Source: Diplocarpon mali (lineage: Eukaryota; Ascomycota; Leotiomycetes; Helotiales; Drepanopezizaceae). From it: a DNA stretch of 64,000 nt. Shown here one piece after another: positions 1 to 64,000 of the stretch; positions within the stretch are counted from its first letter, which is position 1; each line of letters begins with the position of its first letter. Location of the stretch: the NCBI GenBank assembly GCA_024741835.1, contig JAENRP010000076.1, positions 1 to 64,000 on the forward strand, written 5' to 3'. The position numbers and the translations under genes were made by a program. The notes below the pieces were generated by a model. The model saw only the letters and a list, made by a program, of their open reading frames with translations, did not search any database and was not told the DNA's origin.

Positions 1-212
1 TTTTTTTTTTTTTTTATATAGTCTAGGCCTTATTAACTCCTATAATATACTCTCTAGTATATGGCGCCTACGTCTCCCTTATATGGAGTTCAGCCGCCCC
101 GCAGTATTAAAACATACGTTGTAGTACAAGAGTACCTCTGACTTAGCTATATTATAGCTTTTCACCCTTTTTTATAGTCGTATTATAGATTTCCTCCTTA
201 TATATAGCTTTC
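1..212. other. 3' flank of copia A RNase H, no gene seen
   Basis: AT-rich sequence starting with a 15-base T run. It lies downstream of the copia A polyprotein stop (minus strand) and should be its 3' untranslated region. I see no LTR start in it. Confidence 0.5.
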
Positions 213-419
213 CTATGGGTTTCCTCCCTTTATATAGCCTTCTTTTGTCGATTTTCGCTCTAGTAGGCCTATATAACCCTTGTATTTCTTGAAAGCGGGT
301 CCTGGCAGAGCTTTTGTAAGGGAATCTGCTATATTGTCGTTTCTAGGTATATAAGCTACTATTATCTTGCCTTTAGCTACCATATCGTCTCTTATATAAA
401 AGTGTCGAATGTCGATATA
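213..419 (-). pseudogene. Copia A RNase H, C-terminal end
   Basis: The minus-strand frame reads Y-I-D-I-R-H-F-Y-I-R-D followed by K-G-K-I-I-V-A-Y-I-P and A-D-S-L-T-K-A-L-P. This is the conserved end of Ty1/copia RNase H (usual form HIDIR-H-F-I-R-D ... A-D-x-L-T-K-x-L). RNase H removes the RNA strand during reverse transcription. The frame appears to extend upstream to 482, but the residues beyond 419 come from the LTR of gypsy F. The missing upstream part resumes at 7982, where Lys-His of the K-H-I-D-I-R motif is found. Confidence 0.85.
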
Positions 420-725
420 TGTAACGGCTGCACCTCCACTTAGTGCAATTACCTGGGAGTACGGCGTTTTAAGGTTTCGCAATCTTGATTTGATGCAGGG
501 TTTTCTTGAATCGACCCTGAAGGGGCAAAAGGATATTCTTGCGTAATATCATGTGAACGGGCAATAGAGCTTCTAGCTGCTATATATATAAGGAAGAAGG
601 GCTCTCCCCTAAGGAGGGTTCTCTAACTTCTTCGTTTCCTTTGTATTAGACCTATAGAATACGCCTTTGCACTACTTCTTGCTCCTATACTTGATCTTGC
701 ACTTCGGCGGTTCTATATTGTTATA
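420..725 (+). repeat. 5' LTR of gypsy F
   Basis: 306 bp, matching 7676-7981. Starts TGTAACGG. The end, gttata, is the RIP-changed form of the gttaca seen in the 3' copy. Differences between the copies are mainly C/T and G/A. Confidence 0.9.
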
Positions 726-1033
726 TTAAACGAAGAAGTTCTTCTCCGCCGGGGACGGCTTTCAATAATATCCTACCCCTTTTGAAAATCGATTTGCGGT
801 TGTTTCGACTTTCGATAGAGTTAGGATCCTAGAGATCTCTTGGACAAACTAGGAGCTTGAGTGTAGCTCGTTAACTAGTATAATCGAGGAACGCTTTTAT
901 TAGCCGGATTTTCTTAACTACTCCTTTTGTAGAAGCGCTATAGGCAGAAGTTAGGAGAGTACTACGCTACTGGAACCCTTTTTCTGTAGAACCCCTTTTT
1001 AACTGAATTACTACTAAAACCAAAATCGGTAAA

Positions 1034-4000
1034 ATGAATTCCCTATTAGCTGGAAGTCAGCAGATACAGAATGTACCCGGTTTGTTTAAGGAACTAGCTT
1101 CTATAGGAAGTACCTCTACCTTAGCTCCTAGGGCCAGACCTTCCTCTGCCTTTAAGGGCAAAAGACCATAACGCTATAGCTAAGCTAATTGAGATAAACG
1201 AGACTTTTCGAACCTAAACGTCTTATAAGGAACAGTCTTAGGTTTAGAGGAATCTATATAACGCTAAGACTAATCTAATTGATAATTGCAAAGCGAGATT
1301 AGCCGGATTGCCTAGGCTATCTCTGGCTTAGAGACCCTAGCTTATCAAAGCTAAGAAACGGCTTAGCGCGTATATTAAACTACTGAGCGAGAATCCACCT
1401 ACCTTTAATAAAGCGAGACTTAGCCTCCTTTAGAAGTCGATATAGATACGAAACGGCTAAAAATTCAGCTGATTGAAAAGATCACCCCCTTTGATAATAG
1501 AACCTCCCTAATATATAAGCAGTAGTTAGCTTTAGTCTGAGACCGATTGTAAGTTAACGCCGATCTGTACCCGAATGAGCGAGCTCGCTAAGCCCTTATT
1601 TAGGGATCTACTATAGGACAAGCCCGAACGTACCTCGAACCCTAGTACCTCTCGGAGACTAACCCCTTTTGAAACTGTTAAGAAATAGTAGAACTGCTAA
1701 GCAGTTACTTTTTGATTAGCTAAGAGGTAGACCTGTTCCGATCTACTTTCTACTACCTCTATATAAGGGAAGCCGGTCATTTTAAAGAAACTTTCCCTTA
1801 GTTTCAGGCCCGATTCTAATCTGCCGCGATCTAGGGAGAGGTCTTAAGATCTAAGTGGTTCTTCTTTATATAGAATAAGATTACCCCTTAGCTTAGATCT
1901 GCTTACGCTTTAGCTAAGGCCTCTTAAGGGAAGGACTATACTATTATAGTCAATCAATTGAACGCCTTTAATGCCGAACGCCGAAGTAACTAACTTCTTA
2001 ACCTTTCGACTAAAAGCAAGGCGACCCTAGTATTATACCAGAAGATATCTAGTTCGCTCTTTGATAAGACCGCTCGCGGTCTAAGCGTTAGAAGTACTAC
2101 CTAAGCTTCTAGGATACCAGCTCTAAAGCCGACTACCCCTTTTCGCTAAGATACGCTAGCTAAGGCTAATTCTCCTACTTTACTTCCTAAGCAAGCCACC
2201 TGCTAGACCTATAGCAAAACTGGTTACTATAAGACCGAGTGCCCTTTTATAGGCAAGATTAATGCCTTAAAAGATGCAGAGGAAGTTGATCCGACTTTAG
2301 ACTTAATTAAGAATAGGGTCGAAATAGAAGAAGATTAGGAAAACGAAAAGGCCTAGGAAAAGACTCTTACTTAAGCCTGCGAAAGTGCGACTTATTAAAG
2401 CTAGATCTCAACTCTTTAATAGGAGGGAAGCAATTCCTAACCTCTTATACTATTAGTATAAATGGACTTAGAGTATTATTATTAGCTTTAGTAGATACTA
2501 AAGCCCTTAGTTACCTGTTTTTAAATCGTTCCCTTTCTATATATCTTTCGAAAGCGATTGGCTTTAAAATTCTTCCTCTTCTAGCCCTTATTCCTATCTA
2601 TGGATTTTAGAATACTGTTTGCGCGCAAGCTATATATTATATGCGCTTTCACTTAACAATTAATAGAAGGCGTATTTACAATTGCCCTTGGGTTATTCTC
2701 GACTTAGGCGAGCGTAATGCTATTATTAGAATTAAATGGATATGCCGATTCCGACTCAAACTTAATCCGAAGGAAAACCGATTTGTATAGCCTTTGTATT
2801 ACCTCTTATCTTCCCGATTCGCAAAGGAAATCGTCATTCGTCTTCCCCCTTTTAAAGGACTTTGGATCCGATCCGATTATTAAGCCGACGTCAATCGCAG
2901 AGAATGAGAAATGGCTATAGACGAAGCTTAATAGATTAATAGAAGATAGTCCTACGTTAATTTAGTAGTCCTAGCTAAGCGCGAGATCCCTATTGCTATT
3001 ACTAGGCTAGTGCCCCTACCTTTGACTAAGCTAGATCTAGGAATACCGCCTAATACAAATCGACTATATTCTAACCTTATTCGCAAATGCCTTAAAGTTG
3101 CAATTCCTATTTGCGAAATCAGTACTAATGCCTTTTATTATAATATAAAGCGTAAGGAGACTGAGTTCTTTTAAACCAGTATTTACAAAGTGGATAGGAT
3201 TTTAAAGGAAAGATATAAGCCTAAGAATCCTAATGTTGAAAAGCTAATCAACGATCGACTCCTAAAATAGTACCGATCTTTAAGATAAGCCTTCTTAAAA
3301 AGGGATGTAGATACCCTCCCTTCCTATTAGTACTACAATTATAAGATATAGCTAGAAGGGCCTTTGCCTAATACCTATTTGCCCCTCTACTGCCAATCTA
3401 CTAAGGAGCTTAAGGTTATAAAGGAGTACTTACTTGAGAATTTAGACAAAGGCTTTATCGAGACAAGTACTAGCCCCTTTGCTTCGCTAGTACTATTTAT
3501 AAAGAAGGCCGACGGTAGCCTCCGATTTTATATAGACTACCGGAAGCTAAACGCACTAACTCGGAAAGACGCTTACCTGATTCCGAGGATAGACGAGCTT
3601 TTAAGGCGAGTATCTAAAGCTAAGATTTTTACAAAACTGGATATTTGAGCCGCTTTTAATCGGATACAAATAGACCCTAAATTAGAGGAATATACTACCT
3701 TTTAAATAAGGTACAGATCCTATAAATGCAAGGTTCTCCTATTTGGCCTCTGTAATAGACCTAGTACTTACTAGCAATATATAAATGATATTCTTTTAGA
3801 TTACTTAGATGATTTTTATATAGCGTATTTAAACGACATTTTGATTTACTTTAAGAATATTAAGGAGTACTAGGGCTATATCGAAAGGGTGCTGAAACGA
3901 CTCTTAAAGGCTAGCCTTTAAGCAGATATTAAGAAGTGCGAGTTCTATATTACTTAAACTCGATATCTTAGCTATATTCTAATAACGACCGGGATTGAAC

Positions 4001-6235
4001 TAGACCTTAAAAAGGTCGAACTATTGCGCAATTAGAAGTACTTGAAAACTATTACTAAAGTAAAATCTTACCTAGGATTTTGCAGGTTCTACCGATAATT
4101 CATTTGCAACTTCGGGCTAATCGCTAAACCCCTCTCAGTTTTGACCCGACCGATAGTGCCCTAGAATTAGATAGAAGAGTGCCGAATCGCTTTTAAAGAG
4201 CTTTACAAGCAGTTGCTCTCGATTTAGCAGATTTACCATTTTAACCCCGACTTGCTTATAAAGCTGGAAACTAATGCTTCTAATAGCATTATCGCCAGAG
4301 TACTTTCTTAGCAATACTCCGATAAGCAATAGTACCCAATTGGCTTCTATTCGCATGTACTCTCTAGCTACAAACCTAATTAGGAAATATACAATAAGGA
4401 ACTCTTTATTATTATTAAATCCTACTATAAATAGAGACCTAAGCTTATATCACTTAAGGAGTGAGTTAATATTTACTTAGATCACTACTCCTTTAAGTAC
4501 TTTATAACTATTAAAGTTCTGACTGCGAAATAGTGCCGATAGATAGAATTTCTATTTGACTTCAATTTTCGAATCGTATATACTCTTAGCAAAGACAACT
4601 AGAAGGCTGATATTCTTAGCCGCCGAGAGTAGGATATGCCAGTTTATAAATAAGTGAAGCTAGATAGCCGATCCTAAGTTTTGCTTTCCCCTGCCCGGTT
4701 GGACACCTGAATCAATACCGAACTGGCCGACAAATTTCTCGCCGAATCTGCTAAAGGCACCCTTGCCCTAATATCAACCGATGATCCCGATTCGACCCCG
4801 AATCGACCTAAGGATTCCTTTGATTTGATCGAGAAGCTTTATTAAGATAACTGCGAATCCTTTTAAGAGATTCGCGCCGACCTCCTTAAGAACTACTCCT
4901 TAAAAGACAGATTGCTTTACTTTAAGGAGCGTCTTTGCGTATGCTATAATACTCCCTTATGCACTTATCTAATTCAGGAAGCTTATAACTAACCTTTAAG
5001 CGCGTACCTTAGTAGCTTAAAGACCTACTAGCTACTTGCTTTTAAGTACTATTAGGTTGGGATGAGTTCGGACTGCAAAAGATTTATTGCGAACTATAGA
5101 CCTTATTAATTCTTGCATTTAAAGACAATTAAATAATAAGGTCTCTTATAGCCCCTCCTTATTCCTAACTATCTTATGCAGCACTTGTATATAGATTTTA
5201 AAGATTTTCCTCTTAATAAGTATAGCTTTGATCGAATCCTGGTTTTTATAAACCGACTTAATAAGAGCGCTATTATAATTCCTTATTAAAAAGATATCGA
5301 CGCTTAAGGAACTGCCCGACTGTTCATTTAGTGGATTTATCGATTCGGCCACACTTTAGAGACAATTACCTCCGACTAAGGCCCCTAATTCGTCTCCTTA
5401 TTCTAAAGAGAGTTCTGCTGCATTATCGGTATTAAGATTAAACTCTTTATAGCGTACTATAAAGAGACTAACAGCCAAATGGAGATTATAAATAAGTATA
5501 TTGATTTAAGGCTACAGCCTTTTGTTAATTACTATTAAGATAATTAGAGTAAACTGATTCTATTAATAGATTGTGCGCAATCGACTCTCCCTTATACTTT
5601 AATTAATATAACCCTATATCAGCTTAAGTATAGAGTTGCGCCTTAGATAAGTTAGGACTAGATCTCTTTAAAAACGTCCAGCCTATAGGAGAAATTAAAT
5701 TAAGCAGAAGCTAAGCTAGTAGTAAAGAGGATGCACGCAGCTTAGGAAGTAGCGAAAGGTAATATAGAATGCGCTTAAGAGAAAATGCATAAGTCTATGA
5801 ATTAATACTAAAGGGAGATTGATTAGAAACCTGGAGATATAGTCTACCTCTTAATAAAAAATCTTAAGAACTACTACCTTAATAGGAAACTGGCCAATTA
5901 ATAGGATAGTCCTTTTAAAGTTCTTAAGAAGGTAGGCAATTTATATTAGATTAAGCTACTTATAGGTTTTATAATATATAATATCTTTATGCTAAAGCTA
6001 CTATTTAAAGATCCGCAGAACCCTTTACTAGGTTAGGAACAACCCTAGCCTACTATAGAAAAGATCGCTAAGTAAGAAGAGTATAAAGTGTCTAAGATAC
6101 TAGGTGTACGCCTATCTTAAGGAAAGCTAGAGTACTAGGTCAAATGGACTAGTTATAACCTTGATTTAAGTTAGTATTACGCCTTAAATTTTACAAGATC
6201 CTTGCATAAGATTCGCGACTTTTATTAGGCTAATC
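1034..6235 (+). pseudogene. Gypsy F gag-pol, RIP-degraded
   Basis: Polyprotein frame from a plausible ATG at 1034. Gag ends in a zinc knuckle at 2201-2242 (C-x2-C-x4-H-x4-C with Cys and His changed to Tyr). A retropepsin site L-V-D-T-x-A lies at about 2488-2505. RT runs from about 3364, with S-P-F-A-S-L-V-L-F-I-K-K, D-Y-R-K-L-N and K-L-D-I, and the catalytic box as Y-L-N-D-I-L-I-Y at 3826-3849 (second Asp lost to Asn). RNase H follows near 4250-4620. Integrase lies around 5100-5700, with S-D-x-G-P-x-F-V-S at 5374-5400. A chromodomain (V-K-W-x-S-Y) lies at about 6088-6200; in this family it targets integration to modified histones. Many in-frame TAG/TAA codons at CAG/CAA positions make it non-functional. 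Confidence 0.88.
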
Positions 6236-6440
6236 CTATAAAGCTAGGACCACCTTAGAACCTATAAGCTTGGCTAAAGGCTTAGGAAAGTGGTATAGAT
6301 GATTATAGTCACTTAAAAGATAATAGGTTAGATGCGAAATAGGTTGGTAAATAAATCTAAAAATACAAATAAAAAAAAAAAAAAGGAGAAAAATAGTAAA
6401 AATAGAAAAAAAACAACGCTGGGCCAACTGCCCCCTCCCC

Positions 6441-7400
6441 TTATAACTCCTCCGACCTCTCCTCCTTCGCGCTTAAGGAGACAAGCTCTAACTCCGTTCT
6501 AAAGCTGGAGCTCGCCTTCCGAATACGCCCCTGCCTGGAACGACCCCGACCTCCTCCTCTTGCCGCCGCTAGCGCTGCCCTATTGGCTGCTACGCCTAAT
6601 GCTACCCTCGCTACTGCGAGCCCCCTTCCCTTTATAAGAGACTCTGCTACTACGGCGGTCCGCTCTACTAACGCAGCGATAGACCCTAAGAGGCCTAGCA
6701 TAGTTCGGCTGGATTGCTTTAACCTCGCTAGCTAGGACTCAATAAAGTCGCCGCGCTCCTATTAGAAAGTTAGCGGTCGATTTGATACTAATTTAGGTTT
6801 AACTTATAGCAACCGTCGCCCAGATCCCCTTTAGCTAGCTTACTATAGCCTTAGCTATAGAGCGGAGCTCCGCAAGGCTAGTACGCTCTAGTTGGGAGCG
6901 GCTAGTTAGAGCCTTTGCGCTGGCCACTAGCAGGAGGTTGACGAGAATCCGGGCGCGCCGGACCGCCTTCTAATAGAGCATCTTGCAGTTCCTTGCTAAA
7001 ACCGCCTAAGCGTTATCGTCATTATCATCGCTGCCGTTATCCTCCTCTTGCTACTAAGCAGCCTCCTCCTGCCACTCCTTAAGGGCCGCGGATAGCGCTG
7101 CGAACTCCTTACCGATATAAGAGGGAAGCTATAAACAAGTATTAGCGCAACTAGAACTTTAGACTTAATTCGGGGTACTTATAGGGATGCACTCTGCCTT
7201 TTGCTCCTAGCACTAGTAGCACTTCTTACTACGCTCCGATTCGAACTCGCATTTATATATAATATCGCGTACGAGGCGCCGCACGCACTAATAGCAGCAT
7301 ATACAGTAGGCCACCGCGAGGGCGCCTAACAGCAAGGGAATTGGCACTACGCGTATTAGACGCGATTCGACCTTAGACTAGGGCAAACTTACTTATAGTA
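6441..7400 (-). pseudogene. Antisense cysteine-rich ORF of gypsy F, function unknown
   Basis: Opposite to pol, between the chromodomain and the 3' LTR, one minus-strand frame from about 7385 down to 6742 is broken only by TAG/TAA (likely former CAG/CAA). A TGA at 6741-6739 and a frame change lead into an open 86-codon stretch (6701-6441) rich in Ala and Arg. At 7305-7189 it has C-x2-C-x11-C-x-F-E-x6-C-x2-C-x6-C, a likely zinc-binding module, followed by helix-prone charged and Ala/Leu-rich sequence. The GC content is visibly higher than in pol. Elements C and D carry the same cysteine pattern in the same place and orientation. It loosely recalls fungal cysteine-rich families such as DUF3716, but I cannot confirm that. 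The protein is not recognised. Confidence 0.6.
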
Positions 7401-7437
7401 GTTAGTAGTAGTAGTAGTAATTATTTCTACTACTATA
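7397..7437. repeat. TAG/TAC-rich microsatellite
   Basis: Short run of tagtag units followed by tactac units in the 3' untranslated part of gypsy F. It could form a small hairpin. Confidence 0.5.
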
Positions 7438-7675
7438 CATTAGCCCTACGCTATAGTAGTAGGAGTAGGGGACCTATGCGATAGTATATAGTTGTTATAT
7501 TAAGGAAGGAAGATCCTATAAGGGGAAAAACAAATTTGAGTATATAATGCGACTTACGCTAAATTAAATATAGAACGGTACCGTTTATATAATAATGCGC
7601 TAAGTATATTACTATACGAAAATCGTTATAACCTCTTAACACTTATAGGCAAGCGTTCTTAAAGGGGGAGGGTAG

Positions 7676-7981
7676 TATAATAGCTATACCTCCACTTAGT
7701 GCAATTACCTAGGAGTACGGCGTTTTAAGGTTTCGCAATCTCGATTCAATATAGGGTTTTCTTAAATCGACCCTGAAGGGGCAAAAGGATATTCTTACGT
7801 AATATTATATAAACAGGCAATAGAGCTTCTAGCTGCTATATATATAAGGAAGAAGGGCTCTCTCCTAAGGAGGGTTCTCTAACTTCTTCGTTTCCTTCGT
7901 ATTAGACCTATAGAATACGCCTTTGCACCACTTCTTGCTCCTATACTTGATCTCGCACTTCGGCGGTTCTGTGTCGTTACA
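7676..7981 (+). repeat. 3' LTR of gypsy F
   Basis: 306 bp pairing with 420-725. Preceded by a purine-rich run (aaagggggaggg) that fits a polypurine tract. The start, tataatag, is the RIP form of TGTAACGG. Ends GTTACA. Confidence 0.9.
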
Positions 7982-9828
7982 ATATGCTTCGATTTAATTG
8001 AAAATTTTCGTTCTTTAGTAAGAGATCTCGCTCCTTTGTTATCGAGCTATAAATAAGGTAATCGATCGAGTTATATATTAAGGTCGGCGAATAGCTTTAG
8101 TATCTAAGCTACCTCTCTTGAGCCGTCGGAAGCCGCTATTATCTCGGCTTGTTCACTACTTAAAGAAGTAGATTTTTGCCTATTCGCAGCCTAGCTAACA
8201 ACTCCTCTATTATACTTAATAAGCCAGCCTTAGAATAACTTCCTATTGTTCTCGATAGCCTAAGTGGCATCTGTATAAGCGTCGAATTGATTTAATTCGC
8301 CTTTTCCATATATAATTCCATCTTCGGCAGTCTTTTATAAGTATCGCAAGAGGGGTTTCGTAGCTTAAAGGTGATCTTATAAAGGGGTTGCCATATACTA
8401 TACCAATTGGCTGATAATATAGGAGATATCTAGCCTTATAAGGTTCAAGGGGTATATAACGCTTCCTATAATCTGCTAGTAAAGTGAGATATCTTCAAGT
8501 TATAATAGCTTATTAGTATAAGCTTTATCTATACCTAATTTCCTTAATACTATACCAGCTAAGGCTAGTAGGTTATTCCCTTTGCAATTAGCTATCTTAA
8601 ATCTATTAAGAATCTTCTTAATATAGTCTATTTAGTGAATTTGTAATATTCTAGCCTTGCGGTCTTATTCAACTTATATTCTAATAAAGGTGCTAATTAG
8701 CCTTAGGTCTTTTCCTTTTTAAGTATTAAGAATCTTCTTTTTAAAGTAATCGTAATCTTATTATTTTCCGATAATTAGTATATTATCTATAAAGACTAAT
8801 ATATACGCAGTTGTATTATTAGCTTGATTTTCCTATATAAATAGATTTGGATCTACTTTAGCGCTTTATAGGCCAGCCTTCTCCATTTCATCTTTGACTA
8901 GTAGCCACTATTCTTGAGGTACTTATTTTAAGCTATATAATAACCTTAGAAGCTTAATATAGGCTTGTTTTCCTCGAAGTTAAGGGTATAATTCGTAGAA
9001 TAGGTCGCATTCGTCGTCTAGTAGTGCTATATATACGTCTTTAGCTAAGTACGCGTTTAAAAAGGCTATATCGATATCGATTTGCTCGATTTCTAGGTCT
9101 CTTAAGGCTGCAAAGGCGAGTAGAACTTGTAAAGTTATATACCTAATAACGCTAGCAAAAGTATTAAAGTAATCTACCTTATACTATTACTTATAGCCTT
9201 TTAATACAATTCGAGCCTTCCTTCTTACTAATACTCTATTTACAATCTTATTTCGCAGAACTAATCTCGATTTTATCAGCTTTCTTTTAATAAGAGGTTT
9301 ACCTAATATTATTTTAAAAGTTCCTACTAATTTTACAGCTTCGAATTCACTAAGTATTGCTTCTCTTTATTCTTTTAGATTCTAACTTAGCGCATTATAT
9401 ACTAATATTACCTCTATAGGAACAGTTGGTTGATTTCCTATAAAGGTCAACGCACTCTCTTATGTATTAATCTCGCCAAATACTCGTTTTAGCTTCAGCT
9501 TCCTACCATACCGTAAGGTAGGAGTCTCTATTTGCTTTAGAACGCGTTGATCAGACGCTTTAGGAATGTTTTCTATTACCCTTTAAGGTTTAATACCTCT
9601 TACTTTAGCTTTATTGCTAATCTGCCTGTTTTCTAACAACTCTAATGTTGCAGGTCTTTCAGTACCATATACTCTCTCAGTTTCATATACTAGCCTCTCT
9701 ATAACTCTTATAAAAGGTCTTTCAGTAATATCTACTAGCCTTATAGGTCTTATTAAGCTCATAGCACTATATGCTAGCCTCTTATTCTAAGGTCTTTCCT
9801 GCAGTTGTACTTCTCTTATATTATATAT
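7982..9828 (-). pseudogene. Copia A reverse transcriptase and RNase H N-terminal part
   Basis: On the minus strand this is Ty1/copia RT. The catalytic region reads Y-I-L-V-F-I-D-N-I-L-I near 8770-8805, with the second catalytic Asp changed to Asn. RNase H follows and stops at the gypsy F junction just before I-D-I-R. Upstream it is cut by copia B at 9829. No intact frame remains. Confidence 0.8.
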
Positions 9829-10024
9829 TGTTGAGATGGGTGATATAGCTATCACTCCGATGTATTATCATATGACCCTATTGCTTAGTCAGTAGGATAT
9901 TAATATGTATATAGCTATAGGGAAGAAAAGGGGTAACTTTCCTTCCTTAACTCTTACTAATATATCGACTATCGACCTTTAGAAGTTTCTTATACTTATT
10001 ACGCCGACTTACTTAAGCTTAATA
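9829..10024 (+). repeat. 5' LTR of copia B
   Basis: Begins TGTTGAGATGGGTG, the least mutated start among the four copies of this LTR (9829, 18300, 24095, 29394). The others read tattaagatagg. Ends cttaata, the RIP form of CTCAACA. Confidence 0.9.
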
Positions 10025-10040
10025 GGTTATAAGCCTTAGA
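10025..10040 (+). other. Primer binding site of copia B (half-tRNA iMet type)
   Basis: Directly after the LTR lies ggttataagcc. With one RIP change reversed this is GGTTATGAGCC, complementary to the anticodon region of initiator tRNA-Met. Copia elements that prime with a 5' half-tRNA use this site. Confidence 0.6.
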
Positions 10041-10145
10041 TAGACTGATAATAGATTATTAACTTCCCTTAGAAAGCACTTGCGCTGCAACTATTAGTAG
10101 GAAGTTGAACGAGACTTATAGTAAAAGGCGAGCAATTGGCGAATA

Positions 10146-10275
10146 AGAGGTATGATTCCCTATTTAGCTAACCTATATTGCAAGAGGTATGATTCCTTGC
10201 TCTATAACCCTTTGGTACTATAAGAGGTATGATTCCTTGCTTTATTATGTTTTATAAGAGGTATGATTCCCTGCG
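10146..10275 (+). repeat. Leader repeats of copia B, four copies of gaggtatgattcc
   Basis: The untranslated leader holds four copies of a unit containing aggtatgattcc followed by (c/t)tgc, spaced about 25-45 bp. Each contains an ATG. The same array is in B' (18617-18745). Likely a structural or regulatory leader; the role is unknown. Confidence 0.7.
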
Positions 10276-10448
10276 TTATAGCTTAAAAACCCTTTTCGAT
10301 AAGAGGACTTCCTCTCTATTTAATACTTCTATAATACCTACTATTTAATCATTTCGACTTTTCAATAGGAGGAGTGCCTTTAACTATTTAATTTATTTGA
10401 TTTTAAACGCAATTCTATTCGAAACGGCAATAGCTTCCGATTCCGACC

Positions 10449-10646
10449 TATCGTGCAGAATGGGCGGAGTCTCCACTTATTCTGGAGACCCTCCACGTGA
10501 CTCCTGCTAAGTCATAGACTCTCCCTTTTCTTTCCGAAGTCTCTTGACCAGATATACACTAGATAATAATACAATTAATCATCTTCTCCTATATTAGCGA
10601 GCCTCCTAAGCGACCTAATGAAGGCCCTCCAGCCGACCGTACTATA
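10449..10646 (+). repeat. 5' LTR of copia C
   Basis: 198 bp, nearly identical to 17824-18021. The next bases, gttataagccc, fit GTTATGAGCCC, again an initiator-tRNA-Met anticodon-loop primer site. Confidence 0.9.
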
Positions 10647-10789
10647 GTTATAAGCCCTATGAGCACTTTAATATGCTTTCTCTTCGCATACAACCGGCTG
10701 AAGGGCCCTTTAAGCTCTTAACCGACTTTTCGAATACTTATAATAACTCGAAGGACCTTTATTTTTAATTAATAAATCTCCATTTTCCG

Positions 10790-13700
10790 ATCGAACCTCA
10801 TTTGCAAACCTCATTTATATACCTAACCTTTTTCATCAGACTCTATTTAAAATATCTAACTCTTTGAGCATCTCTGAGCCTTACCTTAATACCTTTGCCT
10901 TTTAAGTAAAGTGGTTTAGTAAATATATATTCTTCGCTAAGCTCTATAATATCACTATTTTTGCCGATCCGAGACTCCTATTTAAGTCAATTATAGAGAC
11001 TAAGCCTTAAGCTCCTTCTGTATAGGAGCTTAAGGAACTGGAAACGGCTAACCTTTGCGTAGTATACGCGAGGTCGTGTGAAGAGTATGCGGCGACTCTA
11101 TTCGAATAGATTTACGCCTGCTTTCCCTTAGGAGATCTGTTAAAGGCTCCTCCTCTATAGGCTTCTTATAAGGATATTAAGGATGAATATAAAATCCTAA
11201 TAAAGGAGCACTACCTGCGCAAGGAAACTTAAAAGACCTAACGCAAATACTATAAGCTACTCTTAGAATAGGTCTTTAAGACCGTCGATAGAACGCTCTT
11301 AGCTTCCGCGATAGCTTAAGTATAAATCCAAGCTAAGAAGCTCTCCTTCTTAATACCTGATAGAGACACTCCTATAAGTAGAACCACTGCTAATAACCCG
11401 TATGCTAATTTGGTCAACTAGCAACTCTTACTCTAAGGCCTAGTATCTATTTTAAAGTGTGATATTGCGCCTTTTAATAAGGCTATTTAGTCTTAGACGA
11501 GGCTTTAATACTGCGATATACTACGCTAAGGTAAAACTGGGAGAACTAATACTTAGCAGTAGATCTGGGAGTAGCAGGAGGCGTACCGCCTAGTAGAGTA
11601 ATACAGTCTTCCTAAGATTAAAGGGAGACTAGGAGTTACTGACTTTTTAGACTCAGTTGTAGTAAAGATCAATCCGAGTTGGGCGATTTGCCTAAAGGAG
11701 GAAATTATCACTGATAAGCAGATGGGAACCCTATGTAAGTACGACCTAATACAGCTGAGCCGCGCCTTGGCAGGCATTGAATCTAATAGAGCGATCGATA
11801 ATAAAGGGCTAGCAGTTTTTGCTACTCGAGAGTCTCTCCTAGATGCCGAAACCCCTTCGCAGGCTCTAGCGAGCAGCTCCCGAAATCGCTCCATAAGCTC
11901 TAAGAGGGAGATCAGGCCTAAGTGCCCTTATAAAGGCTTTAAAAATCACTATTAGAAGCCCTAGGACTATTGGAAACTGTTGTATGCTATGGACGGGCGT
12001 AAGGAAAATATGAAGGTTCTCCCCTTGCGAGAGGAGGTCCTACAAATACGAAAGGCTTTAAACGCAAGAGACTAGTTTAAGGGTCTCTAAGCATAGCTTA
12101 AGGAGAATGATATTGCGGTAATAGCGATTGACAAATTCAAGGGAAAGGCTTCAGCCTTTAAGAAGGACGGTTTAGGCAGCAAAAGGGAGAACTCACCAGT
12201 CTTTATAGTAATAGATCCCTCTGCCTTCGACGCTTTTAAAGAATCGTTCAACGTTTACTACCTCTCTAAGCTAGAACGCTACCCGCTCTCTTTGAGTACG
12301 CTCTTTAACAATTGCGTAGCCACTTATATCATTAATTCAAAGGATTTACTTATCGCAGGCACCTTTAAGCCTTCTGGCGACTTATAGCAATATGTTGAAG
12401 CAGGTACCTTAAGACTCCTAATCATTAGGAGAGGTAATAGATATATAGCGGACTCTCTTTTATAGCGTGATGGCTCTCCTATAGGGATGACGCTTTGCAA
12501 CGTTGCTATTATAAAGGAGTTTACTACTAATATTATCTCGGAGAGGCTCCTCGCAGACAAGGGTTTTTGGTACTCTGGGGTAGACCTTACTTTGCGCTTT
12601 AGGAGCATTGAAGACTCTGTAAAGCAAGCTTAGTTAGAGCGTTGCTATAATCTCATTTTCTTTAAATATAAGCCTATTAACTATTTAGATCTTTTAAATA
12701 TACTTTAATATGACTTCTCTGCCTTAATGGCGTTTCTTATAGCTGAGACGACGCTTTATAATAGGTTCTAGTCTAGCTATGCACCTATTAAGGTGTAGGA
12801 CGATGACGCGTACACTTGGTACCTTTGCGCTGGCCACCTAGGCGCAGAGGCTCTCTAAGCGCTAGTCAAGTGCGCTAAGGGAGTGAAGATCAGGGGAATA
12901 CAAAGGCTAGAGTGCCTTGCATGCGCAGTAGCGTCTGCTAGGCAAGTTATTTCTTGCGCTACCTTTAAGAACCGATCTCTAAGGCCCTTCTTTAGGATCT
13001 CCTAGGATCTCTTTGACTTTTTAGATAACTTGTATAATAGTTGCTTATAGGTTCTTTTAATTAAGGACGAGTATAGCGGTATGCTTTGGATATTCCTATT
13101 AAGATCGAAGGGCGGAGATGTAGTTATAGAGGTCCTCTAGGCCTTTAAAGCATAAGTGAAATGCCAATATAGGCTTTCTATTTGTAAGATTAGGCAAGAT
13201 AATGATACTTTAGTGATCTCCTTAAGAGAAGACTCCCTTACGGAGTACTAGAGATGGGTAAAAGAGGAGGGAATCGATTTGGAGCTTACTCCCGCTTATA
13301 TACACTAATCCAATAGAGGCGCGGAGCGAGTAGGAAGGGAGTTAATTAAACGCTTTATTAAAATGAGGATCTACGCTAGGCTTCTAGCGAGCCTTTGGCC
13401 GGAGGTTGTAGAGGCTGCTATATACCTTTATAATATCTCCCTACTCATTAGGAAGAAGATGATCTTATTAAGCGAGGCTCTCTACAGTTGGTTTAAGTAG
13501 TATTTTCGATTTTACGAGCCGCTGCTTATTAAGCAGATAATAGCGAGCTTAAAGCCTGACTAGAGTCGCGTTTATGCATATAGCGCTTGCGCATACCCTT
13601 TAATTAGGGAGAGGGAGGCGGGGAGGGACCGCCGAACCTTTAAAATTAAACTATAAGGGCACTTAAGTTACTTAGTTAGATATATTACCTCTAATGTTTA

Positions 13701-16370
13701 TAGAATCTGGGTTCCTATGCTCTAGTAAGTAATAACGACTTGTAATATCGAATTCGACGAGTCTTTCTTCTATAGTCCAAAAGCTAAGCGCGCAAACCCT
13801 ATATCGCGCTAGGAACTTAAGACGACCCTCTAATTGATTAGAGAGGGAGAGGGAGCTTAGGATACTGAGTTTAAAGGCATTTTTGAGGAATCGGAGCTTA
13901 TCGCAGGGCTGAACGCAATCGCTGCAGAAGAAGCCGCTGTATAGGAAGAGCCTGTATCATAGACCGACGCTGCTCCATAGCCTTTAACTAATGATATAGA
14001 AGGCCTTAACTTAAATCCAAATTCTCCGAGAGACCCGCTTAGAAACTCAGGGGTGGAAGCAAGCGAACTGGAAGCTACTTCGCCAGTCTTTAAGAAGGCA
14101 AATAGCAACTAAAGCTCAGGGGTGATGATTCCCTACAGAGGCCCTACTGAAGAAGGAACTATAGATAACTCTAAGGGAGTCTCTAGAGACGAGTTCTATA
14201 GGGCGATCAGCAGATCTTTAGCCGCCATTCTGCGTAGGAATGGAGAAGGCTTAAGGGCTCTAAGACAGAGTCTTTAGTTATAAAGGCAGGCCTTAGTGAA
14301 CTCTAGTAGAAGGCTAGAAGCACTGCCGCTAAGATCTAGGAGGAGCTCTAACAGTCTTATAAGAAGCGACCTGGTAAGAGGAGTAGGCCCTAATAATATA
14401 ATACCTTAAGTTATAATACTAGCTCAGAGACTATAGGCTTAGGAGATAGAGCTACCTAGACTCCTAAAGGAACCTCTAGCAATAATAAAAATAGAGGAGG
14501 AGACTTATAAAGAAAAGCGCAAGGAGGAACTCCCTCTTCTTAGGCAAAAGAGGATAAGACGCTTAAGCGTTAAGCAATAGGAGACTTTAAAAGTGTACGC
14601 TACTGCTTTAGAGTATATGCTCTCTTAAAGCAATAGTGATTTACCCTGCTCCTTATATATATAGGAGTTTGTATCGACCTTTTAGGCGAACGAATAGATA
14701 AGGGAGGATAGGAAGGACCATTTGACGGTTTATGCAGTTGTTAAAGCTGCAGTTGATAGTCAGGCAAAGGACGGAGCGCAGTCTCCCAACCGCTTATAGC
14801 ACTAAGGCTCTCTGCTAAAGCCTTCAAAAGGATGGCTAGACCTAGAGAAGCACCCTTTTAGCAAACGATTTAAGGAAAGAGAGCGCTAAGAGATTAGGAA
14901 TTTGGAATCTTAGAGTTGCTAGAGAATCGTACAAAGGGATTACTCAAAGCCCTTGCTAATACTATTGAAATGGGTTTTTACCTATAAGGTCAATAGCTCT
15001 GGCGAGCTTCTGAAGTGCCGATTACGGCTAATTGTGCAAGGGGATCTTTAAGATGAAGCTTTAATTTTCTTAACCTACGCAGCTACGCTTATAGCAAGGT
15101 CTTTTAAAATACTAATAGCGCTTGCCGCGTACTTTGATATGGAAGTAAAGCAGTTCGACGTCGTTAACGCGTTTGTCAACGCTCCTAGAGACCTAAGGAG
15201 TGCTCCAGTTACGTGCTTCTTACTAGATGGCTTTAAGCGCCCTAGTATAGTAGTAGAACTGGACCGCGCGCTCTACAGGCTGAAAGACTCTCTGGCGCTA
15301 TAGTATAGGAACTTCGCAGGAACGCTCAAGGGCCTTCAACTCGAGCTACTAGGTGAGGAGCCTTGTATTTTCATAATAAAGGATCGCATAGTCTTTGTAG
15401 CGTTTTACGTTAACGATATTCAAGTGTTATATAAGGCCTCTAACCTAGATCGGGCGACTCGTCTAATTGAAGACCTAAAGAGGGCGTATAAGCTTACTAT
15501 TATAGGAGATATCTCTTAGTTCTTTAGAGTAAGGATTATTTGGGATAAGAAGGCAAAGAGGATCTCCTTAGTTTATAATACCTATATTAAGAAGATCGCT
15601 CAAAAGTTCGGAGCTGATATAGGGAGAGTGCTTAATACTCTACTACCAAAGAAGGAGTTTGTCAAGAACTTAAGGCAAGCTTCCTTAGAAAAGGTAAAGG
15701 AGTATTAAGAAAAAATAGGCTCTATTCTCTATATAGCGATTATAATACGCCCAGACGTTGCGTTCGCAGCCTTCTAACTGTCTTTCTTCTTAACTAATCT
15801 AAGCTCTAAGCACCTCTTAGCCGCGGACTGGACGCTTCAATACTTATACGGCACGCGCTTCTTAAGAATTACCTATAGCTTTAAGGCTAGGGAATACCAA
15901 TTGGTCGCGTCTTTAAATGCTTCTTTCGGAGATGACCGAGAGACCTATAGATCCTCCTAAGGATACGTCTTCTTCCTATTTAAAGGACTGATTATTTGGA
16001 AAGCGAATCGCTAAGCGACTGTCACGCTCTCCTCTATTAAAGCAGAACTCTATGGCATAGTTTCTACTGCGAAGGAGATAATGGCTATAAAACGCCTCTT
16101 TAAGGAGATTCGCATAGACTCCCTCTTTAAATGGAATATATATTGCGATAACTAATAGACGATTCGGCTAATTGTTATAGAGAACGAGAAGATTAAGATA
16201 AGCCTTTGATATATTGAAATCAGCAATATGTGGATCCGCTAGGAGTACTAGAAAGGAAGCTTTTAGATAATCTACCTCTCTACTAGGGAGATGTACGCAG
16301 ATGGGCTTATTAAGAACCTGAACCGCTAGAAGTTTAAGAGCTTCGTTCGTTTATTGAACCTCTAAAGCTT
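10790..16370 (+). pseudogene. Copia C gag-pol, RIP-degraded
   Basis: The gag region is about 10.8-12.2 kb and the start is unclear. An integrase zinc region (A-G-H-L-G-A-E-A-L ... C-L-A-C) lies near 12820-12930. The integrase core with Y-S-G-M-L-W-I-F-L-L continues to about 13500. RT starts near 14960 (K-W-V-F-T-Y-K-V), with K-Q-F-D-V-V-N-A-F-V-N-A at 15150-15185 and F-Y-V-N-D-I at 15400-15420, where the second Asp is Asn. RNase H (K-A-E-L-Y-G-I-V-S-T-A-K-E) lies near 16040 and runs to about 16370. Several open stretches of 75-135 codons survive, but TAG/TAA codons interrupt all domains. Confidence 0.85.
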
Positions 16371-16569
16371 TTAAATAATCGTTTAATAACTCGCACTTGC
16401 TAGCAAGTAGTCACTTATTACTAAGAGACTTGTACTTACGAGCTCCTACTCTTTTACAATCACGTTTATTTGTTTTCTCTTGCAAAGCGCACTATAGAAG
16501 CTTCTCCTTTTTTAAAAATATAAGAATAGGTAACGTTCCTAAGCTGCTATTGCAGGGCGCGACCCTTCT

Positions 16570-17480
16570 TTAGATCCTCCTAGCTAGGGCTAGGAGCTGA
16601 GAAGCCATAGCTATAAGCTCCGCACGGATCTCCTCCCGAGAGAGGCCTAGAGGCACTCCCTCGGCCAAAGGCCCGCTGGCGAACACACTAGCGACGGCAG
16701 GGGCGAAGGCAGGGGGTGCGGCAGGGGCGGCGGCGAAGGCGGGAGCGGCGACGGCAAGGGCCGGGGAGACGAAGGGAGATACAAAGGGGTCAGCGGCGGC
16801 AGCGGCAGGGATAGGAGTGGCGGCGGCGGCGAGCAGGGGAAACGGGGCGGCGAAGGATAGGCTGGCGGCAAACGCGAATAGGATGCTAGGAGCAGGGGAA
16901 GCAGCAGCACTACCACTCGCGGGAGTGGCAGGCCCTCCTAGCACCAGGGTCCGATCGCTCCTATCTTTTAAAAATCAGCCTAGAACTTAATAAGACTCGA
17001 TAAGACGTACTATAGAAGCTCTAAAGCGCACCCTTTACTGCATTTAGCAGTGGCGCTACCTCCTCCTTAGAGGCGCCGCAGGCGCGGGCCGATACAACAG
17101 CCTCCTAGGAGGCAAGGAGAGGTCCGCTGGCCTACTAGCAGCTATTGCTTAGCACTATATAACGAACGCAACGCGCACCGAAGGTGCTATTAAAGCATTG
17201 ACAATCGAGATTGCTAGTACTCCTGCGTGCGATGCAACGCACGCACGCGTTATCGCACTCTATTGTAGGCTTAGGCATACGGCGCGCAGTAGGGGTAGGG
17301 CTCTTAGGTGGCAGCGGCGGCGGCAGGGGCGGCGGCGGCGGCAGGGACGGTAGCAGCGGCTTATTACCCAGCAGGCGCTAGGAGGACCGGGACAGGGTTC
17401 CAGCTCCCGCAAGAGCGCTAGCGACCTAGCGCAAAGTCAGTACAACACAGGGTATAAGGACTCTAAGGGTCTTACTTTGC
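16570..17480 (-). pseudogene. Antisense cysteine-rich, Ala-rich ORF of copia C
   Basis: Minus-strand frame opposite to pol. From about 17480 it reads through a Leu/Pro-rich stretch to an in-frame ATG at 17278. Then come C-x2-C-x10-C-x-C-F-N-x6-C-x2-[C/Y]-x6-C (17246-17140, fifth Cys now Tyr) and Gln/Ala-rich sequence broken only by TAG. A possible 46-50-bp GT..AG intron (donor GTACGT on minus near 17012) joins this to a 124-codon open frame (16944-16570), very Ala/Pro-rich, ending R-E-E-I-R-A-E-L-I-A-M-A-S-Q-L. Base composition is far more GC-rich than the flanking pol. The cysteine pattern matches the antisense ORFs of F and D. No known function assigned. Confidence 0.6.
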
Positions 17481-17823
17481 AAGGGCGGCCGGGGCTACAA
17501 CGAGCAGGAGTTCCTTCTATATTTAAAAATTATTAATATAAAGATGATATTTTTAAATAACGAAGGAGGGTTGTTTTTAAAGAAGGGAAGGAAAACCTCT
17601 GCAATGGAAATACTCTATAGGAAGCCTAATGGAGCACTAGCGTAGAATCGCGAAGATTCCTAAGCGTGCTTATTACCTATAGCGACCCTTCTCATTCTAG
17701 AAGGAATAACCTCTAAAGGGGCGGCATATGAGATAGAGCCTCTTTTCTTTATAACTGCTATTCTTTCTTTTATTTTATCTATATAGCTAAGCGATTCTGG
17801 GAGCATCGCCTAACTAGGGGGTA

Positions 17824-18021
17824 TGTCGTATAGAATGGGCGGAGTCTCCACTTATTTTAAAGACCCTCCACGTGACTCCTGCTAAGTCATAGACTCTCCC
17901 TTTTCTTTCCGAAGTCTCCTGACCAGATATATACTAGATAATAATACAATCAATCATCTTCTCCTACATCAGCGAGCCTCCTGAGCGACCCAATGAAGGC
18001 CCTCCAGCCGACCGCACCACA
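17824..18021 (+). repeat. 3' LTR of copia C
   Basis: 198 bp pairing with 10449-10646. Ends ACCACA, followed by the CAACC target copy. Confidence 0.9.
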
Positions 18022-18299
18022 CAACCGAAATACCAGGCCTAGAGACCTCTAACTCTTTTAAAAGAACTGGCAATGATAGTTCGACGATTTAGAGCTTTAC
18101 TTTAAGAGTAAAGGCATTGAAATAGCGATTTAAAAGATACTTATTAAATACGCGAGAATAGCCCCTTATACTCCCTCTACTAATTCGTCTACTTCTACTT
18201 TAATAGCTAATATAACTACTAAGGATTTGCCAAATATACTAAATAAGCTTAGCCTAAGAGCCTTAGTAGATAATAACTAAGAATCCTAAAGGCAGATTT
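18022..18299 (+). pseudogene. Copia B gag, N-terminal piece
   Basis: Matches 18920-19196 of B' almost base for base. Encodes the Gag start with W-F-x-D-L-E-L-Y-F-K-S-K-G-I. It stops in the middle of cagattttaaa where B' is inserted and resumes at 24290 with gattttaaata. Confidence 0.88.
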
Positions 18300-18494
18300 T
18301 ATTAAGATAGGTGATACAGCTATCACTCTGATATATTATTATATAACCCTACTGCTTAGTCAGTAGGATATTGATACGTATATAGCTATAGGAAAGAAAG
18401 GGGTAACCTTCCTTCCTTAACTCTTACTAATATATCGACCATCAACCTTTAGAAGTTTCTATTACCTACTATGCCGACTTACTTAAGCTTAATA
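18300..18494 (+). repeat. 5' LTR of copia B'
   Basis: 195 bp. Start tattaagatagg is the RIP form of TGTTGAGATGGG; end cttaata is the RIP form of CTCAACA. The following ggttataagccc (18495-18506) is the initiator-tRNA-Met-type primer site. Confidence 0.9.
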
Positions 18495-18616
18495 GGTTAT
18501 AAGCCCTAGATAGACCGATAATAGATTATTAACTTCCCTTAGAAAGCACTTGCGCTGCAACTATTAGTAAGAAGTTGAATAAGACTTATAGTAAGAGGCG
18601 AGCAATCGGCGAATAG

Positions 18617-18745
18617 GAGGTATGATTCCCTATTCAGCCAACCTGTATTATAAGAGGTATGATTCCTTGCTCTATAACCCCTTTAGTACTATAAGAGGTA
18701 TGATTCCTTACTTTACTATATTATATAAAAGGTATGATTCCCTGC
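18617..18745 (+). repeat. Leader repeats of copia B'
   Basis: Four copies of (g/a)aggtatgattcc, equivalent to 10146-10275 in B. The 65-codon open frame over this array (18622-18819) is a repeat-derived artefact rather than a likely gene. Confidence 0.7.
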
Positions 18746-18900
18746 GTTATAACCTAAAAACCCTTTTTAATAAGAGGACTTCCTCCCTATTTAATACTTC
18801 TATAACACCTGCTATTTAATCATTTCGACTTTTCGATAGGAGGAGTGCCTTTAACTATTTAATTTATTTGATTTTAAACGCAATTCTATTCGAAATAGCA

Positions 18901-21900
18901 ATGGCTTTCGATTCCGATCGAAACACTAGGCCTAGAGACCTCTAACTCTTTCGAAAGAACTAGCAATAATGGTTCAACGATTTAGAGCTTTACTTTAAGA
19001 GTAAAGGCATTAAAATAGCGATTTAAAAGACACTTATTAAATACGCGAGAATAGCCCCCTATACTCCTTCTACCGATTCGTCTACTTCTACTTTAATAGC
19101 TAATACAATTGCTAAGGATTTGCCAGATATATTAAATAAGCTTAGCTTAAGAGCTTTAATAGATAATAATCGAGAATCCTAAAGGCAGATTTTAAATGTA
19201 AAAAAGGAAAAGGAGTATAAGCTAGCCTTAATCAAATGCAAGCTTAAGATCAATAGAGGTTTAAGCGACAAAGATTAAGATTTTGTTCGAATTTATAATA
19301 ATGCAAAGATAAGATAGGATACTTTAAAGGCAAAATACTCTTAGATAACTGCCTTTAATACCTAGCATCTACTATAATAAATCACTTTATTTTAGTATAG
19401 AAAAGATAAAGATAGTAAGGATATAGATATAAATATAGACTCTACTTAGTCTATATTATATAAAGTAAGGAGGAGAATAAGAGCCGCAGATCCTAGGATA
19501 GCTATGACTTTTAAGGAAACTCAGCTTTTTGGTTTCCTATTTAATAGCCTCCCTCTTAAGTTTGCTATTGCAAAACAATCTCTTCTCGTTTAACCTAACC
19601 TTAAGATCTATAAGAAGATCGACCTCTTTCGAACTATCGAGCAAGACCTCGAAGGATACTCTAAATCGGCAAATACTGCGTTATAGGGCAAAGACAAGCC
19701 TAAGAAGAGGAAGGAGCGCGAGATAAGCCCTTGAGCTTATTGGAGATGCTACTTTTATAATAGTGCTTATAATATTACTAATTGTGAAGTTAGAAGGCAA
19801 CTGATCGATATAGTCGCTAGCTTTAATATTAAGAAGCAATCGAAGCAGAAGTTAAGAAGCAAACTGCCCTTATCCCGCCGAAGGCTGTAACTATTAAAGA
19901 AAGGCAAAGGAAAAGGCTATTTAGCCAGAACTTTAGCAGATACCTTTAATAATAATAGTAGGTTATCTAAACCTAAATCTACTTTTAATAATTTAGATAA
20001 TAATTATGATAAAGATGCTTACATCTTAAAAGCCGATCTTTATAAGATCCTTAAATCCGACTGGTATAGTGATACTAGTTGTATAGCATATATGATTAAT
20101 AAACCCTACCTATTTAAAGGCCCGCTTACCAAAATAAAAAGGCGCTCTATTAAGGTTAGTAGTAGAAGGTTATATGCGGACTTAATAGGTATAGTAGAGA
20201 TAAATATTGCTAGCGTTTCTTTCCTTTTGCAAAATATTCTCCTTATACTTAGCTTAAGCATTAATCTCTTATCTAGCTGCAAGATCTATGCGGAGTTGAA
20301 TTATATAAGAGTTTTCAATAATCAATTTATATAGTTTATAAATAACAACTATAAAGTGATCTTTAAGGCTAAAATCAAAGATAGACTTTATATTATCTTA
20401 AAGGTGATATTATAGAAATTGACTCCTAGGCCGGACCTATAAGTGGGTTCCTTTAAAGAAAGTGCACTCTCTGCCCTAATACAATTAAGCGAGGATAAGG
20501 AGAATAGATGGACTCTTAAGCTAGGATTGCGAGTAAAATTCGCGAAAATGACTCTTAAGCCAGGACTATAGGTAGATTATAAGGTGTCTTTAAAGATGAC
20601 TCTTAAGCTGGGATCATAAGTGAATTTAGTAGAAATAACTCCTAGGCTAGGACTGCGAGTGGATTCTGCAAATTTTAGGAAATCGACTCTTAAGCTAGGA
20701 CCGCGAGTGGATCTTGCGGTTTTATTAAAAACGACTCCTAAGCTAGGCTCTTAACTGAAAAACGGCAAAACCTCGAACTGCTATTACTAGTCCTTTCCAA
20801 CCGCCGATAATAAAGTATTGACTAATAATAGGCTACTAAAGCTATTAGAAGCCGAAAGCCTATTAAAGTATTAGCTAATATATAAAAGATTCGCGCATTT
20901 AAGACTAGAGAAATTAAAGGGCCTGCATAAGGTCTTGACCTTAAAACAGAAGATCTAAGTACTAAAGGATCGCCTAGTATGCCGAATTTGCAAGCTAATA
21001 AAACTTCGAAATCAGACGCGAACTAAGCTTAGTTTATAGAAAGATTCGATACTAGCGCTAATATCCATCGACACTATTAGACTATTTACAACCTTAATTA
21101 AAGGAAATAATTGGTTTTCTTAAATAGTAGATAACTCCACTTAGTAGATATAGACTATTTGCGCTAGGACCAAATCTAAGCTTATAGAAAAGCTGGAAAC
21201 TTAGAAAGTGATAAAGGAATGCTAGACCTAATTAAAGCTAATAGCTATTAGGTCTAATAACGCATTAAAGATTAGGGTAAAGCTTAATGAATAGGCAAAA
21301 CAAGGAGTTTGTTATAAACTAACTATAATATACAAAGGTTCCTACTAGAATAGCATTGCTAAGCGAAGCATCTAGTAAGTAAAGACTAACTATTGCGCTC
21401 TATTATAAGATGCTAACTTACTATTAGAATTCTAGGACCTTGCGATTAAGGCAGATATATACTTATGAAATAGAATAGGTAGTAGGCCAATAGTTAATAG
21501 TACTTGAATATCGCTATATAAGGCATATTTTAGATAGAAACCAAGCCTAGACTATATCTGCGTCTTTAGAAGCGTCTACTACTCCTATATTAGTCCGAAG
21601 TCCTAGCCCGCAGGTATAAAGAGTAAGAAGCTAATGGACTAAGGTAGAGAGTATATATTTATTAAGTATATTAAATAGATAATAAAGTAATAGATAGTAT
21701 ATACGCTAGACCTAGGGCGAGTAATTATATCCTTAGTAGTTGAGTTTAATAAATCTCGAAATAGGAGGGAGCTATCCTTAAAGCTTTGTATATCTAAAGA
21801 TTCGCAAGGTATACTACTCGATAGTAATACTATTAAGCCGAACTAATAACCCCTCTTTCTAAGCTTAGGTATATTAAGCGCACCCGCTGATCGACAACCT

Positions 21901-23855
21901 ACTAGTCGCCTAAAGGCCGAATAGACTATTCCTATCGTCTGCGAACTGCTTAAAGTATAGAACAACTTCGATATTATTATCCCTTTAGTTAAAGCACCTA
22001 CGGTAAAGGATGTTCTTAAAATAGGTATAAGTAATAATAAGCCTCTACTACTAGAAAGCGGTTCCTTAAATAATAAGCCTATAGAACCTATAGCCGAACC
22101 TACGTCTTTAAAAAGGAATAGAGACTTAGAACTAGAAGATACCTTAGACGAACGCAAGTCTAAGCGTATCTAGGCTATAATAGCATATAGGATCTATAAG
22201 CTCAAACTTCAATAGAGCTTTAATAAAGATAATGCGTTCTTAACTACTAAGGAGATAATGAAAATCTCTCTTTTAAAGACGTATAATAAAGCTATTAATA
22301 ATCTAAAGAATAGAGTAATATAGAATAAGGCAATCTAAGAGGAGATAAGCTCTCTTATTGCAAATAGCATATAGATAGAGGAACCGACGCCAAAGGACGT
22401 GAACCTAGTATTAATGAAGTGGGTCTTTATAATTAAAATATATGCAGATAGAACTCTAGAGCGTTATAAGGCAAGGCTTATAGCTAAGGGCTTCTCTTAA
22501 TAGTATAAAGAAGACTACTTTAATACGTTTGCGCTAATAGTTTGTATAAATACCCTTTGTATATTTATAGTAATAGTAGCTGCTAAGGACCTTAAATGCA
22601 AATAGTACGATATTAAAAATGCATTTACCAAAGCGACTATAAAGGAACGGATTTTTCTCTCCCAACCTAATAGTATTCCTATATGCGCTAGCCATTCTCT
22701 TTATATACTCCGCAGTATCTATAGGCTCAAACAATCAGCCTATAATTAGAACCTCTTATATAGCTCTGCTCTAATAGAAATAGGATTCGTTTAGAGCCTA
22801 GCTGACCCTTATCTATTTACTTATACTAAGCGTAGAATCAAGTTGCTACTATATATCGACGATATTGCTATAGCTGCGAAAACAACTACTCAATTAGATT
22901 GGTTCTTTATAATAATTCGGAAACGTTTTAATACTAAGGATCTAGAGGGAATTTATAAGATCCTTAGCATCTGCATTATAAGGAACCGCTCTACTTAAGA
23001 ACTCTAGTTGAATCAAGAGCAGTATATTAAGAAGATCCTAGACCGAATAGGACTCTCTACTTATACTCCTAACTTTAAGCTAAAGCATACTCCAATTAAA
23101 GGAAAGTATAATAAGTTAAAGCCTACTAATGAAAATGAGCAGAAAGGAGATCTAAAGAAGTACTAATAGGATATTAGAGTGATTATATATGCTATAGTAT
23201 ATATAAGACCAGATATCGCCTTTATTATTAAGTAACTTAGTCAGAACCTAAAGGATCTGACGATTTAATATAAGAATGCAATTAAGCGACTTAAAAGGTA
23301 CCTTCGATCGATAATCATATAAAAGGTAAGATACAGACTAACGAAATATATAAGCGCAAAGCTTAAGGTATATACTAATTCCAATTAGGCAAATATAAAA
23401 GGTCGGAAAAGTATATTTAAAAGCGTAGTAGTACTATATAGCAGACCTATATTATAAGAAAGTAAGAAGTAGAAATCAGTGGCTACTGCAAGCACTAAGG
23501 CCGAATATATATTGATATTGTTAAATTGCAAGCAAGGATTATAGATCGCCTAAGTTCTAAAAGATATAGGTTTCGCTAAGTATATTAGACGAAATAGGAA
23601 CTATATTAATCTTTAAGCAGATAATATAGGAGCGATTGCACTTATAAAGAATCCACACTTGTATAAGCGATCGAAATATATTAATATTACCTACTACTTT
23701 ATCCGCGACCTTATTATAAAGAATAAGTTGTCAATTACCTATATCCTAACCAATCGAATAGTAGTAGATGGATTTACAAAGCTACTAGAGATAGTTGTAA
23801 AGTTCGAAGCGTTTAAAGATATACTAAGGTTGTAGAAGACAGTAGGGGCTTAGTA
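18901..23855 (+). pseudogene. Copia B' gag-pol, RIP-degraded
   Basis: Start ATG at 18901 (M-A-F-D-S-D-R-N). Gag includes W-F-N-D-L-E-L-Y-F-K-S-K and a knuckle-like C-x2-[C/Y]-x3-[H/Y]-x4-C near 19748-19790. A palindrome array follows at 20421-20757. Integrase begins near 20880 (R-F-A-H-L-R-L-E-K-L, C-R-I-C) and continues to about 21700. RT begins near 22417 (K-W-V-F-I-I-K) and has an intact-looking catalytic Y-I-D-D-I-A-I-A at 22852-22875. RNase H (K-A-E-Y-I ... T-K-L-L) spans about 23490-23800. Numerous TAG/TAA codons make it inactive. The RT motif is better kept than in the other elements. Confidence 0.88.
20421..20757 (+). repeat. Array of seven palindromic ~25-bp repeats in copia B' polyprotein
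   Basis: Copies at 20421, 20511, 20550, 20598, 20638, 20685 and 20732 follow gactc(c/t)(t)aggc(c/t)-(g)gacc-(g/t)(c/a)gagtg. The two arms are near reverse complements. In the polyprotein frame each copy reads T-L-K-L-G-P-R-V or close. Spacing is irregular (39-90 bp), so this is not a simple tandem duplication. Two more copies lie after RNase H at 23866 and 23933. Confidence 0.8.
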
Positions 23856-24094
23856 GGCTTAAGGACGACTCCTAGGCCTACCCTGCGAGTTAGGTCATAT
23901 AGTCTTATAAAGGAATATCTTTTAGGAAATTTGACTCCTAGTCCTGCCCTGCGAGTAGGATTAGTGATTTCAATAGAGGTTACTATTAATTGATTGTTTT
24001 TAATTTAGAAAGATACTTAAGAGTTAGATTAGCGCAAAAGGATAGTTATTATTTTCCTAATTGCAAGTCAATCGGAGTAAGGTTTAAGTAGAGG

Positions 24095-24289
24095 TATTAA
24101 GATAGGTAATACAGCTATCACTCTGATGTATTATCATATGATCCTACTGCTTAGTTAGTAGGATATTGATACATATATAGCTATAGGAAAGAAAGGGGTA
24201 ACCTTCCTTCCCTAACTCTTACTAATATATCGACCATCGACCTTTAGAAGTTTCTATTACCTACTGCGCCGACTCACTTAAGCTTAATA
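24095..24289 (+). repeat. 3' LTR of copia B'
   Basis: 195 bp pairing with 18300-18494, followed by the GATTT target copy. Confidence 0.92.
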
Positions 24290-27200
24290 GATTTTAAATA
24301 TAGAAAAGGAAAAGGAGTATAGGTTGGCCTTAGCTAAATGCAAGCTTAAGATTAATAGAGGTTTAAGCGATAAAGACTAAGATTTTATTTAAATTTATAA
24401 TAATATAAAGATAAGATAGGATACTTTAAAGGCAAAATACTCTTAGATAACTGCCTTTAATACTTAATATCTACTATAGTAGATCACTTCATTTTAATAT
24501 AGAAAAGATAAAGATAGTAAGGATATAAATATAAATATAGACTTTGCTTAATTTATATTATATAAAGTAAGAAGGAGAGTAAGAGCTATAAATCCTAAGA
24601 TAGCTATAACTTTTAAGAAAACTCAGCTTTTTAGTTTTCTATTTAATAGCCTCCCTTTTAAGTTCGCTATTGCAAAATAATCTCTTCTTATCTAACCTAA
24701 CCTTAAGATCTATAAGAAGATCGACTTCCTTTAAACTATCGAGTAAGACCTTAAAGGACGCTTTGAATCGGCAAATACTGCATTATAGGGTAATAATAAG
24801 CCTAAGAAGAGGAAGGAGCGTAGGACGAGCCCTTAAGCTTATTAGGGATGCTACTTCTATAATAGTACTTATAATATTACTAATTATAAAGTTAAAAGGC
24901 AATTGATTAATATAGTCGCTAGCTTTAATATTAAGAAGCAATCGAAGCAGAAGTTAAGAAGCAAACTGCCCTTATCTTACTAAAGGCCGCAACTACTAAG
25001 GAAAGGCAAAGGAAAAGGCTATTTAGCCAGAACTTTAGCAAATACCTTTAATAATAATAATAGGTCATTTAAACCTAAATCCACTTTTAATAATTTAAAT
25101 AATAATTATAATAAAGATGCTTATATTTTAAAAGCCGATCTTCGTAAGATCTTTAAATCCGATTGGTATAGTAATACTAGTTGTATAGCATATATGATTA
25201 ATAAACCCTACCTATTTAAAGGCCCGTTTATTAAAATAAAAAGGCGCTCTATTAAAGTTGGTAATAGAAGGTTATATATAGATTCGATAAGTATAGTAAA
25301 GATGAATATTATTAGCATTTCTTTCCTTTTATAAAATGTTCTCCTTATACTTAGCCTAAGTATTAATCTCTTATCTAACTATAAGATCTATATAAAGTTG
25401 AATTGTATAGGAGTTTTTAATAATCAATTTATATAGTTTATAAATAATAATTATAAAGTGATCTTTAAGGTTAAAATCAAAGATAGACTTTATATTATCT
25501 TAAAGGTGATATTATAGGAATTGACTCCTAGGCTAGACCTATAAGTGAATTCCTTTAAAGAAAGTGCACTCTTTGCCTTAATATAATTAAGTAAGGATAG
25601 GGAGAATAGATAGACTCTTAAGCTAAGATTATAAGTAAAATTCGCGAAAATGATTCTTAAGCTAAGATTATAAATAGATTGTAAAGTATTCTTAAAGATG
25701 ACTCTTAAGCTAGGATTATAAGTGAATTTAATAGAAATGATTCCTAGGCTAAGACCGTAAGTGGATTTTATAAATTCGCTAATAATAACTCTTAAGCTAA
25801 GATCGCAAATGAAATTCGCGGAAATGACTCTTAAGCTAAGACCGCGAGTGAAATTCGCGAATTCGTTAGAGACGACTCTTAAGCTAAGACCGCGAGTAGA
25901 TCTTACTATTTTTAAGAAATCGACTCTTAAGCTAGGACTATAAGTGAATCTTGCGATTTTATTAAAAACGACTCCTAAGCCGGGCTTGCAATTAGAAAAT
26001 GGTAAAACCTCGAACTACTATTACTAGTCCTTTCTAACTGCTAATAATAAAGTATCAACTAATAATAGGCTGCTAAAGCTATTAGAAGCTAAAAGCCTAT
26101 TAAGATATTAGCTAATATATAGAAGATTCGCGCATTTAAGGCTAGAGAAATTAAAGGGCCTATATAAGGTCTTAACCTTAAAACAGAAGATCTAAGTACT
26201 AAAGGATCGCCTAGTATGCCGAATTTATAAGCTAATAAAACTTCGAAATCGGACGCAAACTAAGCTTAATCTATAGAAAGATTTAATACTAGCGCTAATA
26301 TCTATTAATACTATTAGACTATTTACAACCTTAATTAGAGGAAATAATTGGTTTTCTTAAATAGTAGATAACTCTATTTAATAGATATAGACCATTTGCG
26401 CTAGGACTAAATCTAAGCTTATAGAAAAGTTAGAAACTTAGAAAGTAATAGAAGAACGCTAGACCTAGTTAAAGCTAATAGCTATTAGGTCTAATAACGC
26501 ATTAGAGATTAGGGTAAAGCTTAATAAATAGGCAAAATAAGGAGTTTATTATAAACTAACTATAATATATAAAGGTTCCTATTAGAATAGCATCGCTAAG
26601 CGAAGCATTTAATAAGTAGAGACTGACTATCGCGCTTTACTATAAGATGCTAACTTGCTATTAGAATTCTAGGACCTTGCAATTAAGGCAAACGCATACT
26701 TGCGAAATAGAATAGGTAGTAGACTAATAGTTAATAGCACCCGAATATCACTATATAAGGCATATTTCAAATAGAAACTAAGCCTAGACTATATCTGCGT
26801 CTTTAAAAGCGTCTGCTACTCCTATATTAGCTTAAAGTCCTAGCCTGCGGGTATAAAGAGTAAGAAGCTAATAGACTAAGGTAAAGAGTATATATTTATT
26901 AAGTATATTAAATAGATAATAAAATAATAAATAGTATATGCATTAGATCTAAGGCAAATAATCATATCTTTAGTAGTTGAGTTCGACGAATCTTAAAATA
27001 GGAGGGAGCTATCCTTAAAGCTTTATATACTTAGAGATTCGTAAGGTATACTACTCAATAGTAATACTATTAAGCCGAACTAATAACCCCTTTCTCTTAG
27101 CTTAAGCATATTAAGCGCACCTGCTAATCGACGACCTATTAGTCGCCCAAAGGCCGAATAGACTATTCCTATTATCTGCGAACTACTTAAAGTATAAAAT

Positions 27201-29100
27201 AACTTCGATATTATTATTCCTTTAGTTAAAGCACCTATAGTAAAGGATATTCTTAAAATAGGTATAAGTAATAATAAGCCTCTACTATCGGAAAGCGGTT
27301 CCTTAGATAATAAGTATATAAAACCTATAGCTAAACCTACGTCTTTAAAGAGGAATAAAGACTTAGAACCGGAAGACACCTTAAACAAACGTAAGTCTAA
27401 GCGTATCTAGGCTATAATAGCGCATAGGATCTATAAGCTCGAACTTTAATAGAGCTTCGACGAAGATAATGCGTTCCTAGCCACTAAAAGGATAATGAAA
27501 ATCTCTCTTTTAAAGACGTACGACGAAGCTATTAATGATCTAAAGAATAGAGTAGTATAGAGTAAGGCAATCTAAGAGGAGATAAGCTCTCTTACTGCAA
27601 ATGGTATATAGATAGAGGAACTGATACTAAAGGATATAAACCTAGTATTAACGAAGTAGGTCTTTATAATTAAGATATATGCAAATAGAACCCTAAAGCA
27701 TTATAAGGTAAGGCTTATAGCTAAGGGCTTCTCTTAATAGTATAGAGAAGACTACTTTAATACATTTGCGCTAATAGTTTATATAGATACCCTTTGCATA
27801 TTCATAGCGATAGTAGCCGCTAAGGACCTTGAATGCAGATAGTATAATATTAAAAATGCATTTACTAAAGCGATTATAAAGGAACGGATTTTTCTCTCTT
27901 AATCTAATAGTATTCCTATATATACTAGCCACTCTCTTTATATACTCTGCAGTATCTATAGGCTTAAATAATCAGCTTATGATTAGAACCTCTTATATAG
28001 TTCTACTCTAATAGAAATAGGATTCGTTTAAAGCCTAGCTGACCCTTATCTATTTACCTATGCTAAGCGTAGAATTAAGTTACTACTATATATTAACGAT
28101 ATTGCTATAGCTATAAAAATAACTACTTAATTAGATTGGTTCTTTATAACGATTCGGAAACGTTTTAATACTAAGGATCTAAGGGGAATTTATAAGATCC
28201 TTAGTATCTGCGTTATAAGGAACCGCTCTACTTAAGAACTCTAGTTGAATCAAGAGCAGTATATTAAGAAGATCCTAGACCGAATAGGACTCTCTACTTA
28301 TACTCCTAACTTTAAGCTAAAGCGTACTCTAATCGAAGGAAAGTATAATAAGTTAAAGCCTATTAATGAAAATAAGTAAAGAGGAGATCTAAAGAAGTAC
28401 TAATAGGATATTAGAGCGATTATATATACTATAGTATATATAAGACCAGATATCGCCTTTATTATTAGGCAATTTAGTTAGAACTTAAAGGATCTGACGA
28501 TTTGATATAAGAACGCAGTTAAGCGATTTAAAAGGTACCTTCGATTAACAATTATATAAAAGGTAAGATATAGACTAACGAAATATATAAGCGCAAAGCT
28601 TAAGGTATATACTGATTCCGACTAGGCAAATATAAAAGGTTGGAAAAGTATATTTAGAAGTATAATAGTGCTATATAGCAGACCTATATTATAAGAAAGT
28701 AGGAAGTAGAAATTAGTAGCTACTGCAAGCACTAAGGCCGAATATATATTAATATTATCAAATTGTAAGCAAGGATTATAAATTGCCTAAGTTTTAAAAG
28801 ATATAGGTTTTGCTAAGTATATTAGATAAGATAAGAACTATATTAATCTTTAAGTAGATAATATAAGGGCGATTGCACTTATAAAGAATCTATACTTATA
28901 TAAGTGATTGAAATATATTAATATTACCTACTACTTTATCTACGACCTTATTATAAAGAATAAGTTATTGATTACCTATATCTTAACCGATCGAATAGTA
29001 GCAGATGGATTTACAAAGCCACTAAAGATAGTTGCAAAATTTAAAGTATTTAAAGATATACTAGGGTTATAAAAGATAGTAGGGGCTTAGCAAGCTTAAG
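24290..29100 (+). pseudogene. Copia B gag-pol, main part, RIP-degraded
   Basis: Continues the gag piece at 18022-18299 and aligns with B' 19190-23850. The order is gag rest, palindrome array (25519-25995), integrase (from about 26110), RT (from about 27650, catalytic box near 28095-28115 as Y-I-N-D-I-A) and RNase H to about 29060. It is more heavily mutated than B': the second catalytic Asp is Asn here but intact in B'. Confidence 0.87.
25519..25995 (+). repeat. Palindrome array of copia B, about ten copies
   Basis: Copies start near 25519, 25614, 25650, 25698, 25738, 25785, 25826, 25875, 25921 and 25969, more than in B' (seven). The small open frame 25761-25943 spells the unit repeatedly as T-L-K-L-R-P-R-V. 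The copy-number difference between two members of one family shows the array is unstable. Three further copies lie at 29101, 29163 and 29229 near the 3' LTR. Confidence 0.78.
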
Positions 29101-29393
29101 GACGACTCTTAGGCCTGCCCTATAAGTCAAGTCATATAGTCTTATAGAAGAAAGTTTTTAAATCGACTCCTAGGCCTAGACCGCAAATTAAGTCATATGG
29201 TCTTATAAAGGAATATCTTTTAGGAAATTTGACTCCTAGTCCCGCCTTATAAGTAGGATTAGTGATTTCAATAGAGGATTGCTATTAATTGATTATTTTT
29301 AATTTAGAGAGATACCTAGGAGTTGGATTAGTGCAAAAGGATAGTTGTTGTTTTCCTGACTATAGGTCAATTAGAGTAAAGTTTGAATAAGGG

Positions 29394-29589
29394 TATTAAG
29401 ATAGGTGATATAGCTATTACTTTAATATATTATTATATGACCCTATTGCTTAATTAGTAGGATATTGATACGTATATAGCTATAGGGAAGAAAAGGGGTA
29501 ACCTTCCTTCCTTAACTCTTACTAATATATCGACTATCGACCTTTAGAAGTTTCCTATACCTACTGCGCCGACTCACTTAAGCTCAATA
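29394..29589 (+). repeat. 3' LTR of copia B
   Basis: 196 bp pairing with 9829-10024. Ends ctcaata (from CTCAACA). Then tacgt, the RIP-related partner of tatat at 9824-9828. Confidence 0.9.
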
Positions 29590-30281
29590 TACGTTAAGTA
29601 TTTGTCAAATTTAATGTCAGCAGATATTAGTTCTTTTAGAGTCTCGACGTTTAATAGCTTATACGTCTTCGAGCTTATTATACCTACAAGTATCCAAGCT
29701 CCTATTATAGTTCTTAACTCGAACTTACCTAGGCCATTTCCTCTATTATTTAATAGGAACGCCCTAGACCTAAATACTCTGATTTTTAAGAGATCTTTAA
29801 TACATTCTGAGTACGCCTCTAATAGAGTTAGGCCTTTTAGCTCTCCAAAAGGTAGAGCCTTCGTAGGCCTCCTATTCTTTAGCCTATAGGCCTACTCCAT
29901 AGCGTAGCACCATATATAGCTATTCATCTTAGCGTCATATATGCAAGAGCGAGCTATTTTCGTAATTTCGTACATCCAACGTTTAATAACGCCATTTAAA
30001 CTATGCTTATAAGCAGGTGAAGGTTCTAAGGTCATACCTCCTTCTAATAGCCAAAGTAAGAATCTGCCTCCAAACTCTCCTATACCATTATCAGACCTCT
30101 AATATACTATTAATATAGAGTTCTCTATCTCTAGTTGCTTCTTTAGGTCTTTGATTTTTAGCTATATCTCATCGGCGCTCTTATTCTTTAATAGCCTTAT
30201 CCAACAGCATCTGCAGGCGTCATTTACTACTAATAGGAAGTAGCGATACCCCCTAATTGATAGCAGTAGTATTCCTGATAT
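29590..30281 (-). pseudogene. Copia A integrase core
   Basis: The minus strand reads G-Y-R-Y-F-L-L-V-V-N-D-A at the upstream end (first catalytic Asp region). Further on is S-D-N-G-I-G-E-F-G-G-R-F (second Asp; plus 30060-30095), then K-H-S-L-N-G-V-I-K-R-W and Y-I-W. These are copia integrase landmarks (DDE core that joins cDNA to the chromosome). It is cut upstream by the LTR of E at 30282 and downstream by B. The plus-strand ORF at 29602-29889 is its shadow. Confidence 0.82.
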
Positions 30282-30526
30282 TGTGGAGACCTGGGACAGA
30301 TAGGTCTCGTGACATATATTATATAATCGGCGTAGGATAGTAGGAGGATAAAAGGGCCATCTTCTATATATAGAGATAGCGCGTATCGCTATAGTACTGA
30401 ATATACCCTATACTTAGGACTTATTTCTAACACCTTATCTAAAAGAGCCCGCTTATAGTGCTTCCTCCTCTTGTTTTTAGGTCTTCCCTTAGGCCTATTC
30501 TTATATTATCTCCCCTTAGTTTTATA
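30282..30526 (+). repeat. 5' LTR of gypsy E
   Basis: 245 bp. The right-hand copy, rejoined across D, has the same length. Differences are mostly C/T and G/A. Confidence 0.85.
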
Positions 30527-31480
30527 TTAGTAACTTACGCAAGGACCGATTTCTTAAGATTTCCGTCCTTATACAACCTTATCGATCTCTTAGTTTGCAG
30601 ATAAGAGACCGGCCTTTGAAATACATCTTTAAAACACTTATAGCATTTTAATTAACTCTAAAACCTTATCCTTAATCGCCTAGTTACTTAGAACTATCGA
30701 TTTTCATTTAGCAACTATTAATAACCTTAGATTTTCCCTTTTCAGCTTTGCTTTAAAAACCCCTATTTTCTTCCTTAACTTTGAGATTTTCGGAATTTTC
30801 AGCTTCCTAGTATGAAAAGTTTAGCGAACCTTATAATAGCAATCCTAAATAGCAATAGTTTTAAGTACTTAAGTAATACTAAGCGCAAACTCTAACCAGA
30901 AGTGCCTCCTTAGAATCTTTAAAAATCCGAATCCGATAATTCAACCGCCTTAGCTTAATAGAACTCTAAAAATTGCCTTAGAATCGTCTCTAAAGACCCC
31001 TTTATTCTAAGGACTAATAGGAATTGGCCTAAAGATTAAGAAGAATCTTAGATATAAACTTTATCTTAGAAATTAGTCCTTAATTAAGTAAACCTTATCT
31101 TATTGCAATTAGTTGCAACACTCCTATTAGCTATTTAATACCTACTTAGAATCTCTTAGCAAACTTAGATTAAACTTTTAATAGAATCCGGAATTCTACT
31201 CTTAAGCCTGGCCTATAAGTAAGAGGATAAAAAGATATCCTTAAATAACTTAAGACTACTATCTACTTTTTCAATATTAATACTAGAAAATACTAAAAAT
31301 AATAATAATTTTAAACTTTTCACTAACCCTTTATCCGAATCCTTTTAAACTTATCCTAGTTACTTTAAGATTAACTCGGATTCTGAATATTCTTTAAGCC
31401 CTTTTGAATTTCGAAGTACTCCGCTTAGCAATCAATCTTATAATATCAAAGCTTCCCCTTTGCCTTCTATAGATTCTATC
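30527..31480 (+). other. Leader of gypsy E, no ORF
   Basis: AT-rich region between LTR and gag. One palindrome copy lies at 31197-31224 (ctcttaagcctggcctataag). No primer site could be matched to a tRNA with confidence. Confidence 0.45.
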
Positions 31481-34400
31481 AACTTAGATAGTTAGTATAA
31501 AATAATAATAGCTGCATTTAAGGCTATTATTAGTCACTTTCCCCTCTCTAGTTCCCCTGGCGCTCCTTACTTTATAGGCGCTAATATTACTAATTTCCTT
31601 AAGCAATATAAGGAAACTTATTACGATTTTAGTATTATATAAGAGGATATGATTTCTCGACTTCCTCGCTACTATAATTATATAAGCAAAGATATTATCA
31701 AGTCCCTCCCTTAATAGAAAACGCATAGTTTATAGGAATTCCTTATTAAGGCTCTTAAGTCTGAATTCCGAGAATTTGATAGATAGCAGATTTGCGATAC
31801 CTTAGCTTTCTTAAAGGAATTTATTCTAATCACTTATACTACTAAGGAACTTAAGAACTACTATTAGACTTTTACTTATATATCAAATACCTTAATTAGC
31901 TAGAAAATACTTAGCAAAGTTGAAAGAGGCCGTCTTTTCTTACTTAGATTACCTACTAGCTTTCGAAATAAGATTATCAAGTATTTTAAAATCGATAAGC
32001 AAGACCTTATAACCTTTGCCTTATTTAAGGAATTCTCGGCCTTTGCTTTAAAGTCAGATCTTAGTAAAAGAACTATTAATACTATAGAGTAGGAAAAAGC
32101 CCCTACTCCCTCTTATATTAAAGACCTTAAGAATCTGGTCCAAGAATACTTAAAAGCTCTAGAAGTTATAGAAGAGGCAAAGAAGAACCTAATAATCATA
32201 CCTTTCACTTGCGGTCCCGACTTAAGAGTAAGATCTAACCTTAGAATTAAGGAACTTAAGACCTAATTTGCAAAACTCCAAATCTAAAGCTTAAAAACTA
32301 AGATTAATAATCTCTTATAGGAAAAATAGCATATTCTGCAATTTGGTAATAGGTAAAACTCGGCTATTATAAGCCAACTTAGTAGTTCCTATTACCAGAC
32401 TCCTACTTCTTATTATTTAGAATAACCAGCTAATATAAGAATGTAATAGCTGGCTAAAAAAGGAGGAATTGATCCTAACTAGCACTTTGCCAATATTAAT
32501 ACTATAGGGTACTAAGGAAACGGCAATAGAAGACGACTAACCTGCAACTTTTGCAATAATAAAAAACCTAATTGCACTTTATATAAGTATTATAACGATT
32601 GCCCTCTTTTCCTTTGTTTTATTAATACTAAGGTTATATATATTAATAAGTATGAGATACTTTGCATTAAAGATCCTAAGCTAGAAGCTATCCCTATTAA
32701 AAAGCACTAGAATCGCTTATAGTTACAGACTATTTAAATAATAATATATAATATAAAATAGGATAAGAATTTGGTCAAACGATAGTATATTATAGAAATA
32801 AATGCTAAAATTCCAACTTATATATATATAAGTCTAATTAGCAACCTACTTAAGGGAGTTTTTAAAGAACCGGCTTCTAACCAAATAGCTATAGAAGTTA
32901 AAGGCATCTCTGTCTTAGGATAGGTTAATAATAATATTTCAGCCGATATTAATGCTGCTTCTATATTTAAGAACCCTCGGAATTCTCAGCGTTCTTCTAA
33001 ATCTACTACTCCCTTAATACTAATAAAACCAGCTAAAGTCTAAAAATCAACGCGTGCGACTTAAGAATCTTAGTATAGAGTCCAAACGCTAAAAGACACT
33101 TAACAATTTAGAACCGCAGTAGATAAGGATAAAGCTAATATAGCAAACGATTTAATTAAAGATATAATAGATAAAGATAGTTCTAAGCTTAAAGATTAAG
33201 AAGTTAAAGTTATTACGCAGACCCTTGACCTTAAGCGAAAGAGACAGATATTAAAATAGGAAAAATTCGTTAATAAATACGCTAGTTCAATTGTAATAGA
33301 GAAAGCTATAGAGAATATCATAGCTTAGCAAATTAACCTTACGTTTAAAGACCTATTTAGTTTAATTAAACGCTTTAATAAAGTACTAAGAAAGCATATC
33401 CTAATTACCTTTAAAGATTTGAATAATAATAAGGAAATGGAAATTGTAATGCAAAAGAACTTTAAAAAGCACTTAATCTTAATCAAATATCTTTAGATTA
33501 TAAAAGATAAAGGAACTTAAAGGTACTATAATATTATAGCAATAGCTTTAATATCTTAGAATATTAATTGAAATTGTTTAGCAATTATAATAAAAAGCTC
33601 TATTATTATTTATTCTATAGAAGAATCAATTAAAGTAAAGGCTCTAATCGATTATAATTCAGAAGTTAATATAATAATTAGAAAAGTGGCAGAAATAGCT
33701 TAATTGACAATTGTTAGCAATCGACTCCTTATTTATTCGACTATCTCTAGATCGAAATACAATTTTAATAAATAGGTAAAAAACGTAAAGGTTAGAGTTA
33801 GAGGAATCGTTAATTATACTAACTTTCTAGTAATAGAGAATTCTTCAAATAACATTCTTTTAAAAATGCCCTTCATTTTAGAATCTCAGCTAACATTTAA
33901 CTATTCTAAAGATAGTCTTATAAAAGCTAGTCTTTAGAATATAGATCGATTTTTAAAAAGATAAATAGTTATTATAAGAGATATAGCTGAATTCTAAAAT
34001 AAGGTTTTAAGAAACAATTAGCTAGCATAAGGGCTAGGCTTAATGCTAGTAAAGGAAGGCACTTAGCAAGGAGTTATAATAAAAGAAAAGTAAGTTTGCC
34101 GATTTTGAATAATAGTGATTTAACTTATAGTCTTAGACTAGGAGTCAAATCTGGAATTTTGAAAAATAGTATAATCGGCGTTTTATTAGCTTAATAATTA
34201 AGAAAAAAGAAAAATAAAGTAAAGAAGAGAGTTCGTTTTATAAATTTCAATAATTTACTAATCATTTTAAAAAACCTAAAAACCACTTATAGGCCGGACC
34301 TATAAGTGAAAAATAATAAAATTACTAATAATATTTCCATCTACGCACTTTAAATTAACGACTTAGAAAATCTTTTATTTATTTTTAAAAAGGAAAATTC

Positions 34401-37400
34401 GGACCGTTTTATAGGATTTGATAAAAAAGGAAAAAAGTAAAAAAGCATAATACTAGCTAATATTCGAACTATATATAAAAGCAAGGCTAATAAAGTACAA
34501 TTAATAGATTAGGGAATCTCTAATAGCTCAAAGCCTAAAGGATTAGATAATTAATTTAAATAAGACAAGAAGCTTCGACCTCTAAAGCTAGGTAGCAAAT
34601 TCGATAAGTTTATTATAGGCAGATTTTCTAATAAACCTATCGGATATCGGCTAATAAAAGAACGTTTCAATATACTAAAAATTAGAAAAGACTTAATAGA
34701 GTAAAAACGCAAACTACTTTATAAAACCTTAACAAATCGAAAGGACGCCTTAGCTTTTAATTAAACGGAACTTAGCTAGATTTAAGAAGAGGTTACGCCT
34801 TATATTAAGATTAAGATAATACCCTATAAAGCTTAGTAAGAGAAAACATTTAGTATTCCTAAAGCCCTTTAAGAAAAGGTAATCGAAATATTAAAGGATA
34901 GGCTAAAGCAAGGTATTCTCAAGTTCTATAATAGCCCTTATAAGAACAAATGGTTCCTAATTGCTAAGAAAGAAAAGGGAACTTATAAACTAATAATAGT
35001 AGTAGTAGAGATAAATCAAGTAATTATTAAAGACGCCAACGTTCCTCCGAATATAGATGAGTTCTTAAATAAATTCGTAGGATTAACCCGCAGCTCTCTT
35101 ATTAACTTCTTCTTTAAATATAACCAATTCATTCTTAATATTAAATCAAGAGATATAATAGCAATTTAAACCCCTCTTAGGCTACTTTAAATAATAAGAT
35201 TACCTTAAGAGGCTATAAATTCGATCGCTCAATTTATTTAAGTAATTTATAAGATACTAATGGATTATATACCTAATATTACGCTCCCTTATATAAACGA
35301 TATAAGAGTAAAAGGATTAAGATCATTCTATAACTATAAAGAAGTTCTCCTTAATATATAATGATTTATAATAAAACATATTTAAAACCTAGACTAAGTA
35401 CTTATACAATTCGAAAGGGCAAGAGCAATAGTTAGTCCGAAGTTATAATACTATCTTCTATTAATAGAAATTGTTAGTTTCGTTACTAATTCCAATAGCC
35501 GAAGTCCTTAAAGGGCTAAAGTACTTAAAATCGACAAATAAGAGAGGTGTAATAATATAGCAGAAGCTCGCGCATTTATTAGTATTATAGTATACTATTG
35601 CATATAAATCAAGGATTTTACTAAAAAGGCAGCACCCATTTATTCCTTATTTTAAAAAGGGGCTAAGTTTTAATAGGAGGAACCTTAAATAGAGGCTATA
35701 AAACAACTAAAGCAAGCGTTGCTTAAAGCGCTATATCTAATTAAAATAGACTATAAAGCTAACGCTAGGCCAATTATATTAATAGTTAACGCAAGCTTAA
35801 TCGAATAGGGTACTATCCTTTAATAAGCTAATAGCTAATAGAAAAGATATCTAGCTTACTTTAAAAGTGGTCTTTAGAATCTAGCAGAGATAAAGTATAA
35901 TGCTATTAAATAGGAATATAAAGGAGCTTTAAAAGTAATGAAAAAGATAAGAAGCGACCTTTATAGCACTTACTTTATCCTTGAAACTGATGCTAAAGTA
36001 CTAGTAAAACAACTGAATAGAGCTGCAAGCGACCTACCTAAAGCCTTGCTAATAAAATAGATTACTTAAATAAGACTAATAGACTTTAAAGTCAAATATA
36101 TTCTAAGAATAAAAAATACTGCCGCTGATAGCCTTTTAAGAAGAACTCGTCCCTACCCTTCTGATTTAATTAAAGAAGATGAAATAGATATTAATAAGTA
36201 GGTAGAGAACGAAGTTAGTTATCTATCAATATATCGCCTTAAAGGGACTCGACTTACAGTCTTAACCTGCGAGTCAAATAAGAGAATTTTATTACCTAAC
36301 TACTTAAGTAACTCTAAAGAAATTGCGAAATTTTTAATTATACTTAAATAATTAAAGATAGTTACTCCTAAGGATTTTCAGAAATTCAAAGCTAAAGCTT
36401 TGATTTATCTAATATAAGGAAGACGATTATTTAAAAGGAGCGATAACTCATTTCCTATATAGCTCTATTTAAATGATAACAAACTGCGAGCTAAGGCTAT
36501 TTAAGATATTTATAAGGAGACTGGCCACTAAGGAGCTAAGTCTACCTACTATTAACTCTTAAGGAAATTCTTTTAAAAGGGTTCTTTTAAGGACTATAAA
36601 GCCTTTATGAAAAGTTGCATCCCCTATTAAAAATGAAAACCTAATTATAAAGAGAATCTTCTATTCCTAACCTAGCCATTAGGCCTTTTCTATAAAGTCA
36701 GTCTTAATATTATATAAGTATTAATAATCGAAAATAGGATTATATATTTTATTCTAATAAAGGAAGACCTATTAGGATAGCCTAAAGGACGACCTTTAAG
36801 ATCTGCTAACTTTAAATCTATTGCAAAGTTCCTTTAAGAAGACGTAGTCTATCGCTATAGACTTTTTAGCAGACTAACTATTAATAAAGGCCTTAAAAAT
36901 AAAAGAGTAGTTAAAGCTTTTTTATAAAAATATAGTATTAAATAGGTTTAAATCTTAGTATATAACTTAAAAGCTAATAGAATAGTAAAGCGAGGATATT
37001 GCAATATTCTAAATAGGCTATTTAAAGTTACTTATAAAGGATTTAAGAATTAGATAAAACACTTTTATAAAATACTCTTTGCTTATTGAACGATAATCTA
37101 TAAACCAATTGGAATTATACTATTTTTCCTTATCTATAGTAAAGAGGCATAGCTCCCTTTTAAATCCTAATAGCTTATTTAAAGATTATTCGACTATAGT
37201 TAAATTTAGAACCGTTCCGATTTGCTAGCAATAAGATGCTGATAACTTAAGCTCTAAGATATAAATATAAAGGAAATCATTTTGCAAAAGAAACGATATT
37301 AGGAAAAAGCTAAGGAAGTATAGGCTGCTTTTAAAGTACTTAAAACGTACCCTATTTGAAAAGATAATCTTATCCTAGTTTACAATATTATAAGAAGTAT

Positions 37401-37840
37401 TAATATATTAGCTAATACTAAATTTGACTATCGATAGCTTAGTCTATTTAAGGTTAAATCTAAGTAGAAAGAAAAGGGATACTATTCTCTTTAGGAACTT
37501 AATAGAATCGATATTAAAGGAACCTTCGCAGCTAACCGATTGAAGCGCTTTTATTAATGCAATTAGACCTTATTCCCCTTAGAAGACGAATTAGAAATTG
37601 ATATAACCTTTGAATCTTCTATAGGAACCGATAGCAATATAAGCAACTTTAAACCCTTGGACGAAGACTAAGATTTTTCCAACTTGACCTATAAGCTAGT
37701 CCTACGAGTAAAGAATATTAAAATACCCAACTAATTGCGATCCTAAGTCATTATTCCTAAAATATCCGAAGAACGCAGATAAGAATACTAAACGATTTCC
37801 TAGCCTATCAATTGTCCTACCTTCCTTTAATCCTTATTTT
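31480..37840 (+). pseudogene. Gypsy E gag-pol, RIP-degraded
   Basis: Gag spans about 31.5-32.7 kb, with a cysteine cluster C-x2-C-x6-C at 32543-32575. A retropepsin-like site (A-L-I-D-x-x-S-E-V-N) lies at about 33640-33675. RT spans about 34860-35500, with F-x-Y-N-S-P-Y-K-N-K-W-F-L-I-A-K-K and Y-I-N-D-I-R-V-K-G at 35290-35316 (Asp to Asn). RNase H lies near 35740-36150. The integrase zinc region (G-H-Q-G-A-K-S-T-Y-Y-Q-L) is near 36520. The core has K-G-L-K-N-K and A-N-R-I-V-K-R-G-Y near 36890-37010, then K-P-I-G-I near 37105. RT/RNase H before integrase gives Ty3/gypsy order. Palindrome copies fall inside it at 32206, 34122, 34284, 36251 and 37686. Confidence 0.75.
34284..34308. repeat. Palindromic repeat, clearest copy in gypsy E
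   Basis: Reads cacttatagg-ccgga-cctataagtg, with 10-bp perfect arms. Other copies in E start near 31197, 32206, 34122, 36251, 37686, 38949, 40336, 41220, 42865, 43051, 44281, 45103 and 45530. Confidence 0.8.
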
Positions 37841-38103
37841 TACATTTTCAATAAGGTCGCCTCCTTTATTATTTAAAATATAGATCTTTTAAGATCACTT
37901 TAAATTCTTACCTACTTTGACTTATTTTATATTCTTAATATTAGCCTTTAATTATAGCATTCCTATTACTTTCCTTAAATAATAAATAAAAAGTCCAATT
38001 TCCTTAATATATATATAGTAAACCTATTATAGCTTATATGCCCTTTTAATTCTTATACCCTATTGAAATCTCTTATTTATACTCCTTATCTTTTATAAGC
38101 AAT

Positions 38104-41100
38104 ATGCCTTTAAAGAACTTACAAATGGTTTTATCTACTATAATAGGGGATAAATAAGCACTAATTATAAACTTCTCTTAAGATAGTAGAGCTATTATAT
38201 CGTTGGAAAGCTTTAAGTCGACCTACGCAGCCTTAAAAGATATAGAGTAATAAAAACTCCTTTTAGCTTATGCGAATGCTATTAATAACCTTTTAACCTA
38301 AGTGGCCCTCGGAATTCTCTAATTTGACGACTTCTTAACCAAAGAATTAAAATTAAAGGGAATCTCTAAAGAGGAGTTCTTAGCTAACGCAGATTAATAT
38401 ATAACCTTGGCCGACACTTTTAAAATAGACTAAGATAAAAGAGAAGAATCTATTCGATAATTGGATAATTTAGCTACTAATAAGAGAGGACTCCTATTTC
38501 ATTTGCGCTTCTTAATAAATATTAATTCTAATAATAGAAGATAAGTATTATTAAAAATTCTTAAGGAAAATACTCCTATTGCTAAAGCTATTCAGATTCT
38601 TAATTTCTTTATTATTTAAGAAGGAGTAGTAAAATTCTAAAGCAATCGAATTCGCAGTCGCAGATTTGTAGGCCTATCTAATGCAGTACTTATAGCAGCT
38701 AATAGGGCTATAAAAAGATCAAATTAAGCTGCAGATATTATCCTACTTAATAGCACTATTATTAATATACTAAAGCTCTGCGCTTTTACTTATAGTTTAC
38801 TTCTTTTAAAAGAAAACTGGACTCCTATACTAGAGTTTAAATAAGATTTCTTTAATAATAAAGAAGAGAATTGGTTATTTATAATTAAGCCTGCCTTAAA
38901 ATTCGCCTCTTAGCCTAAAGATATAATAAGTGCTAAACTACGTAATTTGACTCGCGGTCTTAGACTAAGAGTCAAAAATAAGAATTTTAAAACTAGACCT
39001 AACCTACCTTTTACTAAAATGATTTTAAAAACCGCAGCCGAACAGATTGCTCAAATGCTTAGCGCAGCCTCTTTAGAATTTTCAAAATCTTCAAAGGACT
39101 CTCCTTTAGCTAAACGACCAATTCTGGCCCGACCTTTAAAAAGGATAAATCGTTCGATAGCCACCTTAGCTAATTTGCAATTTAAAACCAAAGGATTGCA
39201 CACTTGCTTAAACTCCTTCCTTAATAACTTAAAGGAGCTAGTTCTTGACTTCTTTATATCTATATATAACCGCTTTAAAAACGATAATATAAGGGAAGAC
39301 CCTATTCCTACTACTTTAAAGACAACTAAAAGAGCTATTAGACAGATTCAATAGCTTATCTTAGATAAGTTCGCCCTTACGGATATTATTCAATTCTTTA
39401 ATAATTACAAAAGTTAAGAACCTAGTCTCTTAAATACTAAGCGAGACTATTTTATCTTATAAGAAAGAGAACGCAAGGAGGAATCTATTAATTAAGATAT
39501 TTATAATTATAGCAATATGCCTCAATCGGTCATTCTTAACCTTAAGCTTAAAGAACGATATAATATTTAAGTATCCTCTGCTATAAAAACTCGCTTTTAA
39601 TAGTATCTTCCTAATATAGGAATCGAAGGGAGAAGACTTTGCGACCTTTATATTTGCTCTCTTTTAGTTTACTATAGCCTTAATTATAAAGGATTTAATA
39701 TTAATAAAACTATTAAATACCTCGAACTTCTATATATAATAAAAGATATCGATCTTTTTCTAATCTACTTTAATAATCAGTTCTTCGTCTCTTTAAGGAT
39801 ATGCAAATCCAACCTATTAATAATAGAGGCATCTTTAAATGCTATAAAATTCAGGGCTAATCCTAAAGCCTTAAAAGCATTAGAGCCGATTGAATAGAAC
39901 AATTCCTTCTTATTAATATTATTAAATAATAAATAGTAAGAGGAAATAGAAGAAGAAGGGTCAATTGTAATGCCTAAACCCTTTGGATGCCGCTTCCTAA
40001 CTAACAATTTTACTACTAATAATAGTGCTTTTATAAGTACATTCCTCTCTATTATAAGATAAGAAGTAGAGATATATCTTTATCACTTTTGCCTTATGGA
40101 TAGCGCGACCTTTATACCTTCTTATTTTCTTTATAATATAATATTTAATCTCATTTAATAAGTCCTTCGAATGCACTATAGACTCTACCTCTTAGCTATA
40201 ATAGCAAGAAGTAAAGGAACCTATTAGCTTATAGCCTACCTTAAACCTCTCTAATTAATTGGCCTTAGTCTTTACAATCAAGTCGTTTTAATAAAGAGAG
40301 ATATAAGTGCTATTAATAAAGAAATTCCGATTTTTACTTATAGTCCTGGCTCGCGAGTCAATTTTATTAGAAAGTAAGTCTTAGATTATCAAATCCTACT
40401 AATTGGATAAGGGCCAGCTTCTAAAAGCCTTAATAGGTAGGTCGGCTCTTAATCGAATATAAAACTCACTCTATCTATAAAGAAGATAAGTCGATAGACT
40501 TCCTAGGCACTTGGTTCAAAATCTCAACTAGCTTAAATAACTGCAAAATTGAAGCGAAAGGAGATCTTGCGACCTATTACTAATAATAGCAATCCAATTA
40601 TAGTAATAATAAAATAGGGATATCTTCTTAAAATGCTTTTAAATAATTCTTATAGAACTAGTGGTTTTATAGCCTTTTATAATAACTATACAGCTATCTG
40701 CGATAAGAATACTTTAGAAAATAAAACTCGAATCTCTGATCTTATCTTTTCAGTCTCTACTTTAAAGTAACCCTTAGTACCTTAATAGATTAATATAAGT
40801 AGAACTACTGCACCTTTTAAGGCAGCTTTTCATTTTGAAAACTATAGCAGCCTCTTTAAAGCTATTATTAATCGACGCTCTTAGACGGATCTATCAGTTA
40901 TAATTAAAGTACAAGAGTTGTTTCTTTTTAATAAAGACGAATTGAAAATACATCTTATAGAATATAATTAGGAATTCTTTAATGCCCTTATTAAGGCCTG
41001 GACGAATGTTATAAATACTAAATCGCTTCTTTATAGACTTAAGTCTTAAGGATAATGCAATAAAGTAAATGCTATCTAAGAGCCTAATGCACTAATTGAT

Positions 41101-41496
41101 AAAGATATTATTATAAGAAAATTCGGAAAAGAGATAAGCTATAATACTAGTATAATACCAGACCCTAATTTAAGAACTAATCCCCTGTTTTTACCTTTAA
41201 GCTTAAAGACGCTAAGACTGACTCGCGAGCCTAGCCTGCAAGTGAGGTTGGACTCGGCCAGCTTTAGCCTATAAGATAGTTCGGATGAACTTCGGCCACT
41301 AAATCTAAGGGTACTAATAGAAGATCCTTTAAAAGAGGTCCTTAAAGCTGAAAAATCATTAAGAAGCGAGAACTAACGCAAGAGAAGAAGACTCTAAAGT
41401 GATAATAAAACCGATAATTAAGTCGAACGATCTAGAGAATCGAGTCTACCACCCCCTTTAAAAAATCATTTAGAGAAATTGCGAATTAGAAGTTGA
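38104..41496 (+). pseudogene. X1: long ORF of unknown function in gypsy E
   Basis: A frame of 1131 codons from ATG 38104 (M-P-L-K-N-L-Q-M-V-L) to TGA 41494-41496, interrupted by TAG/TAA at likely CAG/CAA codons. A 135-codon open stretch survives at 38947-39354. Visible landmarks are F-D-D-F-L-x-K-E near 38318, a Lys/Arg-rich middle, and a basic C-terminus (R-K-R-R-R-L followed by S-R-E-S-S-L-P-P-P-L) that could be a nuclear localisation signal. Palindrome copies at 38949, 40336 and 41220 lie in it; at 38949 it encodes L-T-R-G-L-R-L-R-V. X2 downstream is a diverged paralogue. I see no RT, protease, integrase or transposase motif. Not recognised. Confidence 0.6.
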
Positions 41497-41977
41497 ATTT
41501 TTTAGGATTATCTACCTTTTATACACCTGCCCTTCTTTATTCTTAACCTATTATTCCATTCTATATATATTCTTTATTTACTTTATTCTTTATATAATCT
41601 ATCCCTTGATTATTTCCTTTATATGCAACTTTCTAACGCTTACCTTTGAAATATCGTCCTTACCTTTAACAATTATTATTCACTAAAAGTAGGTCCTTAT
41701 ATGCGTCATATCCTACTTTTATTCCTACTTCCAGGCTCATTATGCCTACTTTTTCTTTATATACTAGTACGATTCCAAACTCTATAAATAAGCCTTTCCT
41801 TGTATTACGATTTTACTTTTTTTACTTCTTCTATAACTCTACTAGCACTAATAATACTACTAGTACTATCTTTCTATTATTAATCTTTTCTAATCTAAGC
41901 CTCTTATCTTAATAAAATTCTTTCTAAAGATTTATTCCTTAGCAAGGAACCTTATCACTTTTATTAAATAATTCATT
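41497..41977 (+). other. Spacer between X1 and X2
   Basis: Very AT-rich, pyrimidine-rich sequence without a supported gene. It resembles the 37840-38103 spacer before X1 in base make-up and may hold a promoter or 5' leader for X2. Confidence 0.4.
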
Positions 41978-44900
41978 ATAACCCCCTTTAGCATAGGCAA
42001 AAAGGTCACACTTAAGAAGAATATATCACTTATTGCCTTAAGTAGTAAGTCTTTAGTAATATCTAATAATAAACTAATATTAAAAGGTAGATTCTCGTAG
42101 GATAAGAAGACTCTTCGGTCATTGGAAGATATCGTAAGCACCTATAGAATATTAGGCGAGATAGAATAGTAGGTATTCTTGAATTTATCTATTAAGGTGC
42201 TTAACTATAGAATTTCTACTATTAAGGAAGGATTCTTAGGTTTCGATGATTTCTTAAATAAGGAATTCTAAAGCAAAGGTATTAATTAAGAGAAGTTTTT
42301 GCAAAAGTATTAAAGGTATGCTAATTCAATTGATTTATTTTAAAAGAACTAAGATAAGAAAAATAAGTATATAAAAAGGTTAATGCAATTCACAAATAGT
42401 ATTCGTAGTATACTTTTCCAAACCTACTTTATAACTGATATTACCGCTAATAACGCCTTATAAAGGCTTGGCAAAATTTTTAAGATATACTAACTAATAG
42501 TAAAGGCTATATAGGTATTAAATCATTTCACTATTTAAGAAGGTATAAAGAAACTCTAAGGCAATAAGGTAAGAGGTAGAAAATTTATTAGTTTCTTAAG
42601 CACTATTATGCATACTACTATTTAGACTATAAAAGACGATCCCGCGTAGTACGATAGTCTGGCCCTTTCCGACTAGATAATTTTAAATACCCTTAGCCTA
42701 TAACAGTTATAATATAGTTTATTTATTATAAAAGAAAAGATGATCTATCTCACTAAGTATATTATAAACTATTTTAATAATAAAATAGAGAGATAGGAAT
42801 TTATAATTCCTACTATTTAGAAAATGCTACTACTCCTAGCGGAACTAACTAATAAGGAAAATCTGATTCGTAGGCCCGGCCTATAAGTAGAATTAGTATA
42901 TAATAAAGAAGTCCTTAAGCATAAGGTACCTATAATACTAGAAATATAAACTGCTAACTATTATAACCTTGAATCTTTAAATATAGATGTATTTGAATTA
43001 CTATCCTTAGAAATGCTTAAAATACCTCGAATACTAATAGCAAAGAAGTTGACTCGTAGGCCCGGCCTATAGGTTAATATATGTAATAATATAAACTTAA
43101 AAGAAGATTTACTAAAGGAAGAGAATAGCGCTATTATTAATATATTGAAAATTTTTAATAATACTAAAAAAGATATCTCTAATATCGTTTAATCCTTCCT
43201 TAAGGACTTGCAAAAGTTTATACTCAAATTCTATAAGTCGATAATAAAGCGTTTAAGAAAAGAAGGTTAAGGAGAAGTTTTATTAGTATAAGAAGGAATA
43301 GTAAAGGCTATTAAATAAATTATAAAACTGCACTAAGACGAATTCTTTATAGATAATATTATATAGTTCTTTATTAACTATAAGAAATTGAATAGTAACT
43401 ACTATATTCTTAAAGAAAAGTCAAAAGATAGTATAACTATCGTCTTTATAAAATGCTATTAAGTTCCCCTTAATATTAAGATAATATTATAGTATAGCGA
43501 TAGATTTAAGATTATAATAATATTAGAAATAAAAATAAGACTTTCCAAATTTATAGTAAGAATATTCAAGGACTTTAATTTTGATAAATTCTGCGCCTTT
43601 TATAAACGATAATACGCGCAGTACTATAGGCTAGCAATAATAGGCCTTAATAATAAAGATATATTATCTAATATCTATAAACTTTGCACTACTCTTAACC
43701 TAAAGTTATTTTTACTATACTTAAGGAATTATGCAATTATAGCTACCGGCAATAGAATAATAAGCTAAGTTAAGAAAGATATATTATTAGGATTCGCTAA
43801 GTTTAAGGTAGCGCTTAAAGCTTTGAAATTATTCTATAATATCACTTAAACTCCCGCCTAGTATAATACTATATTAACTAATGATAAATTAATATCATTT
43901 TAAAGCAAAGGTTTTTTAAATATGCCTAAGCTATTCAGCTATGCCTTTTTAAGTACTATACGCATATATAGTCATAGTTCTTGCGCAAAGACTTCATTTT
44001 TAATATTAGTATAAGAAGAACTAGAAATGTACCAATACTACTTCTAAGTCTCTAATAAGAAGCTAGCTCTTTTATCTGCGTTCCTTTATAATATGACTTA
44101 TAGTTTAATATAACAGACTCTGAGAATGCACTATAAATTATATCTAAGCGCTTTACTTACTTATTATAATTCTTTATATAAGCTAGTAACGTACCCTAAG
44201 CCTATATAATTTATTAGGGTTAACTACCATTTGAAAATCGTCGCAATTAGAATTAATATTAATATAAGATTTATAAGATTGACTCCTAGGCCTAGCTCGT
44301 AGGTTAGCCCTCCTAATAATAGAACTATGGACTACTATATCATTTTAGCAGCTAAACAATCGACCGGCTAATTTGCTATATAAGAGAAGTCTTATAAATC
44401 ATTAATCCTTATACCAATTAGACCTAAGAATACTTAATAGATTTTGATAAACTTAGTATAAAGCGCTATTTAATGAAAAGAACTAAATACTAAATAAAGG
44501 ACGTTCTTAAAAGAATACGTTTCTAATAAGACTGTCCTATTCTTAATATTTATAAGATAAAGAACATTTATTAACTTAGATTTAAAATAAGAACCTAGTA
44601 AAGGCAGCTTCCTTACAATTAGCAACAATTATACTAAAGTTATTAAGAATAAAGCCCTTAAGAATAGAGTGGACCTAAAGGACTTTTTAATTAAAGCTAT
44701 TAATATAAAGTGACCTTAGACTATAAGATAGAGTATTATAAGCGAATTATCCGCAAAGTTCTATATAATACTTAGAATAATAAAAGGTAGTCTATTATTA
44801 AAGGCGCTTATAAGAAGAAGACTATAAAACAATCTATTAATTATAATAATAGTAAAAGACTTATTTGCAAAGGATATTACGCAATTAATAACTTATTTAA

Positions 44901-45451
44901 AAAAATATAAGTAAGAACTATTTAAAGATTTTGCAAACACTTGGAAAATGATTCAATAGTTAAAGCTATAGCTATATAAAGATAAGTCTTAAGCTAAGAC
45001 CAAGGGTATAGATAATAGTATTAAGGCCAATAATATAATCGATAAAGTCATTCTTCTTAAGAAATATAGTATTAAGAAACCTTAAGCAAAGACCCTAGAA
45101 ATGACTCCTAGGCCCAGCCCGCGACTCGATCTAAAGAAGGGCAAGGATAAGGAACTTATATCTGTCAAATCCCTTGCCGCATCCCCCTTAGCAGTAGGTA
45201 ACTCTCTAAAGGATAATAATAATAATAAAGATAACGATAATAATAATACTATAATATAAGTCTCTCTCCTTATTAGCAAAAGCCGTTATACTATACTAGT
45301 ATCCGCAAAGAGTATAAAAGCTCTTACTACACTAAGACCTGCCTTATTAAATACTAATAGCAATGCTATAAGAAGAAGTAGTCGTTTAGCAAAAAGAGTA
45401 TTATCTAGTAATAGTTCTCCCTATCCTTTAAAAAGAACTAAGGAAAATTAA
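41978..45451 (+). pseudogene. X2: paralogue of X1 in gypsy E
   Basis: Frame from a probable former ATG (now ATA, 41978) to TAA 45449-45451. It shares with X1 a common layout: an S-L-E-D/S-x-x-S-T-Y block, F-D-D-F-L-N-K-E-F (42241), a following S-K-G-I motif, a later E-G-x-x-K-L block, and a basic C-terminus (R-R-S-S-R-L-A-K-R and L-K-R-T-K-E-N). Palindromes at 42865 and 43051 both encode the peptide (T/I)-R-R-P-G-L-x-V in frame; others are at 44281 and 45103. RIP stop codons throughout. Function unknown. Length about 1157 codons, close to X1. Confidence 0.6.
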
Positions 45452-45559
45452 CATCTAAGTTAGTACTATTTTTAATTGTTTTTATAACTCTATAGCTTAT
45501 TTATCTATTTTGCTAGTTTCGTTTTCTAACTCCTGGGCCCGGCCTATAGGTGAAAAGTG

Positions 45560-45585
45560 NNNNNNNNNNNNNNNNNNNNNNNNNN
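45560..45585. other. Assembly gap (run of N)
   Basis: 26 undetermined bases directly after a palindrome copy (45530-45552) and before an A/C/T homopolymer-rich stretch. The true gap size is unknown. Confidence 0.95.
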
Positions 45586-45774
45586 AAAAAAAACCCCTTC
45601 TTTTTTTTTCTTTTACCTTTAATAATAATATGGCCCTAGTTTAGGCCTTTTAATATATTAGTTTTCTCGCATTTAAGGTTTGCTAGTAATTGATATACTA
45701 TTGCCTTAACCTATATTATTTTATATTCTTTATTAATAGTAGTAAGGGCTACTACTTTTGTTATTTAAGATATA

Positions 45775-45893
45775 TATAAAGACCTAGGACAGATAGGTCT
45801 CGTAATATATATTATATAATCAGCGTAAGACAGTAGGAGGATAAAAGGGCCATCTTCTATATATAGAGATAGCGCGTGTCGCTATAGTACTAA
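45775..45893 (+). repeat. 3' LTR of gypsy E, left part
   Basis: 119 bp matching 30282-30400. Interrupted by copia D at the ACTAA target. The remaining 126 bp are at 53938-54063. Confidence 0.88.
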
Positions 45894-46192
45894 TATAGGT
45901 TCTATACCGGTAATCGATATTCACGTGAATATAGTTGAGTACTTATTATTAAAAAGAATCTATTATAATATCTGTCTATCTTTATATAACTGAGATAGTA
46001 CCTTTATACCTATGAATATCCTCCCTCCTATAGTCCCTCCTAGCTGCATATAGATATCCTTCTAAGGTCCTCCGGCTAAATAGCCGTCCGAAATATATAC
46101 GAAACCCCTTATATCGCATATGGTACAGCTGTATAGGATGACCCTAGGAACGAGGGCAGCTTGCCTCTTGCATAGGAATCTGCGTACCAATA
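45894..46192 (-). repeat. 3' LTR of copia D
   Basis: 299 bp pairing with 53634-53932. In plus orientation starts tataggttctat (RIP form of TGTAGG) and ends ccaata (from CCAACA). Confidence 0.9.
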
Positions 46193-46782
46193 CCGGCAGT
46201 ACTCTCTTTTTAAAAAGACCTTTTCAACTCGCATAAGGAAGTACGCAGAATAGGTATATAAAGGAGGCAGATCGGTAGCAAATAATCAAATGGTAATAAA
46301 GAATAAAATAGTAAAGACAAATAGCTTAATAGCAAAGGCAGGTATAATAGGTAGTAAGGATAGTATATAGGAAATAGAATAGCAAAGATAAAGGCAAATA
46401 GCAAAGAGGGAAAAGAAAGGTATTTAAGTGATAGAAGCAATCTAAAGTCTTTGTTCGAGCCTTATAGTAGTGCGATTATAGTCCGGTTGCGTTCTAGTAG
46501 GTTCGAGACTCTTTATTAAAGAGTCATCTGGAGTTGTAATCCACTATGGCTATAAATTATAATAATCTGTAGAAGGGAAAAGAGGGGCCTTTAAGAAGGT
46601 ATATATATCGAGCTTCCCTCCTCCTTTGATCTCTTAACTTTAACTCCTACTTCTTGTAAGTAGGTCGATTCCCCCTCTTGCTTTTAAGTTAATTAACCCT
46701 ATAGTAGATCTTATCTTATATTATCTTATTAATACTATTATTATTATTAGTAAGTGCTCCGATTATTAGCCAACCCCCTTTA

Positions 46783-47640
46783 ATATATATATCGCTGACT
46801 TAGATAGTGCTCGAATGCAATTCAGAAGACCTACCTAAGGCGTTTCAGGTGCTTTGCGTACATTATGCGCAAGTGATATTAAGAAAGGAGGCTAGTAAGA
46901 ATAATACCAGCTATATATGCGCATTTAATACTCTCACTTTTAAGAAGTATGACTACTGCATTGCGCAGTAGGCAAAGTGCATCTTAGTAAGTGCTATCCG
47001 ATATCCTCTTACTTTAATAACCTTTAATAGATGTCTATTTTAGATACCTATCTAAGCTTGGGATAAGTATATTATCCTTTAGGATACTTAGGTTAGCAGC
47101 GATGTTAAAGCGATTTAAGAGGCGGCCCGAATCCTATCTAAAGAGACTTAGATATAAATCTCTATAGTCCTAAAGACTTGGGATGCCCTTTAGCTAGCCT
47201 AGCTAAACGAAGCTCGTGCCCTCTGCTATAGTATCGACCTTGCAAGCACTTAATAAGCTATATATGCCTTTGAATCTATCTGATATTAATAACTAACTAT
47301 TCGCAGGATCTATTGCGCGCTATCTAAGGCGGCAATACTGCCCTCGGGCGTCTTAAGACTTAAGGCGCTAAGGTGCTCGGCGCCCTCTAATGTATAAAGG
47401 GGCTATCTAGCTCGGCTGGAGGCCGTTCTCGGGCTCCCTTTAATAATGTCTGCCGCCAAAAGGGCAAGGGTAGACAAGTCCCTTCCAAGGGCTCTCTAGA
47501 GGGCAGGGATCTAGATTTTAGTGATCTAGATGAACCGAATCTAGAGGAGATCGCGGCTGCTCTTGCTTAGGTGCGAGCTTAAGAGGAGCGGGCCAACTTG
47601 GCTGCTGCTTTAGGTAGTGAGGCTTCTAGGCCTTAGGGGT
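46783..47640 (+). pseudogene. Antisense cysteine-rich ORF of copia D, function unknown
   Basis: Plus-strand frame opposite to D pol, broken almost only by TAG/TAA at likely Gln codons. At 46855-46980 it has C-x2-[C/Y]-x17-C-x-F-N-x6-[C/Y]-x2-C-x6-C. Both Tyr are TAT codons that a single TpG-to-TpA RIP change would make from TGT. The cysteine module is followed by about 200 residues of mixed helical sequence with basic clusters (S-A-A-K-R-A-R-V-D-K near 47448-47480). A Glu/Asp/Ala-rich tail (D-L-D-E-P-N-L-E-E-I-A-A-A-L) lies in a shifted frame from about 47510. GC-rich relative to pol. Not recognised as a known family by eye. Confidence 0.55.
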
Positions 47641-47799
47641 TTAGGGATCTACGCCTTAGAAATCCTAGTGCTTAAGATAGGTGCTTGTTAGAGGTGGAAT
47701 CGTTAGTAGATCGTTGTCTTTAGCAATATAATAATCGCTGCTTTGCCATAACCTCCTTCTTAAGTACTGCTTAAGTGATAAAAAAATGCAAGTATGCGC

Positions 47800-47883
47800 A
47801 GGTAAGTAAGAAAAGATAAAAGAAGGTAGTAATAGCAAGTGTAAGTAAGAAAAGATAAAAAGAAGGTAGTAATAGCAAGTGTA
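47800..47883. repeat. Two-copy tandem repeat (~41-44 bp)
   Basis: The unit gtaagtaagaaaagataaa plus agaaggtagtaatagcaagt occurs twice in direct order, differing by one A. Lies between the antisense ORF and D RNase H. Confidence 0.8.
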
Positions 47884-47989
47884 GGAATATATCTTATAGT
47901 AAAATAAAATAAAAAAAATTGCTAATAGCTTGCAATTAAAAATATTGGATATTGTTAATCTAGGACCTTTTTAGGTCTGGTTGTGCCTT

Positions 47990-50900
47990 AATAGGCCTTT
48001 ATACCTATCCCTCCTTCTTGATAGTTATCGAATTAGTGTCTACTAGTTGCTAAAGGGCCTGATTTGGATTGGCTTTTGTTATAGCGTCGGCGGGGTTGCT
48101 AGTGCTATTGATCTAACGTATCTCTATAAGCTTCCTATTCTTATACGATTATCGAATAGCTATTATATCGATTATTAATCGCTTCTCCTTTATAGTGCCC
48201 AATTTGATGATACACTTATATAAGGAGAGGGAATCTGTATATATAATAGTAGGGAGGCGGGGTAGACTTAGCTTAGCTATTACCATATCGATCGTTATAG
48301 CTATAGAAACTAGCATATTAATACCCGCCACTATAGCATACAGTTCAAAGGCTAGTACAGCTCTCGTCACTCTCTTACACTTCGTCGAGCTATAGTGTAG
48401 AATATTGCCTTTTAAAGTAAACTGCGATTCTCCTTCCTCTTTAGTAGCTAGTATAATAATATAGCCGATCTGCGAGCTTAAATCCTTATTATTAGTAAAA
48501 GATCTATTGATAAATGCGAATAGTTTGGCGTTCTGCAAATTAATAGTAAGGTAGGTCAGGCCTCTTTCGGGGTTGTTTCGGATCTATTTGAGTCGCTTAT
48601 TCAAATTCTCTATATCCTAAACTATCGGATCCTAGTATTAGGCTGCCGCTGACAAATCGAAGGAAGCTTCTGGCTAGCAGATCGTAGCTAAATAAGCTCC
48701 TCTTGCTCTTTGCTTTAGGTATTATTGCTTATAGCCCTCTTAAGAAGTGTCGACTAGTTCTAGCCTTTGGCCCTGGCCCTTTTATTACATATATACTATA
48801 TCCCCTTCTTAGGAAATAATATACCTATTAAAAGCTAGTGATTTAGTGCTCAATAGGTGCTATATTAGCTTTATAAGGAATCTTACCCTTTTGATCTCGT
48901 CCTCCTCCTTTTTCAAGAAGTCTGCTTCTCCGAGTATTAAAGTGTCGTCCGTTTGTATTCCTACTATGCCGAAAAAGGGAGAAGTGCTTAAGGTTAACAA
49001 TAGACAGGGGTTATAAGTTGAGTTAGCTATACTGAGATTACTGCAATAGTGCTTATAGTAGGTGCTGAACTAGTGGTTTTCTAATTCGGGAATGCCGTAG
49101 AGCGGCAGCACTACTTTAAAGACTATACCTGCGGGGAATAGCTTAGCAATATCTTATAAGGGAAATACAAATATATCGCATAGTAGCTTTAAAGCTGCCT
49201 AGGTGTATGCTTATATAATATCCCGTAGGCCGAGAATGCCCTCCTTGCCCTATTCTTTAAAGTGTTCCTGGATTGATACTAAAAGTGATATTAAAAGGCG
49301 TTAGCTTACTCGTTAGATAGTTGGGGATTGAGTGATTATGCCTTCCTCCTTCTTACCAGTATTGTTCTAGGCCTATATAACTAGGCGTGATTTCTTAAAT
49401 AGGTGATCTATCTCCTTCCCCTTTATCTTATCAACTATTCTCAATTTGAAGATCCTTTTGCCTTTTATAGCAGGGTCATTTTTATTCATTAGTACGAATA
49501 CCCCCTTGTTTATTAGCCCTTAGTACTCCTTTAGGCGAGATTGCTAAAAAGGGCGCCTAGGTATGGTAATCTTGCCTTCTGCCTATAGCTTCTGCAACAG
49601 TTCCTAGTCCCTATTCTCCTTCTCTATTAGGAATACCTCCGATTTGGCTATATATAGCTTATCGTCTGCTTTAAAGGATATCTATATCTTAGTATTATAG
49701 TTGTTATCAATTGTAGAAAGACTGGAAATAGGCTTAATAAAGGGAACCTCTACTCTTGGCGATTGCTTGCGGCTATTAAGTTGCGGCTTAATTAAGCGAG
49801 AGGGCTCTACTTCTTTATTAACGTCGGTTGCGTTCTGCTCCCTTTCGGTAGTCGTTCGATCCTTGGGTTTAGTTCCTTTAGTTTCCTTTAGGCAGTTTTC
49901 TTTATTATTGATTTTAAATAGATATACGCTTATCGATCTGAAGTGCCTTATTCTACTACTGATATTGACTATATAGGTTTCGTTCTCTAAGCCTAGGAAC
50001 TCAAATGGGCCTATCCATCCTCCCTTCTCCTAATATACTAATACCGGGTCTTTTAGCCTTAAATCGTAGATATAAGTGGTTCTAGGGCCATTCCTTATGC
50101 TTAAAGCATTATTAACCTTGCGAGTAGTATATATCTTCCTAACTTCCTTTATAGCCTTTTTAATTGTCGCTACCCTTTATTCTACTAACGGATTTAGTAG
50201 ATCTAGTTCAATTAGCCTTAGATATGCTTTAAAAACAAGTAGGGTAGGAATCATTTTATTAGGCCCTGCTATATCGTTGACTGCTTTAATAGCCATTTGC
50301 AGCCTCTTATTATCGCTTAATCAGGGGTGTTTAGCTGTTATTATCTTAAAAGCACGTCTTAAAGGGCGATGATACTATTCGACCTTGCTAATAGAGTGGT
50401 GCGCCTTTATAGGAACTAGTTTAGGGGTTGTTCCTATAGATCTTAAAGAGCTTCTAAACTCTGCCGAGTTGAAGTTGATGCTATAGTTATATACTATAAA
50501 ATTAGGAGGTTTAATATACGTATCTAGCTAAGCCAATTTGAGGGCTTGAAATACTGCGTCGGCCGAATGTGCTCCTGTTCCCTTTTATAAGAACCTTGCG
50601 GCTTTAAATCCTATTGCTTTATTAACTATATAAAGGGCGTTCCTTCTACCGAACTAAGCAATATCGATATATATAGTATAATTAAAGTCGATATTATCTT
50701 ATAGCTTAAATTGGAATCTATAAGGAGCGTTGGCGTGGAGTTGACAATATTGGCATATTTCTCTTACTCTTGCTATAATGCTAGAGTCGATGTTATAACC
50801 GGCCTAGTTTAGGAGGTGTTTAAGGCGTTTTACTAATAGATGTCCGAATCTTTTATATAGCCTTCGGATCTCCATTTCTATTAAGTAGTATATATTGATC

Positions 50901-53560
50901 GTACCCTCTAAAGTTATTAGAAGTTGCTCTATTGTGTTGAGTAAGAGCTATAAGTGCCTGTGTTTTCTAACGATTAAGTGTTTCTCCTTGCCAATTATAA
51001 GCAAATTGCGTAGATTGTCGTATTTAGCTCCTATTTTATCAAGTTGTTATAAGTAGACTAAAAATAGTATATCTACCTTTACAATTAAGAACTCTATAGG
51101 GCCTGCCGGTATTCGAATAGTTGTCTTGCCGATTGCATTTCGCGAACCTGCCCTAAAGGTAATTTTATGCTTTTCAGCGCCGAGTGGAGCTAGAACTGCG
51201 TCCTATATGTTTTGCAAGGCTTTGAATTGGTTAATTCCTCTTACATTTTTATTTGAGGCGCTTATATCGATCAAGAATCTTTAAAAGAATTGATCCGTCT
51301 ATTAGGTTGTAAACACCTTAGGGTCTGTTCGTATCGGTTTATTGACCCTTATTGTTAAGAGGTATTCAGCCTTCTGCTTTTCAAGCTAGTTAAGTACAGT
51401 TCTCGAGTCATACTCCTTCTTAGAAGCTAGGAATACTATAGTGAAGTTGATATTACTATCCTTAGGGTCGCTAATTGCTTAGTCCTCCTCTTTTGAAGAG
51501 GTTTCCTATTTATTCTCATCGGTCCTATTGCCTTCCGAACATGCTCTGTTGTCTTCCTATAAGAGGTATGCCTTATATATTTTATCTATTAGCTTATACC
51601 CTTTGGCTTATCGGCTTGCTATATAGCAAGACTTCTAGGCGGCTCTTTCTTCTTTTAAGTGCTTACTACTATAGCAGTCCTTTTTCTAGCATATAATACA
51701 CCCTATATAGCCTGGTTTTAGTTGGAAGGTTGTTCCTCTCTTATTACCTTAGGTAAACTTCATCTTTCTATTCGAAAAGTGCGCTATAGATTGCCCTTGC
51801 TCCTCGGCCAAATGATATCAGGGTCTATTAGTAGCTAAACCGGGGTGCTAGGGTCTAGATAGTCCGTCCTAGGCAACTACTCTTGCGCAAGCCCGTAAGC
51901 TATCCAATAGGGCTGGGAACGTCGCTAGTGGCTTAAAAAGTGCTATTTAAAAGAGCCGATTCCCAGAGATACTTTATATAAGTCTGTCTCTAATCGATCG
52001 ATCGTTCCTTATACTAGCATATAGGCCTAATTGCAGGTTTTATAGCTCCTTAGTATAGTTCTTAAGTTAGGTTAGGATCGGTTTCTCCCTTTGATATTCT
52101 TCTTATTAGAATAGGTTAAATATCAGCCGAAACCACCTCCTTAGGAATCTGCTACTTCTCTCTTCGGTCTCGTAATTGGCCCGAATGGCCTCTACTAGCT
52201 TAGTAAACTTGAAGTTCTTGTTTTGTAGGTACTAATAGTAGTACGTCGAGGCCGAGTCTTATAGCATAGATGGAAAGGCTCTATGCTATATACTCTAGTC
52301 TACTAAGGCTCTTTGGCATAAATCGGCAAATATATAAAGCTTCTTATTAAGGTGATCTTTCCTGCTTAAGTACTAAGTCTCCTTAGTGTATATCTTACTT
52401 AGATTTATAAGGGTTTTGGCCTAATCTAAAGTCAAAGGTTCTATAATATACTAGGATAGTTGAGCGTCGCTTTAGTTATAGTTTAAAAGCGCTCCTGAAC
52501 CCTTCCTTATAGCAAAGGGTGGCAATAATCCGTCTCTCAATTGGATCGGCGGCATTAGTATTAGATTCGGGATCTCTAGGTATTGCAAGACTAGGGTTCG
52601 TCCTAATCAGGGTTGATAAGGTGTTCTTTTAAAGTTATACCGTTCGGTTATTTATCTTAAAGTATCCGCTTTATATAGGTTATCTTGCGAAGTGTTATTA
52701 TATCTAAGGTGTCCTTGCTAAAGCGAATCTTAGTATAGTATCTCCTATTCAGCTATAGTAACCCTTTGAGCGGGTGGCTCGCTTATTTGCATAGATTCGG
52801 CAAATTCTAAAGCAAACCTTGTTCCATATCTCGGAGATTGTGCTATAACTGAGTTTGGTACTTCTTAGGTCTATGACTCTAGCTGGTCTTTTAGCTACTT
52901 GTTTCCTTCTTAGTATACTGTATCGAAAAGTGCCTAGCCGATCGAAACGCCCTTCCTGCGCTAAACGTATACTCTATAGTACTAAAGGTCGTCCCTTAGG
53001 CGTCGTCGAACGTCCTTGTCTAGCGATTTAAAGTCGCTAACTATCCAATCTTAGAACTCCTCTTAGAAGTCCTTAGCAAGGTATAACCCTCTCCTTTTGC
53101 CGTCTTATAATATCTTTCGGAAGTTCTTTGCGTATTGATTTTTTAGTCTAAGGGCCTCTTCGCTAGGTTGATCCTCCTAAGGTCTTGTATCCCTTTCGGG
53201 GTCCTTTAGTATCTGGGGTTGCCTTAGATTAAGCGGCATTAATAGTCTCCCCTCGATCATTTCCTAATATTGTCTGGATATTGCTCTACGCCTTAATAGG
53301 GTCCGAAAGAAGTCCGATGTGGTCGTATTTTGCGTATTATTACGCTATTATCTAGTTGTGATCGGGATACCGATTGCACTCCGGTTTTGCCCTAATTATA
53401 ATGCGTAATAGAACGCAGGTAGAAGAGGATAGTATCTACCTTTAAAGTAATAACTTTGGCTAGATTCGCGTACCTTTCGCCTTTTCCCCTCTAGTAGTAA
53501 CTGATATTACTTTATACGTTTGAGTTGGTATTTAAGGTAAGCTGGAAATATAATTAAGTA
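47990..53560 (-). pseudogene. Copia D gag-pol, RIP-degraded
   Basis: Minus strand. Gag contains a variant knuckle C-x2-C-x4-C-x4-H near 51650-51690, as known in a group of fungal copia elements. Integrase includes Y-I-D-I-A-x-F-G-R-R-N-A-L at about 50640-50672 and the G-W-I-G-P-F-E-F-L-G-L segment near 50000. RT has the catalytic Q-T-D-D-T-L-I-L-G at 48930-48960 with both Asp retained. RNase H is the open stretch 48538-48149 (N-N-K-D-L-S-S-Q-I-G-Y, K-C-K-R-V-T-R-A-V-L-A-F-E-L-Y-A, Y-T-D-S-L-S-L-Y). The RNase H frame is 129 codons without a stop. TAG/TAA codons elsewhere inactivate the polyprotein. Confidence 0.85.
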
Positions 53561-53633
53561 CTCCTTAAATCAAAAAAGAATTCTTTAGTTTAATAACCTT
53601 GCTATCTATAGTAAAGGTGCTACTACTAATCAG

Positions 53634-53932
53634 TATAGGTTCTATACTAGTAATCGATATTCATATGAATATAGTTAAGTACTTATTATTAAAAAGAATC
53701 TATTATAATATCTGTCTATCTTTATATAACTGAGATAGTACCTTTATACCTATAAATGTCCTCCCTCTTATAGTCCCTTTTAGCCGCATATAGATATCCT
53801 TCCGAGGTCCTCCGGCTGAATAGCCGTCCGAAATACATACGAAACCCCTTATATCGCATATGGTACAGCTATGTGGGATGACCCTAGGAACGAGGGCAGC
53901 TTGCCTCCTGCATAGGAATCTGCGTACCAACA
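53634..53932 (-). repeat. 5' LTR of copia D
   Basis: 299 bp pairing with 45894-46192. The ACTAA target copy follows. Confidence 0.9.
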
Positions 53933-53937
53933 ACTAA

Positions 53938-54063
53938 ATATACCCTATACTTAGGACTTATTCCTAATACCTTATCTAGGAGAGCCCGCTTATGGTGCTT
54001 CCTCCTCTTGTTTTTAGGTCTTCCCTTAGGCCTATTCTTGTATTGTCTCCCCTCAGTTTTATA
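53938..54063 (+). repeat. 3' LTR of gypsy E, right part
   Basis: 126 bp matching 30401-30526. Completes the 245-bp LTR. Confidence 0.88.
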
Positions 54064-55714
54064 ATATATCGGCGTAGAGTCTTTTATAAATCTTATCTGT
54101 TCTTATATCTATTTTCTTATTGAATTGCTCCTTCATTCTGCCTATTAAGCAGCTTTCGCAGTTTCTCTCTCCTTTAAGAGCGATTCGAGCTTCTATATTC
54201 AGGCCATAGTTGTTGTCGATTAGCTTCTTTAGCTTAGTATAATTAAAGTAACTTAGTCTCTTATAGAAGAGCTCTGAATCCGTTTTATTCGAGTTTTACA
54301 GTATCGTCTCTATATTAATTAGTTCTAGAAGTTGCATAAGGCTAAGGTTTATAGCCTTTTCATCTGCTTCAGTTGCAATAGCAATATGCGATTGAGATAA
54401 AGTGAATAATCCACTAAGCTATAGTGCAGTAAATACTATATCGTCGCCTTAATACCCTTTTGCCTCTTCTTTACTAAAGATCATAATAATATTATCGTCG
54501 CCGAGCTTTAAGACCGATATAAGTCGAGTATTGCCAAATGATAGAATATACTATATATTATATAGTATCAATTTATTATTAATAATACAGTCTCTATAGC
54601 TAATTGCTTCTAAGAGCGCGCCGTTTGCTATTCTGACTTACTTTAAGTTATTCCACTTCTTAATTTTAATAAAATCGTTCTATATACTAGAGAAGTGTCT
54701 TATAGTACCAGAGTCTACTTTCTAAAAAGGCTAATCTATCTCTAAGCTTAAAGCTATCTTAATAGCTTCTATTATTAAGGCAACTTCACATTTTAAGGAA
54801 TAAGAGTAGATAGATAAGGTTATATTATCTTTAGCTATCTAAGCTCTGGCTTTATCTCTTCCTCTCTTCTTCGACCAGCACTCTGCTTTCCAATAGCCAG
54901 ATTTGCTGTAATTATAACATTTCCCTCCTCTTTCTCCCTTCTATATTCCTCCTTGTTATATTCCTCCTCTTCCTCTATTACCTCTGCCTCTATATCTACC
55001 TCTACCTCTATCTCTACCTCTGCCGTTATCTCTGCCACTATCTCTGCCGCAGCCTCCTCCTCTTGTAAGGTAGGCCTTAGCGATCAACGCAGCTATCTGC
55101 GTAGATATAGGCGCTACCTTTAGCTCTTATCTATACGTCACTTCGTACTCTTAAATTGCGACGATTATCTCTTACTAAGTTATAGGAAAGGTTTTAAGGT
55201 TAATTATAATTAAACTTTACATTCCAACTATTAAAAGACTATTAAGCAATTGCTTTTTCATTTAGGTATTATTAGAAGGGTTGCTATAGCCTTAAAGGAG
55301 AGCTTAAATACTCTTAAGTCATAGGACGTAGTTATTGAACGACTTAGAGTAGGGAATATACTTAGCCTTATTGAACTATTTAATCAAGTTTATATAAGTC
55401 TTAGAGTTCTCGACAAGTTTGCTCTCTCCTGCTTTAAAAGCGTTCTAAAGAGCGTAAGCGTTATCGACTATAATCTAGGTGCGATACTTTCTATTAAGGC
55501 TAAGGGTAAGGCCTTTAGCTATAATAGCTATAGCCTTCTAGTTCTTCTTCTCCTATTTACCTTTAAATTTGGCAGATTTCGAAGGAACAGGGCCGATGGC
55601 CTATTAGAGACAGCCATTTATAGCTAAGTTTTGAATAGTAGCTAGTTCCTATTTCTAGTAGTTAGACCAATCGAGCTTGATCTCAGCGTCGTTCTTAGTA
55701 GTCTTCTCAATCAT
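54064..55714 (-). pseudogene. Copia A Gag to pre-integrase
   Basis: Minus-strand frame from ATG 55714-55712 (M-I-E-K-T-T-K-N-D-A-E-I-K-L-D-W). Gag continues to an RG-rich tail at about 55045-54960 (repeated R-G-R and G-R-D) and a zinc knuckle at 54919-54878 reading C-x2-Y-x4-Y-x4-C, where the canonical residues are Cys and His. Protease and pre-integrase follow to the E insertion at 54063. The acidic, Glu/Val-rich 67-codon frame at 54835-55038 is the wrong frame over the RG-rich tail. RIP stops are frequent up to about 55.6 kb. Confidence 0.8.
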
Positions 55715-55887
55715 TTTTATTAAGTTGGGGTTGTTGAAAAAAGGGGTGAAAAATAGGGGTAAAAAGGGGAAGAAGGTGTGTATATATAGGGGTATGTGAA
55801 GAGGTATTATGTAATTGTGTTTTGCTAAGAAGCAGGTTCAAGATTGGAGAGATTGATTGAGTTAATCGATTCTAGGAATTGCTACTA
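55715..55887 (-). other. Leader of copia A
   Basis: Sequence between the Gag start codon and the LTR end at 55888. RIP density drops sharply here. No primer site is clearly matched. Confidence 0.5.
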
Positions 55888-56122
55888 TGACAGAATCAAA
55901 AGGTGTAGATTCTAGTTCTAGAGAGCTGAAGTAGTATATATACAAGGTTCTTTACTCTGAGTTCTATAGAGCTTTGTAGTAGGGGGCATGTTAGAAATAT
56001 ACAAGGTACGGAGATTACCGCACGGAGCGGAGGCTAAGGCTTGGTAAGCCTACGTAAGCCTACCTTGTATATATACTACTTCAGCTCTCTAGAACTAGAA
56101 TCTACACCTTTTGATTCTGTCA
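55888..56122. repeat. 61-bp perfect inverted repeat made of head-to-head LTR pieces
   Basis: Arms at 55888-55948 and 56062-56122 are exact reverse complements (tgacagaatc ... tacaaggt), with 113 bp between. The left arm is the 3' end of the copia A 5' LTR in minus orientation. The right arm ends a plus-oriented LTR that starts TGTTAGAA at 55988 and is preceded by agtagggggca, a polypurine-tract-like run. Two family LTRs therefore face each other. Neither arm shows RIP changes. Confidence 0.85.
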
Positions 56123-56827
56123 ATACTAAGATACGTTACATATCAGTATCAAAATTTCATGGATCCTACCCCGCAAAGACATCGCGAAATGAATAGGAGC
56201 TTAGTAGCGCAGAAAAAGTCCTCACTCAAGCTTCGAATAATGCCATTCTCGACATACGATCATGATCTATCCCTTACCCATCCGGCGGACATATTTGTGA
56301 ATAGCCGCCGCTCCACATCATTGGCACTGACCTCAATGACCCGTGCACCAGTTGCCGGCTATTCTCCTACGCGGAGCACCCTCGATTAATCTCACATCTC
56401 GCACCGGCATATATCCAAATTCGCGAAGTGTTCTGCCCCTGAGGCAACCGAAGTCGCAAAACGCCCGCCGATCGCCTCGACTCGAATGAACTATTAACTA
56501 GACGATACTGCCTGCAGATAGAGCGTTACAATATAAACTCTGCAGTTCAGGCAACGACGTCCCGGCTCGATACGCTAAACGCGAAATGATACTCCAACCA
56601 GGACAAAAATGAAACCCCACGACGGCTTTTCTTCTGCCACCTTCGGGCGGGAGGGTGTTTTATTCCTTTTTTTATAGGTTTTTCTCTATCAGATTCTTTT
56701 CCGCATTTCAAGCCAGAGCTTTCGAATAGTCTTCGGCACTTTTCAGTCGTTAGAGGAAAGGGAAAGCCGGCGCGTCGAGTTGGTGCCGCGCGCTTAAGCG
56801 AGCAAACGAGTAAAATGTTGTCATAAC
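56123..56827. other. Non-RIP intergenic sequence, no gene recognised
   Basis: Balanced base composition. The 92-codon frame at 56111-56389 has no recognisable motif and starts inside the inverted repeat. A pyrimidine-rich stretch lies at 56660-56710. Nothing else supported. Confidence 0.5.
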
Positions 56828-56924
56828 TGACAAAATCTAAAGGTGTAGATTCTGAGTCCTATAGAGCTGCAGGAGTATATATACAAGGTACGATTACATA
56901 AGCCAATCCTTGTATATTCTAACA
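56828..56924 (-). repeat. 97-bp LTR-like relic with target duplication
   Basis: Reads TGACAAAATC ... TTCTAACA on plus, so TGTTAGAA ... TTTTGTCA on minus. Flanked by perfect ATAAC at 56823-56827 and 56925-56929. It shares aggtgtagattct and gtatatatacaagg with the 55888 LTR. Best read as a solo LTR of the copia A family, or a miniature derivative. Confidence 0.7.
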
Positions 56925-56929
56925 ATAAC

Positions 56930-58071
56930 AACCCGTTTCCTCGATGCCTAAAGGGCGCCTACGGGACGTTTTACTCTGCAGAAGCTATAGATCAGGAACC
57001 ACAGGCCTGTATTGAACGACTTGAGCCATATTTGCCTTCTCTGCTCGACTCAGAGTCTTCGGCTAGTAAAGGTGGAGGGGTCTCTTACCGCGCCTACGCT
57101 TGCTAGTGCTATTTTTCGGTATCCCGCAGACTCTGAACACCCCTCTTGAGAGGATCATAGGGAAGATATGTATACCAGAGCATATATCCCATGCAAGCGA
57201 TTGATATTGACGACACCTGTAAGCATTCGGGAAAAAGATACTCTCGGAAGCCAGGTAATTTTAGAGCGGAGCAAAGTCCTACGTCGGAAAAATTCTCGGC
57301 ACCAAAGCCCATGAGTGAGTTTGCTGACTCTTGTATCCAAGTCTGAAAGGTCAGTTGACGGAGGTGGTGGAAACACAGACCCTTAGATACCCCTGACGAA
57401 TGTTGCCTATGATTTCGTTTTCAATGTATCAGGTAGTACACACATCCTCTACCAACCACGAACAAAGGACCATAAAACAGCAATACAATGCTCTATTCAC
57501 AATGGAGAAATAGGCGTTTATCCAGACCAACAGGACAACTCAAGCGAACCTGAACCTCAAAGTCATTTGCCCACCCTGTCACTCGCCTTAAAACATCCAA
57601 TCATGACTGGCCAGAAGTTCCCCTGACCTCTCAAATAATACGAATCCTGTAATAGAAAGAGTTGAAACTTGATCATCTATAGTAGAAGATAAAACAAACT
57701 AGCTCCCGGGTCAAGGTACTAGGCCAAAAATGCACTGTACCCATGTAGTAATACCCCATCTACAAAACCCAAACAGCAAACAAGCACCCACTCCGCAAAT
57801 CCCCAGCGCAGTTACACAATCCATCTAACAGAACAACGAGTACTATTCTGATAGAAGGCACCGGTGCCATTGCTATGTCTAGGTTCGGTACCGGTGTTGC
57901 TGTCTGGTTCGTAAGTAGTATCATTTCTGGTCGAGTCTTAGCAATATCTGACCGTCTTTTTCTGGCGAAACAGTGGAAGGAGGAGGAGGTTCTTCTACGC
58001 CGATACTATCGCATCCAACAGAAATTTTTTCGTTGCTTGCGTTTGACGATCGATGAGTCTCGGTCGAGTGG
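56930..58071. other. Intergenic region, no gene I can support
   Basis: Short overlapping frames exist (57109-57376 minus, 57875-58118 both strands). None shows a known motif or a clear splice-joined model. The minus frame around 57310-57110 is the most protein-like (G-F-R-E-Y-L-F-P-E-C-L) and could be a gene remnant. Confidence 0.4.
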
Positions 58072-58329
58072 CTAGGGAGAAGCTTGTGCTGGAGAGGAGG
58101 CCGAGACCATGAGGACACCGAAGACGTTTATATTGCCGTGAATCGGATAAGAGGGAAGCTTGTTGTAGACTTGAGATGATCCCGGCTCTTCTACTCGGCT
58201 TTTTGCTTGATTCTTGAGGCAGGGCGGAACCCATTTTTGGAGAGGAATTCCAGAGACTGACATCGGTCAAAATTTTCGAGTTTTGACGCAAAAGAGGTCA
58301 GAAAAGTCATTCTACTCACTGCTGAACAT
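58072..58329 (-). CDS. Possible two-exon gene for a 64-residue protein
   Basis: Candidate model: exon 1 at 58329-58320 (ATG TTC AGC A), intron with donor GTGAGT at 58319 and a CAG end at 58257, exon 2 at 58256-58072 ending TAG. It encodes M-F-S-I-S-G-I-P-L-Q-K-W-V-P-P-C-L ... P-I-H-G-N-I-N-V-F-G-V-L-M-V-S. The 63-bp intron has CTGAC and TGACC branch-like sites. A tataaat motif lies just upstream (58371-58377 on plus). No family recognised; chance cannot be excluded. Confidence 0.3.
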
Positions 58330-58959
58330 GCCAGAGCCGGGACCACAAGGGGCGTCCAGAGAGCCGCGCGATATAAATTTCACCGGACAGCTTTCAATAT
58401 GTTAGAAGAGCAGCTAGAATGAGATGCGAAGCCAACATTCTATTCTCAAATTGGTTGAATTATCTTCAATAATCATTAGTGGGAGGGCTGCTTACAGACT
58501 CCGAAAATAAAACCTGCTACGAGACATAAAATCGAGGCACAGGGTTTCAGCATGGCGCTTCTTTGAGGCGTCCAGTGACTACTCAAGTCGCTGAAAGTCA
58601 ACATTAGGGTTCTTAGGCTATAGTGGTAAATATGCGAAGAGTCATTGCTCATTAGATGGAATAGAAAGTACAGTCGCAGGGCTTCAGCCGGGAAGATATA
58701 TATATAAGATGCGGTCACGTGTAGTATATCCAGTGATAGCCATGGCAGGTATCTAGTCGCTTGCATAGATGGCTTAAACACTTCCTGACGGCTGTGAAAA
58801 ATACAGTATGAAAGGCTTGGGTCAGCTCATAAGAAATTTCAATGCTTTTGCTCTTCATTAATTCGCGTCTTTTGTCATCGCCTAAACGCCACTTGAGTTT
58901 CCACTCGATGTCGACCAGCAGCCTCCCAACAACAGAAATCCACAGCTGCAGTAGTGCGT
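58330..58959. other. Intergenic region between the small candidate gene and ARPC4
   Basis: It should contain the 3' end of ARPC4 at the right and the upstream region of the 58329 candidate at the left. A 101-codon minus frame (58476-58781) shows no motif. Confidence 0.4.
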
Positions 58960-59679
58960 CTAATCGAACTGCACTGGAGTCAGCAATCAGAGGTACGTAA
59001 AGAAAGAACCATGAGTACTGACAGGTGTCAAGAATGATTCTGCGACGAATCTTGCGCGCGCATTAAGCTATTTCACCGTTAGTGAGACTGGCTTGGAGGA
59101 GCGCAGTATCAACACACGAATAGTTTCATCTCCGAGATTTCCTTGTCCACTTCCTCCATGAATTGTATGATGAAATCCACGAGTTTGTGCTTCAACATCT
59201 CCTCGGTGTGAAAGTTCGTGATCAAGAATGAAATGTCATAGCCCTGAGATCATCAGTGTCTAACTCCCCTTGTATATTATTGACCAACCTTAACTGGTTT
59301 CCTTCTAAGTATAAAAAAAGCTTCTGCTCTTTGTGTAAGGAATCTGGTAAACTTGTGCACCAGGATGTGCTCTATCTCGTCCGCCTGCTTAATCTTGATG
59401 CTGATACGGACACTGTTGATACTCGGCTCGATCAAGACTCGCTCGTTTTCGTTACGAGCAACTGTGAGAGGGTTCAGCAGTACTTCGGGAGATGTCTGGG
59501 CTTCGATTTCGGGAACATTGTGCCGTTCGGAGGTTTGGGATGCGAAGTTCGAAAGGCAAAGGGCAGATGTCAGGGAGCTTCTCACGCACTGCAAGTAGGG
59601 TCGCAGTGATTGAGACTTGTAAATATTAGCACAGCTTTACATATCAGGCCTGCGCGCAAATCTGGCATGATCTCACCAT
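58960..59679 (-). CDS. ARC19: Arp2/3 complex 20-kDa subunit (ARPC4/Arc19), five exons
   Basis: Subunit of the seven-protein Arp2/3 complex that nucleates branched actin filaments, acting at cortical actin patches and endocytic sites. Exons, read on minus: 59679-59677 (ATG only), 59615-59289, 59243-59118, 59067-59023, 58968-58960 (Phe-Asp-stop). Total 510 nt, 169 aa, the usual family length. Recognised from [58 protein letters not shown], then [11 protein letters not shown] and ending E-S-F-L-T-P-F-D. Donors are GTGAGA, GTTGGT, GTGTGT and GTCAGT; the last intron has a CTGAC branch. All junctions keep frame. Appears intact. Divergent from UBP6. The plus-strand frame at 59256-59609 is its shadow. 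Confidence 0.95.
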
Positions 59680-59992
59680 GGCGTCTGTATGGAGTTGTGA
59701 GACCACCAACTGCTGCTGAGGTAGGGATATACGTCGTCGTCAGGCCTTAGTGGGGTGAGTGTAAGGCACTCGCGTGCACGCGGCACTAGTCAACCGCTAA
59801 TTGCCCTGCACGTTGTTTATTTGCCCTCCTCGATATCCACAACAGCTTCAGCTCAGACTCGGACTTTCTTCCACGATATTGCTTGGATAAAGGCAGACGG
59901 TATTCTCTTACAGGTTACAACGGAACTTCTCTTGAACCTGCTCACGCCTTCACTCTTGGCTTCCCCTCTACCGCCTTGACCCCGCCACAAAC
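59680..59992. promoter_or_regulatory. Shared divergent promoter region of ARPC4 and UBP6
   Basis: 313 bp separate the two start codons, so both 5' untranslated regions and promoters must lie here. A pyrimidine-rich stretch (ttcccctctaccgcc) precedes the UBP6 ATG, common in filamentous ascomycete promoters. No TATA box is obvious. Confidence 0.6.
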
Positions 59993-61788
59993 ATGGCTAC
60001 TATCCCAGGTTTGTAACCTGCTGAATCCCAACTGTCTGGCCGTTTGCTGATGATGCAGTCATCGTCAAGCACCAGGGCAAGAAATATGATGTCGACCTGG
60101 ATCCTACTTCTCTGGGCGAAGTCTTTAAATTCCAACTCTACTCCTTGACTGGTGTTGAGCCAGAACGACAGAAGATCCTTGTGAAGGGCGGTCAACTGAA
60201 AGATGACACCGATCTCTCGAAAATCGGTGCAAAGCCGGGCCAAACTTTCATGATGATGGGCACAGCTTCCGGTGCTGGTGATCTTCAGCGGCCAAAGGAG
60301 GCGATCAAATTTGTGGAGGACATGACTGCAGCAGAGGCAGCCCAACAAGTTGGCGCCACGCCGGCTGGATTGCAAAATCTAGGCAATACCTGCTATTTGA
60401 ACTCGGCATTACAGACTCTACGAACCATTCCCGAGCTTCAGCAAGAATTGGTGAAATACACTGCGACTCCAACTCATGGCGGCGCAGGTACATCTGCTCT
60501 AGGGGACCTCAGCATGTTTGGACTTGGTAGCCTCGGAGCCTCTTCGGATATCACTTCAGCTCTGCGGGATCTATACATACAGATGGGCCAGACTCAAGAC
60601 GGATTTCCTCCTTTAGCCTTTCTCAACGCTCTTCGCACCACGATTCCTCATTTCGCTGAGAAGGCTAGGAACGGACACGGTTACGCCCAACAAGATGCAG
60701 AAGAGGCTTGGTCGCGAATCGTGGAACAATTACGCCTGGATTTGAAGATCAAGGACAGCAAAGACACATCAAGAGAAACAACATTCGTCGACAAGTATAT
60801 GGCTGGAGGCTTCTCTTCTATTACTGAGTGTGATGAGCAGGCTGCGAAAGATCTCGGGGAGGAGCCAGTCCATAGTGAAAGTGTTTTCTTAAAGCTGGAC
60901 TGCCACATCAGCGGGACGACAAACCATTTGAGAGATGGTATCTTGGCCGGTCTAGAAGAGAAGCTGGAGAAGAATTCGTCAGTTCTGGATAGAGACGCCA
61001 TCTACACCAAGAAGTCCAAGATCTCGCGTTTACCCAAATACCTTACAGTCCATTTCGTTCGATTCTTCTGGAAGAAAGAGGCTCAGAAGAAAGCAAAGAT
61101 CATGCGCAAGGTCACTTTTCCGGATGAGCTGGATGTTGTGGAGTTTTGCACGGACGAGCTCAAGAAGATGCTAATTCCAGTCCGAGACAAGGTCCGAGAA
61201 GTACGAAAGGACGAGGAGGATATTGAGAGAGCTCGTAAACGTCAAAAGCGGATGCATGAAAAGGCCGTCGCCGATGAAGCTGCTGGCATCGTTGACTCGG
61301 TTTCAAAATCAAAGAAGGCCGACGAAAAGAAAGAAGACTGCAAGAAGGATGGCAAGGCTGTTTCTGCAGGAGATGTGGAAATGGAGGATGTAGTCTACAG
61401 GACTGATGCCGAAGTCGATGCTGAGAAAGCTGCCGCCGTTCTCGAGGCCAAGAAGGAGCTTCACGCTATGATCCATCCTGATCTGCTTGCAGACGAGGGC
61501 GCCAATATGTCTGGTCTTTACGAACTCCGCGGTATAATCACCCATCAAGGTGCCAGTGCAGACAGTGGTCACTATACGTCGTATGTCAAGAAGCAAGGCC
61601 CACTTGATCCCAAGACCGGCATGAGAGGCGAGGAAGACGGAAACTGGTGGTGGTTCAATGATGATAAGGTCTCAGAAGTTGAGCCGGAGAAGATCGTCAC
61701 TCTGTCTGGTGGCGGAGAGTCTCATTCTGCTCTGATATTGCTGTATAGAGCTATTCCTCTGCCAACTGCTGCCGGTATCGCACAATGA
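59993..61788 (+). CDS. UBP6: Proteasome-associated ubiquitin C-terminal hydrolase (UBP6/USP14)
   Basis: Cysteine protease of the USP (C19) family that trims ubiquitin from substrates on the 26S proteasome. Exons 59993-60008 and 60059-61788; the 50-bp intron has donor GTTTGT and ends GATGCAG. Product 581 aa. Residues 1-75 form the ubiquitin-like domain (M-A-T-I-P-V-I-V-K-H-Q-G-K-K, later K-I-L-V-K-G-G) that docks on the proteasome. The catalytic domain starts at G-L-Q-N-L-G-N-T-C-Y-L-N, with nucleophile Cys117 (codon 60391). There is a Q-Q-D-A-E-E box. The His box H-Q-G-A-S-A-D-S-G-H-Y-T-S-Y-V has catalytic His510 (61570), followed by W-W-W-F-N-D-D-K-V. A charged Lys/Glu insert at about residues 380-455 lies between. 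All key residues present; no RIP. Starting at the unspliced frame (60145) would lose half the ubiquitin-like domain. Confidence 0.96.
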
Positions 61789-62225
61789 CGGGTCACGTTG
61801 TTTGCTGAGATGTTCGCATGGTGAGGCGTTGTTGTCGCGAGGCCGGTTGCGCAAAAGTAGCGCAATATATTTTCAAGAGAGAAACTCGGTGGAGTCAAAT
61901 AGACTAGTTTGTGACACGACTACATCCTTCGTGAATTTTCGCATTGCACCTCTGGGGCTTTTTCGACTCTTCACCGTTTCACGGTTCAATGGAACCTTGG
62001 GAAGTCCTCGGGGAAACCACCTTGGAAGACCAAGGGCTCGGATACATATCTGAGCTAGAGAGCTAGAGGGCTTCTCATTGGACGGTTCAAATAGGGGCCC
62101 TCAAAAGTGCGCGCAAACTACCCCTAAGCGAGCCTGGGTGCCGACTTCACTGAACATAAATATCCCCACTCCCTTTTAAAATCGGACAGGCAGACTTATT
62201 TACTTTGATCTGTAGAGAAACCACA
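61789..62225. promoter_or_regulatory. UBP6 3' end and methyltransferase promoter
   Basis: The left part should hold the UBP6 3' untranslated region. cataaatatcccc at 62155-62167, about 65 bp before the methyltransferase ATG, is TATA-like. The frame at 61802-62053 has no motif. Confidence 0.45.
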
Positions 62226-63249
62226 ATGTCTGAAAATACACACAAAAACCATTCTCATTGGAAGTTAGCTTCTCTCCTGTACAGTTCTAGCTTTCGGTCG
62301 TACACCGAGCGAACATCCAGCACAAGATCTGCTCCTGATCACATTAGATCTGCGATCCATCTGGTTCTCACATTGTACCAGCAGAAGCTAACTGAAAGCC
62401 AGCGAGGCAGCTTCAACATACAACTCCCGGTTTGGCAAGACTATCCAGCAGATTATCGAAGAGATCCAAGAGCACCACGAATGGATAGGCGTAGACTGGG
62501 TCGAAGAATCTTCCAGCGACGAAGATGCAGAGTCCTCGCCAGCTCCCCACAAGACCGTTCGATTGCTGGATTACGCGTGCGGGACAGGTCTAGTATCACG
62601 TGTTGGTTCTCTCCCTCTACCTGCCCAGAATCCGCATCCAGAAGCCACAATGAATGACCGTACGAGCAGGCGCTAGCACCTTATATCACCCAGAGTATCG
62701 GGGTAGATCTCACCGAGGGCATGGTCAACGAATACAACACCTCAGCACGCAACCAAGGAATCCCGGAGTCTGAAATGTATGCCGTGCAAGGCAATCTGAT
62801 CGACGCTGCCGTTCCCGATCCTCCCGAATTCGCAGGGGAGGAGTTCTTCGACTTCGATATCGCGGCTGTGGGCTTGGGATTCCATCATTTTGACGATCCG
62901 GCGTTAGCTGCCAAAAGACTCGCGCAGCGGTTGAAGAAAGGGGGCGTGTTGATGATTGTGGATTTCTTACCGCACTCGCATGTTTCGTAAGCGTCCCAGT
63001 TCCCATAGCAGCATTCCTCCGCAAGGGGTTAACCAGTGAGGCAGCAGCGGCAGCGGTGATCACAGGCCCAAGGCTGCCCACACGGTCACGCACAACGGAT
63101 TCTCTGAAGTGGATGTGAAGAAGATATTTGGAGACGCTGGTCTGGGTGCTAGTTTTGATTACAAGGTTATTGGGAAGGGAATCGTGTTCTCGGACGAGGA
63201 TAAGAAGATGGAGAGGAGTGTGTTCTTCGCCAAGGGAGTGAAGCTGTAG
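62226..63249 (+). CDS. Class I SAM-dependent methyltransferase, four exons
   Basis: Transfers a methyl group from S-adenosylmethionine; the substrate is unknown. Model: exons 62226-62263, 62403-62601, 62670-62986, 63066-63249; 738 nt, 245 aa. Intron 1 has branch GCTAAC and ends AGCCAG; intron 2 runs GTTGGT..GAGCAG; intron 3 runs GTAAGC..CACAG; every junction keeps frame. The N-terminus reads H-W-N-E-A-A-S-T-Y-N-S-R-F-G. Motif I is L-L-D-Y-A-C-G-T-G-L-V-S, then G-V-D-L-T-E-G-M-V (acidic residue binding SAM ribose), a post-motif G-F-H-H-F-D-D-P and R-L-K-K-G-G-V-L-M-I-V-D-F. This matches fungal Methyltransf_25/11-type enzymes, often of unknown or secondary-metabolite role. The acidic Ser/Glu/Asp insert before motif I is variable in the family. 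Appears intact. Confidence 0.88.
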
Positions 63250-64000
63250 GCACCAGGGGAAAGTTTCAGTCCTTCGTGTCTCTTCCTAGTTTATGGCTCG
63301 AGAATAAGGTAGATCTCGCTTTCTCCTGACTGGGCGAGCGAAGCACTGAGCACGACAGCTCACACTTTGTTGCAGGTTTCAGAAGAGGAAATGTGGTATA
63401 TGATGAGCTGTATTGTGTATTAAATTACTCACGAGCCCAACCGTATTGAGTAAAACAAAACTGCAAGTCTCCCTTGATCAATTTTCACGCCAGGTAATAC
63501 GAATCTCGCCCAACTCATTTTCTAAGCGATGCCAAGTAAGCAAAGAGAATAGCGAACTCCTGGGCTGTGGAAAAGCTGCAGCCTCGAGTTATTCTCCACA
63601 GCTGCTCAATATTGCACCCATCTAGACCAACCGGCCACAAGTACGCCTCTGCAATGAGAGTCAGGCAGATTTAGGCGCCCCTAAACCCAGCATCCTGTAA
63701 CTGGCGCTTTGCCATACTTATGTTTCATTGCTGTGGATGATATGAGCCCGCATCATAATGGCGAACCTGCGACTTTGGCAAGGAATACAATCGCAATGAG
63801 ACACTGATCCGCGAAGATACTCGAAAAGATGGATGTTCTCAGCTAGATCTGTTCCTGAAACGACGTTCTATTGTGGCCATTCTCTGTATCCGCCACGTTT
63901 GAGTGTTAAGCATCCTTTCTGCAAGAGCCTATTGGCACAATAGAGCATGCCAGCAGGTCAAGCGGGAATAGATCATTCAATCGCCCGCAAGCTGTGTCTC
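63250..64000. other. Downstream region without recognised gene
   Basis: Non-RIP sequence. The 70-codon frame at 63413-63625 has no motif. Probably the 3' untranslated region of the methyltransferase and intergenic DNA. Confidence 0.45.

What the first reader, a model, noticed from the sequence alone, without database searches (positions are those of the whole stretch)
6441..47640. Three unrelated LTR elements carry an antisense ORF with the same cysteine module between pol and the 3' LTR
Gypsy F (7305-7189, minus), copia C (17246-17140, minus) and copia D (46855-46980, plus) each have, opposite to pol and in the same slot, an ORF with C-x2-C-x(10-17)-C-x(1-2)-F-[N/E]-x6-C-x2-C-x6-C. The elements belong to two superfamilies and differ elsewhere. 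In D two Cys are Tyr (TAT), and in C one is, each explained by one RIP change from TGT. Interrupting stops are TAG/TAA, as expected from Gln codons. Shared position, orientation and spacing suggest a captured accessory gene spread among retroelements: perhaps an RNA- or DNA-binding protein, a silencing antagonist, or an antisense regulator of the host element. The motif is seen; the role is inference.
Basis: partly seen in the sequence, partly recalled or inferred. Interest (0 to 1): 0.88.

Follow-up and report, generated by a model that had tools for sequence, protein, structure and literature searches.

The report
Shared antisense cysteine gene in retrotransposons
Three different decayed jumping-gene families in a fungal-looking genome each carry, backwards and in the same spot, a once-functional extra gene with a similar cysteine-rich (probably zinc-binding) part, which suggests that distinct retrotransposons share a little-known accessory gene.

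Summary
All are RIPped multi-copy families (128, 143 and 150 copies scored), and the LTR sits at the expected place in 29/29 F, 19/20 C and 26/29 D copies examined. The frames look like former genes: transversions, which RIP cannot make, fall on third codon positions of the antisense frame in 40 of 56 cases (p=6e-9) against 15 of 39 in spacer/LTR DNA. F and D modules are related by profile comparison (score 34.9; best of 190 decoys 25.8). C is not significant by profile but has F's exact spacing. DUF3716 membership is not supported. Antisense ORFs in this slot are a known kind (plant aORF-3R; Botrytis brtn); one cysteine module shared by Gypsy and Copia-type elements of a fungus appears, within what I could search, to be a new variant. 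The likeliest role, a nuclear zinc-binding nucleic-acid-binding protein serving its element, is inference.

The parts
422..7984 (+). Element F, Ty3/Gypsy, LTRs about 422-728 and 7678-7984; RT about 3499-3978, RNase H about 4174-4563, integrase core about 5179-5457
6412..7335 (-). F antisense accessory frame (coding phase best supported 7483-7006; C-terminal end uncertain); many RIP-type stops
7189..7296 (-). F cysteine module, C-x2-C-x13-F-x7-C-x2-C-x6-C register (reader: 7305-7189)
10451..18017 (+). Element C, Ty1/Copia, 192-bp LTRs 10451-10642 and 17826-18017; RVT_2 about 14959-15612
16573..17410 (-). C antisense accessory gene: Pro-rich start, module, helix, then after a frameshift the Ala/Pro-rich tail 16974-16573
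17138..17245 (-). C cysteine module (no stop inside; one Cys column Tyr)
45892..53932 (-). Element D, LTR element with pol on minus, Copia-like on weak evidence; LTRs about 45892-46190 and 53634-53932
46764..47610 (+). D antisense accessory frame; ends uncertain, phase-3 bias continues to about 47829
46855..46980 (+). D cysteine module (one stop inside; two Cys columns Tyr)

Best explanation
Each of the three families carries (or carried before RIP) an accessory protein gene of the aORF-3R kind: antisense to gag-pol, between pol and the 3' LTR, with its cysteine module about 0.4-0.7 kb from the 3' LTR, reading towards pol. The six-cysteine module probably binds zinc and nucleic acid; the rest is helical or low complexity, with basic patches in F and D. 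The gene was under purifying selection, so its protein was useful to the element: most likely it enters the nucleus and binds element DNA/RNA or chromatin to regulate transcription, import or integration. F and D share the module by descent, perhaps through exchange of 3' regions between co-resident elements; C probably does too. Shown: motif, slot, copy number, RIP, coding constraint, F-D profile similarity. Inferred: zinc binding, nuclear action, an antisense promoter in the spacer or 3' LTR, C's membership, the route of spread.
For: Motif 3 against 0 in each of 150 shuffles. LTR at the expected strand and distance in 29 of 29 F, 19 of 20 C, 26 of 29 D; pol piece in 28 of 29 F and 28 of 29 D and 16 of 20 C. 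Transversions by codon position: F 5/3/11, D 3/4/18, C module part 0/1/11; spacer/LTR F 4/6/4, D 4/7/9, C 2/1/2 (50); 40 of 56 at position 3, p 6e-9. F-D hhalign 34.9 against decoy maximum 25.8, 32.8 against 25.3; F HMM finds a D copy at E 2e-5, D HMM finds F copies at 0.003. C: same ungapped spacing as F, best F+D HMM hit is the module in 13 of 20 C loci. In plants, antisense ORFs of this slot include a nuclear protein (Grande) and a predicted DNA binder (TRP28 of Retand) (passages, 29, 68).
Against: C against F, D or F+D is within the decoys, and the best D-C local alignment misses the module. Stop counts do not single out the antisense frame in F and D; the mirror sense frame has fewer stops. 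F's phase bias alone is modest (p 0.024, 77; chi-square p 0.065, 50). The pol control is flat in D (6/8/9, 50). The C tail spares only second positions (20/3/14, 50). No Pfam, NCBIfam or PDB relative, so zinc and nucleic-acid binding rest on cysteine spacing alone; the fold model is unusable. No expression data.
Confidence: 0.5

Rival explanations
1. F and D share one antisense accessory gene, but C's is of independent origin; its cysteine pattern is convergent, as zinc modules often reuse C-x2-C...C-x2-C-x6-C.
For: C is not significant by profile; its third cysteine is placed differently (C-x-C-F).
Against: Ungapped spacing identical to F over 36 residues (2 observed, shuffle mean 0.0067); same slot and orientation; F+D HMM places the module first in 13 of 20 C loci.
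Confidence: 0.3
2. The antisense transcript, not the protein, is what matters (antisense RNA or dsRNA regulation of the element), and the reading frame is incidental.
For: Antisense RNA regulation is discussed for such regions in PMC7264820 (passages).
Against: Third-position bias of transversions in all three antisense frames and not in spacer/LTR DNA (50, 77) points to protein-level constraint; it does not exclude an extra RNA role.
Confidence: 0.07
3. A host gene family (such as DUF3716 proteins) was captured by the elements.
For: Six DUF3716 loci in the genome over the family cut-off with roughly similar cysteine spacing.
Against: Profile of 4 of the 6 host domains against F, C, D: 79, 16 and 44 of 270 decoys score as high; no DUF3716 hit in Pfam scans. 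Other host families could not be searched.
Confidence: 0.1
4. Chance: cysteine-like patterns picked by eye from RIPped DNA.
For: The pattern was defined post hoc; a looser pattern has many hits in the window.
Against: 0 of 150 shuffles; F-D beats every decoy; coding constraint.
Confidence: 0.03

Closest known systems
brtn of Boty-like Ty3/Gypsy elements of Botrytis cinerea (Zhao et al. 2011, Virology 417:248; the paper itself not seen, only passages that cite it in PMC8365987, PMC7264820, PMC4227169, PMC5987419)
   [quoted passage not shown] RIP-prone host
Plant aORF-3R genes: Grande gene23, RIRE2, Retand ORF4 with TRP28, PvRetro13 (passages of PMC7264820 and PMC11963269)
   Same: Same slot and orientation; in most copies of a family; nuclear or DNA-binding proteins suspected; role unknown
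   Different: Different domains (TRP28, SMC); no cysteine module mentioned in the passages seen
ORF3 types shared by LTR elements and other retroelements of bdelloid rotifers (passages of PMC5408684)
   Same: One accessory ORF type found in very different retroelements
   Different: Different proteins (GDSL, DEDDy, CC, TM); animals
DUF3716 (PF12511) fungal proteins
   Same: Six cysteines with roughly similar spacing
   Different: No significant profile similarity; the six loci here have open frames, unlike the RIPped elements

Membership tests
aORF-3R (antisense additional ORF between pol and 3' LTR) | Frame antisense to gag-pol, between pol and 3' LTR | tested here: met
   LTR placed as expected in 29/29 F, 19/20 C, 26/29 D; pol piece 28/29 F, 28/29 D, 16/20 C
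aORF-3R (antisense additional ORF between pol and 3' LTR) | Present in most or all copies of the family with protein-like conservation | tested here: inconclusive
   Conservation shown, but copies were collected by the ORF itself; elements lacking it were not counted
aORF-3R (antisense additional ORF between pol and 3' LTR) | Transcribed antisense | not testable with these tools
   No RNA data
brtn | Sequence similarity to BRTN | not testable with these tools
   BRTN sequence not held; protein database off
DUF3716 (PF12511) | Profile score over Pfam cut-off or significant profile-profile match | tested here: not met
   No DUF3716 hit; hhalign with 4 of 6 host domains within decoys
Fungal Zn(II)2Cys6 domain | Pfam hit and C-x2-C-x6-C first half (spacing recalled, from no call) | tested here: not met
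   No Pfam hit to it; first half here is C-x2-C-x10 to x17-C

The most novel reading that the evidence does not exclude
A single antisense zinc-module gene has moved as a cassette among Ty3/Gypsy and Ty1/Copia elements of a fungus, each time settling between pol and the 3' LTR, because it gives the element an advantage against the host, for example by countering chromatin silencing or by steering integration.
Probability: 0.3. Interest if true: 0.75.

Novelty: new variant of a known kind. Interest (0 to 1): 0.56.

Why it matters
Antisense accessory genes of LTR retrotransposons are described in plants and one fungus without a known role (PMC7264820, PMC11963269, passages). A constrained cysteine module shared by element families of two superfamilies would mean that the protein does something general for such elements, and gives a definable domain to search for and to assay. 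The case also shows that coding constraint can be read from RIP-ruined repeats by counting only transversions.

Tried and rejected
Fixed-stop analysis over copies: RIP hits the same sites in most copies, so frames are not separated; the transversion test was used instead. DUF3716 and Zn2Cys6 membership: not supported; best Pfam hits for the antisense proteins were under cut-off and taken as chance (DUF2726 E 0.053 to 0.2 in D copies, zf-C3HC4_3 0.61, EGF_laminin 0.43, Di19_C 0.35, DUF6109 1.9). Structure prediction of the module (59, 67): mean pLDDT 48.8, not used, no fold search made. PDB profile search: one chance hit, E 0.32 (55). Viral-contig scan with A1: 15 pattern matches, none confirmed. 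Promoter/terminator scan of 7000-8000 (69): bacterial consensus, not meaningful here. A local HMM scan of 360 kb of held sequence showed no fourth family at E<0.01 (46). Paper searches with no result: 9, 31, 60.

Full report
Setting. The window is contig 76, bases 1-64000, of a 49.4 Mb, 676-contig genome. Most of it is low-GC repeat; GC rises from about 56 kb, and a ubiquitin-specific protease gene lies at 60145-61788. RIP is plain: between LTR pairs transitions outnumber transversions 24:1 (F), 13:0 (C) and 22:1 (D), and TpA/ApT is 1.56, 1.57 and 1.41 over the elements against 0.68 in 58500-64000. That the host is a fungus is inferred from RIP and the fungal DUF3716 family.

Anatomy. F (422-7984) has 92% identical LTRs, RT and RNase H over cut-off, and integrase core (E 8e-5, under cut-off) downstream, the Gypsy order. 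C (10451-18017) has 192-bp LTRs and RVT_2 over cut-off. D (45892-53932, minus) has LTRs of about 300 bp but no credible Pfam pol hit in the window; copy L087 gives gag_pre-integrs at E 0.0017 and rve at 0.073, both under cut-off. Copia is therefore likely for D, not shown. In each, the antisense frame begins near the 3' LTR and reads towards pol.

Motif. In 150 dinucleotide shuffles it never occurs; its shorter second half occurs 3 times against a shuffle mean of 0.02. F and C match one ungapped pattern, C-x2-C-x13-F-x7-C-x2-C-x6-C (Cys or Tyr), if F is started at 7296 (2 observed, shuffle mean 0.0067). The pattern was defined after seeing the data, so the shuffles bound chance but are no blind test.

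Copies and slot. The three frames, read with X at stops, scored 128 (F), 143 (D) and 150 (C) copies in the own genome (lower bounds, since 211, 157 and 306 candidates were seen). I examined 29 F and 29 D copies (the best-scoring after the window's own) and 20 C copies (from the top 22 of the list). The LTR is on the same strand at the expected distance in 29 of 29 F, 19 of 20 C and 26 of 29 D; the pol piece in 28 of 29 F and 28 of 29 D. For C, one search placed only 6 of 20 because the fetched stretches end inside the piece; judged by the part present, 16 of 20 are in place on the right strand, and 4 have no match, of which one stretch (L067) is too short and three (L077, L084, L085) hold 843-919 bases on that side. 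In C copy L067 the frame runs from the Pro-rich start through the module into the Ala/Pro-rich tail with one stop; in the window it is split by a frameshift near 16975.

Was it a gene? Stops alone do not decide: RIP has hit the same sites in most copies, and the mirror sense frame has a lower stop fraction in F (0.033 against 0.057) and D (0.065 against 0.082). RIP makes transitions only, so I counted transversion alleles by codon position: F 5/3/11, D 3/4/18, C module part 0/1/11. Together 40 of 56 are at third positions, p 6e-9; in spacer-plus-LTR DNA on the LTR side 15 of 39, p 0.30; the difference has p 0.001. F pol as positive control gives 5/0/12; D pol gives 6/8/9, flat, a control that failed or a wrong frame there. 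The stretches between ORF and pol give 1/2/7 in D and 4/0/5 in F, few but compatible with a longer D frame. The C tail gives 20/3/14: second positions spared, first not. F alone is modest (11 of 19, p 0.024). Along D, 13 consecutive transversion alleles at 10 sites from 46764 to 46974 fall in phase 3. Sites in one family share history, so these p-values are approximate. I take the antisense frames as genes that were under purifying selection before RIP.

One family or three? hhalign of F against D modules: score 34.9, probability 92%, E 5.8e-7; 190 overlapping decoys from other frames of the same elements reach 25.8 at most. With six cleaner rows each: 32.8 against a maximum of 25.3 over 270 decoys. 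Full-length F against D again picks the module, 61 columns at 28% identity, E 3e-5. HMMs of one find the other at E 2e-5 (D copy L039) and 0.003 (F copies L013, L035). C differs: F-C, D-C and F+D-C scores lie within the decoys, and the best D-C local alignment misses the module. For C there remain the exact spacing, the slot, the module register of the best, insignificant F-C alignment, and the F+D HMM's best hit being the module in 13 of 20 C loci at -2.5 to 4.1 bits. My judgement: F-D homology about 0.9, C membership about 0.6.

What is it? No Pfam family over cut-off, no NCBIfam hit and no PDB relative. The AlphaFold model is not usable. The cysteine spacing, basic patches in F and D (read), and plant parallels (nuclear protein of Grande, predicted DNA binding of TRP28; passages) make a zinc-binding nuclear accessory protein the likeliest reading; this is inference.

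Known or new? [quoted passage not shown] the brtn paper was not held). Accessory ORFs shared among diverse retroelements are known in rotifers (passages). Two surveys of fungal LTR elements show no mention of antisense ORFs in the terms searched. Among the listed results of searches I saw no paper on a cysteine-module antisense ORF shared by Gypsy and Copia elements; only the listed part was seen, subscription papers are mostly missing, and protein databases could not be searched, so novelty is provisional. From recall, not from any call: uncharacterised fungal proteins with similar cysteine spacing seem common in databases and may be the intact relatives.

Noticed in passing
9825-10446, 18026-19194: C sits inside an LTR-like repeat of another element: 9825-10446 matches 18296-18917 and 18026-18301 matches 18919-19194, so the broken LTR is followed directly by a second copy.
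   Followed up: partly
30287-30529: Looks like the uninterrupted form of D's target repeat: 30287-30398 matches 45780-45891 and 30396-30529 matches 53933-54066, the two flanks of D.
   Followed up: no
22405-23832 and 27642-29069 (+), 8074-9336 (-): Other Copia-like pol pieces (tblastn with C pol); after the first two, LTR-like repeats start at 23866 and 29164, leaving little room for an antisense ORF, so not every Copia element here has the slot.
   Followed up: partly
55888-55948 and 56062-56122: Perfect 61-nt inverted repeat with a 113-nt spacer.
   Followed up: no
47391-47567 (+) and 6731-6444 (-): Stop-free stretches of 59 and 96 codons in a second frame near the C-terminal ends of the D and F antisense genes; a frameshift or intron may hide the true tails.
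   Followed up: no
L048:3-101: F-type module fragment (39.8 bits with the F HMM) at the edge of a D-copy locus, i.e. F and D copies lie next to each other.
   Followed up: no
60145-61788: Open frame of 547 aa with a ubiquitin carboxyl-terminal hydrolase domain, apparently a host gene beside the repeat block.
   Followed up: no
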